NCBI GenBank assembly: GCA_022385755.1
Contig: MU278371.1
Span: forward strand, 85,123-149,122
From: Trametopsis cervina
Lineage: Eukaryota; Basidiomycota; Agaricomycetes; Polyporales; Irpicaceae
Length of the DNA: 64,000 nucleotides
Reading direction: 5' to 3'
Numbering within the stretch: position 1 is the stretch's first letter; each line of letters begins with the position of its first letter. A program made the position numbers and the translations under genes. The notes under the pieces were generated by a model. That model worked only from the letters and a program-made list of their open reading frames with translations, had not been told where the DNA came from and ran no database searches. Shown one piece after another: positions 1 through 64,000 of this stretch.

Positions 1-599
1 CGGTCAGGTACGCAGAAAGGCTAATTCCTATGTTCTTCGGTGCCGGGCACTGCCGGCGGACACGAGAGCTGGATGGAGTAGTCGCACATGCGAGAAGCTC
101 TAATTGCATAGGACCGAGACATGGAGGTATATGCGATTGCTATCCTAGAGCAGTTCTAAGCGTATTGGACTCATGTCGCATACGTTACATAAACTGCTGA
201 GAAATCAATGCACGTGCGCTTGAAAATGGAAGTCTGGTGACAAAATTCCGAGCACCTGTGGTCATTAGAGCTGAGAGAAGACAGAGAGTATATCTGGTGA
301 TAGTATGTATTGGAACTGGGTAGAAACGCTTCCTGACTAAGTCTTAATGCCTCCATGTTAAATCCCGACAACTCGGAATCGGGGAATGAGTGCATAGTAG
401 CGCGTCGTATGTGAGCACATCCGACGCGGTTACGGGGACATACAGCCGTGACTCTGCTCAACATTAGCCTATCCGGCGCGGCCACGCTTTCCTATAAATA
501 CCACTCAGTCTCTATCCATGCCGAACACAACTTCAGGATCTGCAGGATCTGCAGGAAAGCTCCTTCTTTCGCTCACCTCTTACTCACAAACATAACACG
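1..599. other. Upstream region of the GST gene, no gene seen
   Basis: No convincing coding sequence on either strand. The only structured elements are a TATA box at 493-500 and a 9-bp tandem repeat (CAGGATCTG twice, then a partial third copy) at about 534-555 in the probable 5' leader of the GST gene. The left edge may hold the end of an unseen neighbour, but I see no open frame that supports this. Confidence 0.5.
493..500 (+). promoter_or_regulatory. TATA box of the GST gene
   Basis: TATAAATA matches the TATAWAWR consensus. It lies 100 bp before the ATG at 600, so transcription would start near 525 and give a leader of about 70 nt. Confidence 0.55.
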
Positions 600-1435
600 A
601 TGGTCCTCAAATTATATAGTGATCGACTCTCCAAACCGACGTTGCGCGTCGCCGCCGTCCTTGTCGAAAAGAATGTCCCATTCGAGCTCATCGCAGTCGA
701 CTGGCAAAATGGGAAGCACAAGACCCCAGAGTACCTCGAGAAGCATCCATTCGGCCAGCTGCCCTACATCGACGACGGCGGGTTCATCTTGTATGAGTCG
801 CGGGCTATTTGTCGCTACATAGCCATCAAGTATCGCGAACAGGGCCCTGCGCTTGTTCCAGACCTCAACGACGTGCAGGCGACAGCGCTGTTCGAGCAGG
901 CCGCAAGCGTTGAGCAAAATGATTTCGAGCCACACGCGTACGGCTATATCTATGAGAAGCTGGGCAAGCCGTGAGTATTCCATGTTTTCCGTTTGAAATG
1001 CTGCTGGCTAGGTATTTAATGCCCTTGTGTAGCCGTCACGGACTGGAGGTGGATCAGAAGGTTTTAGATGATATGCTGACCAAGCTGGATGAACGCCTCA
1101 ATGGATACGAGCGGATCTTGGGGAAGCAGAAGTACCTCGCCGGTAATGTAAGCATTAGCAACAATAGTTTCCTCTCTGAAAGTCATGAACCTTACATCGA
1201 GCAGGAATTTACGCTGGCCGATCTCTTCCATCTGCCATGGGGCACTCTATTGACCGAGGACTGCAGCATAGGCCTTTTTGTGGATGACAAGAAACGGCCG
1301 AATCTTGCCAGGTAGGTTATTACAAGCTTCTTCTCACGAGCATCATTCTGATCTGTCTTTCACCTCTACAGATGGTGGAAGGATATCTCCTCACGCCCGG
1401 CGTGGTTGGCCGTAAAGGACGGTATCCCTGTTTGA
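600..1435 (+). CDS. Glutathione S-transferase (phi-like fungal class)
   Basis: Conjugates glutathione to electrophilic substrates in the cytosol, or acts as a glutathione peroxidase. Four exons are read at 600-970, 1033-1147, 1205-1311 and 1372-1435, all with GT-AG introns, giving 218 aa, normal for the family. The N-terminal thioredoxin-like half starts MVLKLYSDRLSKPT and contains HPFGQLPYIDD (glutathione-binding cis-Pro region) and ESRAICRYIA, the usual Glu-Ser gamma-glutamyl contact. A Ser near residue 11 is the candidate catalytic residue. The helical C-terminal half contains FTLADLFHLP and ends RPAWLAVKDGIPV. The pattern resembles plant and fungal phi-type GSTs, although substrate cannot be predicted. 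The ATG is the first one downstream of a TATA box and is followed at once by the beta-1 strand. Confidence 0.9.
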
Positions 1436-2042
1436 TAGATAGAATAGAGGCATCTCGCGTGGATAGTTTACTTACATAGAAAGATGATTGTGACCATGTT
1501 CATTCCAAACGCAGTTGAGCATCAATGCACGACATCAGAGATGTTCCCATTGCCGTACGTTGAAGATTTATCCACTAAGATATATGCTTTATGTCGCGGA
1601 GGACTAAGGTGAACTCCAGAAGTCAGTAAAGCTACGGTCGGGATGAACGTCATTGCTTACAATGATGACGGATCAATCGCTGTGTCGTTGCCTGATTGTA
1701 TGGTAAGAGGTATTGAGGACGCTCGCATGAGCATACGTAGATCCATGCTAGTACTCGCTGGTTGAGAGCGTGAGTTGGCAATAAACAGATTTCGAAATTC
1801 GCTGAAAGATTCTCTCCGGGCCGCACGGGCCGGGAATTCGCCTGGGGGTGAGAGTTGAGAGATTGATCATTGCTATGTGGACACGACAGCCCGGCCGATA
1901 CCCGCCCCAGGCTGTTCCGGACGTTCATGCTCACGCCCACGCACTCGACCGCAGAGCATTCCAGTTCAACCTTTCCCCTACGGTAAATACCCACATTAAC
2001 TGTCCTTTCTGCCGTCTGACTAACCATGTCTCAGTGAGCAGT
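1436..2042. other. Intergenic spacer between GST and F-box genes
   Basis: No gene is supported. A good intron (GTAAAT at 1983 to TCAG at 2034) lies just before the F-box ATG and probably interrupts its 5' leader. An upstream in-frame methionine at 1848 would give a longer N-terminus, but the sequence before 2043 is not protein-like. Confidence 0.4.
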
Positions 2043-3226
2043 ATGACGGCAGAACTTGAAAACCAGCTCGGAGGTCTTTGCTTATCAGAGCCTGCTATCT
2101 GCCTGCCAACCGAGTTATACCGGGAAGTCTTCAGCTATGTCTCATCCATGAGAGACCTTTGCAATCTTAGTGTCCTGTGTCACGACCTCCAACCCGAAGC
2201 GGAATTCTTCATCTATCGCACCGTTCAGTCCGATAACCGCACGCACACCGAATATCTGTGCGACATCATCACTTCCTCACCCCACCGTCATATGTTAGTG
2301 CGGTCGCTCAGCATATCTCACGACGAGTGGGGAGCCGCCCCTATTTCCGCAGCCCGTGATCGTGAGTTTTGGGATCGAGTCGCACGCCTTCTCCACGACC
2401 TTCCCTACCTTGAGGAGCTCAAGATACACGACATGGCCATGAAACACGGGAATACCAACTCGTGGGTGCTGTCGCGCGCTACATTCACCCTCCATCAGTT
2501 CGATTGCGACTTCGTCTTCGACGACCACCTGGCGGCTTTCCTGTACAGCCAGCGCCAGCTGAAACGCCTGTACTGGGCAGAGTCCTGCGTCGATGAGAAT
2601 TCCCGACGAGCCCTTGAAGATATGGACGCTCACGCGGCCTCTCTGGGACCTTGCTTATCTCTTCTCAACACTAACAGCGCCCGATTCGCTGTGAAATGCA
2701 TGAAACAAGCCCCACTGAGCCATATCTGGGTCAGCGGGCCCTGCGCATATGAAGATGACGGGTGGATGCGCTACATGGAGGAATTCGTGGCCGACGGTGG
2801 AACTTCCAGCCTCCTGTCTCTGCGTCTCAATTTTCCGTACCGCAAACGTACGCTGATCGCTCTGTTATGGGCGCTGGCGAAGACCACGCCCAACCTTCGT
2901 TCCCTAGGCTTCTTACCGCTCTTCACTCATCAGGTCCGTACAGCATTCATTGATGGCTGTACCACGCCTGACATTGACTTCCGTATGCTCAGGATAGCGA
3001 TATAATAGATGCTCTGTCGCAGTTCAAGAAGCTACAGTCAATTGTCACCTGGAACGTCATCGAGCGCAATACCTCCCGCTTGATCGCCGAGGCCTGCCCA
3101 TCACTGCGCTTAATCGCATGCCTTCATTATTCGTATTCGCACGAATATGTCGTTTTGCCTGTCAACCCGTTCGGTACACCACGTCCACTGCATGATCCAC
3201 TGTACTTACTTTGGAAAGACGTCTAG
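2043..3226 (+). CDS. F-box-type protein (substrate receptor candidate of an SCF ubiquitin ligase)
   Basis: Two exons, 2043-2933 and 2993-3226, are joined across a 59-nt intron (GTCCGT to CTCAG). The junction restores the frame as HQ|DSDIIDAL. The protein is about 374 aa. After a short acidic lead, the segment CLPTELYREVFSYVSSMRDL is a typical degenerate fungal F-box (LP.E....F.......L). It is followed by weakly repeated Leu-rich segments (RSLSISHDEW, LEELKIHDMA, LRLNFPYRK, LRSLGFLPLF), as in the very large basidiomycete F-box/LRR-like family. By family it would bind Skp1 through the F-box and a target through the rest. The target is unknown. Reading through the intron gives a premature stop at 3005, so the splice is needed for the conserved C-terminal part. 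Confidence 0.75.
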
Positions 3227-3648
3227 ATATTTAAAATGCTAGTTGTATCTTTATTGTCAGAAACCGGGATGAATAGCGCTAACGGCTTCGGACCGCTTGG
3301 ACAGGACCAGCCATTCATATCCCCGAAGCAGAGAGCGTCCGACATCGCCACGTTAGTCTGGCGTGTACATATGTGAGTTCCCGACGGACATCACATTGTC
3401 GGGCGTGGCTGATCATCATGTGCGGCGACCCGGTATGTATCTCTTACAGTGGTTCGCTCCCGACGGAGTATGCATCGCGAGTGCCTCACCCGCCAAACCC
3501 CTCTGTAAGAAAGGCTCATGCTTTCCATTTGAACACCTTTTCGCGCTCGGAATAGAGACCATTGGTCCAGTATAAGAGAGAAGATGTCTGCGTTCATCCA
3601 CACCAAAACACAACCATCCTACAGCCAGTCTCCTAACAATCTCACATA
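3227..3648. other. Spacer and promoter of orphan-family copy A
   Basis: No gene is seen. TATAAGA at 3571-3577 lies 78 bp before the ATG at 3649 and is the likely TATA element. The CT-rich stretch from 3595 onward is a typical fungal leader. Short open frames on both strands overlap each other and lack protein-like composition. Confidence 0.4.
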
Positions 3649-4218
3649 ATGGCCCAATACGTTCTCGTACCTCAGCAGAGCTATCAAGCACCTAGAGCAT
3701 TCCAACGCCACAATTCTATCCTCTTTACTGCCCAGGGTGCTCCTGGTATCAACCTGCGCTATGCATGCGATGGGGCTCTGGAGCTCCTTGACGAACAAGA
3801 GGTGCAGCCGACCCTCAGTAACACAAGCGCCAGAATTACATTGCGTATCCTAGTAAGTCGACTCAGCGGGTCATCCGTCCGATGCTTTTGTTAATGCGCA
3901 TATGTAGTGGCCTGGATATCCCATGTGGACCTTTACGAACCTTGCCATCACCGACCATACCTACGTCGCTACCAACCTTAACATGAGACAGATAGCCCAC
4001 AACGTTGCAAGATGCATCCAGAGATTTTTTCAGGTGAGCTTTTCCTTGGTTCCGCATCCAGAAATATCCTTACCGAGCCGTACCAGGATATGGCCGGTGT
4101 GGGCGGGGAGCAGCCTCAGTGGATTACCGACATCATCGATTTCGATCGTCTGTATCTTACCGAGCTGATCCACGTCTCTCAAGGGAGCTGGCAGCCGATT
4201 CTGTACTACTTGCTGTAA
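3649..4218 (+). CDS. Orphan-family protein, copy A (W-P-G-Y / W-Q-P-[VI]-L family)
   Basis: Function unknown. I recognise no named domain. Three exons, 3649-3852, 3908-4033 and 4087-4218, are separated by phase-0 GT-AG introns of 55 and 53 nt and give 153 aa. Exon 1 contains SILFTAQGAPGINL and ends ITLRIL. Exon 2 opens exactly with WPGYPMW. Exon 3 starts DMAGV and ends in FDRLYLTELIHVSQGSWQPILYYLL. The same architecture, intron positions and motifs recur in the genes at 25.3 and 36.5 kb, which is what makes this a gene rather than a chance frame. There is no signal peptide, transmembrane helix or Cys pattern. The C-terminal aromatic and Leu-rich segment looks like a buried helix or strand. 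The gene lies in a gene-poor spacer and converges on the ABC transporter. Confidence 0.75.
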
Positions 4219-4623
4219 GCAGGGAGGTGTCACGATATAAGCCCTGATGTTCTGTTTTCACGGTCCATTTATGTGCCACGCTATCGTTGTGTAGTTTCGT
4301 ATGTGCTGCCGTCTCTCCCCGTTTTCTGTTACCATTGCCCATGATCGTAGCCTGCGTAACTTCTGGTTGTATGCTCTCGTTGTATGTGTTCATGTACTCA
4401 CTTGTTTCTATGAGAACCATTATGTTGTGCATTAAGGTGTCGGTTTGATGTTATATGGAAACGGCAATTTCGCCTTGTGACGCAAAATAACAACGCAGCA
4501 TGACGATATAACCTCTTACATCTAATTCTAATCCTGCCATACAAATCAAGACATGTCCTCTAATATCGACAATATTAGAGAAGTATAGAGGAACGTCCAC
4601 GACACCTTTCACTGATATCCATG
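4219..4623. other. Convergent 3' spacer
   Basis: Holds the 3' ends of copy A (+) and the ABC transporter (-). No additional gene is seen. Confidence 0.5.
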
Positions 4624-7600
4624 TCACAAAGACTCGGCCTTTGCCTTCGCCGCAGCTTCCAATTCGGCAAAGGTACCGCTCTTCAGACACATTCCACGGA
4701 ATATTCCCCCTTCCTTCTGAATGAGTTTGTATGGGGTATCGAACTCCGCCAATCTGCCTTTGTCTAGAACGATCAGGCGGTCATAATCAATGACAGTTCG
4801 CAAACGATGAGCGACTACAAAAGGAGGTCATGAATCGTTCGAGATATCAAAGATGTCTGCCCACCCGTCAGGAGTAATGAATCATTGAATTCTTCTCGTA
4901 TCGCTGCTTGAATTTTAGCATCGGTGGCAAAGTCGATGCTTGATGTCGCTTCATCCAAAACGATAATCGCACTGCGACGCAAAAGAGCGCGAGCCATGGC
5001 AATCAGCTGTCGCTGGCCTTGCGAGAAATTGGTTCCTCCTGGGGAGACTTGAGTGTCGAGAGTGACCGTGACCTTCGTGTCGGTCTCCGTCGCGCTGAGA
5101 GAGACGTTGGACGGCGCCAACGAACCTTCTCGCTCTACCTCGTGGACTGAACCGGGCCGAGACGGGGTTCGAGACGCATTCCTCGACGCTTCTCGGGAAG
5201 CTCTCTGTGATGTCAGCTGACTTTCGCTTAACATGTGCACACGGTACAAAACGTCAAGACATTCGCTATCGTCGTGTTCGCCTGGGCGACATCAGTACGG
5301 AGTGAGTAATTAAGATTACGAGCACATACCGAAGGGATCAAGATTGTCACGCAAAGTGCCAGAAAAGAGTGTGGCATCCTGTGGTATGGCTTAACAGAGC
5401 TGAAGCGAGTAATATAGATCGACTTACTTGGGGAATGAACGTCTAGGGAGGGAATATAAGTAAGTGCACCGAGCCATCGTTGTTGGGAACTCACAAGTCG
5501 TCCCCTTAAATCATGAAGACCGATCTTGGATATATCGATACCATCAATAACGATACGACCTGACGCGGGATCGACCTGAGCATGCACGTGATTGTTATAC
5601 GGGGGTTTGCTTCATGCACTGCACGAATACATACAAATCGTAAAATGCTCATTGCCAGCGTGGATTTCCCACTTCCTGTACGACCAAGCAGACCAATACG
5701 TTCTTTTGCCTTGAGCTGGAAGGAGACTTCGTGCAAGACTGGGGGGAGCTCGGGGGCATATCTGATGACAAGGTTTTCGACGGAGATCAAACTGTCAGAG
5801 TTCGAGCTGGTCGACGACGGCCAGTAAGCAGGTGGGCGATTCGATTCAATGACGGCGGGCGGCTCCTGGGGAAGATCGAGATATTCTACGACACGTTCGA
5901 CGGAGCTAGGGTGGGAAAGGCTTTAGTTATTGCATGCATATTGGGATGTGTGGTATACGTACTTGAGATCGAGCTCCAACGCTGTCCAGAATCGGCAAGC
6001 CCAATAGACACTTTCCGTGAAAGACATGGCCGAAGTAATGCACACACCAGCAAGACCAGCTCTCACATAGCCGGAAAGGGCAAACAGGGTGGTGATGCCC
6101 ACTCCGATAGCACCAAGTGCGTCGAAGTGCAGGAGCAGCCATCGATTGGTCATCCAGAAACTGTACCACATCTAGATGCAAGTTGAGACAGTGAAACGAT
6201 CAAAGTAACATTGCCTACCTTCGTAGTAAGGTCAACTTTACTGTTGTGGTTGTCAAGGAAGCGCTGTTCTGCTGAGAAGGCGCGCACTGTGACAATACCT
6301 TCCAGTAACTCCCCGAAGTTTGCGAAAATGGGGCTCCGCGTGTTAGACTCCATCCTGCGAAGATCTCTTCCGGTGTTCAGGTAGCCTATAGCTAGGCGAC
6401 GATAGACGAATCCAATAACCACAGCGGGGAATATGAACAGAGGGAAGACAACACTTGCGGCAGACATGTCAGCGAATAGGTCAAAATAGTTGGCCAGACA
6501 CCTACACGATGGTGATGACCGAAGCAGCGAAGTTGGCCAACGATGAGTTCACGGTTTGTAGTGTTCCAGACAACGAAGAGTCCACTGTTTCAACGTCCTT
6601 GCTGAAACGATTCAACATTCGGCCTATACAAGATTAGCTATGGTCGTTCATCGGGGAAGACAATCTTTTCGTACCCTGAGGTGTGACATCATGCCATCGC
6701 ATAGTTGCACGAACGACTCCAACAAGAAGCTGTTGGAAGAGCTTGCGAGATGCCCTTAGAGCCCCGGTATATTGTATGATTGCACTAAGGACGTTGAGAG
6801 TGGCCACACCCATGGCTATAGAAGCATAGACGCCAATGTAGAAATAAGGATGTTCTTGAGCACGAGGCCAGTCAATGCCGAAGGTCCCCTTGTCAAGCAA
6901 ACTGGGGTTTGACATCGTATAACGCATTGGGGAGAACCAGTGATCGAGAGGAACTTCATGCTCGGGACTCAACATGGTCCTGAATGACAAGGTGTTTGCA
7001 AATTCGGCGGTAGAGTTACCGTAGGCCTCCCCCCATATCTGGCAAGTAATCGGCAACAGAAGATATATCATGTACAGTACGGCTTACCTTGATCCATACT
7101 TTCTCTCCCACTGCGAGGCCTTGGTTGAATATAATAAATAACACCAATATTGACCATGTCCAATATGATCTGGTCGTGCATGTCAGTTCCAAATACATAT
7201 CGACTCCATTTGAGCTGCGGTGATACACTCACGAAGCTTTGAGGTATGTCTTGTAAATGTTCCATTTGACACTGCCTTCTTCACGTTTCTCCTCCTCTAT
7301 CAGCTTTCTTGGTTTCTTGACTGCTTCAACCGGGGCTGCTTCTCCTGTAGCCTCACCCTCGACAGCCGCCACATCAGCAGATACCACGGCTTCAGCCTGC
7401 TGATCTTGCTTCTGCGCTTCTGCGGACTCGTCATGGGTGATCTCTTCCAAAACTCCTCGCGCACGTAAATCCTTCAGGGTCCCTTGAGTGTCAATGCGAC
7501 CGTCTAGCATGCGGACGAGATAGAAGGTGCCGGGTAGCACGAGTTCTACGTGGTGGGTTACCAGAATCTAGGGCTAGGTGAGCAGGATCTTATGTTGGCG

Positions 7601-10600
7601 CGCCTCAGATTATTGACTTACAACTGTACGATGTTCCAGCAATGGTCCCCGAAGTAGCTTCTCGAACAGGAACCGGGCAGTGTGACTATCCTAAAAAACA
7701 ACATCTTTCAGTACGTTCCGACGATATATCATATCTAGGGCTCAACCAAGGTCAATAGACTGGGATAGAGAAGCTCTCCGCTACTCATAATTTGATAGTT
7801 TGAGCGTGTACCTCGGAGACCAGTCTTATGATTTAGTTCGGTTGAGAAAACTTACCACAGCACTGAGTGGGTCGTCCAGGAGGACATATTTCGTCGGCTA
7901 GATCGACGTGAGTGACAGTACTATGTGAGTAATAAGGACCACGAACAGCGTAGATTGCGCGTGCAAGCGCAACACTGAACTCTGAAGTTTAGCATTGCGC
8001 AACAAAAGGCCCGGAAATACTTACCGAGCTTTCTGCCCTCCCGACAAACTGACACCACTAAATGAACAGGTTAATAATGCCACACCGAACTCTGGAACAA
8101 CTTGTTCTCACCGAGCACCGATCTCTGTGTTATCACCGTCTTCAAGGATCTGGAGATCGGGCAACAGTGCACAGCACTCGACAACAGCATTGTACCTGTC
8201 TTCATCGTACGGGTAGCCAAATAGGATGTTATCCTTGATAGATTGATAGCGGAGCCAAGGCGACTGGGCTGCATATGAAATCGAATGCTGGAGCCCATGT
8301 TCATCGACATGAGACGGATTCTTCGACAGGATTAAGCGTCCGTCCAGCAGTGTCATCTCTCCAAGTAGGGCCATGAGGAGAGCTGTTTTACCGCTGGCAG
8401 TGGGACCAGTCACAACTGTCAATTCGCCCTCAGGGAACATGACGCTGATATCTGTGAGTTGAAAACGCCGTTCAGATGTTTCCGATCCTGCGAGAGATGC
8501 ATTATCGACGACTGTCGCTCCGTCATCTTCTGCGTTCACCTGGTTGGGGTCTGCGGCTTTTGGCTTATCCTGCGGCTCTTCAACCTCATTCCATTTGAAA
8601 GTGCCATGATTGATGCCCAGACCTGGTGCAATCTCCTCCGCGGCAGCAGTACTGCCCTGCCTCTTGAGGCTAGAGACATGCGCATCGACTTCATCTTCGT
8701 CAAGATAGGTCGAAATTCGATTGAGCGCGATACCAGTCTACATCCGTGCGTCATGGAGCCACCCTCGGTGTAGCGTACCGGTAAGACTCACCTGGAGAAT
8801 CTGAACAATCCACGAGGGAATAACGTTCAATGGCGCTCTGCAAAGGGACACTTATTATCACGAAGTATAAAAGAGCATATTCAATGTACCTTAGCATGTT
8901 GAACAACGCGATAGCCTATGCTGGATGTTAATTGTCGGACTTGACATGCGTAGGACAAGAACTCACGGTAAAGGCAGTCCCGACAGTCAATTGGTGTCCT
9001 TGCATGATGTAGGAGAAAAATGCCGTAACTGATACAGCTATAGGGGCAGTGGTCCAGATGAGAGAAAAGCAAATGGAGTTCGTGCGAGCTGGGTCAAGCG
9101 CACATGAGCTGACGATCCTGATATTTGTCGGAGTCCGGACGTACCCTTGATTAGCCACTTCAGTTCGACCTCACGTGCATCGAGGGCACGCTGAATCCAT
9201 CGGTCTTCCCAAGCAAAGAATTTGATGAATTTAACCTGGCAAGAACCGGCCGTGAGTATTATCGTACGAAAAGCTGTAGGGTATACATACGGCGGTGATC
9301 AGCTCATTCAGTACACCCATACGCTTGTCTCTGGCATTAGAGAGACCCTTATGGATGCGGACAGCACGTCGAGCAACGAGATTGTTCAAAGGCCAAAGAA
9401 TAAGCAAGACAAAAAAGCCAGCGAAGGCAGAGAGTCCAAGTAGCCTGCCAGAAGAATGAGTGGTGTATTCCCTCTATTCCTTTCGATACATACTGATATA
9501 GGAACATGCTTGCCACAATAATTTCGAAAGGGGCTGTGACCAAACTTCATAGATAGCCAAGACGGTGAAGCCGTACGTACGTACCACCATAAAGGAAATA
9601 TGCTCCGGAGACAATCTGTGCAACCTGTAGAGAGCATCATGCATTCAGTCGCACAAAACAAAGTGCCATAGAAACTAACCCTGTTGGCATCTCCGGCCAT
9701 CAAATTGACAATCTTTCCAACATCAGCTCCAGCTTTGGGATCATCGGCTTTGGGGTCTATCCGGGTCATTCAGCGTACTCATATCATCAAGTGCCGCGAT
9801 ACGCACCCTTTTTATCTTCCGCACTTTTACTCTTTGCGGCATCCTTATCCACAATTCCGGAAAAATCCTTCCGTTTGAGGGCTTTATCGTATATAGACGT
9901 CATGAGACTTGACCTGATCCTTGTTGCTGCTCTCCTTCCAAACCACAAATGTTGAACATCCGCCTCTGCTTTGGCCAAAGTTGATAGGAATGCCAAGAAC
10001 GCGTAAATGTACGCAAGCGAGATGCGGCGGATCCGTTCATCTTCGGTCTCGTCTTCGTGCACGTCCAGGGAGTCCAATATACGCTTGAGGAAGAACGGCC
10101 CCAAATAGTTGAAGACTATGCTGACATACGTAAGCACAAAATCCAAAATCAAGTCCATTGAGTTCGCTGCCCACAGCCGACGAAGGAGTGTAGCTCGCTT
10201 GATAGCGCTAAATTTCATGTATACGGGACGAGCCTGCATGCGTGGGCTGAGATTCCATACATCTGACTCTTGTAGCGTTGTGTTCGTGCCGAGCGTGATG
10301 AGTGGGCGCACCCAATGGAAGCTCACCCAGCCCCACAGAGATGTATAGTCTTCTGGTGAGACGGATTTCCCCTAGAACTAATGCGTTAAAGTATGTATCG
10401 GGGATGCTCGTCGTCACTCACAATATCTGCTGGAGACACACGGGCGCTCGGGAGGGCCAGCGGCATAGTGAATATGGTCACAAGAGATATTAAACCTGCG
10501 GCCAGATTCACAACCAGCGCCGCAACCACGATTCCCTCCGGTAGGGGGGTGCCATATACGTGGTTGTCAAACAGAATTCCTCCGAAAACGAGGGTATCCG

Positions 10601-11151
10601 AGAGAAGACGTGCGACATATAGAATAAGGAGGTCGCTTGGCGGAGTAGCAGTGGATTTGAGTATGGGCCTACAGCAAGCGTACAGCCACGAGACCGCAAT
10701 GAGATATGGAACCAGGGTGCTCCATACATCTCCGGATTCTGTGACGGCCAAATAAGAGCCCAAAGTGATCCATAGGAGTGTTCCCAAGAGCGCAGTAAGC
10801 GAGAGTACGAGCATGCGCCAGAGGGGAGGGTGCACGGGGACCTTGTACGACTCTGCCTTGTTCTCCTGTGCCAAAAGTGACTCTGCCTCCTGCAAGGTCA
10901 GGAAAGGTTTTATAGGTGACTTCAGAATTTTGACAACATGGGAGATTGGTGTAGGTCGCGGTGCGGCTAGCAGTAAAGCAGCAGCCACAATCGTCGCCGG
11001 TGCCAGAGCAGACCATGAGACACGAACGCAAGAGGAGGACAGGTCCAAGGGACTCGCTCCTTCGCACAAGCCTCCCATGCCAAGTTATCTCGTCGCGTGA
11101 GAGTTAGGGATAAGAGCGGTAAACGACGTGATGGGACATACGGGTAGACAT
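4624..11151 (-). CDS. ABCC/MRP-type full-size ABC transporter
   Basis: Exports or sequesters glutathione conjugates or other organic anions at the vacuolar or plasma membrane, by family. Many short exons give TMD0/TMD1 - NBD1 - TMD2 - NBD2, roughly 1,450 aa. NBD1 has Walker A GPTASGKT (about 8384-8407), signature LSGGQKAR (about 8030-8055) and Walker B YVLLDDP (about 7870-7895). NBD2 has Walker [10 protein letters not shown] (about 5660-5690), signature FSQGQRQL (about 5005-5030) and Walker [13 protein letters not shown] (about 4935-4970). An Asp replaces the catalytic Glu in NBD1 only, the asymmetry known for ABCC proteins. An Ala/Glu-rich linker lies at 7280-7420. The start is uncertain. 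ATG 11151 followed by an intron ending just before LCEGASPLD is in frame, while ATG 11078 needs no intron. The C-terminus is ...[10 protein letters not shown]. The pairing with a GST gene 3 kb away is compatible with detoxification but is probably coincidental. Confidence 0.9.
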
Positions 11152-11376
11152 GGCGCGCGAATCGTGACCGTGATGTCGCGAGCTGTTCGATAAGTCTAGC
11201 GCTGGCCAGAACAGCGCGGGTGTCTCAATATAAAAGAGAAACCCGACTGTGGTCGGGAGGATAATATATGCATGACATCGCTATTTATACAATTAAAAAC
11301 ATACAGAGCATTCCAGTATCGAGAACAGTTGACAGCGAGCGACAAGAACGAATAAAACGAAACGGAACAAACGGGC
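11152..11376. other. Spacer between Lon 3' end and ABC transporter 5' end
   Basis: Promoter of the ABC transporter. An A/T-rich TATA-like element lies at 11227-11236. It reads TATAAAAG on the + strand and CTTTTATA on the - strand, so its orientation is ambiguous. On the - strand it is about 80 bp upstream of the ATG at 11151. Confidence 0.4.
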
Positions 11377-14300
11377 TTAGAGCCTACTCTCCAGTAGCAC
11401 ATCCTTAGGACGCCATCCTAACGTGCCCTTACCGAATGCAGCTTCAAGGGCCTCCTCTACGGTGCGAACAAAAGCAAATTGCATAGCAGAACGGATCTCC
11501 GGAGGCACATCGTGTTCGACGTCCTTTCGGTTTGCCCATGGTAATATCACCTTAGTGATATTGGCACGGTGTGCACCGAGCACCTTTTCTTTGATACCTC
11601 CGACAGCACCAACACGTCCGCGTAGGGTGATCTTGCCTCGCCGTTAGACAATAATAACATAAGATGATATGCACGACTGACCTCTCCCGTCATGGCAATA
11701 TGAGTGGGGACGCATGCACCTGTCAGCAGCGACACGAACGCGCAGGCCTATCGAAAGATAAATATCAACAGAGCGAGCCAAAGACAGCGTTATACCACGT
11801 ACCATCGCGATACCAGCAGAAGGTCCATCTTTCTTCACAGCGCCCGATGGCAAATGGAGGTGGATATCGATACCATTTGGGTGCTTCAGAGCGTCTTGGG
11901 ATCGGGTGTTTGTGATACATAAATCATATGCGTGCGTCTTGACCCAACTCAGGGCAAGCTCCCCGCTCTCCTTGATGACCTCACCCAGACTCCCGGTAAG
12001 CTTGAGATGTCCACTTCCTGGCACAGCGATTGTTTCCACAGGCAGGATGCCTCCTTCGCCCATACCAGTAACCACAAGACCGTAAACGATACCACGTCGC
12101 TCTTCACGTTCACGTTCTTCGGCATCCCACCGAGCAATGCCCAATATATCTTCCAGTTCGCTAGCCTCGACAACCTCCTTATACTCCTTAGCAAGTTTAC
12201 CAGTACTGTCGACTTCGCTATCAAGATGCTCCGCCCATTCGACCGCCTTGTATCGTACGACGGCACCTATCGCACGTTCGAGGGATCGCACACCAGCTTC
12301 ACGTGTATAATGGGTCGCAATATGAAGCAGAGCAGAGTCTGTCAGTTCGAGATTCTGTGCAGCTAGACCGTTCGCCTTGAGTTGCTTGGGAAGCAGGAAC
12401 TGACGCGCAATATGCATCTTTTCACTGTAAGTGTATCCCGAAAGATTGACGATTTCGGTACGGTCTAGAAGCGGAGCTGAGATGGTATCGAGGGTGTTCG
12501 ATGTGCAAATGAACAGCACTTGACTGAGGTCGATTGGAACGTTTATATAATGATCCTACCAATGATAATGAGAAAACGCGGTGATTTCAATGAATTCCGA
12601 GGAATGACCCACATTGAAAGCATGGTTCTGTTCTGGATCAAGAACCTCGAGAAGTGCAGCGGCAGGATCCCCGTGGAAGTTATTCTGGCCGATCTTGTCT
12701 ATTTCATCACTGCAAAATGTAAGACACGACAAATTGCCCACAACTGATGAACTGACAGTAATATCACAGGGTCCGGACGACCTGATTTACGCAGAGCTTG
12801 CACGATCATACCAGGCCCGCTCGCAACATACGTACGGCGGTGGCCTCTTATCTCCGCTTCGTCACGAACACCCCCGAGCGAGATTCGCTGGAATGGCCTA
12901 CCAAGGGATCGAGCGATAGATTGTCCAAGTGAGGTTTTACCAGTACCAGGCGGGCCGACAAATCTGTATAGAATCGTCACAAGACTGCTCGACGAGCTCT
13001 GGGAGTGAAACGTACAGTAATATGGGACCTTTCACCACAGACCCGCGAGGTTTCTGCGCGGTTGTGCCAGCCGCTGACATCTCTGGCACCTCGGAGGCTG
13101 CTTGGACCTTGCTGGTCGCGGCATTGGCGTCTTGTTCGGCTTGCAGAGCCTTGAGACGAACGACGGCGAGATACTCGATTAACCTCTTCTTGATCTTCTC
13201 TAAGCCATAGTGGTCTGCATCGAGTTGTTGTCGTGCATTCTTCAAAAAAGCGCGGTCACGAAGTGTCTCGAACGACGTAGTAGGTGTCGTATTAGAGGAG
13301 GTTGGCCATGGTACTGCTACTAGCCATTCAAGCTGTAGAGGGTGGCATCAAAATTTACAATCCCATCGCGTTGAGGAAACGTCAACTCACATAGTTACGA
13401 ATCACACCGTATTCCACACTGCCTTGTGGTATACGTTTGAGTCGTTTCCACTCCCGGACCGCCATCTTACGCTCCTCGCTATCTTTCGCCATAGCCTCGA
13501 TCTTCGCCTTCACATCAGCCATCTCCTCCACCTCATTTTGTTGATCGTCGTCCAGTTCCGAGACTGAGCCAGAGCCGGGACGCCCATCCTCTCCTATATT
13601 GGACGTTTGACTTATGCCCGACGACGGCGTGCGGGTTAGGTTATTGAGCTCACGCTGGATGGCAGCGAGTTGTTGCCTCAAGAAAAACTCCTTCTGCTGC
13701 TTCGAAAGGGACTCGTCAACGGACTGTGCAATACGCTTCGACACCTCCGAGATAGACGCTTGCTTGACGAAGAGCGCAGTTGCACGGGCGAGACGGTCAT
13801 CAGGATCGGATGCCGACAAGAACTCTGTAGAGGTATTGAAGTAAGCCTATATCCAATATTTGAATCTCGCCCCACATTGTATAATAGTGTTTAACGGACA
13901 CAGCCTAAATAGGCATATGAATTACTGCCGACATCGAACCGTGCTTCTGCTATACCAGCACCCTGGCTAACCCCAGAAGAAGAGCATGCAGAGCGCCCTC
14001 GGCAAAGGCTTACAACCATGAAGAAAGCAGGCCTTCAACGTATGTGTGGAGGGGTACTCACCAAGTTTGTCCGCATACTCCGCATTGGTGCTTGACAATA
14101 TCACATCCGCCATCCAAGCAGCTCGAACATGTGATACCTCCTCCACCAGGGCAGCAACCTTGCTGTATGATTCGCGCTTGACCTGTTGTGTTGTGTCTCT
14201 AGCAAGCTGGTTTAGGAGTTTCAATGCAGCCGCCTTGAACTTCACCACATTCTCCGCGGTGGGAACACCGTCGGTCGGCGGGTATTCTACACGCAAATGG

Positions 14301-14766
14301 ACTATTCCCGAGTCGACATGAGACACATCGTCTACAATGCGTACCCTTGTGATGCCATTGAGCGAGAGGAGATAAGGCTGCTTGGAATCTCTTGAGGGTG
14401 GCTTGATGAGGCGAACGATGCGGGATGCCGTACCCCACTGGTATAGGGATGAGCCCTGCGCGGTAGAAGGGACAGCGGCAACTATTGGTTGATCGTCCGA
14501 TTCCTGCACCAAGGCAAGAAGCGTCTCTCCAATATTCCTTGAGACAGGTAGGGTAATACGGCCAGTTGGTAGAAGAATGAGAGGGTGAGGGAGGCTGAGG
14601 ACAGGCAACTTCGTCGACATTAGCGTTCGCGTGAGGAGTCCTAGGTGAGAGTCAAGGGGCAAGTGGAAAGGCGCCCATCACGGAATCATGTGCGATTGCT
14701 TTGCGTAGGGGTTAACTTACTAACGGTGTTGCCCCAGGCCGAACGTCTCAGAGATACCGTCAGCAT
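11377..14766 (-). CDS. LONP2: Lon protease, LONP2/peroxisomal type with C-terminal SRL
   Basis: ATP-dependent serine protease that degrades damaged or unfolded matrix proteins. The order is an N-terminal substrate-binding domain ([20 protein letters not shown] onward), a coiled linker ([19 protein letters not shown]), then an AAA+ module with Walker [12 protein letters not shown] (about 12927-12960) and DEIDKIGQ. The proteolytic domain has the Ser in [10 protein letters not shown] (about 11802-11836) and the Lys in EKVLGAHR (about 11567-11600). About 1,000 aa. The last three residues are S-R-L, a classic PTS1 signal, as in peroxisomal Lon. The usual LONP2 start would be ATG 14620 ([13 protein letters not shown]). 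However, a clean intron (GTAAGT at 14720 to CACCTAG at 14641) joins in frame to an upstream exon, 14766-14721, adding [16 protein letters not shown], an Arg/Ser/hydrophobic segment without acidic residues that resembles a mitochondrial presequence. Which start is used cannot be settled from sequence. Confidence 0.93.
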
Positions 14767-15224
14767 TCGATGACACCCACTTTGACAGGGCACACTGTGG
14801 GGGATTCAAGAGTGATAGAGATACTATTCGAGGACAAAGATACATGTTCAGACGTTGCTGGTAGCTAGATGCGGGCTCCCTTCAGGAGCAATTGGTAACC
14901 CTTGATGAAAAAGAGTACAGAGTAAGATGAAATGCTAACAGACGAATTATGGAGAGCGTAGAATTCTGCACCACCGCTACGATGAGGTCGAAAACAAATC
15001 TGCAGAGCCCAATGATACATTGATAACAAGCGTGTGGGTGGGTGAGGAGGGAAGGAAGCAAGAACCGAGAAGCAGTCCTGTTTGGGATATGTGGGCATTA
15101 AGCCGCCACTCTACTGCATGCATGTGCCTCCTTCAGAGGCGAAAACGTGGGTGGGCATTAGAAGCGTAATCAATAAAAGAAACGATCTGGAATGGATTGG
15201 AGAATAGACGAGTAAGAAAAGTGA
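14767..15224. other. Spacer between importin beta 3' end and Lon 5' end
   Basis: Contains the Lon promoter and the importin beta 3' UTR. No open frame has protein-like features. The - strand frame near 14865-15098 is hydrophobic but lacks an ATG and any homology cue. Confidence 0.4.
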
Positions 15225-18200
15225 TTATGCTGTTGCACGCTTTACCACCTGCGTATAACTTGTTAAGAAAGTCAATGGATCCAATGATATGACCGAACTT
15301 ACCTCCCGCGCCCACTTTATCGTTCGCTTCGTCTCTGAGGATTGGCCACGACCTTTTGACCTCAGCTCATTTGCGATCCACTCTGTTAACAGTAGTTGCT
15401 TGATCTCTCCTGCCGGGAAAGAATCTGCAAGGTCTCCGACGAGCCCGATAGCTAGCTTGACAGTTGTCTCAGGTCTGTCGGTATCGCTCAAGCAACGCTG
15501 TATCAAGTCAAGGATGGTGGCAACGTGAGGAAGGAGCAATGACACTGACGAACTCTGTCAGATAGCGTACTCGAGATCAAAGTAGACCTACCTTTGTCTG
15601 TGTTTTTGAATGCACCGACGATGCCAGTGTACGCTTCCAATATGCCTTCACGCAGTTGGGTGACGTATTCGACGAGCTCTATATCTAACTAATGGTTTGT
15701 GAACTATCAGGAGATGTCGATATGTAGAAGCTGTGGACTAACGCACCGGATTAGGGGTCACCGAACCCGCCTGCCGCAAAACACCAATCGTTGTAGAGAG
15801 GAAGGGTTCGAATGCCGGACCAATAGCAAGGGCGATATCTCCAAAACACGAGAGGATTGTGATTTTGACGTTGCGGTTCAGTATCTCACTCTGCAGGTTC
15901 TCAAGAAGCACGCTCATGAATGCACTGGCATACTGCGACGTATGCTCCCCGAGCGATCTCGAAAGATCACCAATGACACCGATGGCAACAGTGCACAATT
16001 GGGCATCTTCGTGAGCTTTGAGGGCAGGGTACAGCGATGGCAGGAAAGCAGACATATATGGGCTAAAGCCTTGCTCGAGGGCTGTGAAAGGATTAGCTGA
16101 GATCTCCCCTAGCTTGCGCTGAAGGCTCACCTGACGCGAGAGATCCAACAACTAGGAACGCGTCTTCCAACACAGTGGATGTTTTACCCGCAGAAGATAT
16201 CAATGACAAGACGAGAGTCATAATGCGATCTGCGAGCGGCTGAATGCCACTGCCAAGCTTGCGTATAATGCTCTGTGATGACAGGAGGGTTTGGTTCAGA
16301 GGAGTTCGCTGACAGAAAAACACCGAACATACGACAATAACGCTGCAGAACGCGCTCTGAAGCTCGTTCCAGTTGTTGCGGTCATCGGCGCCAAGGATCT
16401 GGTTCTGAAACACACCAAATGAGCTTTGTGGTATTCGGACACGGGATTGAGCATACCTCCACGCCAAGAAGGTGCTCCATTCGTGAGAGGATCGTGACAG
16501 CTGTGTTTTGTATCACAGATATGCTATCCGGGGTCGAATGGGTGACATAAGCTACGATACATTCGTATGCTGCGGTGCGGAAGTTGCCCTCATTGCTAGC
16601 ACTGCACGATAATCAGCACTCAGAAGGATTATAACAAGTAAATGGACTTACGTCTCAGTAACCTGCAAGAGTGCTTGGACAATGCCCTCATAGTACGGTG
16701 CCAACGGGTTTCCTTGCGCCTGCTCATCAGATTCTGAGAAGCTTAGCTGCTCTGCAAGATTTAACAAAGCCCAACAGCAGTTCGCCGCAACGCGGGGACT
16801 GTCCTGTAGACCTCGTACAAGCGCGGAAACGAGAGGGTGTAGGTGGACATCGGGTTTGATGGTCCCAATGAGATGATCGCAGATACGACCCAATGTCCAA
16901 GCGACCGTATCTTTCACATGGACATTGGAGTCGGTCATCATGTCGAGCAGTATCGGGAGAGCCTGGTTGACAAGTGGCATGAGTACCGCCGGATCGGGAC
17001 CTTCCAAGATTGAACCAAAGGCCATAACAGCCGCCTCTCGCTGATGCCAGTCCGTCGAGCGGATATTGGCCTCGATGAAAGGAATGACAGCTGGCACAAT
17101 GGTATCTGAGACTGCTTGTGCAAGCAGGCCCAAACACGTGCCAGCAGCCATTGAGACGTTCCATTCGTCCTCATCCGCGTCTTCCTCTTGTCGAGTAAGG
17201 AGAGTCAGCAAGACGGGCATGATCTCAGGGAGCGCGATCTTGGCAAAGAATCTGCTCTCGTTCTCAGGGATTTCACCGTACTCTTGCGCCTAGGTATTTG
17301 TCAGTAATAAAATAAAATCAATCGACATGAAAAGAACAGACCTCAGCTGCCTCCCAAGCGTACTCGGTCTCAGTCTCACACACAGTAGACCAGAATTCGA
17401 TGGCTTGCAGCGCAATTGATTCTTCCTGGTGCTTCATTCCCATGACGGTCAACTGATAGATCGATATGAATGAGATGATAGGGTGTGCAGGAACATCGAC
17501 GACATACACCAAACAAGGCTCTCTCCATGTAAAACGCCATCTTATCGTAGTAGAGTGTCATGATCCTGACCAGACACTCGAATGCGCCTACTTGCACGTT
17601 AACCGCAGAGCTTTGGGTAGCTTCGCAGACGATTTGCATGATGTAGTTACGTTCACCCTGTATGGTGTGTTATGGGATTGCTACAATAGTTGTAGGCAGA
17701 AACATACCTCTCGTTCGAAATTGTCTCGCACAAACTCAAGCGAATTGTATAAAGCTTGTACGGCAGCATATTGCACTTCCACAGCTTCTTCCTTTCGGGC
17801 CCCATGAATGACAGCAGTCAGGATTTCGTTGGCTTTGAGAGCCAAGATTTCCGGTTTCTGTTGTGATGCATTACTTCTAAGAATGTTGTCCACAATCGCA
17901 CAATTCGAATCACTCACTATTGACTCGCAGATATACCCAATGGCTTGCAACGTCGCTACTCGCAGTTGCGGATGCGAGTTAGAGTCGTTCATAAAGCCCA
18001 ACAAGAGATCGATCAGTTCCTGCCATTGTCCAACAGGCAGCTCGACAGCAGCGATAGCGGAAGTGAATTGAGCAGCGACTTGGCCGACTTTAGCGTTTGG
18101 AGACGAAAGAGCGTGCAGTGCCTGGTCTTTGATTTGTTTGCGAACATTAGCATCTAGTGCAAGCCATCTGCCAGAGTATTCTTGTTGGCGCGTATTTTCC

Positions 18201-18604
18201 TACAAACAGGTGAGGCATTGACGAGGCGTCGGAACCAGCGCACATACCTTGGCCGAGATGGCGTTCTTCAACGCGAGACCAGCAGCATTCCGCACATGAG
18301 ATGGCGACGATTCATTGACAAGCTCTGAGCTGAGCATCAGCATATACGCAGGCTGCAAAACGTGGCGAACGCGAGGAACATAATGAGAATGAGGATAAAG
18401 TGAGAAGTTCAATTGTGTATCACACTCACGTAGTTCTCTCTCGCCGCGCTTTCTAGCTTCTCCTCAGCAGCCTGACGCGTCGCTCCATCTATAAATGAGG
18501 CCCACAGAGTCCATTAGTTGTTGTCACCCAGTGGCAGGAGCAAGTTGAGGGATTGTCTGCGCACCTGGTGATAGCGTATTCGCGAGGAGTTCGCTAGCGT
18601 TCAT
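15225..18604 (-). CDS. KAP95: Importin subunit beta-1 (karyopherin beta, Kap95-type)
   Basis: Carries importin-alpha/NLS cargo through nuclear pores and releases it on RanGTP binding. Exon 1 is MNASELLANTLSP followed by a short intron and DGATRQAAEEKLE, the typical importin-beta N-terminal helix pair. The protein is built of HEAT repeats along its whole length (about 860 aa, normal). Recognisable blocks are NAAGLALKNAI, GRWLALD, WQELIDLL, EAVEVQYAAVQALYNSLEF, the acidic loop EDADEDEWNVSMAAGTCL, DSNVHVKDTVAWTLGRICDH, RVAANCCWALLNLAEQ, and NRNVKITILSCFGDIALAIG. The end is WAREVVKRATA, which requires removal of a last intron near 15248-15301. The start is the first ATG of a strongly conserved N-terminus and lies divergent from LSM7. 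Confidence 0.95.
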
Positions 18605-19198
18605 AGTTGGAGAGATCTCTGGGACGCGAGAAAAGATTATACGTGGATTCAAGGATGTCGGAAAGGAGTGTTTTGAGGGGTGTTGGCCAGGTGAGGTTTT
18701 GTACGTACAGGTGAAAGTTAAGAGAGAGCCGCGCGGATTTTGAAAGTCACCTCACCACGCTCATCAGCGCCATCGCACACAACGATAATTTTTATGTTCC
18801 TTTATCCTTTTGTTGTTTACTTTGCTCTTTTATAATATGTGATAGCTTGCATTGAGATCTTTAAGAGTAACGTCAGCGTGAGGCTGCCACACGGGGCGAC
18901 ATTCAACATCTAACAGACTATTCACAGCTGCAGCGCCACATAGCAGATCAGTCCAAAGTCTTTCTTTGAATTCAATCTGAGGTGCAAAGAGCTTCTCAAT
19001 GCTGTGACCCGCAAAGCCTTTGTGTTTTCCTGGCTATGTGAGTGGCCTGTCGAGCCCGATGCACGAATGCCCTCCTCTCCCTTAACAGGAAATAGGCGGG
19101 ATGATGCGCATGTCGGCCGGAATATTTGACCATGATCAGCGCTTGTGAACGCGATTCTCGTCCCAAGCACTCACCAACGACTTCGCACTGACAGTATC
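18605..19198. other. Divergent promoter region between importin beta and LSM7
   Basis: 594 bp shared by two divergently transcribed housekeeping genes. No gene is supported inside it. A T-rich stretch is seen at 18780-18840. Short frames near 18922-19170 lack an ATG and protein-like composition. Confidence 0.45.
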
Positions 19199-19737
19199 AT
19201 GGCAGACAGGGTATCTATCCATTGCAATGAGCCTCCTTTGTCACCTAAATTCAACTTACTTTCCAGGGACGTGGCGCACCAAGGGGCGCGCGTGGAGGAC
19301 CAGGTGCCCCGCGGGGCGCAGCCCCAGGAGGACGTGGTAATCAACCCGCTATGGACAAGCCGAAGCGCGAAGCGATACTGGATTTGACAAAGTATGTGAA
19401 CGAGAGAATACGCGTCAAGTTCACAGGGGGCCGTGAAGGTAAGCCATCTACCCCGACATGCGGCTTCGTGTGTTTAACTGTTGAGTTACAGTTACAGGTA
19501 TCTTGAAGGGCTTCGATCAATTGCTCAATCTTGTATTGGACAATGTTGAAGAAAACCTCCAATTAGGTGAGTGCACTATCGTAAGAGATGGCCTGTATCC
19601 CTGATCATGATACAGAGACGGAGATGACTACACGCTCACTTGGTCTCGTCGTGCTACGAGGCCCTACCATCACTTTATTGAGCCCTGTGGATGGCTCTGA
19701 AGAAATCGCAAACCCATTCTTAGCCCAAGACTCATGA
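19199..19737 (+). CDS. LSM7: U6 snRNA-associated Sm-like protein LSm7
   Basis: Subunit of the Lsm2-8 ring on U6 snRNA in the nucleus and of the Lsm1-7 decapping activator in the cytoplasm. Four coding exons are read at 19199-19210, 19267-19438, 19492-19566 and 19616-19737, about 126 aa. Exon 1 codes only M-A-D-R. The Sm1 motif is RVKFTGGREVTGILKGFDQL, followed by NLVLDNVEENLQ. The Sm2 motif is SLGLVVLRGPTI, and the C-terminus SPVDGSEEIANPF is highly conserved in Lsm7. Between the start and the canonical DKPKREAILDLTKYV there is an extra Gly/Arg-rich segment (GRGAPRGARGG, GAPRGAAPGGRG). It adds an RGG-like RNA-binding tail that short Lsm7 proteins lack. All introns are GT-AG and the Sm fold is intact. 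Confidence 0.95.
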
Positions 19738-20759
19738 AAGATCCGCGTTTCTGGGTGGCGACTTCTTAAAAAATGACTTCTCGGCTCTGCTAGTACTTGT
19801 GTTAGACCTGTATTATAGTCTGACTTGGTCAAGGTGTGTTCAAATCCACACATGTATTGTCCAACTATTTCACCTATGCATCGGGAAACTCGCGAGTCAG
19901 AAGATCTCTGAGGTCCGTAACAACAAAGCCACTCACACTCACGAAACCTGGTACGACCGGACCTAGGCCACTCAACTACCGGGCATATTTGTTCTGCCCC
20001 TTGCATGGGGCACGCTCCCATCGAGGCAGAGTTTAAGAAGAGCCAGGCAAACAATAGAGAGAGCTGCACTGCTCTGGATGGCCAGTCATCGCGAGTCAAG
20101 CACAATCGATACATATCCCAAGACGGTAGAGAGGCTATAAACCCGTTCTGATCAGCGCTGTTTCCCTACCTCGCGGCATTGACATTGGTATTCTGTGGCT
20201 CTCCAACAGGTCATTTGGTGGGTGAGACGACATGTCTCTACCCATCAGGGCTGTCCGGACCAACAACAGAAGGGTGTTCTAATTGGTCGCGATTCGCAAT
20301 TTCTCTTCGCGGCGTCCTTCTTGACCCCCCACATAGATCTCTGTCAAATGGTAAGCTTTGCCGCCACGGTATGCTGTATTGCTTGAATGCCTTTATGCGT
20401 ACGCTCACACAGCCAGACTTTTCTGTTTTTCAGTTTGCAGTCGAACTCTACGTCGAGCTCCAATTTGTGTGAAGACCATTGTCACCCAATCTTGAGGATA
20501 CACGGTGAGGTCTTTGTCTTTCACGATTGGGGCGGATGGTGTCGCCTTCGAAAATATCACATATATTGTGCCGTCGCTTCTCCCGTAGACCTCGGAAAAT
20601 TCAATCAGCTTATCGCCCCGTAACTGAGGCCGTACAGTATCCAGGATGATGCACTGTTCGTGGAGCATTTTAAGACCGCAGCTGTTTAGGTCAGCAATCT
20701 GCCTCCATCGGTGTCTAGTCATGACGCCACTGTGGAAATGGCGATTCTCAGGCAAGTCA

Positions 20760-22150
20760 ATACAATGACCTTCTGTGGTAAGCCACCTGATCAATCCGGA
20801 ACATTGGAAACAGAACAATATGACTTAGGCATCTTGTTGGCAACTCAAGTATCCAGGCGACACTGAGATATGATTGTAGGTGAGCGTTACATTTGTGGCA
20901 ATTGTTGTGCTCTGACTGCTTTAGCGATACTGTAAAGCTGGCGGTAATCGTACGAACTTTGACCCGCAATGCCAGCCTCAACTGCGAGTGGCATCAAGAT
21001 TACTTGTATTACTTGACTGAAGTAACGTTATGGCACGAATCTGGACGTATGTTGTGAAGGGCGCACTGGATCCCATCATGGCCATCTGGAGATCGCTATG
21101 CTCTAGCCCAAGATTTCTGTGAGTGAAAGCACCGTTACTCCCAAGGCCCGTCACTTATCGCAGGCTTGTCCAGAACAGTTCCCAGCTGCGACTGTTACGC
21201 ATCTACTGGACATTGGTGTGCACCTCATCACCACTCTACTGTTGACGATAGGTTAGCCGCATAGTATTCCACACAAGCAACGCAGGCTGTATCTATGGGA
21301 TCGGGACCTATGTTATGTCCTCTTATTGTGTCGCCATCTGGAGAGACAGTCTCCGATTCTATGGTGGTATGATCCGTGAAATGTGGTGTCCATACATTAT
21401 GGCGACCTGCTAAGCTTGCTTACGATGCGGAATACTGCTGAATTATGTGATACTTCCGGTGAGTGGAACAGAGACCCGTAGTATTCATTTCTACATGACA
21501 TGCAGAATGGTCTCATCTTCAGCCGTGATTTCGGGGCAACCAGGTACGCCTGGTCAAAAGTCGTGCCTTATGTCAGCCCCGTGCAAGGAGGAAGACGGAG
21601 TTAACCCTCGTGAAATATGGCCCAATCTCTCTGGCCCAACGTCACAACAGCTTTCTCTTCCAGGTCACCCGTCTCATGGTTGCCCGACAACTAGCGTTTC
21701 TCTCGATTGTTTCCTGCGGGTACATGACAGCCGTAATTTTCCAAGCATACCGCATATGCATATGGGTGTTGTCCAGGAGCGACCCCTCTTCCCGAGCTAC
21801 GTGCCATGGTAAATGATAGATGTTGGCAACTCATTCGCGGCCAGGTCGCAACGAAGCACCCCCCGAATTTTTGTTGAAGTCGTATGGAAATATTGCATTT
21901 CGAGACACCATAGTCTACGCCGGCCAAGTGTGTACCCGCGTGTGCATGAACTTTGTGGCGGGTGACTGCGGCTTCGCGCAGTGGCGATGATGCGGTTAAA
22001 AGTGGCCTCTCCCGATTTCCTGCCCGTAGGTTGAACAAGAACTGCCACTTCAGCTTGACTGTGCTTCGAGCCAAGTGAAGGTGAAGGCAACTGGTCCGTC
22101 GAATAACCCACTCAGGCAGCTACTGTTACAATAGCGCTCAACTGCTAACA
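20760..22150 (+). repeat. Diverged direct repeat, unit 1 (decayed gene copy)
   Basis: Matches unit 2 (23010-24250) in the same order. An early block contains ATCAATCCGGAACATTGGAAAC here and ATCAATCTGGAATCTTGGAAAC there. A late block starts near 21640 and runs to about 22140. The late block includes a + strand reading R-N-E...YGNIAFRDTIVYAG (21847-21924) that aligns with R-N-E...YGNIIFRDSIIYVG in unit 2. In the 14 YGN...G codons the differences are 5 third, 3 first and 2 second positions, and the length difference upstream is 3 nt. This suggests both descend from a + strand coding sequence. No continuous open frame remains. Confidence 0.5.
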
Positions 22151-22237
22151 GTGATTAGGTGAAATCGGGAGAGCGCCGTCATACAACCGTGCGGACCGCT
22201 TTTCTATCTGCGTCTCCTACTACCTTCCGGGCGACAG

Positions 22238-22774
22238 ATGTCTTCACCTACCACTGCCGCTAGACAACTCGTATATTCACTATATCTCAGGCAGCATCCA
22301 CTACCAGTCTCCCGGTGAGTCTTCATGACCCTGCATTCTAAACATAGAGGGAATCCCTTGATCTATCCTCTTTGCTTCAGTACTATCACGGCCGCAGAAA
22401 GCAACCGTTCATGATGAACTAACCGTCGACTTCAACTCTAACACGCCAGCGAGAGTGGATAAGATACTTCCTGACATTCAGCTCGATAGCAGTATAGCAT
22501 CACAATTCTCAGCCATCAACATCGGAGGCGGTATCCGGAGCGGAGCGACCGCCCGGGGTCATTGAACGTCTCCTGGGTACGAGACTACGCTCTTGCAAAA
22601 CTGAACGGCCACATCTTCCCGTTTCCCGCTAGATTTCACAATCAAGCTTTCATATTGGGTATCGAACTATGGAAAACGGTATCACGCGTCCAAGCCCTAG
22701 AGGCCATTGATGTGGACTTTGAAGCCCTGGCCCCGATACAACATACCGCTATTGTTACCTATACATCAAGTTGA
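22238..22774 (+). pseudogene. Possible broken gene in two adjacent frames
   Basis: A short ATG exon (22238-22314) ends at a good GTGAGT donor, and a CTTTGCTTCAG acceptor follows at 22380. Beyond it, one frame is open to 22564 (with ARVDKILPDIQLDSS and INIGGGIRSGAT) and another from 22562 to 22774 (with WVRDYALAKLNGHIFPF). The exon-1 phase does not fit the first open frame, and the two frames do not join by a visible intron. Both read like protein, but I recognise no family. This could be a real gene with an unusual splice that I missed, or a frameshifted remnant. Confidence 0.2.
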
Positions 22775-23009
22775 CGTTTTGTTGCGTCTTATGCGGACCT
22801 TTGGAACATAAGTTTATTCCAAGCTTTATCATGTATCAGTAACCCAGGCTGGACCTCCAAATATCGTGGTCTTGATATTGATGGTACATCCTCATCTATT
22901 AGATTCTCGTTGACATATCGGTCACCAGCAGCGCTTCTAGAGATTGAGATGCTGTCGCTTCCACGAAACTAAAAAACGTCGGGCATGTGATATGCTAATC
23001 GTACAGTGT

Positions 23010-24250
23010 TTTCCCTTCGGATGCTACTTCATCAATCTGGAATCTTGGAAACAGTCATTTTGTTGACCGCGTGAACACCGGGGCAGCCTTTCCACACATA
23101 CTCAGCATACCCCTGGCGATGTCGTGGCAGAGGTGAGCGTTGTATTCGGGTCTGAGTCAGCCGCTATGTAGACATTACCTCTCAGCGATTCGCTCACCCA
23201 CTGAAATTTGCACCTGAATGAAGCTGTGATAGGTGGAATTTTTGATCCGCAATTTCCAATGCCAACTGGCATCGAGTTCAGTCTTCAGCATGCATTCCTT
23301 CTCATAATGATGACAGTGAGTGCGCCGCTAATTCCAGACCTAATACTCATATCCTGTCCCAAATCCTCCTTCCCTATATCAGCGGTACAGATTATTCTGG
23401 TGGCGCTGGCATTGTCATTCCGCGATTGACATACATCGACACCAATACTCTGTCGTGTCGTTGGTGGCGAAAATCCAGTAAGAAAACAAGATGAATATCA
23501 TTTGATCGCGTGGCCAACTGGAGAAGGGATCCCACACTCAACGCTGGTGTGATCATGCTGCTTTACACTTTCGCAGAATAGCGATAGGGCGGTGCGGGAA
23601 TGCGAGTCAACGTTCCTGGAAGACTCCGGTCTTGTGTATGCTGTCATCCCTCCGTGAGGAGTAAGATAGAATTAGTCCCCTTAAGGGATGGGGTATATGT
23701 CACATTCATTCCCGCTCGGTGTGGCAGCGGTTATCCACAAGTTATCTTTCCCAAGCCAGCCGTCTAATGAGTGTTCACCAAGCTAATGTTCCTGGCGGCA
23801 GCCGTTGTGGACGTATGACGGCCGTGATATTCCTAGCGTTTAGCACGCATGCGCAATGTCTTGGAGCTGTTCCCCCTCCCGAGCTGCATGCTATGGCGAG
23901 GGATGATTGTTGGTGGCCCATTTGTGGGAGCAATCAGCTACCAGCTCGCAACGAAACTCCTCAAATGATCTATGCAATATATGGAAACATCATATTTCGA
24001 GATTCTATAATCTATGTCGGCTAGGTTTAGCACGCGTTGGCGCATGAAAGTAACAGCGGGTGGCTGCGGAACGGACAGCTTCCCAGTGGCGGTGATGCGA
24101 TTAACAGCGGCCTGCTCTCGGGATTTCCACATCCGCGAGTAATCGCGGGCTGAACAAGAACTACTGCTTTCTTGAACAGCCGTTGAGTGTTACAGGTGGT
24201 GAAGGTGAAGAAATCGGGCTTGTCAGATAATCACATCATATAGCGCTGTA
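23010..24250 (+). repeat. Diverged direct repeat, unit 2 (decayed gene copy)
   Basis: Counterpart of unit 1 about 2.1-2.2 kb upstream. Shared stretches include TGACGGCCGTGATATTCC versus TGACAGCCGTAATTTTCC, and CCCGAGCTGCATGCTATGG versus CCCGAGCTACGTGCCATGG. Near 23008-23070 one frame reads FSLRMLLHQSGILETVILL, a hydrophobic segment that recalls the transmembrane helices of the abundant basidiomycete multi-pass membrane proteins. That family link is only a guess. Stops interrupt every longer reading. Confidence 0.45.
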
Positions 24251-25341
24251 AACGGAGCGCCCGGTAAGCATCGGAGCGCTGCCTCGATCTTACTTTCCAA
24301 CTCGGTCGTGTCTTCCATCTATACTTCTTTCCCACTACTTCCTAGCCACGAATGTTCTCGCTCGCCACTTCCAGCAGACGATATCTCGAGCCACTAGCTA
24401 AGACGGGAAATCATCCCAGACCGCGTTGCTTTCTAGTGAGACTTTCGGCAAGCCTGCATCGTTTTGCCGCATAGTGAGTGTCCGATTATGGGTCCTCTAT
24501 GCCAGTATCAGCCACAGCAACTCCTTGGGTATGATGTGCCCTTCAGATTCAATCCGAAGGTGCTTCAACAGAAGTTTTAGATAACAGTCTTCGGTCACGT
24601 CGTGCTCTGACGATACTGAGCTCGTCGGCTGGAGTGTGGAGGAACGCGGGCGCAGCACCATACGTACCCCCGTGCACGTCTCACGGCGCTAGTCACCATA
24701 CGACTTTTGATATGCCATTATGCACAAATCTTGTATGCACTTTTCTTATTTTTGACCATACGGAATGTTGACTGCGATCTAGTATTCCTTCATCTTCCGG
24801 CATTCTCCGTAGGCTTCCTACTCCCCGAAGATGCTTGTATAACTGGAACTTTGCGAGTTTAATACTGAACGTCAGCTACCCGCAGTTCTGAGTTAGCGGA
24901 ATCCTGTGCTCCTCGCTAGCGCGAAGTACAGATTGACTGCAGATGTGGACGTGACGACTGTCCACAAGATGTCCGACCGGCTGGTCAGGCTACCTTGCTC
25001 AAGGTTAGCATCGTTCCGCACGCTTTAAATTTCATGCGTTCGACATTCAACCATGCCGAGAGCCATCGACTCGTAAGTCAACCCTCTTGGTGACAATGTG
25101 GAATTTCTAGCAGCGGTATTCCTCCTCCGTGGCTAGACAACACAGATGGTCAACTGTTTAGTCGCCTTCAGACAACGCCGCCACTTGCTGGAAAGATGGC
25201 ATTGGCTCGAATCCATATAACCACCTACGCAGCTTGAGATAGAGGCAACTCAGCTCCAGCCTACTCACCGCGTTCACTTCAGCACTCAACACTTCTACTT
25301 CGGTATGGCCTCGACGAATGTAAGATATATTCCACGGTTTG

Positions 25342-25995
25342 ATGGCCCACTCACTGGCGGCTCACTATTCACCAAAGGAACAATATCACTCGTTTATAAA
25401 CGTACAAGGGGCTTATACCGGAACTGTGGTAGTGCCACAACTGGTTTATCATACAGCACCAGAACACCGTCCGTTGGATGCCATAAGGTTTCGCCAAAAC
25501 GGAGTACTTGGTATCAAGCTAGCGGATGCGCTCACTCCCAATTTCAATCACCTGGATCGTGCAGGGGAGCAAGTGGAGTTGAGCCCTACGATGGCAAAGA
25601 AAGTCACGCTGCGTATCAATGTATGTGATCCCTCAGTCTAGAGGAACGGCGCCGACTAATCCCGTCCTACACTATATCGATAGTGGCCAGGTTACGATAG
25701 TTGGAGTGATACCGTCCATTTATTCGACCACGGCTACGACGCGAACCCGATTACGAGGGCAAAGCTGGCTTATGAGATCGCAAGGAAAGTCAGGACATGT
25801 TTGCAGGTGAGAGCTTAAAACCTTTTTTATGTAAAGTGTCTAACATTTTGTCGCCAGGACTTAGCCACAATGAGATCCCGAGAGAACTCGCACGACTGGT
25901 GGGCTGCAAGGTTTCCTATCGAACGTCTTGTGCTTCTTGAGGTGAGGCATGTGTCTGCGGGTTCCTGGCAGCCTGTACTCGCGGCTTTTGTTTAG
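25342..25995 (+). CDS. Orphan-family protein, copy B (W-P-G-Y / W-Q-P-[VI]-L family)
   Basis: Function unknown. Three exons, 25342-25620, 25684-25806 and 25858-25995, with phase-0 GT-AG introns of 63 and 51 nt, give 178-179 aa. Exon 1 contains AIRFRQNGVLGIKLADAL and ends VTLRIN. Exon 2 starts WPGYDSW and ends RTCLQ. Exon 3 starts DLATMRS, contains SHDWWAARF and ends ERLVLLEVRHVSAGSWQPVLAAFV. Intron positions match copies A and C to the residue. A different start at 25305 (MASTN, then an intron to 25377) is also possible. I prefer 25342 because its acceptor-free reading is simpler. There is no signal peptide or membrane helix. The gene sits at the end of the gene-poor, repeat-bearing stretch. 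Confidence 0.72.
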
Positions 25996-26603
25996 AGTGA
26001 AGGCTGTGGTTCCCTTCACCCGACCCCTTCATATTCTACCCACAGACACTCCTATTTGTATCTACGATTGTGACTGGCATGATTGAAGTGTCCCACTAGA
26101 CTATGGTCACCATCCATTGAACTTTAACTGTAGCATAGATTACCTGTAGCATGATTATAGTATCTATTCCGGAATGTGAGCATATTATTTCGCCACGGAT
26201 ATTAGCCACAGGAGCACATGTGTTAGCCCACCGTATCCTTGGTAGGTGTCATTAGAATCAAGTAATCGTACATTGTAGCAGGACCCGTTCTAAATCCTAC
26301 GTAGAGCCGCACAACAGAACGCTTTGGCTACATAGCAAAGTGCATAACGGCATAGAAGGGATATACTGCTCGCAGGAGCCTTTGAGAACGCGGAGAGGGT
26401 CTCGAGATCGCACGGCAAGAGTACAAGTCAGGGATATCATAAGGCGGAGCAGAGTTAGAGACTCGACTGGGTGGCTAAGGGAAACTGCGTGGGTAGGCAT
26501 GGGGATTCATGGACATGCGGCGATCATGAGGTCTTCTGCCGCGACTAACGCAGGAAACCCAGAGCTGCGCCTCAAATAGGGTTACGGGATGATATTCCTG
26601 CCA
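25996..26603. other. Convergent spacer, no gene seen
   Basis: Lies between the 3' end of copy B (+) and the 3' end of the Cid1-like gene (-). AT-rich, with no long or protein-like frame and no repeat worth naming. Confidence 0.5.
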
Positions 26604-29600
26604 CTAGGAGATGCTACTGGGGTCATCCTCGTTGGCGATCAGGGCCCCATGTGGCTGGATCTCGCCTGCAGCCTTGTGCGCTTTGGAATCCATTCGTGCA
26701 GATTGGTCAACTGTCTCAAGGGTTGAAGAATCGAGCTTGACCAAAGGCTGCTCAAATGACTCGTTATGTGTTGGAGAAGGTGGGGATGTTGAAACTGGAG
26801 ATATCGAAAGAGCATATTGAGAGCTTGCGCACGACATGGGTGGGGATCCGCTAGCTGAGGAAACCGATGCAGAAGGGGAGAAGCTGCGGGACTGGTCTGT
26901 TCTGGTGTTGAGGTACCCTCTTGACCGCGAATCGGAGGGTCTCTCTTTGGATCGTGGTGGTGACGGTGATGTCGACCTTGACTGGGATGAGGGTCGTGAG
27001 TAGGGGGGAGAGATGTCGGATGAAGGGAATCGGCCAGATGGCGGAGGAGTAGGTGCTATGATAGTGGATTGCGAATGTGAATGTGAGTGTGATGTTAGTC
27101 GAGTATAAGGTAAAGATACATTGGCCTGAGACGGTGTTGTTGACAGAGGGGAGATAGTACCGGAATCAGGCGTGTGGATATGTCGAGGGATGATGCGCGA
27201 CTGTGGTAAGGTACTATCGAACCTGGGATTGCCTTCCAGGCGTCCCAAGTTAGGTAATCTGGAAACTATGGGTGGCGAGGGTTCAGCCCCTAATGCGCGT
27301 GCCATACGTTCCCGCAGCGGTGTGGTCTCGTAAAAGACCCCGTCTGTTCTGTGTTGACTATGTTGAGGTGATTGAGGGAGCATCTGCGTCCTAGAAGGGT
27401 ATACTGATATCGGTGTAACGATAGTAGGCAAAGCAGAAATAGAATATCGATTGAATGGCCGAGGTGGACCTGCAGGACCCGAAGTAGACCTGCGTGGCGG
27501 TTCCATCCGTGGAGGGGGAACAAAATTGTCCTGTCGCGATCTGGGCTGACTCGGAGAAGGCCCAGCGTCGGAGTTGAAGTAAGGCACTTTAGCAGCTGGC
27601 CTCCCTCGTTGCTTAGAGGACCATCGTTGCTCAGTTATCCCTCCTTCTGCTGCGGAGTTTTCTGTCCGCATACGCTGATGAGAGTTCGAGGGGTCGTTCA
27701 CGGCAGCTCTGTTCCAGTACTGCGAAGACTGCATGGTGGCCTGCCTCATAGGACGATGTAGACCGCGTTCCTCAGTGAAAGACCGCACAGAACGAGCGTC
27801 TTCAGAGTCCGCAATAGATCGTATATCGTCCTCGTCTGTGAGTATCTCGCTGTTGGCGGAAGACCATGTCCCATCAGGCTCTCTCTGCCGTGCATCAGTG
27901 GAAGAGGTGGCTATTGTTAGGCTATGTCCCAGTCTATCCTCAAAAGCAGACCGATCAGCTTCGGGCGCCTCGGGCGGAGGAGGACTTGTCCACTTCGAGC
28001 GTTTCGGCCCCATGTGCTCGGGATGTGCAGCTGTTATTCGCACAGGAGTCGGCGGAACTGTACTGGGTACATGATGCACTTCAGGGGGTGATAATCGGTC
28101 TGGCTCAGGCGCGCCAGATGGGCGCATGGGGTTACTACCAATGGCGTAAGGAGTTTGCGCGGCCTTTGGCACAGGCGAAAGACGAGGAGGGGCAAATTGT
28201 GACCATGAAGGCGAAGCGTGGAGCAATTCCTCGTCCTTTCTTTCTTCGCATAGCTGGGCGAGGGCCACAACGGCGCGTTCTGGTCGCGCTGCCAATATCT
28301 TAGATGCTCGCATGAACTCTCCTCGGATCTGCCGATGGTCAGGAAGAAAATCTAACATTAGCTGAAACAGACTTACGGTGTAAAGTCCGTCTCTAGTGAC
28401 ACATCGTGACACATTAAAATCAGTCTCGAAGGGATCCTAGAAACGACATGTTACACATTTCCGCTGACAGCACGCAATCTCCTTACCTCTATACATAGGC
28501 GATTCCTCTCCCTTGCGGTTCCTTTGTCGGGCTGTGCGTGTCCGTCAGTACCAAATCACTGTTATGAAACGAAACCCATACATCATTATGCCATCCCTTG
28601 CTCTCCTTGGAGAGAAGTCCAGCCCTGATTGATGCAACGCTAGTATTATATAAGAAATCTTTAGAATAGAATCTGAAAAAGTCCAGCAAGCTATATGGTA
28701 TTGGTTCAGCTCTCGATACGAATCATGCCTGCATGAACTCACAGCTCGGCAACGCTCTCCGTATTAGAGGACTGCCATCGTTCTCTGAGCAGATTGATAT
28801 CATCGAAAAACCTAGGGAATATCAGACGGGAGTGATGGGAGAATCGGAGACCACGCGCACCAAACATTGTACCCATTAAGATGAGTTTCCTCCTGATTAC
28901 ATTATAAGCGCAGGTCAGATCTCCATACAACGAGAACCTACTGGTGATATAGGCCGCATTGGCGGCATTTGCTGAAGATTTGGTAGTACAGGAGGATTTT
29001 TGACATGAACAAGGAAATATATGACGAGGAGGACGTAGCCATAGGAAGATAGAGTGCCTTTGTATGGGGAGTTAATCTTTCTAAAGAGGAATGAGCATCG
29101 AAGCGCTGCTAATAAGAATCATCGTACCGTCGTTTGCACCATACTTTCACTATACAAGGCATAGTGGCGTCAGCGTTCGAGACATTTCGCGGCACGGATA
29201 GAAACACGTACGAAATAGAACCATCGTGCGTACTCTCGCGGGGTCTATCATAGCGTAACACATCAAAAGACGCGTATTTTCGAGAGCAAGTCTGTTCTCA
29301 AAACCGATATCACACGCGATGCCAAACGGTAACCCAGGCTTCGGGTCGAGCGAAAGCTTGACGATCGGTATTCGCGCATGAGGTAATGGCTTGATGTGGA
29401 ATTTCGTCTCTGTAAATACCAGTGAGCTTCAAGAAAGTGCTCGTATCAAATTATCGTACCCCTTGCAAAGAGATCACCCAGCATATTGACCAAGGCCGTC
29501 GCAGGTAGGCGATCCTCTGAATCAATAAGACAGCACAAATCCATGTCTGTCACAAGTCAGTAAGACGATCCAAGTGTGCGACACTGATTTTACTCACCAG

Positions 29601-30003
29601 AATTTCTCAGACTGAAGCCGTTTGCTGTACTGCCAAAAGATAGTAGACGACTGTCCGGCTCAATGGTACGAATCAGCCTCTCCAACAGCTTTCTCACATC
29701 CTCCTTGATTGCAAGTTCCTCTGGCGTAGGCAACAGTTGAACAACAAAGTCGTATAGACATCTTGAGAGGTCGGCCGCGAAGCGTTGCTTCGAAACCATT
29801 GGTCTTCGTTGTGTCGGGTTGAGTTGTGATGAGCTCTGGCTCTGCGCGTTTGCGATGGTATGTAGATGAGTCGCTGCCATCGTCAATCCGTCTTCGAGCC
29901 TTTGATGGAGATCCTGCCTCCGAGAGCGTATGTGCCGAGTGAACAAGGGCGAGTCGACGAGGAGACGATGATCAAGAGCACTCTCACAAGGGAAAGCACT
30001 CAT
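26604..30003 (-). CDS. Cid1/Trf4-type terminal nucleotidyltransferase (poly(A)/poly(U) polymerase family)
   Basis: Adds A or U residues to RNA 3' ends, by family. Exon 1 (30003-29598) ends in FGSTANGFSLRNS, the helical-turn Gly-Ser motif of the pol-beta fold. After an intron the next exon begins D-M-D-LCCLID, the metal-binding DxD. The third Asp is in GIACDIGFENRLAL. The PAP-associated region follows (VRTMVLFLSVWAKRR, SSYGYVLLVIYFL), then the nucleotide-recognition hallmark DPFETDFNVSRCVTRDGLY joined across an intron to IRGEFMRASKIL. Beyond this is a Ser/Pro-rich, probably disordered tail of about 550 aa (28330-26604), far longer than in Cid1. The ATG at 30003 is the first in frame. An upstream exon cannot be excluded. 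Whether it adds A or U cannot be told, because the discriminating His region is not clear. It is followed upstream on the same strand by PAN3. Confidence 0.85.
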
Positions 30004-31201
30004 GGGCGATGCAATGGACCCATATATGGGAATCTTGACGATTAGACGCCCCAATATAGGGAGCCGCTATTATGTGAAATCCTAGTATTTGGCCATACGG
30101 CTCTTAATTCCGAAAGAGAGCACTGTCTTGCGTCTTATATTCTTTGCAACAGCCAAATATACTGATCAGGCGAAGGTGACTGCCTTGCATTCGTGGATTG
30201 TGCTCAAGTGCCTGCCGACCGGCAGACCGGCGGCCACCCGCGGTGGCCAAAATTCTCAGCGTGCCGAAATCGCGCTCTTTGCCCCTAAGCCTCAAACAGT
30301 TGAGCACTAAGCCCAACGTGTGAGGTCGTTTCAAGTTCACACAAGGCAGCATATACCTAGGAGTTAGCATTGCATGTCCCTCGGGTGTCAAATATGCAGC
30401 TCTTGTTGCACACTCAGTCTGTAGCTCGGCATGTCGGGGTACATATCACTCATGAACTTTCAGTATCTCGTTGTCGCAGCTCGACCCGGGTCGTCTCTGG
30501 TCTCTGAGACACTGCGCCAATACAAAAATCACGTGGCAGCAGAAGATGTTTCACGTACGTGGGTCCTCTGTCACTGCGTGCTGTTCTCTTGAGATTGCAG
30601 CCTATTACAGCGCACGGTGAGGTACAACCGCATGGCGGAAGCTTGCGAATAACCCCATTGTTTGGTTGAGAGTTTCGACACCCCCCACGCAGTATTCAGG
30701 AAGAGTAAACGCGGGCTGGAGTGTGGACGAGGCAGAAGTACACCCGCTTGCATTGCTATACGGTCCGATAAGGAGGCAAGTGGTGAGGAATATAACTGGA
30801 AGCATCACCTCTCAATCAGTTGTGTCATGTGAACAACTCACGTACATATCCGATTCGTTTGAGACCCTGTACCCTTGTCTTCCGTAGCGTCCCATGAGAC
30901 TGAATTGTGACATAACCAACGAGTCCAGAGCGTGTTTCGCAATCGTCTGAGAACGAATGTCAAAGCAGAAATAGACTGAGCCACAGATCACGAGCTGTGA
31001 AGATAGCGTTATCTGCATATCTCGACCTTGATCTACTCTCACCCATGAGAATATGTGGGGAATCGTACCTCACCCATCAAGGTGACGAAGACTCCGTGCC
31101 TGCGAGGACGAAAGAAGAACACTGTTTTATTCTTTTCCGAGTCTTTTTCTGATTCTAAACTATTTTGTCCAATGAGAGGTTTGGCATTCCGTAGCTCTCG
31201 T
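30004..31201. other. Spacer between PAN3 and the Cid1-like gene
   Basis: 1.2 kb. On the - strand two hydrophobic open stretches, about 31040-30812 and 30808-30605 (containing MLPVIFLTTCLLIGPYSNAS), could be parts of an unrecognised small secreted or membrane gene. I could not find a start, splice set or second supporting motif. Otherwise it holds the PAN3 3' region and the promoter of the Cid1-like gene. Confidence 0.3.
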
Positions 31202-33781
31202 TCAACGTAATGTCCCGAGTGATGTAGACAGCTCACTGCGCATCTGTCAATAACATACAACGACCCGTTGCGACAAAGTGCGCACCCAAATGCTGTTTCA
31301 ATGCAAGATTTAATCTCGCGATAGCTGACGACGAGACAGCTTTGTTCATCGCGAGAGACGAGCATGATACGTTCGTCCACACCAGCATCAAGCTACAGGG
31401 AATAAATCAATTTTGCCTATAGTCACCTAGGGATTAACGTACCTTGTTGAGGCAGGTCAAAACATGTCCAAGATTCACGACTGGATTGCCATGCTCATCA
31501 ACCTGGTGGAAGACATAGTCACGGAACAACTTGATGATATATCTATCACCCGTCTCTGACCACCGCGGATCGCGTGCGAACTCGGGTCGTTCGTTGATGA
31601 AGCCAAACTTGCACAGGAGACGTACAAGGCGACCGTTTTCAAGCTCGCTCATAAGCTCACTTTCAAGACGATCCGTAGCACTACAGGACTATACGTTAGT
31701 TAGATATTATAGGACGATAAGAGTAGAGCTACCTCTGGAACTCGTCGAACTCCGCAAGAGTCTGCGAAGCCAACTTTTCGCATAGATGACGAATATTCTG
31801 CACGGAGACCAATTCAGCTCTCCGCCTAACATGACGCATAAGGGACCGCTAACCTTTAAGTGGTTTGGCTTTGCGACCAAATACAGAGCTACATTCTTGA
31901 GTTCTTGGGAGTAGTGACGGTTGAGAGTCTCCAACGACTTGGGTAAGTTATTGGCAGCCGATGTGTTATTACAACAGAGTGTGAATATCAGTCTGCCGAA
32001 CATGGTCAAATCCTCTTGTTGCAATACCCCAACATCTTGGCGCGCTTCATGGGTTAAGATGTCGACAATACCGCACGAACCTACGCGGATCCTGCAAGCG
32101 AGGTCATAACATGCTATCGGACTACATCGTCAAACATACCTGTTCGTCCCGGTGACTACAATTTTCGTGACATCAATAATGCGCATGGCCAGGCCCGCGT
32201 CGTGTACGGCTTTCATTGCGCTCGCGATCTGAACAATGTACGACCATATGGTACGCTCAGGGATACGGTTACTCTGGGCTTGCAGTCTTCCATTATGATA
32301 CTGAGGCGCCTTGGGTCTGAGATGGGCTTCGAAAAGCGTCTGTGAGTTCGGATGGTAATCGTAGACAACCACCAAAGCTATCGGGAAAGGGCGAGATATC
32401 AGTGCCAAGGAGCTACATGGGGACAATGGACGAACAGTTGTCATTGAAAGCGCGTGTAGTGAATGCCTCCTTGACCAGAACGAGGTTCGGATGCTTGATC
32501 TGGGACCACGCTTCAATACCACTGAACGCCGACTGGCTGGTCAATCGGAAGCCTGAATGAGAGTTAACGTTTACAGGCCTGGATGAGACCAAAACCTACT
32601 CTCTATACGTCTCAGGGCGTAGGCAGCACCGTCGGAAGAGTTGATCGCCTTGTAGACAGTTGAGTACCAGTTACCAAATTTACGCCGATCTCCGATCACG
32701 GGTTCCAGTGGGACGAGCGAGTGATAGCCTTGAGTTTCTTCAGGAAGCGACAATCCCGGAGGGGGGGCAGCGTGGACCGCTTCCGACCGTTTCTGTAATT
32801 CCTCCCGCAGAGCATCTGAAACGAAATAACGTGACTGCATACTATCCGGGCGAGGGTGTGTGTAGAGATGGTAATTCAACTGGACAAAAGTCAACAATCC
32901 GTTAAGCCGAAGCCGAAGATCTACACACAGGCTGACGCGTGAACGCATGTTGGGTCGGATAAAAGACGTCCATGGGAGTCGCACCGTCATACTCCAGCGG
33001 CTGGCCATCACCTTGGTCGAAATTATCCAGCTGCGTTACCACTGTTAACAGAGATACTGACAAATAAGTTCGGGGACTTACTGTCTGGAACCGATTTGCT
33101 AGATAATCCATGGAAAAGGGGCCGACGGACTCTGAGTAGCCTTGAGAATCATATCCATCGTCGTATTGGTAATCAGAGTCATTTGACAGTGTTGAGCTAG
33201 TCTTCTGTTACTTGAGTCACATTCTATGTAATCAATGAACTTACGATGATATTACAGGCTGCGACGCTGCAACAGCGGCAGCAGGTATAGGACTTCCAGG
33301 GTTCTTCGGGACAAATACAGGAGCGTTAACAGCCTGTGCCGGTAACGCGGCGGCCGGTGTAGGCGAATCCGGTCTGCTCGGGTGTAAGCAAATAGTAGAT
33401 GGAATGCAGGAAGAGTCTCACAAAGGAGGAGAAGGATCACGCTTAACAAGAATAAGTCAGCCATACGGAGTTGAATTGAGGGGGAATATCGCGTACTGAA
33501 GGGTGATAATAGATACAACCTTTATCTTGAAACTTACACGAGCTAAGTTAATGTTCAGCTCTACAACAAATGCGACAGAATGGCTCGTCTGCACCCGTAT
33601 ATCAATATATTCCTACACTGGCGTTGGGTTGAATCTGACATCGGTCATCAACACGCGCGTATCGGTGAGTATAGACCGACCTACCCTTTCTCGGTTGTTT
33701 AGGGCTTGAGGGTTCTGAATGGGAGATTGAAGGAGCGACAATCTTCACCGCAGACGAAGATGGCCTCGAGAAAAAGGCCAT
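31202..33781 (-). CDS. PAN3: PAN2-PAN3 deadenylase regulatory subunit PAN3
   Basis: Recruits the PAN2 nuclease to poly(A)-binding protein for the first phase of mRNA deadenylation. Exon 1 starts [17 protein letters not shown]. Three short exons then build the CCCH finger as [17 protein letters not shown], followed by IYYHPS. A PAM2-like segment [14 protein letters not shown] lies near 33300. The pseudokinase domain starts [13 protein letters not shown] and contains [21 protein letters not shown] and [20 protein letters not shown] later block is [19 protein letters not shown]. The C-terminal knob has [36 protein letters not shown] and [19 protein letters not shown]. The last exon is short. The preferred reading ends [13 protein letters not shown] after an intron from about 31288 to 31227, and reading through instead gives a less typical tail. 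It is divergent from TFIIE-beta across only 147 bp. Confidence 0.93.
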
Positions 33782-33928
33782 CCTGTGGCCAGAAGGATGA
33801 CGGCTGCTCTCAAGAGCGAATGAGTTATAAGCGCGTATAGTCTCGGGGTTGTGACAGCTTGTGACTTTGGGATTACACCGCGCGCAGTGCTGCTTTTGTT
33901 GCAAGGAGCAGCTTTCATCTCGACGACC
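33782..33928. promoter_or_regulatory. Compact bidirectional promoter, PAN3 / TFIIE-beta
   Basis: Only 147 bp separate the PAN3 ATG (33781, -) from the TFIIE-beta ATG (33929, +), so both leaders and both core promoters must fit here or overlap the genes. No TATA box is visible. A GC-rich stretch, CACCGCGCGCAG, lies near 33877. Confidence 0.5.
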
Positions 33929-34960
33929 ATGTCTGCCCTTGCTAAAGATGCAGCTGCATTCAAGAGTGCTCTCGGACGGCAAGACTATACCTCCTGGCAC
34001 TCACAGCCGCCACCTCTTCAACCTGCTGCCTCGGATATGCAGGATGCTTCGGGTTCAAGCAAGAAGAAGAAGCGACAGAAGTCTAGTTAGTGCCCGTCTG
34101 TGGTAGCAGCTGCCAGACGTTGACAGAATCCGTGTAGATGTCGTTTACTCGCAGCCGGCGGATACAGGCACTGGAAGCAATGTCAATACGCAGCTCCTGT
34201 ACGCTGTAAATCACCTCAAGTCGAATGGCAACCCTATGCGCCTTCAGGATCTGGCCATAATCACGAATACCCCTCTAGACACAGACATGGTCCTCCTGGA
34301 AAAGTTCAAGGCTCACGATCGGGTGATCCACGATCCAAGGACTGACCTCTACTCGTATAAAGTACGTTCGATACCGTCCTCGCCGTTCATGGCGCCTGAT
34401 AGAGCATTTCCAGCACGACTTCGACGTCCGGAACAAGGCATCACTACTGACGGAGATCAAGAAGCACACGAAAAATGGTGGTGGTCTTTCCGTCAGGACG
34501 TTGAAGGAGAGTTGGAAAGAGGCACCTCAAGCGATAGAGGAGTTGGAAAAGGAGGGTGAGGTGTATGTCACACGGACCTTGAAGGACGGTCAGCTGCGAA
34601 TGGTTTTTTGGAATGAAATAAGACCAGACGAAGAAGGTGAAGGGACACAGGTGGAGAAAGGTCTGTCAGCTGCCCTCGTTGAATTGAATCATTATGCGCG
34701 TGTTTCTGGACTAACCCTTGTCAGAATTCCTTGACCTATGGCACTCCTTGCAAGTTCCGAACGAAGTCGACCTATTGAAGCAACTTGCCAACGAGGGTCT
34801 ACAGGCCACAGCGGCAGAGACTCTTGCTCCCAAAGGACCCGGTACCAAGAAGAAGGGAAAGAAAACAGCAACTAAGCAGCGTCAGATACGTCTGACCAAC
34901 ACGCACTTGAAAGGGACTATTGATCTGTCTAAGGACTATGTGGCCCCTGGGAAGTCCTAG
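33929..34960 (+). CDS. TFA2: Transcription initiation factor TFIIE subunit beta
   Basis: Works with TFIIE-alpha to recruit TFIIH and stabilise the open RNA polymerase II promoter complex. Exons are 33929-34085, 34138-34361, 34414-34660 and 34725-34960, all GT-AG, giving about 287 aa. A basic patch (SSKKKKRQKS) precedes the first winged helix (NTQLLYAVNHLKSNGNPM, TNTPLDTDMVLLEKFKAH, DPRTDLYSYK). The second winged helix follows (NKASLLTEIKKHTKNGGGLS, RTLKESWKEAPQAIEELE, LRMVFWNE). The C-terminal region has EFLDLWHSLQVPNEVDLLKQL and a Lys-rich segment, as in the family. The start is the first ATG after the divergent promoter. Confidence 0.94.
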
Positions 34961-36456
34961 TCGTGCGTTCTCATACTGCAGAATCCCTGTTACTGAGGAC
35001 TATTGTATCATACCTGTTATTTAGTGTTGAATGTATTTGGAGCAACATGATTATCATCGCTAGGCACGCGCTCACGGCGTGAATGTTATCTTCCGCCGGT
35101 TCGAATCGCCTCCGTAATTCCGAAATACCAAAGGTCCGCCACATCCGACTTCGATCCCTTGCAACCTCTACCGATAGTTATACCGTCGCATGGTGTGGCG
35201 GCTGACGTATAGCAGGGCCGCTTCCAGTTTCCGAGCAACTAAATGGTGCCGTGCAGAGGTGTGCTCTGCTGCACGCCCGCTGTCACGAGGAATGGATCGA
35301 GTCATCGGCTAGCAGCAATACACACCTTTCAAGGGACCAAGACTTCGCTGTCATGTGAGCCCCGAGGCGATCTTCGTTAGTAAGTCGTCTGATTCTGGAT
35401 AGCCCTACCTAGCTCATAGCATGTCCGTCTTATGCTTTGCAGTGGACCCTTGGAATGTCTGACTGCCTCACTTGGTGGCAATATCCAATATAACGATTGC
35501 AGGGGCGACTCTGAGCTCTAAGGAGACGGGCGATTGATCGACCGGGCATGAATAAATGATCGACACAAATATGGGGGCTCTGGAACATGATGTTAAGGTA
35601 ACGCAAACATACTACCTAACACAAGATATGTCTTCATGGTTGTAATTATCTCAAACTTTGCCATGATTTAGATATAACGAAGGTATGAAATCCGAATATG
35701 GACTGCACCGCTTTGCACGCCACTGGACATTCAAAAACAATACCAGTATCTGCCTATTCTTGCAGGGGAGGGCATTCAGATCCTCGGTTATATATCGATC
35801 AGATACAGGTGTGCTTTCATGAGTGGCAGATCTGCCCAACATCTCTTCACTGTATTGATTTATTCTTGCACAAAGCAATTGGATATTCCACAGGGACGTC
35901 CGCGCTCGCAGCCCTGGGACGAGCAAAGCCTCCGTATGAACAATAATCGGATTATGATTTAAGATCTCTCCTTTGTCTTTCATCTATAATGTGTTTTTTC
36001 AGGGTATCACAATCTCACGGCCGATCACCAATGAACTGACCCGCAGGTAGTTGTTGAGTTTAAGCGCCTCTCGCAAAGCTCTCACTGAGTGTGTGGTGCG
36101 GACATTCCTTTATTTGTGTCCCGTCACTTATGGGGACCATCAGAGACCCTCAAGTACACACAACGTCAAGTTCCTAGCAACCAGTTCGTAGTAAATTAGT
36201 GGAGGGACTTCCTGTTGGGCAAGTCGTCGAAACCCTTTCTGCCCGTGTATAGCTAGCTCGCTTTTTCCATGCGGCGCCTGTCCTAGCATCGCCTCAACCC
36301 GATTTCCACCTTCTCGATTGTCTAACAGGAATTCCGGCTTACAACCGTCTACCCAGCAGATTAATACGATATGTGGCACATCTCATTGAATATACTAAGC
36401 AAGTTACCAGCTACTATCTGTAGTGACACGACGTAGCACACCCTGCCCAGGGTCCA
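34961..36456. other. 1.5-kb spacer, no gene seen
   Basis: Contains the TFIIE-beta 3' region and the promoter of orphan-family copy C. No protein-like frame was found. A GGTTCGAATCG sequence at 35098-35108 resembles a tRNA B box, but no tRNA fold can be drawn around it. Confidence 0.45.
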
Positions 36457-37307
36457 ATGGCACAAGGCATGGGCCGTGGGCCTTCCCGGCACTACAAAGG
36501 TCAGCGTTGGTGGAACACCTTTCCTTCAGACCTCCGGCCTCTACTTGACTCTCCTGCTCCCGATCTTCCGATACCTCACGGCATCAAGCCTTCCTACAAG
36601 ATGGTGCGTGCTCCAAATGCTATGGACATCTTGACATGGTACAGACCCTAATTAATTCCCCAAGAACTCCTCCTCTGCGGATTACCACACTTTCATGGAT
36701 TATACGGCTGCCATCCCAGGCATCATCGTCCCCCAGCAGGTGCATAGAGAAGGCCCCCAGCAGAGTACCACACCTCAGCCAATTCGCTTCATGACAAACC
36801 ACATCCCCGGAATCAGCTTGAAGATGGCCCTAGCTGGAAACTTCAACGGGCTCGTGAACGCCAATTCGACCGTCCCGTATAACCAAGGCAAAACTTCGAT
36901 TTCCTTCTACATACATGTGAGATTTATAGCATGCATGGTGTACGCCACATACTGACAGTGCCTATGTTCTTCTTTGCCAGTGGCCTGGATATCCACCCAT
37001 AAGGAAGGATTTCAACATGCCTGACAAGATGAATGGCCCTTTGACCTACAAGATATTAGCCGCCCTGACAGCGCGCATCGTACAGTATAGCTTAGCGGTA
37101 CGCCCCAACGATATGTTCAACCGCACGCGCGGAGCGTATACTGATCTTTACTCATCCGTTCAGGAATTGGCCCGGCCTAGCGTGCATTCCTCGGAGAATA
37201 GCAGCGACTGGTGGGCGTCCACTATATCCTTCGATTCGTTGTGCTTGCTCGAACTACGCTGCATCGCTGCGGGGTTATGGCAGCCGGTTCTTTATCGCGT
37301 CGTTTAA
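36457..37307 (+). CDS. Orphan-family protein, copy C (W-P-G-Y / W-Q-P-[VI]-L family)
   Basis: Function unknown. Four exons, 36457-36603, 36665-36916, 36981-37097 and 37164-37307, with phase-0 GT-AG introns, give 219 aa, the longest family member. Exon 1 (49 aa) is an N-terminal extension rich in Arg, Trp and Pro that copies A and B lack. Exon 2 contains PIRFMTNHIPGISLKMALAG and ends ISFYIH. Exon 3 opens WPGYPPI. Exon 4 starts ELARPS, has SSDWWASTISF and ends SLCLLELRCIAAGLWQPVLYRVV. The last intron (66 nt) is a multiple of three and could be retained, but its position matches the introns of the two paralogues. No signal peptide or membrane helix is seen. Confidence 0.75.
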
Positions 37308-38415
37308 CGCCCACGGCGTCTTGGTGACACGGTGGTGTGGGATAACAGTTAGCCTGTGCTGTCATGAGCGGGGGGGTTGGAAGAGCACGCAGTATGTTTC
37401 CCAGATCTGGCTGTGCCAAACTTCAATCCATTTTATGGAAATGTTGGCGGGTGAGACTCGCCGGTCACCGGGTGTGGCCCGGACGAGCCAGAAGAAATGA
37501 GCCTTCGGATAGACCCTTTCCTGGAAAGTATGATGGAAAGGGTCCAATACATCGTAAAAAAATCGTGCAATCGGTACTCAATGGTCCGTGAGGCGATACA
37601 CACGCACGCCTGTAAACGTGGAGTATTATTCAGATTTTCTATTACTTTCGAAACGGAGCAGGGGCCGCGTTCGCTCCCGTCGTGGCGTCTCCGAGCCCCG
37701 TGCTTTGCATTGACAGTGGAGACCCTATTCGAACTTCGCGGGCTATCTGAGTCGTTTCATCTGCGCTCGGCCTCCGACACCTTGATCACCGACATAATCG
37801 ACGCTGAAGTTTCTAACGCCCCGAGAATGAGCAGCACGCTGGACCCTGTGCAGGAAGGAAAACTCACCGACAGTTCACCGAAACGATGATCCTCGTAGCT
37901 GCTCTTCGCACGTCAGGCTACCAATCATCCAGTAACGAAGGTTGGCCAGCTTCTTACGGACCGAGCGAAGTTGCTCACATGCAAGCCTCTGGCACCGAAA
38001 AAGGATTTCACCAACTCGAGGTGTCTGACCAAGGTCACAACTTTGCGTTCGAATTTCAATTTCGATAAGACTGGTAGCACAGCTTGGCCACGGCTCCATG
38101 TTCCTGGAAGTTGCAATATACCTCCGCATCTGCCTCCGTGGCATTACGTTAGCGGCTGTTAGTAAACACAATACAGACACCTATCGTTCGAAGCTTATGT
38201 CAGTCTACGTGGTCCGTTCAAAGGCTGATTTACCCACCATGACCAGTCAAGCTGGGGACGTCAGAGCCGCATGCGAATAGTGTAATCCAAGGTGATATAT
38301 AAAAGAAGCAAGGTAAGGTACGGACATGATGTTTGGGAATCAGGTATTGTCTAGAATCAATGTAGGGTATTTGCTTTTAAGGCCGTAACAGTCATGGAGC
38401 TGTCCAAGACGAAGG
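37308..38415. other. Convergent spacer between copy C and the FAD monooxygenase
   Basis: 1.1 kb. Apart from one 130-codon ATG frame on the + strand (37497-37889) I see no gene. Shorter frames on both strands overlap each other. Confidence 0.4.
37497..37889 (+). CDS. Unrecognised 130-aa open frame
   Basis: A single uninterrupted ATG frame of 130 codons, starting MSLRIDPFLESMMERVQYIV, with mixed composition and no recognised domain. It lies 190 bp after copy C in the same direction. It has no visible intron, which is unusual for this genome, and no TATA element, so a chance frame is at least as likely as a gene. Confidence 0.2.
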   Translation: MSLRIDPFLESMMERVQYIVKKSCNRYSMVREAIHTHACKRGVLFRFSITFETEQGPRSLPSWRLRAPCFALTVETLFELRGLSESFHLRSASDTLITDIIDAEVSNAPRMSSTLDPVQEGKLTDSSPKR

Positions 38416-40371
38416 TTAGTGAATCCTGACTTCTTCAGACAAGAACTGGATTTGCATCTGAGAGATAGGTCGCTCGGACCCCGGAAAAAGCTTGTAGCGT
38501 CCCCATCTGACCCACCATTCCTGTCGACCAAGACGGCAGTTAGTAACACGAGTCGGAAATGGTTCATGTGTCGCACCTCAGCAGCGTCATAAGCGTCGTA
38601 ACCGACCATATCTACTATACCCTCGAACTCCTCCTTCAGCGCGCCTTCGTCCCATTCCTGTCGATCGAGACGGCACACAACGTCACGGCCATCGCGATGG
38701 GGGCCAGGGGGCAACCAGAGGATAGCGGCGTTTGTCACTTCTCGCGCTCGGACGGCACTCGTCCTGGAGTGACGTATCTCCTGGTACGCATGTAAAAAGG
38801 TCGGAATTTGGTCTGGTGACGTGAGGTAGCTGAACAATTTCCCTAGGACGACGGCATCTTCCAGGGCCATGGCTGTTCCGTGTGAACATCCGGCCTGGTT
38901 GATAGGTCAGAGATAGGTGCTATAATGATAGAGAGCGCGGAGTCCACTTACATACCATGGATGCGCAGCTTCCCCGAGGAGAACGATGCGCTCCGTCTCA
39001 TCATACCACTCAGTAACCTCCAGAGGCTTCGTACATCGAGTTCGCCAAAGACAGGAAGTAGCCTTTAGCAAGCGCATAAACCTGACGTTCAAAGAATAAG
39101 GTAAGTAATCAAATACGCGAGAGAAACGGCATCTTACGTTGGCGAAAGGCCGTCGAGATTTACGGTATCCAAAGAAACGACATCAAGCCAGGATTCCTCT
39201 GCGTCAGGTGGGGTCTGGGCGGCCTCGTCCGTTACATGGACCATCAATGCAAACTCCGTGTGTGCGCGCTGTACGGCATTAATTGGACGGTGCCTATAAC
39301 AAAGGACTCGGACAACGCACTGTAGGATGACCTAAGTTATGATGGAGTCAGCATCTATTGTGGATTAGATCTCAAGGCGAGTTTCCTGGACCTACCACAT
39401 ATGCTTCTGCTAGTGCCCATGCCAAGCGGCCACTAAACCGGATTCAGTACGCTGCTTTATCAGATCAGCGAGGCTATGCGTACCGCGCCTTCTTTGAGCA
39501 TTTGTGATAGCTCCGGGTCATTGCGCATTGCACTTATTGGCAGAGTCGCACCGAAGGCAGTCATGCCGTCGTATTCGAGGGGGACCTTGCCCCCTAGCAC
39601 AACATCCCGCACCATACTCCGCGGACCATCAGCGCCAATTATAATGTCCGCTTCAATCACTCTTCCGCCCTCCAGGGTCACCGAGGGTCGCTCTCCCGGC
39701 GTCACCTTCTCGACCGTCGCACCAAACTCAACTTTCGCGCCTGCGGAAACAGCGAGCTCGTGTACCATTCGATGAACATCTTCGTGCTGAAAATTTTCAG
39801 GACACCTTCAAAAGATAGTCGTCAATAAACTACTCACTGCCATAAGCAAGAAATCCCCTCCAGCCTCTGTCATCACATCCGGCCGCCAGTGCGCTGCACC
39901 CAAACGCTCCCCTGATTCCACTAGGCAGCGTATGACAATCTACATTAGTGCCAACAACGGAGCCGATATATGCCAAACATGAACGCACCATCATACCAAG
40001 GAGAATACAAACAATTCGCAGCGGTCTTGCGAAGTGCCTCGTCACCGACCCACCTCTTCAGGATCTTGCTTGCGTTCGGTGGAAGTCGGATCCCTGACGC
40101 GGGTGCTCCGAGAGCAGGTTGCTTTTCGAGGACGTGTACCTTATGCCCCGCTATGCACAGCATATACGCGATAGCATGGGCGCCGATCCCTGTGAACGCA
40201 TAGGATGAGCCTGAGCAACTGTGAAGACTCGAGGACTCGGCGACAGGGGCCAGTGGTGCCAGTAGACCGTGTTTGACTGGCCCCAAGTTGCGTGCAGACA
40301 GGTGACTCACCTCCACCGACCACCACGAACTCCAACTGCAACGTCGCGGTGCGTTGAGTTTCGCTAGCCAT
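38416..40371 (-). CDS. FAD-dependent aromatic-ring monooxygenase (salicylate hydroxylase-like)
   Basis: NAD(P)H- and FAD-dependent group A flavoprotein hydroxylase of aromatic or polyketide-like substrates. Exon 1 starts MASETQRTATLQLEFVVVGG and a phase-1 intron joins it to GIGAHAIAYMLC, forming the Rossmann GxGxxG-type dinucleotide motif (here GGGIGA). The next block is HKVHVLEKQPALGAPASGI with the FAD-contact Glu. The middle has IIIGADGPRSMVRD, the DG motif. The FAD-ribityl motif is VLLGEAAHPW, continued across an intron by an AGCSHGTAMALEDA segment. The last intron (near 38537-38478) must be removed so that the protein ends EWWVRWGRYKLF...LSEEVRIH at 38416. Reading through it gives an atypical tail. 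About 440-450 aa. No clustered tailoring genes are seen. Confidence 0.88.
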
Positions 40372-41992
40372 CCTTGAAGAGTGAACGTGGTATGTTTGAG
40401 CTTCGCGCGGCCGTTGAGCACGCCAGGGATCGTTATGTACTCTGGCCGTAATGAGACAAAAGAGATCGAGGGAGAGGCGGTTGATCCGCGAGAGGTCTAG
40501 CCCAAGACACACGGGAGCAAATTTTCGCGGGAGGATATGACAAGAATAGGAGCCGACGGCGGCATGGCAGCGTGCTTTACCATCCTAGGTACTTGTTCCT
40601 GGTCACCGTTTGATGTGACGACGACTGGGTACAGAGCCTCGCTTGACAACGCACACTTGGAACGCAACGTTGACGGTGAGCGCACGATCGCCGATCGACA
40701 AGTAGAGTTTACTTACTCGCCTGGGTACCGTCCGACTGCACAGCAGTCCTGGTCAACGTATCGCTCGCGTCTGTCAACAACGCTCATCTCGCCGCTCATT
40801 TCTGGGGTAAAACATCCGGGTACTGCGTAGCGTCCTGCACATTGAAACGCTATTTTTTCCAGACCGCTGAAGGCAAAATTGATCCCAGTTACGGGTAAAG
40901 GTCTTGTGCAGTCGTCAGGGTCCTCGGCAGCGTATAACCTGTGTTCAGTTGCGGCATCAGGGAGGTGTTTAGTGCGAACCCCATAAGTAAATCTGTCAGG
41001 TCGTAGTCTCTTTCCGTGATTGTCACGCGGAACGGTGCCAAATACAGGAAGAGCCGCACGGGTGTATGGAAGCCAAGTATTTAGTGGTGTTTGCATAAAA
41101 CGCTGCTTAGTTATTCGAGTGTTAAACACATATGCCTGCTACGTTCTTCCCTGGCCTGAAACGAGCCTTTGAAGTTCAGCCTCGAAAGGAGTTTAGCATA
41201 GAGCGATGGCGGTCAGCGTATCGGTAGCGGACATCAATCAGCACCTTCGCCCGAGCCAGTGCTCACAGACGTTATTACTGAGATACAGCATTTGATTGAT
41301 ACACAGTAGAGTCTAAATTGCATTGTGATTATGCTAGCCACGATTGGGAAGGGACTAGATAAAGTCGTAAACGGGGACTGCAGAAAGGCCTGCGCGAACT
41401 GCGTCACCATTTCGCAAGCTAGCCGTCGCTCACCGTTCCTTCCCCACGCAGGCAAATATACGTATCCAGAGCCCTTTCAATGAGGTATCCAGCACGGGAA
41501 GAACCCGCATAGTTCGTGGATGATGGTTGTGTTTCGGATGTCTGGTAACGAGATTTCATATGTGAGTGTAATACAGAGCAGAGAGCGAAGCGATACGATG
41601 GTGGGAGTGTTCAATGCAAAGCGCGGGGTTCAAGACAAGTATCTAAGTTGCGAGTAGAGAAGTGAGGACAGAACAGGAGATGAGACAGGAAGAGCACGGA
41701 TCAAAGACAAAGCGTGATGGGAAGCAATGGTACACAACGACAGAGCGACGGAGAAGCATGGAGAAGAGAGAGAGAACATAGTGACAGAGCGAAGGGGAAG
41801 GCATGCGGCGTGTATCAAACTTGAGAGGACAGGAGGGGATTATGTCCAGGAAACGATGCGAGGGATATAATCATGACATTGAGTGATGCTGCGGCGTCAA
41901 ACCCAAGCCACGAAGGGTACACTTGGCTCGAGGCTAGATATTTTACCAATAGATAGATGCGGATTATTAAGATGGTATGCTTTCGGTGCTCT
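40372..41992. other. 1.6-kb spacer with a CT-rich tract and a doubtful open frame
   Basis: Holds the monooxygenase promoter and the 3' region of the coiled-coil gene. On the - strand a 127-codon ATG frame runs from 41096 to 40713 (contains RAALPVFGTVPRDNHGKRL). I recognise nothing in it. From about 41800 down to 41575 the - strand is strongly pyrimidine-rich (CTCTCTCTTCTCC and similar), the composition of many fungal core promoters and leaders, yet no clear gene starts below it. Confidence 0.3.
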
Positions 41993-44900
41993 TCATGCTG
42001 GTACAAGGACTTTAATTTGTCGTGCGGATTTAGGATTGGCGACGGGCGTTGAGTCGACGTTCTCCTTCTCCTGCTCGCTGGTGTTGGAGGCACTCGAGGC
42101 TGCCTCCCGCTGCGAGACCAGAGTCTTATTCCTGAGCGATTCAAGGGACGACGAGGGGCGACGATGGGTCTTCACGATTGGAGTCAGTGATGACGAGCGC
42201 GCAAGATTCGACGCGACGCGGGAAGGGGTGGCGGATTTAATCGAGGTCGGCGACGTGCGTATTTTAACCGCAGACGGAGGACCCATGCTGGCATCCGACC
42301 GGCGGGAAGAATTCACCGCTGACCCGTTCGGACGAACGCTTCTGGCGAGCGACAGACGGGGAGCGGTTGATAAAGAATCACCCGGTTTGCGTTCCTTTGT
42401 GGTACTGCTGACGTCGGAGAGGGCAGAAGGAGGTCGTGCGACGCTAGGCGTGCCGAAGATAGAGCTTTCGCGACGGGAAGATGGCTTTGGAGCGGGGGTG
42501 GCACCTACGGCAATCTTAGCACCAGCAGAGAGCCTCTTGATCTAGAGCAGCAGGTCAGCGAATGAGCACCTGTACTACAGAGATACTCACCTGCTCAAGC
42601 TCCTGCTGCTTTGCGACGATGGCCATGTTCATCTGGGTTTGGTCCTCCTTGAGCTCGACGATATTTTTGTTGGCTTGCATCAGCTTCAAGTCCTTGTCCG
42701 CGCTTGCTTGCTGGAGCTCGTGTACCTGCCTGCGGAGGCGTTCAAGCTCTTGGGTCAAAGTGCTAACACGTTCCTTAAACGCGTTGACCTCCACGTCCGA
42801 CTCTGCGCGCTCTTTCACGAGTTGCTCCATGTTGGCCCGAGCCTCCACTTCGCGAGCGACAACTTCGGATATCCTCCGGCTCTGTTCGTCCACAATGCGA
42901 CTGTGATCGCGTTTCTGCCTTGAGACCGCGTCTCGGGCGTCATCCACTTCTGCCTCGCGTTCTTTGATACGCTTAACATACTCAGCGATCTCGGCGTCGC
43001 GCTGGCGAACATGCTCTTGCAAACGTTGGACGCTGTCCATAGCGAATTGTCGCTCCTGCCCAAGACTCGTGACGCGGTCCTCACGTTCTTGCAACGCGCG
43101 AGTTAGCTCATCGGCGTGGTCCTGCTCGGCGCGCAGCTGCTGCTCAAGCTGTCAAGGGAAATTAGTATTGCCATATCCTGTGAAGTATTGGATTCATACC
43201 TCATCCTTCTCCCTTTCGAGTTCCTCTCGAACAGACCAGGCTTCCTGCAGCTCCGCTTCGAGATCGGCTTTCCTGTCCTCGTTCTCCTCAAAGCCTGATT
43301 CGGCTCCAGCCGCTTTCTCGCGAAGACGCTCGACTTCACGAGAGAGTTCGTCATTCTCCTGCTTCAGCTTGTCCATCTCCTCGCCGTGTTGCTCGGTGTG
43401 TCTCCACTGCGCCTCGAGTTCGGACTTCAGCACAGAAAGCTCCTCGTCCTTTCGAACTACATGTTCGCGTAGAGTGGTGAGCTGGGACTGCAGCTCAACC
43501 TGCTCATCCCGAAGCTGGTCGTTTGCAGCCGTAAGTGACACCCGTTCTTGTTCCCAAGCGGTAGAAAGACCTTCGTCCTGCTCTTTTGCAGACTCGATGC
43601 TCTTGGCAATCAAATTCTTCAACTCTTCGTCAGACCGAGCTTGCTCGCCCATGAGCTCCATCTGTTCTTTGGCGACTTTGATACCAGCCTTCAGTTCGCG
43701 TTCGGCTTTGTCTCTCGTCCGGAGCTCGTCCTTGACCTTATCGAGCTCCTGACTCTTCGTCGCCATTTCAGAGCGAAGCTGCTCCTCCTTCTGCTCTCTC
43801 TCACTCTTCTCCCGCTCCAGCTCTCCGATACGACGGTGAAGTATCCGTAAAGCCTCGCCGCTGGCCTCATCCATCACAATACGATCAAGGCTTTCCTCCC
43901 TACTTCTATCCGCATCTCCTTCAAGTCCTTGGATACATCGTTCGAGTTCGGCTACACGCTTCCGCCAACCCTTGATCAAGTTTCTACGGCGGCTCAACTC
44001 CTTGTCGCTGTCACTCAGTCGAGAGTTAAGCAGCTCGACGAGTTCATCCCGGGCGGCGAGGTCGACTTCATACTGGGCGCATACCTCCTGCCGCAGGGCC
44101 AACTGTGTGCGAAGTGACCATATCAGATCTTCTTCGCGCGAAGCCGTGCGGGTGTGATTTGACTGAGGAGGTGATGGAGGCAGCATAGTACCCGGAGTAT
44201 AGTAGGTTGTAGCATTCGCTGCGAAGGGGTCACGCTCCGGTAGCTGATACCCTACAACAGCCTGGGACGTGTCGTTGATCTCAGCTTCTGGGCGGATGAG
44301 ATCCGTCACTGCGGTAGCTGGGGAGTGGATCATAGTTGTAAATAGATTGGTGTCGCTTAGGGCACGATGACGATTCGGTGGGGACTTCGTTTTCACCGCG
44401 GGAGAAGACTCTGCGAGAGATTGGAACAGGGTCTGACCAAAACTGAAAGATTGGCTGCGGTCGTGTGTCGGTTTCACAGTGAAAGATGGAATAACACGAT
44501 CCTGGGACAGGATATCGTCGTCATCCAGCTTCTCTTCGACGGTTTCAAGTGACATGGACTTGTCTTCGAGATCAGAAACTTCAATTGCTGAGTCAAGGAG
44601 GGGGGCGTTATACCCAATCGGAATGGTAGGTAATTCGGATGACAGGTCGAATATGTTGCCCAGGTTCGGAGGAGATATAGGTTGCATCATGGAGCTGATT
44701 CCAGGCGTTGGGGGATCATCCTTGGGCGGAGGAGGAGGAATCGCAGGTGAAGATGAGAAAACGGTCTGTACCGATGGGCGGGAAGACGTCGAGCGTTGCA
44801 AACGATCCAGAAGGCTCGGATCCTCAAACTCGCTTGCACTGGATTGCTCGGGACTGATTACACGGTAGGCATCCCGTGAGAAGAAGCGTACGCTCTGGCC

Positions 44901-45431
44901 AGTTCCCGGCGTATTATTAGGCCTTAGGATGGAACGAAGAGAACCGAACTTTGACTCCTTTCCTTCTGTAGGTGTAGAAGGAATCTTCAGGCTGTCAAAT
45001 GACGGTCGAGCAGAATCCTCGGATGGGCGCATCAAGTTATCTGCGGTAGCTCGGCTTAGCGTGGAGTCTATTTGTGTAAGATGACCGTGTCAGACAACGC
45101 ATTATTAAACTCGTTATCACGCACCGGGAGCGATATTCTGAAGCGAAGACAGCACCTTCTTAGGAAGTGTATTCCTTGAAAATGTATCAACATTCTCGTT
45201 GTTTGGTATCTTTGACATGCGCTTGAACATGTTTCTCCGGCCATTTCTTGAGGGGGAAGCTGGAGGACTCGGGGTTGGGAACGGCATCTCTGTCGGGTCT
45301 TGATGAAACACTGAGAGGTTGGGATGCTGCTCGTATACGCTGGCTAGTACATCAGGTGTCCTTTCGTCATCTGTATCAGGACTTGGTGTCACTGGACGAG
45401 CCTTCAAAGCACTGCTAAGCTTTGACCACAT
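41993..45431 (-). CDS. Long coiled-coil protein with conserved RFFSRDAYRV motif
   Basis: No named family recognised. About 1,080 aa from a few exons, with introns near 45117-45070, 43195-43150 and 42590-42546. The N-terminal third is Ser/Pro-rich and disordered, with GSLRSILRPNNTPGTG and SVRFFSRDAYRVISPEQS standing out as a compact motif, and a proline run (IPPPPPKDDPP). From about 44150 to 42600 the sequence is almost continuous heptad coiled coil rich in Glu, Arg, Gln and Leu (for example LKQENDELSREVERLREKA). The C-terminal 190 aa are basic and Ser-rich, ending ARQIKVLVPA, a composition often found in microtubule-binding or spindle-pole proteins. I infer a scaffold or cytoskeletal role only from this architecture. 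The start is an ATG with no upstream in-frame extension. Confidence 0.8.
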
Positions 45432-45970
45432 TGCTAAGATGTGAGGCTACACTATGTGGAAGGGTGTGATATGTTCGAGGACGACTGGTCCGTAACGTCC
45501 GTTTGCTTGCGTTATAAGGCTTCGTGCGCGAGACTGTTGCACAAGGGTAGGAGGGGGTGTTCGTCTACGAGATGGCCATGGGCGTCGACTAAAGAGCCCG
45601 TTAATGACCACGGTTCGATGTTGTTCACGGGCGCCAACCGTTGTTTCAACTTCAACATGTATCACGTGAGCGTGGTGTTAACGCCTCTGCGTTCCTGGGC
45701 TGTTGTCCGAGGCCAGATTCTGCCCTACCCCGCGTATTCGCAAATAGTGCGCATTAGCCACTCATCCGCTGTGTGTCGTCTGATCACATCATATGGATTG
45801 TTACAACAAAGACACTGAATTGTTTATTTGTACAGCGAAGTTTCTACACACGTACACGACGGTCTTTCAGATACAGCGGCGCAAATCATTGCGAACGCCT
45901 CATCTATATCTACCCCCCTAACCTCACAACTTCGACGCCCCAATGAAGGAGATACCCTGGAATCCTACTG
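45432..45970. other. Spacer between MDH 3' end and coiled-coil gene 5' end
   Basis: Promoter of the coiled-coil gene and 3' UTR of malate dehydrogenase. Open frames here start with non-ATG codons and look like chance. Confidence 0.45.
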
Positions 45971-47425
45971 TCAGCTACGGGAAACACTGGCTTTAGAGAA
46001 CTGGCTAACCTTCTCGATGCTGGCCTCAAGTTCTGGAACGGCTGCATCAACAAGCTTCTTCTCGTAGTCTGTGAGCTTTCCGAGAGACTTGATGGATTTG
46101 ACACCATCCGACTATCAAGTGTACGTCAGTAAGAGTGTATGTTGCACGATAAAAAGGAGACATACGCTAAGTTCAACGGGGGCAGAGAAGAAAGCGAGGT
46201 CCTTCCCGATCTCTTTCTTCAGTGCCTCGCCACCCGAAGGGTCGGCGGAGAGATGGACGAAGGTCGGAACGACGATACCACTCTCACCGTTGACGGCCTT
46301 GATGATAGCATTGGCAAACTCTGCACCAGCGTATGCCATGGAAAGCGTAGCGGAGCCCGCACCGTCCTTAGCCTTCACGACCTCGTCACCGCCGTATTGG
46401 ATGCGATTTGTGAGCTTCTCAAGGTCATCCTGGGCAATGCTTGACGGCAGAGGGACAGAGGATTGCGAAAGCAGGGGGACGATCTACCACATCTCTCATA
46501 AGTGACGTGCAATACGACAGAGGCGATTGCGTACCGTAACACCGCTGTGGCCACCCACGACCGGGACGGTAATCGATGGGGCTTTACTGAGATCGCCAAT
46601 GATCTCCGCAACGAACGTTGATGCGCGAACAACATCGAGCGTGGTAACACCGAAGATTCTGAGATAGCCAATACAAATGTTGGTATTTGGACTGTGATAA
46701 GCTGTAACGCCTACCTTTTCGGGTTGAAGACGTTGTTCTGCTTGAAAACCTCCGCTACGATGGGAACAGTAGAGTTGACAGGGTTGGAGATGACAAGGAC
46801 GAAAGCGTCGGGGGCATTCTGTGCGATTCCGGTTGCGAGATCCCGTACAATACCCGCATTAATCTAAAAACTTTGAGATCCACCAATCTGACAGACAATG
46901 TGCAGTACAACAGACCTTAAATAGATCATCCCTGAAGTTGGTTGTATCTGGCGTCAAGGTGGGAGGCTGCTAAAGTGCGTAAAGGCTCACCTAGTCATCT
47001 ACCACAAACATCAGACTATCTTAATCGCGAACTGAAGGGAATATGGGACTCACTCCAGGTTTTCTGGGTATACCTGCGGGAATGACGACTACTTTCGCCC
47101 CCGTTAAGACCTTCTTCAACCCGTCATCAGGAGGGAGATATCCGACAACTTTAGCAGGGGTCGCGATGTGAGATAGATCTGCCGCGACTCCTGGAGTGTT
47201 GACGATATCGTATAACCCCAGCTACAAGCTTGGCTGTCAACATCGTGATGGTCCATTCTTTCTTAACTACTCGCCTCAGTTACGGCGGGGTTCGCCTTCA
47301 GCAAGAGAGCCAGGGGCTGACCGATACCGCCTGTGCGACGATCGATAATCAGTATGCGTGCAGTCAAGCCGGACTGAAGCGGTCACAAGCTTACCTGAAG
47401 CACCTAGGACGACTACTTTGACCAT
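45971..47425 (-). CDS. MDH: NAD-dependent malate dehydrogenase
   Basis: Interconverts malate and oxaloacetate in the TCA cycle or malate shuttles. Exon 1 is ten codons, [10 protein letters not shown], split from [15 protein letters not shown] by an intron inside the Rossmann GxxGxxG loop. Further motifs are GLYDI (NAD-ribose Asp), [29 protein letters not shown] with substrate-binding Arg residues, [23 protein letters not shown], and the catalytic His in [16 protein letters not shown]. About 335 aa, the usual length for the mitochondrial/glyoxysomal type. No transit peptide is encoded before MVKV, and the C-terminus is KASVSRS rather than a PTS1. The start therefore points to a cytosolic form, unless an unseen upstream exon supplies a presequence. 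Confidence 0.93.
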
Positions 47426-47636
47426 CTTTACAGAAGAGAGAGCGATACTTGGAAGTAAGAGGTTGAGTAGATGGTGTGCGAGACTGGGTTTACTTCATAC
47501 TTCTAGTTATCCCCAGACTAATCGGATCATCATCGGGCCGTCCCGCACGGTTGACCAAGTTGAACGGACAGCCACTGTAACCTGTTTGACTTACGTTTCA
47601 AGTATTCAAATCATCTAGTACCACCATCCATACAAT

Positions 47637-47927
47637 ATGGTTACCAGCGGTGAGACTGTGGCAATTGAGCCTGACCATTGCATTGCGGGTGAGAAATGGG
47701 AAAGTTGTTAATAAAACCTACATTTACTTCTGCACATCTAGGAACCAGGACGGACTCAAGACGACGGGAAATTACTTGTTCGTGAACTGCTGTCTGACGT
47801 TTACCTAGATCCCGAATGGTACCCTATTTTCGCCGGGCGAGGATCCACTGTATTAGAATATGTCTCATTTCAGAGCCGAGAGCCCACCTGTTGCATAGAA
47901 GTACCACGGGGGTGGATGGCCCCGTGA
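47637..47927 (+). CDS. Possible small protein of 76 aa
   Basis: Two exons, 47637-47688 and 47749-47927, separated by a 60-nt intron (GTGAGA to ACCAG). Using the nearer TAG at 47741 as acceptor instead breaks the frame. The product starts MVTSGETVAIEPDHCIAG and continues LLVRELLSDVYLDPEWYPIF, ending VPRGWMAP. The acidic, helix-prone composition looks protein-like. I recognise no domain. It is divergent from malate dehydrogenase (212 bp apart) and converges on eIF2 gamma. Confidence 0.35.
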
Positions 47928-48065
47928 AATTAGAGGCTGTTAGAGTACAAGCAGTCGTCGAGAGCTGCAAACGAAGACGAATGAGACTGAATGCATTGAT
48001 ACAAGCCTCTAAAGCTACAGGTTATGTGTCATAATATTTGAACATGAGTAAGAGCAAGGGAATCA

Positions 48066-49858
48066 TTAATCGATGTCCACGAGGACTCCTCGCTGGATCG
48101 ACCCCCAGCCTGTGAAGAATGTAAGTGGACATAAAGCGTAGAGAGCGATTGTGATACTCACCGACTAATCGCCAATGAGTCTCTATGCGGCGTGACAGGG
48201 CGACCTTCTCGCCGACTGTCGTGCAGGCAGGTGTAGCCAGCTGGATTTTCGCGAGATCTGCTTTTGTGCTAATGACTCGTCCACCAATGGAGGTACTTCC
48301 GATGTTAATGAGAAGCAACTCTCCTTTCGCCAGTTTCGAGACTTTAGTTTGTTTCTTATCCTCCATCTTGACACCAAGGAGACGACGAAGTAAGAACAAG
48401 CTAATTTCGATCTCTATGGTGCACAGTGAGGAGCGAATACAAGAGCGTAACACAACGGGCTTACCGGAGTATACATCGGGGAGTTTTCCAACGGCACCCA
48501 ACACCTGACCAACAAGACGATCCGCACGACAGAGCGTGGGGTCAATGCGTGTCCCGACACCAATGAGGCCACCAGGTACGGCAAATTGCAGTTGGTTGCT
48601 CTCCGCATGCAGTGACACAATTCTGCTGAAGATCGGTTGGCACTTGTGTTTTCCTTGCGCGTCCTTGCTCACGATACCGGGGCGGATTTCAATCTCCTGC
48701 CCAAGACGGAGAGTACCAGTCAAGATGGAACCACCGGCTACACCACCCTTGAGTTCGTCTACTTCGGCACCAGGTTTGTTGACGTCGAATGAACGAATGA
48801 CGATGAGCTTGGGGTCGGAGGTGAAGTCGCGTACAGGGATTGGGATGCGCTTAACAATGTACTCATTCACAGCGTCAATGTTGTACTTGAGCTGAGCAGA
48901 GATAGGAACAATCGGCGAAGACTCGGCGACGGTCCCTAGACAGAGTTAACATGATAGACCCAGTATAGAGTATCCACTCCGTACCTTTCACGAACGCAGA
49001 TATGCTCTTTTGATGCTCAAGCGCCTGCGCTTCCTTGATCAAGTCCACCTTGTTCTGCAGGATGATAATGTTCTCCAACTTCATGATCTCAACCGCCGCC
49101 AAGTGCTCCGACGTTTGGGGTTGAGGGCAAGTCTCGTTTCCGGCGATGAGGAGTAGCGCAGCATCCATGACTGCGGCACCGTTCAACATAGTAGCCATCA
49201 AGATGTCGTGACCGGGGCAGTCGACGAACGAGACATGGCGGACTAATTTCATGCGGCCCCCACAGCCTGGACGTTCGCAAGGCGGGTTGTCCTCCTTGTC
49301 GGATCGGTATGAGCGATAGCAACCCGGTCGTGGGCATGCCTCGTTTTCACATTTGTAGATCTTTGCCGCATAAGAAGAAGGCCTAAAAGTATAGAAATAC
49401 GGCGCACCTTGGCGTTCGCATAGCCAAGCTTGATTGTAATATTCCTAACCAGCTCGTTCTTGAACCGAACAGTCGTCACTCCAGATATAGCCTTCACCAC
49501 CGTCGACTTCCCGTGCGCGACATGTCCAATGGTTCCTTTCGTTCAGTCAGTCGTGTTGCAGTAATCTATACCTACAATTGGTCTTACCTAAGTTTATTGT
49601 AGCCTATTCGAGCACACGCAGTAAGTATACACATTTCGCAAAACCTCAGGACATAATTCACCCTACCTGTTTTGAGATAACTTCAGGCGATAGTGGAGTC
49701 AGGGTAGATGGATCGATGTCGACTTTGGGGATAGTCTCGACAACATCTTCATCTTCTGACTCTGAATCAGAGCCGTCGTGTGTTTTCTGACGTGTCTCGT
49801 CGCCGGGCATGGTTGTGTAGGAGTGAGTTGAGCCTTGCTTCAATAATCCGAGATCCAT
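48066..49858 (-). CDS. GCD11: Translation initiation factor eIF2 subunit gamma
   Basis: GTP-binding core of eIF2, which delivers Met-tRNAi to the 40S subunit. After an acidic Ser-rich N-terminus ([20 protein letters not shown]) the G domain has G1 GHVAHGKST, zinc ribbon [13 protein letters not shown] with [11 protein letters not shown]3 DCPGHD, G4 NKVD and G5 [10 protein letters not shown]. The beta-barrel domains follow, with [21 protein letters not shown] and [13 protein letters not shown]. The end is [19 protein letters not shown], which requires removal of an intron near 48160-48110. Exons are short. One between the acidic tail and the P-loop, 49588-49603, is just 16 nt and codes ATINL. 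Start 49858 ([11 protein letters not shown]) is chosen as the first ATG, and 49808 (MPGDET) is an alternative. About 520 aa, normal size. Confidence 0.95.
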
Positions 49859-50913
49859 ATTTCATGTCACAGTCACGCGTGATCATTGTGACTCGCGACT
49901 TTAGCGCATGGCAAGCGGTTTTGAGGATGGTACTTTGCCAGCCCTCAGTTGCAATTTGCCTTTGTGCTGAAGTTTATGAACCACCGAATGCCAAAATAGC
50001 GGTGGCTAATATGCTCTTTTCAACCCTAGCTGTTTATCCCCCAGGATGAACGTAGAGGTTATATTTCTCACGAGGACATCAAAGCGAAGATATGTCGATT
50101 ATATTCGAGCACCTTCCTCGTAACACCACGCTTGTGAATGCTTTCCTAAGTGTAGTAAGGTGCCAGTGAGTATGAACTAGAGTATGTGACACTTGTAGAG
50201 GCTGCCGATCGTGCTTGGATCTGCAAAGAGGTATCAACTGTCGCCAGATCGAAAAACAAATATCGGGTCGTCGGCATCACATGGTTACTACCCTGAGATA
50301 TGTAGGAGGGCTTTCTCCTACACATCGTCGAGGCCCTGTCGCATCTACAGTACCAGCGATTCTGTGAGGTCGGATTCATGAGAACATGGATCCGGATCAA
50401 AACGTACCAGTGCGAGTTGGAGCATCAAAGCGGACTGGTACCACAAAAGGAAATCGTTCAAGATGTCAGATTGAGCGCTCAATCGCTGCTGTGCTACTGT
50501 CTTTCCACTGATTATCGAGGAAACATATGTGCTCTCGCTGGCATGCGGGTTTAATCCAATTTATGGCCAGAATGAGATAGGGAAGGCAACATGAAAATCG
50601 CCGCATGTACGTCAGTCCGCTTTAGAATCAACGCCCACTCGTTTCAACGCCCTCTCCGGTTTGGATTAAGACTTCGAAATTAGCGGCGAAGGTGCTGTAA
50701 TCGTACATACGTCATGTTTTACTGCAGCACCTTTGCTACATATATCCTTAGATTCAGCGCATAGTCCGAGCAAACGACGAAAGGCTACGTCGTGACGTCA
50801 CGAGACTTTACTCCACCGTTCCATATATGACGGTTGTAATCATGCAACTTCTTTGCTCTATTCACCACGCTTAGCAAACAAATACTCTTGACACGTCTCA
50901 ATTGCACTTCAGA
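49859..50913. other. Divergent 1.05-kb promoter region
   Basis: Lies between eIF2 gamma (-) and the small gene at 50914 (+). No gene is supported on either strand. It contains a perfect CRE-type palindrome (50790-50803) near the + gene. Confidence 0.45.
50790..50803. promoter_or_regulatory. CRE/ATF-type bZIP site
   Basis: A perfect 14-bp palindrome, TCGTGACGTCACGA, with the 8-bp CRE core TGACGTCA at 50793-50800. This is the known site of ATF/CREB-class bZIP factors (stress regulators in fungi). It lies 111 bp before the ATG at 50914. Occupancy is inferred, not shown. Confidence 0.5.
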
Positions 50914-51496
50914 ATGTCACTTGGTGGAGGTGAACTCTTGGCGACATTGTGTTGGAATACAATGCTAACTATCTTCTTCCTCTAGCCGATGCGAAGTTTC
51001 CCGACCAGACTTCAAATGCGATTCCTCCTTCTCCAACGCGCGAAAACCCGGGACAGGTATGTGGCTATTCTACAGCTCAACTATATAGATGTTCTATGAT
51101 CTGATTGTTTCACCAGGTGTATCCCAAGTCTGACCCGCAAGGTATGCTGCAACATATCACTCTTTAGACCCATTCATAATCCTTCCCCTACTCTGAGAAG
51201 CCGCGCCTTCTGAGTCTGTACCCGGTACTGGTGGTGAACAGCAGCCACAATCGGTTGTGGGTAACCCGTTCTCTCTCCACGGTTCCTTTAGCAAGCTCGA
51301 CAGTGCTTTGAACGAAATCATCTCTGCGCTGGAAGGCGAAGAGTCCAGTGTCGGCTCATCTGCCAACGAGAATGTTCTCATATCAAAATTCAAGTCGTGG
51401 AGGGAGGAGCTTAAGGCCTTGAGAGGCGGGGCACAGGGATTTGGTGGGAGTGAGGCCCCCGGAACACCTCAAGAGGGAGGACTTTTCACCGATTGA
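50914..51496 (+). CDS. Small unrecognised protein, 136 aa
   Basis: Four exons at 50914-50929 (16 nt), 50986-51056, 51117-51141 (25 nt) and 51198-51496, all GT-AG and in frame. The product starts MSLGGADAKFPDQTS, has a Pro/Gln/Ser-rich middle (NAIPPSPTRENPGQ) and then a more ordered C-terminal half with SFSKLDSALNEIISALEGEE and LISKFKSWREELKALRGG, two probable amphipathic helices. It ends GGLFTD. No domain recognised. Clean consensus splicing across two tiny exons supports a real gene. Confidence 0.6.
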
Positions 51497-51790
51497 ACAG
51501 AATAGTGATTTGCATTCGAATTGTACATCCATGAGCCATCAGTAGATTATCTACAACTCCTCGTGTGTATCCACAAGCTTGAGCTCCGGTGGTAAATATA
51601 TCCTGAGACATACATAATAGTGCATATGGCAAGCAAGCAACATTGCTGAATCACCCATCGAGGGATACAGCCAGGAGTCCTGAATGTGTCTAGCCCATAT
51701 AGCACAGGTCATGGCCTGAGAGGCTATGCGGCCAGCCCGGCAATTTAAGGTTGACGGTAAATATTCCGAAGCCGGGGAAGCGATAGGTTT

Positions 51791-52886
51791 TCATCGCATG
51801 CTGCCGGAGCGTCGGTGTCCCGCTTTCGAGGTGCAGAAAATCCCAAAACGGCGGCGAGACGGCGCAACCAGCCTTGGTAGATGAGAAGATTCAGCCTCGA
51901 CATCCTCGGGGGGTGCGTCTGTGGCAGCCGCGGACGGCTCATTATGCTGCCTGGTCTCTGGTGCTCTGCCAAAAACATTCCCACCGACTTGAACTGGCTG
52001 CTGTATCCGGTGTATGCGCCGTTTACTGGATCTTGACATAAGGACGTCCGGAGCTACAGTATTTAAACACTATTAATCCCACGTGTGCAGAATGCATGAA
52101 ATAAATTACAATACTTACGCAGCATCTTCCCTTCGGTGTCTGAGCTCGCGTAGCCACGGGAAACGGTATTTACTGCGGTATATCCACTGCGTGATGTCGA
52201 AGGAAGAGAAACAGGGGAGGGTGGAGGAGAGACCAGCCCCACGCTTTTCGAGTAGTAGGACGGATGCGCCGCTGTATCTTCGGTAGAGGCTATCCGGAGA
52301 TTGGACGATAATGGAAGCAGAAGGCGATCAATACGGCCTGAGCACCAACACAAAGCATTGATCAGTACATCAATACGTACACAGAAGTCGGCAGGTCACA
52401 CGCATTCAAAAAACTTTCTTACCTCGCAGTTCATGTTCAGAGTTGTCCATAAAACGACGTTGCTGCTTCAACGTACGGAGCAAGTCGAAAAAACGGCACT
52501 TGTGTTGAGACAGCGCGGGAGGACATGCAGCGAAGTGATACAAGCGTAAACCGCATCGTAGGAGGGTTTGACGAGATATCTGTGTGCATTATCATTTCAA
52601 TGAGTATGGTGGGAAATATTTTCATGCGTTCCACCAATGTTACCTCAATCAAAGCTACGATCTGTTTCGAAAAAAAGGCATCAGAATTTATGGAGCGCTG
52701 GAGGGTGCAGCTAAGACATAAACCAACCTTGCGTGTGTGACGACGAAGCTCTCGTGGTTGGAGCTGCTCGAAGCGCAGGACCAGTTCATGTGCTGCGGAG
52801 ACATAATGTTGGAGAAATGACAAGCGACGAGCAAGGTCCATCGCGGTCAGTCTGAAATTTGCCGAGAGATGAGCAGCATCAGCCAT
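51791..52886 (-). CDS. Unrecognised protein with helical N-terminus and Ser-rich tail
   Basis: Read as MADAAHLSANFRLTAMDLA... in exon 1 (52886-52728). Exon 2 (52498-52423) codes CRFFDLLRTLKQQRRFMDNS. Exon 3 (about 52336-52121) is Ser/Tyr-rich, with LVSPPPSPVSLPSTSRSGY. A last exon begins PDVLMSRSSKRRIH. All introns are GT-AG. The first 75 residues are strongly helical with Leu and Arg, and the rest looks disordered. An upstream in-frame ATG at 52970 would add 28 hydrophobic/Ser residues that could act as a targeting segment. The last exon is open in two frames, so the C-terminus is uncertain. About 210 aa. No family recognised. Confidence 0.5.
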
Positions 52887-54301
52887 AGTAGTAGGGAGAC
52901 GGGAGGCTAATATTGAGGCGGAGGAGCTGAGAACACAGGAAAGTGGAAAGGACGAAGAGTGTTGCTTCATTGAGGCAAACGTGTCTAAATAGACGGCGGG
53001 AGTTCAAGGGCGCGGCAGGCCCCGAAGGCCACAGATACAACCACCCATCCGGCCTTACGGAACATATATAAACGGGGCCCCTTCCTAGCACGACTCATCA
53101 AGGAAACTCTCTCTGACGATAGCCTCTTCCATTCCGCTCATGCTTAGGTTTCCACGAGGCTCAGACTTTTGGGGGCAGGACTTGGTTGGGTCTGGCCTGT
53201 AAAGGGAACGGCGCAGAATATGCTCGCTGGCCTCATTCTGCCAAACTCGTCCGGCTGTTGACTCGCAGAAACCTGCCGATCTCATCTCATGATGGAGCTC
53301 TGAGTTGAATCGGAGTGCAATTTTGGCGGCCGTATATGGAAAAGCAGGTTCACCGCTGGCGCCCGTTGTCAGCCCCACACACTGATATCACCAACCCGTC
53401 CTTTACCGTCTGACACGACAGAAATGCGACGGATACAAGAAAGGCCAGACATAATTCTCGAGCTGCGGGCTGCTGCCTACGGCAACGCAGGACTTCATTG
53501 TCGCCCGAGTCTCAGTGATTCCCGAGATGCTCCTATAAACGGATGCTGTCCTGTTACTCGTCCACATATCAGGTTCGTAGCAACACCATCCTCGCAGCTG
53601 TGCCAAACACAGCCTGTAAATAAATTTGTGACCTGTAATTGGAAACCCTATACCATGCACAAAGCTCGTGTACATCTTAGGGGCTAATGTTGCAAGGCCA
53701 TATCATGAATAACATCTCGCCTTCAACCTTTTCGAGGAAGTGATTTCTATCCCCCTGGGCATCCGATCATGAAAATGCACCGCCCTGTTGCCATGTCGGA
53801 CCTGTGGTAACCGGGGGCATAATCTAACCCCAGTCGCTGTTCTGAGGCCTCAAGTCATGCGGCAGTAACAATCATAATCAGACATCAAAACAGTCGAACA
53901 GTCACTCTATTTGCAGTATAACGCCAGCAGAGATGGATGCAAATCAAACTACTTCTCGTGACGAACGAAGAAGCTTGCCATTCGGAGTATACCAGGCTGT
54001 TCGTCGCCACGGTCCGGTAGATATGTTGTACGCATGTCGTCAGACATCTTAAACACGCCCTTCGTTCCGCATTCGTAGCCCGACGCATGCACAGCATTGC
54101 ACGCCCTCGGAAGTTCACGGAGGTTACGTATAGCATAATAAACGCAGTACATATTAATTTCATTCACTAAAACCCTTTCCAAGTACAATCTATAAGTTTC
54201 AGGTGATCGCAAACAGTATATACGACAACAAGCATGGTACAAACCTCCAGGGGCCCAGATTAACGGTGCATATGTCGTTATTGTGAAAAGAAGAGGTAAC
54301 A
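52887..54301. other. 1.4-kb spacer with an orphan TATA box
   Basis: Between the unknown gene (start 52886, -) and the RasGEF stop (54302, -). Short ATG frames exist on both strands at 53403-53687 but they overlap each other and are not protein-like. A perfect TATA box in + orientation lies at 53065-53072, with no coding gene after it. Confidence 0.4.
53065..53072 (+). promoter_or_regulatory. Canonical TATA box without an obvious + gene
   Basis: TATATAAA followed by a GC-rich stretch and then CTCTCTCTGACG near 53107, the layout of a fungal core promoter. In + orientation the first ATGs downstream (53139, 53219) open only tiny frames. On the - strand the element could serve the gene at 52886/52970, about 100-180 bp away. 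Confidence 0.35.
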
Positions 54302-57300
54302 TCACGTATCCCAATTAGAATATAGAGCAAGAACGCGATGAAGCGTGTCTGGTTCGAGTCCTCGTAGTTTGAAGCATTTCTGGAACAGTTTCTTATCCGG
54401 GGTATATTCCACCTTCGCAGCAAGGTGTTGGCCGGCAACAAAAGACTTGACTACACCGGCTATGAGACGCTGCTTGTGAACATTGATAAGCGGCTCCAAT
54501 TGTACAGATGGCGGCAGCGGGGCAAGATACGAAAACACTTCAGGATGCGCAGGTTGATGAAAGGTGTTCGTCTCTGGGTCCACGCCGACCGGCTCGTGAG
54601 GTGCCGTGGGATCAATCAAATCAGGAAGAGAATTATAGCGGTAAAGTTGTGACAAATAGACTCCTAAATGAGCCATGAGTGACTATAACGGATATATACA
54701 TGACAAAAACATACCAAAGAAAGGCACGCAGGACGGCGTCGCGGGCGCCTTACCCTCAGACGCGGCACGTCCTCTAGACGTTGACGACTGACTGGCGGCT
54801 CCTGCTTGGGAAGACTCGGGTGAACCGACAATTCGTGTCTTCGCCTCAGCCAAAGCGTCTACCGTATTACGGATATGTTTGAAGTCTTCCTGGTTGGTAC
54901 TCCATTCGTGGAGATCCCGGAGCATCCGACTCTCCCATATACCTGGTTTCTTCGCCTGAGTCTGTTTCAGTGCCTTTTGAACCCATACACTGTCCAGGCC
55001 GGCGAGGACAGCTATTAGGAGATGGTAGTTCTTCAACGTATATGCTTTCTATGGAGAAGTCAGATCCAGTGACTTCCGCTGGGATTTATGTGCCACTTAC
55101 CCAAGCGATGCGAATAAATTTACTATATATCATGAGACGTTCGGAGGGATGGGTAAGCATAATCTCAGACACTACAAAGTTCACGGTGAGGTTGAAACGG
55201 CTGCGTATCACGGTAAGAGCGGGGGTGATAATATGGTTTTCGACCTTCATGATGTGTCGTTCGCGAACATACTGCGCCCAGTCCATGATTTCGAAATTGT
55301 CCGTAGAGTTCATCCAGTCCTGCGACACTAGCTCCTCAAACTTCAGGCTAAGGAACAGGTCACGGTCGATGACTGAAAAATGCTGGACAATAACTTCGGA
55401 CTTGTACGCGAGGATGAACGAGCGATGCTTCTTCCAGCTCTTCTCCGGCTTCACGAACGCGCTCGTTTCTTGAGGACCAGGCCGGCCTATCAAGGAGCTA
55501 GTTCCGTCAACAGACATACGGCCGAGCGTCGCTGTTGAGGGCGGTCCTGGCTCAGGATTTAGCCCGTGGCTAGGGGCGGCATCCTTCGTGATCCCCTCCT
55601 CAGCAGCACTGACAATGTCTAGACCAGGAGGCTTTGCGGGTCCCATGGTCCGATTGGGAGAATCAGCACCACTGGGAGACACTGCTGAGCTGAGGGAGGT
55701 TCGAGAGCTCGGTTGAGACCCAAACACTTGACTGGTGCTGCTACGACTGCCTGTGATCTCCCTCCCGTTATTGCGGAGGCTGCTCTGTACTTCGCCATAG
55801 TCTTCTTCGTCTGAGGAATACCTTTCAGTAGCAGGGGTCGAATGACCGTTCTCAGGTCGCGGTTTGTTGATAGACTTCACCCAAGCATCAACCTTCGTTT
55901 GCTTGCGGCGCTGATTTTCCTGATTGATTTGACCTTCCAATCGCCGCAGCGCAGCTTCAACATCTCCAGACTCTTCTTCGTCCGTTAACGAGTCAATAAG
56001 AGCATCGACCTGCCATCCGTGGATTGGACCTGCTGCCTCAGGTCCTCCAGACATAGAAGATGCAACCGAGGACCCTGCCGATAAGACAGAATCGCGCGCT
56101 GGGTTGGTGTGGATGCCCATCGAAGACACGCTGTCAGTGGAGCGGCGGACCAGTTCGAAATCGCGACGGTTCGGTAACCGGCGAGGCATCTTCCTCAGCC
56201 CAGAGGGAGGAGTCGGGGCATGCAGATCCTCAGATGATAGATCGGAAAGCTGTAAATCGTCGATCGAGACTACATCCACTTGCCAAGGAGATTCAATGGC
56301 CGAAGAAGTATCAGAGAAGGAGTGTCTGAATTGAACGGATTCCGTAGGCACAGATGAAACGGCAGACACCGGCCGCGGCTGCTCCGTAGGGACTATCTGA
56401 CCACCCTCCTCAGTGCTGGTGCCCTCGTCCGAGATCTCAGTGAGCGGCTCCAGGGACTGTCGCCCCGGCGAGTCTGCATTTGTAGATGAGGAAGCTGTAC
56501 TTGGGACCAGACCAAGCGGAGGTGGGGCTGATAGAGCAGCCATGAAAGAGCTACCAGTCGGTGCTTTCTTGCCAAGTTGACTCTCAATCATCTTGAGATA
56601 GGTCTCCACACCTCCGCGAACTGTGAGGAGGTCGCCTGTCTCGCTTGCTTCGAGATCAAAGGGTGAAGCATCAACACATGCTGCACCCAAACCTAGAGGA
56701 GGTCGGATAGGGGCACCACGAGTGTTCATCGCCCTGTAGTTGAGAACGCGTTTCCACCGACCCAAACGACCAATGGCATTGACGACAGCTCTGGAGAGAG
56801 CGCTGTGAGACACAGGTAGAGGGAACGGAGGTTGCTGATTGTCTGTTTGCGTAGTAGCGGTATTCTGCTTCCCCATTTGCAAGAATGCAAGATGTAACGG
56901 CTGTCGCATCATCGCGAGATCAACGGCAGTTGCGAGGTTACCATTGACAGTGCCAGCGTTCAGCTTCAGTGCAGAATCCAAACCGACAGTCTGTGCACCG
57001 TCGAAATCTAGGTCGATGTCGGCATCATCGGTGCCTTTGCCAACAGCCTTTCTCAAGTTCTCGGCAAAGTCGCCCTGTGAGAAGTCCACGGACACGGTAG
57101 CAGGGACCGCGACCTTCTCGACTGACTGCTTTCTAACATTATGACCCTGCGTATGCGCCTCCTTGCAATCCAGAGCAACCTTCCGCAACTTCTGCACAAT
57201 ATTCTAGCATCAAACGATAATCAGTCAGTCCGTTCACCGTCAAGATAGGTTTCAACTAACCGCCGCATCCTTATGCCGTGTCAAGATGGGATCATGACGA

Positions 57301-59414
57301 AGTGTGTTAAGCCAGTTGGCAAATAAGAGCCTCAGTGCACGATCAGGAACAAAATCGACGCTGAAGAAAGTCAACAGCCAGTATCGGATTGCGATAAACG
57401 TCCTGACGCGAACAATGCGCCGCACCATCTCATCCTGGGGAGATGTAGGAACACCCAGCGCCCAGTGAAATCGGCATATCAAGAGGTGTCCAAGGTCTAA
57501 CGCGCTGATGTAGGTGCGATACGTCAGGAAAAATATGAGCAGTTCGTCATAATTGAGCTCGCTAGTCAATTGGGCAATCCACCGTTCAATAGTAGCTGCC
57601 ACCAGAACTCGCGTCGGGGCGTTGCTAGAAGCCGATTTGGGGGGTGAGTGTTCAGCGATGGAAGCCCTTTCTTTCGTACTCTTTCTGCGTGATAGAGCCG
57701 ACGTGACTGAGGATAACTCCACTGTGCTGCGAGAGGCCGATGCGTCTTCGCCGTCGTCTCTATCCACCTCGCCCCATATAACAAAGCGTGGATCATCTCG
57801 GGGAACTGCGGTTTCCTCCGCCTTCAAGGAAAGCTTGATTGTAGGCGGATCAGGAATGTCAGCGACCTTGTCCAATACTGGAAGACCTTTATAGTTCTGT
57901 AGAACATCGAAAAGGTCCGTCGAATACCGCGAATATACCAAAGCTTCAGGAAGCGGTTCAGCGATGGTCGGAGGGTCGTCAGGGACCTCGGGAATGGATG
58001 ATGGCGCTTCCTCAGTGGTATAAACACTCTCGTCTGAAAGGCGCGCACGCAGCTTTCCTAACCTTGCGGATCTTGGGGCGGGATCCGCACGCGCCGTCAA
58101 ACCCGACTCAAAGGATTGCATTTCCCGCAAAACAGGAGGCGAAGTCAGATGCGATAGAGAAGGCCGGATGGGAGTATCGAAAGCTATCCCGCGACCAAAG
58201 GGGTGGCGAATGTGCTCTGTAGGTTTCTCATCACCAGAAATCTCGGATGGCCTCTCAGCCATGGAGTAAAAGCTTCTCGTGGACCGAAGGCCAGAACCGG
58301 AGCTGATCGGCGAGTGAGGTACGGAATTCCAAGACATTACGGATGCAAGAACATCCGGTGCAGGGGGCTGAGGAGGAAGCTCTGTAGCTAGAGGAGGGAG
58401 AGAAGGAGGTCGGAATGCATCCACACTGGAAACACTATGTGCATGGGGCCTTCCCGTCACAAGTGTAGGTGTGATTGGAGAAACTGCTTGGTCGGTACCA
58501 TTTACGGAAGCCATGTTAGGAATTGAACGTGTTTTTCTCAACTTACGGCCGGGAGGTGAACGGTTGCCGTCTTCTTCTGGAACGGTTTTGGGTGGCTGCT
58601 GTACAACTCCGGTCTTGAAAAAAGAATGCACACTGACTCGAGAACCCCGTCTGGTATGAGGGAGCGGATTGCGGGGCGGAATATGTGAGGGTGGTCCGGT
58701 ACTTATGCTCTCACCAGTTGAGGATTGCATTCTGGAGTCCAGCGATTCTGCATCCGCCGCAGTGGCAGCGGGCGCCGACATTTCTCGGCGACTAACCTTT
58801 CGTCAGACATGCACTGTGTCGAGCACGTAGGGTGTGTACTCACCCAATGCGATACATCTGTTTTCCATGCTGATTTATAAACGCAGTAATGACAAACGGT
58901 GAGCGGACATCTCTCCCAACCCCTAAATGTTGATCGTAAAGTCGTTTGAGTCCGTGTGCAACGGCGCCGGACGAAGTGTCCACGTAGCGAGAATCGCCTA
59001 TATCACTTTTCAGTATAAAATTTCCTCTACCATTCTCGAATACGTACTGCCGACCGTTATACTGCTTAAAGTGGCTTCTGCAGGCAGATCATCCAGTGAG
59101 ACGAGCAACATAGGTGGCCGACCTTCGGGCAGCGCGACCGTCGGCACTCCCTCCGTGGAAGAACCTGTTGGGATGGGCAACACAAGGGTTCGTGCGTTCA
59201 ATCGCTCCGATTCGTGGTTCGCGTCCTCATTTACAGCCAGAGGAACTTCGTCCGCAATGGATGCATACTCCTCCGTAGAAGATTGAATGGCTTTATTGCT
59301 GCCACGCTCCAGAGGAGAGCCGGAGGATAATGTGTGCTGGTGAGATGCGATAGGTGTCGACACATGGGAGACATCCTCGTTAGACTCGTCAGAAATGGAC
59401 AAGTGGTCGGTCAT
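54302..59414 (-). CDS. Large Ras-family guanine nucleotide exchange factor, Lte1-like
   Basis: Activates a Ras-type GTPase. Lte1-type proteins act in mitotic exit and polarity. Exon 1 (59414-59048) starts MTDHLSISDESNED. A 52-nt intron leads to SDSRYVDTSSG and SPFVITAFINQHGKQMYRIG, and a second intron leads to RREMSAPAATAADAESLDS. The RasGEF_N domain is near 57600-57270 (TIERWIAQLTSELNYDELLI, FFLTYRTYISALDLGHLL). A linker of about 600 aa follows, rich in Ser and Pro. The catalytic RasGEF domain (55420-54302) has FSVIDRDLFLSLKFEELVSQ, RSRFNLTVNFVVSEIML, RLMIYSKFIRIAW, KNYHLLIAVLAGLDS and CVPFFGVYLSQLY, ending DTLHRVLALYSNWDT. RasGEF_N widely separated from a C-terminal RasGEF is the Lte1 layout. 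Total is near 1,590 aa. Lte1 identity is inferred from architecture only. Confidence 0.87.
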
Positions 59415-59878
59415 GATGAAATCTTCGTTAACAAATCGTAACGGTGAATGGTAGAAGTCTAGCAGCGCATCCCAGGATAACGGATCACAGGGCCACGATT
59501 TCTTGCGTTGATGTCCCGCACACCCGCTACGCTTTACGCTGAAACCGTTGAACTTGTGGAAAACTCGTTGATGTCGTGGAGGAAGAAGTTGTAGTGCGAA
59601 TTGAATTCAGGTGCACTGGTAGTTGCACTCGTGACACACCGTCGAAGTGGTCACCACCTTGTCACATATCAAAGCTATCGTGACAGAGCCTACGTAACAG
59701 TGACAAATCGACGGTAAACAGTACCTTGTTTTAGAAAGTCAACCTGACTACTGAGCCATGGACGGCGGGGCAGGTATCAGAACACTACGAGGATATGCCA
59801 ATTGAGATAACTAATTCAGTGACACAGTATGTCGAGTGAGAATCTGGTTCACGAAAACGGGCTTGGGAAATAGACAGT
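59415..59878. other. Promoter region of the RasGEF gene
   Basis: 464 bp between the RasGEF start and the 3' end of the RING-CH gene, both on the - strand. Rich in GTGACA-like repeats (CGTGACAGAG, CAGTGACAAAT, CAGTGACACAG near 59680-59830). No gene is seen. Confidence 0.4.
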
Positions 59879-61642
59879 TTACTCGACAGCAGGTGGCGAG
59901 TTGATAAGATCAAGCTCTTTCAAGTCAATACCAGCAAAGGATCGACTTTTCACTCGACGAGTTTCGATTTCTCTTTTCGTGAGAGAGAGGTGGAGGATCC
60001 GCAAGCAATCCCTTGCCTGTGTGAATCACGAGGGTTAGTGGCTAGGCGTGCCCTGTATATCGAAGAGTGCTCACGAAGATAAAAATTCCTAGCCCGACGG
60101 AATTACGCCACCTGGATTGGCATAGAATTAGCCATAAGAGAATCCTTCACGCTTGGACATTGCTCACCAGACGGGATCGGCCCTTGCCCAAGTCTTTGTG
60201 CCGGCAAAAAGAACATTCAAACCAATCCGCAGCCCAAGACCCAGCTGTGTCCACGATGTTGCACCTCGCGCCACTGCGATGTCTGTCTGAGGCCAAAAGG
60301 TATTCAGGATGCGATTATGGGTCTTGAGAGGGTCACGAATTGCCAAGAATTGACGTAGAAGTGGGCTGTACGCCGAGAGGTGATAGAGAAGAGAACCCAT
60401 AAGGTTGGCAATTTTGGGAATTAACAGAGTTCCTCCAATGAATCGCCCCAAAGAGGAACCTGTAACCCTCACTGTTTCCGCTGCAGCTGCGGCAGGATCC
60501 CGCCCGGGTGCTCCTGGCTCTTCCTGCTGGCGTTGTGCTCCGTTCAAAACGTCAAAGTTTCCATCCTGTAAGGCTTCATCTTCGTTGTTCAGAAACTCTG
60601 CAGCTATCTGTACATTCAACGGACCTCCATCAGCCAATGCAAGCTCAATACGGCCTATGCGCCGCTGGCCTGGCGAAGGTATACCCATCGCCCAATGTTC
60701 GAGCCGTTGTATAGCTCTGCGGTACCCCGTCATAATTAACGGCAGCATCACTGTCACCATTGCTGGAGACGGTGGCCATGTTAGAAGGGGCTGAAAATCG
60801 TAGTTTTCTAGACCTAGTCGGAACCCAGGTTTGCCTTGGGGAGAAGTCGTGGTCCAGCAGTAAAACAGCGGAACCAAGGGCATGGTGTTTGTATAGCGTG
60901 TACGAGAGAGTATGAGAGATAGTGGCACCAACGGCAAATTGGCGTACGCATGCCAGGGCCAGCGTGACGGGTCGTCGGACAGAAGTAGGTCGTACCTGTA
61001 ATCGGTTGTAAACGTAGGATGCAGCGCAGAATTAGTCGTACTACCTACATTTCTTTCCCCAGAAACTCGTGCACCGCGTGCACCCCGTAAGTCGTTAGTA
61101 CGATGTACAAGCCTGATGGTCATCCGATGAATAATTGTGGCATAATGAAAGATTTGGCTCACCCACCAAAGCCACAAGAGATAATCGCCCCCATAGCACC
61201 ACAAGCAAACACAACCTTTCCTGCCAACGTCAACGAACCATTAAGGTTGTTCAAGAGCTTCAACAGCAGAGGGTTCTCGCTCTCCAACTCATATGCTGCA
61301 CTGCATTGCGGACATTTCAATGCCTTGCTCTTTCGAGAGGGTTCGTCTTGAGCGGATTGTATCCAGTCCAGAAGACACTTCTCGTGTGCAACCAAGGTAC
61401 AGTTGCATGGGTGGACCCATGATACTCGAGGCTCAGGGGGCTCTAAAGAAAGAACCAGAGCGTGAGATCACTCGCGAGACATTACGGGTTCAACGTACTA
61501 TCGTGATGCTCCTCCTCCCTGCAGATATAGCACAGCCTAACCTATATAGTGGGCCGGTTTCGTTACGAAGCGTGTAGCAGAGGGACGTAACATTAAAGCA
61601 TACCCGAAGGTCCTCCACTGTAGGCACCCACGGCTGAGACAT
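59879..61642 (-). CDS. Membrane RING-CH E3 ubiquitin ligase, MARCH5-like
   Basis: Ubiquitin ligase of a membrane, mitochondrial outer membrane by similarity to MARCH5. Exon 1 is MSQPWVPTVEDLR, joined to VRLCYICREEEHHD. After another intron the RINGv finger continues PEPRVSWVHPCNCTLVAHEK-CLLDWIQ and ends LKCPQCSAAYE. This gives C-x2-C, C-x-C, H-x2-C and C-x2-C, with the characteristic Trp. Hydrophobic segments follow (LTLAGKVVFACGAMGAIISC, MVTVMLPLIMTGYRR region, SLGRFIGGTLLIPKIANLMG), then DPVWWRNSVGLGIFIF after an intron that removes the stop at 60164. A last intron leads to ARDCLRILHLSLTKREIETR and a tail ending NSPPAVE. About 480 aa. The splice that continues past DPVW is supported by the family-like WWRN...KREIE...RRVKSR ending. 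Confidence 0.85.
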
Positions 61643-62009
61643 GCCGCTCAATTCAAAAGGCTATCGCAGAAGGCTTCCAGGCTATGCCGTGCTCAAGCAA
61701 AATGTATGAAGGCCTCAGGTTATTGGTGAATTAACCGCCTGGTGCGGTCCTCTGAGATAGTACGTATGTGTATGCGACAAGCTGAGTAAAGACAACCGTT
61801 GACGCTCTGATAGGCTCGTGGCAAAGGCAAGGTTCATAAACGCCGCAAAGCGTATGACGTTTATCATAGATTGGCTCGGTGTGAAAAGGTGCACATGCAT
61901 TGACTGACACATTCGCAATGGCCAATAACGAGAGTACAGGGATAATATAGCCCAGAGCATTTTTCAAAACGGAACAGAATACGACATGACTATATGACTC
62001 GCAGCAAAT
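61643..62009. other. Spacer between SR protein 3' end and RING-CH gene
   Basis: 367 bp containing the RING-CH promoter and SR-gene 3' UTR. No gene is seen. The - strand frames at 61715-61967 have hydrophobic stretches but no splice or homology support. Confidence 0.45.
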
Positions 62010-62994
62010 TCACTGGTCGAAGGCAGGAGTTACAGCTCTATCAGCTTCCTTCTTGATTTCCTCGGGAGGTGGAGGGGTACGTGCTCGGTCGTCCCTGCGA
62101 CGGTCAGGTGCAGCACTGTTGCGCCTCTCAGGGCTTCGGCTCCGTCTGCCTTTCTCGTCTCGATCCTTGTCGCGATCGTCTCGGTCGCGGTCGCGGTCTC
62201 TGTTGCGATCGCGGTCGCGGTCATTGCCTCGGTCTCGACCTCCTCCATCGCGGCGGGGGCTACGGGAGCGCTCTCGGTCACGTCGACGAGGAGGAGAACG
62301 TCTATCGTATCTCCATACAGAGGAAGGAGGATTTTTTGCCCACTACAAGCGACAGGTTACTTGCGGACACGTCGGTTGAAGCCGATGTTACTTACCTGAA
62401 TACTAATCCTGGCACCGTCGAAGAGTCTGCCATGCCTGAAATGACATGCACCGTCTCGATCAATTGAAATCCGCGACAAAGACACTGGACTTACATGTCG
62501 TAATACGCATCTTCCGCATCGCGCGTGCTTCTAAACTCGATAAATGCGTAACTGCAGGACGGATTCGAAGGCACGTTGAGCGATCGGTATTTTGTATTGG
62601 AAAGCACTTCGTGAACGGGAAAGCTTCTTCGGGCGACCTCGTAGCACGCAGAGCGTTCACGTTTGGGATGGAGGTACGGCGCGCATGTCCGAAGCGAGGG
62701 ATATTGCTCACAGGTTGCCGTCGTGTGGAGGAACGATGCGTTCATCGCAAATGCGACTGCAAGGGATACAGGTATGTGCAAGTCAGGCTGACACTTACGG
62801 ATTTGAAGTAGCGTTTGGGTTGCGGGGTGCTGGGACGTCGCAGCGGACTAGAGGACCATAGCTGTGTAAATATGAGAGGTCATTAGTGCCAGTGTATCGA
62901 AAGGGAGACAGGCCACTTGCCGTTCAAACTCATATGCTAAGTCGCGAGCTCGCGTGGAAGGATGAAAGCCGCTAACGAACAGGATGCGAGGCAT
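62010..62994 (-). CDS. SR-type splicing factor: one RRM and an Arg/Asp/Ser tail
   Basis: Pre-mRNA splicing regulator in the nucleus. Exon 1 (62994-62921) codes MPRILFVSGFHPSTRARDLA with RNP2 (ILFVSGF). Exon 2 (62861-62799) codes YGPLVRCDVPAPRNPNATSN. Exon 3 adds YAFIEFRSTRDAEDAYYDM with RNP1 (YAFIEF). Exon 4 adds HGRLFDGARISIQ and exon 5 begins WAKNPPSSVWRYDRRSPP. The C-terminal tail has RSRSPRR motifs, a long alternating Arg-Asp run around 62230-62150 and RRSRSPERR, then ends AVTPAFDQ. The first intron has a GC donor (GCAAGT at 62920) instead of GT. Other introns are GT-AG. About 215 aa, a typical small SR protein. RRM plus RS/RD tail makes the class secure, but which member it is remains open. 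Confidence 0.88.
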
Positions 62995-63430
62995 GAGTAA
63001 ACCGTGGTCGTCGTTTCAGACGACCTTGGGCGGGTCTTCGGGTCGTCTGTTTCTTGGTATTTGTACAAGGCAAACAAATCTACGAATGGCTCACCTTGTA
63101 ATGTAGGTAGACCTCGCCACCCGCCATCCTATACACCTTGTCCAAGAGACTACAAGACGCGTCGGTTTGCTATCAGAGAGACGCATACCGCTGATTTATC
63201 CGGGTATCATCGCACATTGGGACCCAATATGTGAGTGACACGTTTCCGCACGTTCCCCATCTTACCTGAGATGGCCTTAGTTTATCAGGAGAGGACGTCC
63301 GGTCAGTCACTATGTTTAAGACTTCGTACTTACAGGACTTATGTCCCGTGCAGATGAATGTTCGTGAGAGCCTATGTTCGTGTCGGCACGCGAACTGTCA
63401 CTCCTTGTTTTCGACGCTGCACGCATAGAA
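62995..63430. other. Divergent spacer at the right end
   Basis: Between the SR gene (-) and the truncated gene (+). It may contain short 5' exons of the latter, but none can be fixed from sequence alone. Confidence 0.35.
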
Positions 63431-64000
63431 AGGTCACTCATGACCTACCTCCAACCTTCCGCACAGCATTGCTCTTCCAGAAGCTACTTCGACTCCCTGA
63501 AGCCACCGAGCTATACACACACCGTTACCTTGTTATATCCAAGTCCAAACCTACGTGTACCGTCAGGCCATACGCGTTGAACAACAGGTTTGTCAAGGGC
63601 GACACCCCCACTGGTGGCATTCTCAGGCTCCACGACTTGGACGACATCTTGAACAATACTAAGACATCTGGCACGGCATTCAAGGAGCGGGTCCCTGATG
63701 GACGTCTTCCGTCAACTCAGTCTTCTCTGCTCTACGCGCCACTCGTTTTACACATCCTCCTGAAAAATACGGACACTCTTGAAGAGGTTATCAAAACTCT
63801 TGTCATTCTCGAGAACAGTCTTCCAGTAACGTCAAAGCTTTTGCAACCAGTGATTATCATTGCTACCGTTGCTAAGCTCGCCGAACTTCGTTTGGTTGCC
63901 CCCCTTCGCGGTCTAATCGGAACGTTTCAAGAATGTCCAATGGCCACGGCGGTGCACTATCGCCTGCTCCTTCGTGCACTTTCACTGGCTCCCGCTAGTA
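63431..64000 (+). CDS. 5' part of an unrecognised gene, cut by the window edge
   Basis: A continuous open frame runs from a splice acceptor (CGCATAG at 63430) to the end of the window. The first codons read VTHDLPPTFRTALLFQKLLR, then LPEATELYTHRYLVISKSKP, VRPYALNNRFVKGD and GGILRLHDLDDIL. Leu-rich helical segments follow (LLYAPLVLHILLKN, TLEEVIKTLVILENSL, LLQPVIIIATVAKLAELRL). The alternating amphipathic helices suggest a helical-repeat protein. I cannot name a family. The true start lies in an upstream exon, and the 3' end is beyond 64000. Confidence 0.65.

Follow-up and report, generated by a model that had tools for sequence, protein, structure and literature searches.

The closest described system is DUF6741 (PF20526), a Pfam domain whose library description gives no function and which shares domain and motifs with three small genes, A, B and C, of Trametopsis cervina (Irpicaceae, Polyporales). 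The expanded family is already named but unstudied: in UniRef the label 'DUF6741 domain-containing' is carried by two relatives from Phanerochaete sordida, and a literature search found no paper naming DUF6741 or PF20526. The initial annotation had described the three genes as an orphan family with no named domain; this is not borne out, as the products of A and B score 28.8 and 31.2 bits against DUF6741, both past the curated cut-off of 27 bits. They do fall into a named family, not into a well-described one, DUF6741 being a name without a function. Gene C alone scores 15.8 bits (E 0.016), under the cut-off, and is joined to the family solely via its relatives, reaching 135.1 bits (A 150.6, B 167.7) with a 78-sequence profile from which T. 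cervina was left out. The same profile gave at best 6.3 bits on 900 shuffled proteins, and matched 7 of 670 open reading frames of the window, the whole stretch of 64,000 nucleotides analysed here, at E <= 1. In one set of relatives (A2), 43 of 48 members matched DUF6741 at E <= 1; in another (A6), made up mainly of conserved relatives plus five short copies, 46 of 48 did so at E <= 10. No domain besides DUF6741 was found in A, B or C in Pfam at E <= 10, and an Rfam scan of the window returned no match.

DUF6699 (PF20415), likewise a small, multi-copy fungal domain of unknown function, was considered as the same family and set aside for want of support; hhalign gave a probability of 0.7-0.8% and, calculated for a single comparison, E 0.07-0.08. 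The literature search found nothing naming DUF6699, or on lineage-specific expansion of unknown-function domains in Agaricomycetes. DUF6699 has 14 matches elsewhere in the T. cervina genome, including four each on contigs C32 and C37, and also on C5.

Reading and splicing of the sequence placed all three genes on the + strand where they had been annotated (Table 1). The exon-start pattern AG/TGG-CCN-GGN-TAY occurs at three sites on the + strand of the window (3908, 25684, 36981) and none on the - strand, and the C-terminal pattern TGG-CAR-CCN-[AG]TN-Leu at three (4189, 25966, 37278) and none, respectively, with 281, 282 and 297 bases from the W-P-G-Y to the W-Q-P-[VI]-L site in the three genes. 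In 200 first-order Markov windows of the same dinucleotide make-up, the mean was 0.01 and 0.04 sites for the two motifs, and no pair was found. Since both motifs occur only at A, B and C and no pair arose in the Markov windows, the common plan is real and not due to chance. The two introns proposed for each gene run from GT to AG, measure 51-66 bases and are in phase 0 in all three. The revised models encode 153 (A), 172 (B) and 171 (C) residues, with protein A identical to P0001, a 153-residue T. cervina protein.

Table 1. Features of genes A, B and C (positions in the window)
Feature	Position	Strand	Remarks
Gene A exon 1	3649..3852	+	protein identical to P0001
Gene A intron 1	3853..3907	+	phase 0, GTAAGT..TAG, 55 bases
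Gene A exon 2	3908..4033	+	starts W-P-G-Y
Gene A intron 2	4034..4086	+	phase 0, GTGAGC..CAG, 53 bases
Gene A exon 3	4087..4218	+	starts D-M-A, contains W-Q-P-I-L
Gene B probable first coding exon (MASTN)	25305..25319	+	same join as annotated paralogue P0002 (MTSTN-EQYHSF)
Gene B intron 0	25320..25377	+	58 bases; contains the initially annotated ATG 25342
Gene B exon 2	25378..25620	+	spliced model
Gene B exon 3	25684..25806	+	starts W-P-G-Y
Gene B last exon	25858..25995	+	starts D-L-A, contains W-Q-P-V-L
Gene C probable start codon, sole content of its coding exon	36601..36603	+	ATG/GTGCGT
Gene C intron 0	36604..36664	+	61 bases, phase 0
Gene C exon 2	36665..36916	+	spliced model
Gene C exon 3	36981..37097	+	starts W-P-G-Y
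Gene C last exon	37164..37307	+	starts E-L-A, contains W-Q-P-V-L

For B and C, place, strand and the two introns stood, and the starts probably did not. The start assigned to B, 25342, probably lies inside an additional intron, with translation beginning at 25305 as MASTN joined to EQYHSF; no full-length entry for gene B was present among 52 database relatives. For C, 36601 is favoured over 36457: the start is most likely an ATG followed directly by an intron, from which the spliced gene reads MNSSSADYHTFMDY, aligning with MDSSAHSYHTFMDY of the relative P0003. Starting at 36457 would employ that same donor and lengthen the protein by 48 residues. The public model of gene C, P0035, has 84 residues and diverges from the revised model near the end of exon 2. 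Twelve of the 34 family members (on contigs C1, C4, C11, C15, C17, C24 and C33) have a candidate ATG followed by GT with an in-frame acceptor, compared to 61 of 2000 random window positions, which were unmatched to real gene starts in composition and searched length. In these 12 members the start codon may thus directly precede an intron, and the NCBI models of two of them concur (P0004, MANVHSHTF; P0013, MAHHTF). As the revised starts of B and C illustrate, public models of such genes can be wrong.

Partial independent support for the two introns may come from 12 unnamed database proteins, five of which (P0003, P0018, P0031, P0038, P0042) are uninterrupted across both junctions; their contigs of 976-1853 bases may or may not be RNA-derived. 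The other seven (P0024, P0028, P0037, P0039, P0045, P0049, P0052) enter or end at an intron-like stretch.

The T. cervina genome was searched with B, A, C, the Fomitopsis relative P0083 and one member from contig C17, and the stretches retrieved were then searched for splice models, on the condition of phase-0 introns and a middle exon starting with W or x-[P/H/Q]-G. Far from three members, the family comprises at least 34 gene models: nine on C24, the contig of the window, seven on C17, four in tandem on C1, and 14 on nine other contigs. All 34 can be fitted to the two phase-0 intron positions of A, B and C; as intron positions and exon starts were partly set by the search, this attests to consistency and is no independent test. 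The middle exon, with its start thus partly imposed, begins with WPGY in 28 of the 34, WQGY in three and other residues in three; W-Q-P is found in the last exon of 31. The third-exon start [DE]-[LM]-A, proposed as a rule and present in A, B and C, is a mere tendency in the whole set (EM 7, DL 4, DM 3, EL 2, others 18). The strongest DUF6741 gene of T. cervina, C2:1752012-1752803, also fits a phase-0 intron before W-P-G-Y. The three genes had been called dispersed, which is apt for the family with its members on 11 further contigs, and less so for A, B and C themselves, which lie in a loose nine-gene cluster on C24 spanning 75,194 to 164,488 and cut by the window boundary. Their neighbours are housekeeping genes, as first described; of 14 open reading frames of at least 200 residues ten were scanned, and six passed the Pfam cut-offs (ABC transporter, Lon, importin-beta-like, eIF2-gamma, RasGEF and a RasGEF N-terminal part).

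The gene B stretch 25164..25996 (+) is 87.8% identical over 842 columns to the copy at C24:75194-75874, and the likeness stops one base beyond the stop codon of B. In the pair C24:162 kb and C11:179 kb it stops four bases beyond the stop codon; in the C17/C2, C24/C4 and C1 array comparisons, DNA likeness continues past the gene. In these two pairs it is as if the copied or converted unit were the gene plus its upstream stretch, judging from the aligned ends. A further family match, C17:232419-232688, has three internal stops and yielded no gene model; since the stops could lie in an intron as well as mark decay, we call the match simply unmodelled.

The 52 database relatives come from T. cervina (8), Cytidiella melzeri (7), Irpex rosettiformis (6), I. 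lacteus (5), Phlebia brevispora (4), Phanerochaete sordida (3), Hermanssonia (1) and Trametes, Epithele, Hygrophoropsis and Russula (6 together), with 12 unnamed. Since the named short relatives found are mostly from a few genera of Polyporales (Trametopsis, Cytidiella, Irpex, Phlebia, Phanerochaete and Hermanssonia), the short copies multiplied there. In a midpoint-rooted tree of 74 of 75 rows (P0024 dropped), A groups with Cytidiella and Irpex lacteus (support 99/98), C with Cytidiella, two Irpex and P0003 (100/100), and B lies inside a T. cervina-only clade of eight (100/95). Lineage-specific duplication, as initially suggested for all three, thus fits B; for A and C, the Cytidiella and Irpex proteins beside them suggest lineages that predate the genus. 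The T. cervina label changes 15 times on the tree and 25 times in shuffles, from which duplication was both old and recent. By this topology the multiplication of the short copies is shown to have begun ahead of the separation of the genera and to have gone on inside T. cervina. Because of their long branches, the places of C2:1752k, P0042, C15:545k and P0050 are unsure. A distinct eight-member subfamily (C17:70-89 kb, C17:218-230 kb, C2:1284 kb) contains T. cervina only (100/99); a single-sequence search with it, an insensitive method, found only T. cervina's own protein among 6 candidates.

That the family evolves fast, as first supposed, and has expanded is borne out by dN/dS ratios of 0.41-0.77, below 1 in all eight pairs compared, which show the short copies to be changing fast under what the coding sequences indicate is weak purifying selection. 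Such relaxed constraint would also be expected if the short copies were mostly redundant duplicates, drifting and decaying with little function of their own, and the gene-sized likeness of the two pairs and the unmodelled C17 match, whose stops may be intronic, fit the same picture. Against this neutral turnover, the lineages of A and C have retained their open frames, introns and scaffold throughout the divergence of the Irpicaceae genera, and the structure of A is predicted with very high confidence (pLDDT 95.7); we consider it a rather unlikely account.

A broader search returned 420 relatives, and among the 120 listed is a conserved protein present in many Agaricomycetes, with lengths of 162-485 residues. 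Many models of this long form are near 400 residues, with the DUF6741 domain C-terminal and a long low-complexity N-terminal part; examples are P0138 from Hermanssonia (423 residues) and P0129 from Pleurotus (410). In all six long proteins examined, S/T/P/Q/N make up 43-46% of the N-terminal part, compared to 24-32% of the core. The T. cervina representative, C9:327072-327665, is 60-80% identical per exon to P0083; the matches break at about the same junctions, and introns were modelled there. Long relatives and short copies have in common the core P-Q, F, G, W-P-G-Y, A..A, W, L-x-L, G and W-Q, each residue of which is kept in 94-100% of the 34 short copies when set against 45 conserved sequences. 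Unlike the short copies, which are single-domain, the long relatives carry an S-D-R-R-R-Y block and conserved charged positions, at most of which A, B and C have a gap or other residues. At each of ten positions the share of Lys/Arg is 90% or more in the 45 conserved sequences, whereas the 34 short copies average 26% Lys/Arg there, and the core's median net charge drops from +7 to +3.

It is almost certain that A, B and C are single-domain DUF6741 members within this larger T. cervina set, with the family history given above. We propose, further, that the long DUF6741 protein would act as a regulator, with its C-terminal domain binding nucleic acid through a B3-like barrel and its conserved basic positions, a role that we put forward tentatively from the predicted models. 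The short copies would keep the scaffold (PQ, WPGY, A..A, W, LxL, G, WQ) with most conserved charged surface positions altered and, by that combination, would act inside the cell as single-domain regulators whose partners have diversified. For the whole statement, membership and history, a nucleic-acid-binding long regulator and diversified short regulators, we estimate a probability of about 0.5.

The structural part of this proposal draws on models of A and of P0083 (pLDDT 93.1). Foldseek found no significant match to either model in the PDB. In a second look at the PDB, B3-type domains took five of the ten rows listed for A (6c5d, 1yel, 4rd5, 4rdm, 6j9c; 4rd5 and 4rdm being one protein) and ranks 1-3 of the 50 listed for P0083 (6c5d, 1yel, 3zi5). 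These domains (LlaJI.R1-N 6c5d, At1g16640 1yel, NgoAVII 4rd5, BfiI-C 3zi5, LEC2 6j9c) were the best-covering rows, with 92-105 residues, and we take all six entries to have the B3/pseudobarrel fold. Searches by sequence yielded no convincing solved relative (3 and 4 chains at E <= 10), the best chain being a Vps25 winged-helix with E 0.011 over 43 columns. The predicted C-terminal half has the order strand-strand-helix-strand-strand, the PDB rows for the conserved model are often ubiquitin, SUMO, ISG15 or UBX, and one viral match (E 0.07) is named E3 ubiquitin-protein ligase LAP; the domain could accordingly be a protein-binding module of the ubiquitin-like (beta-grasp) type, with the copies serving as adaptors, for example in ubiquitin-related recognition, which we hold to be unlikely.

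In a search of viral folds with the P0083 model alone as query, Pithovirus LCPAC401 A0A481ZAI3 was matched with E 7.9e-6 and TM 0.57/0.59 over 160 columns, followed by the tailed-phage protein A0A6J5RRW7 (E 6.9e-4) and Klosneuvirus A0A1V0SI02 (E 3.5e-3), all listed as uncharacterised and at most 18% identical to P0083. With an rmsd of 5.7 Å (Pithovirus) and 17.8 Å (tailed phage), the overlay is loose. By sequence, IMG/VR yielded no confirmed relative with sets A6 and A5 (12 and 4 pattern stretches), and neither tblastn against phages (3 records, best E 0.3) nor PHROGs (19 families, best E 0.015) gave a convincing one. The pithovirus and phage fold matches, both below E 0.001, together with uneven copy number, the concentration of named short relatives in few genera, dN/dS values up to 0.77 and the occurrence of copies in clusters and tandems on C24, C1 and C17, would suit rapidly changing recognition or conflict proteins acting in self/non-self or anti-virus responses. 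We judge this quite improbable, as no pair exceeds a dN/dS of 1, A, B and C have no second Pfam domain at E <= 10, and the viral matches stem from the model of one conserved relative and point to proteins without known function. Secreted effector-like proteins, which the small size (153-172 residues), fast change and expansion might suggest, are very improbable given that by inspection the starts MAQYVLVPQQSYQ, MASTNEQYHSF and MNSSSADYHTF have no hydrophobic leader and that A, B and C have no strong hydrophobic segment (largest 19-residue hydropathy means 0.59, 0.92 and 1.33).

Taken to its furthest, and as a long shot, DUF6741 might be an unrecognised nucleic-acid- or partner-binding fold of mushroom fungi, giant viruses and tailed phages, used in one group of polypores for dozens of fast-changing single-domain recognition or gene-control proteins beside the one conserved regulator of fungi. 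What emerges at present is a clearer picture of an unstudied Pfam domain, with a conserved Agaricomycete form and a confident predicted fold, and with short copies that are numerous and fast-changing in one wood-rot group. The conserved DUF6741 gene lends itself to study in laboratory mushrooms.
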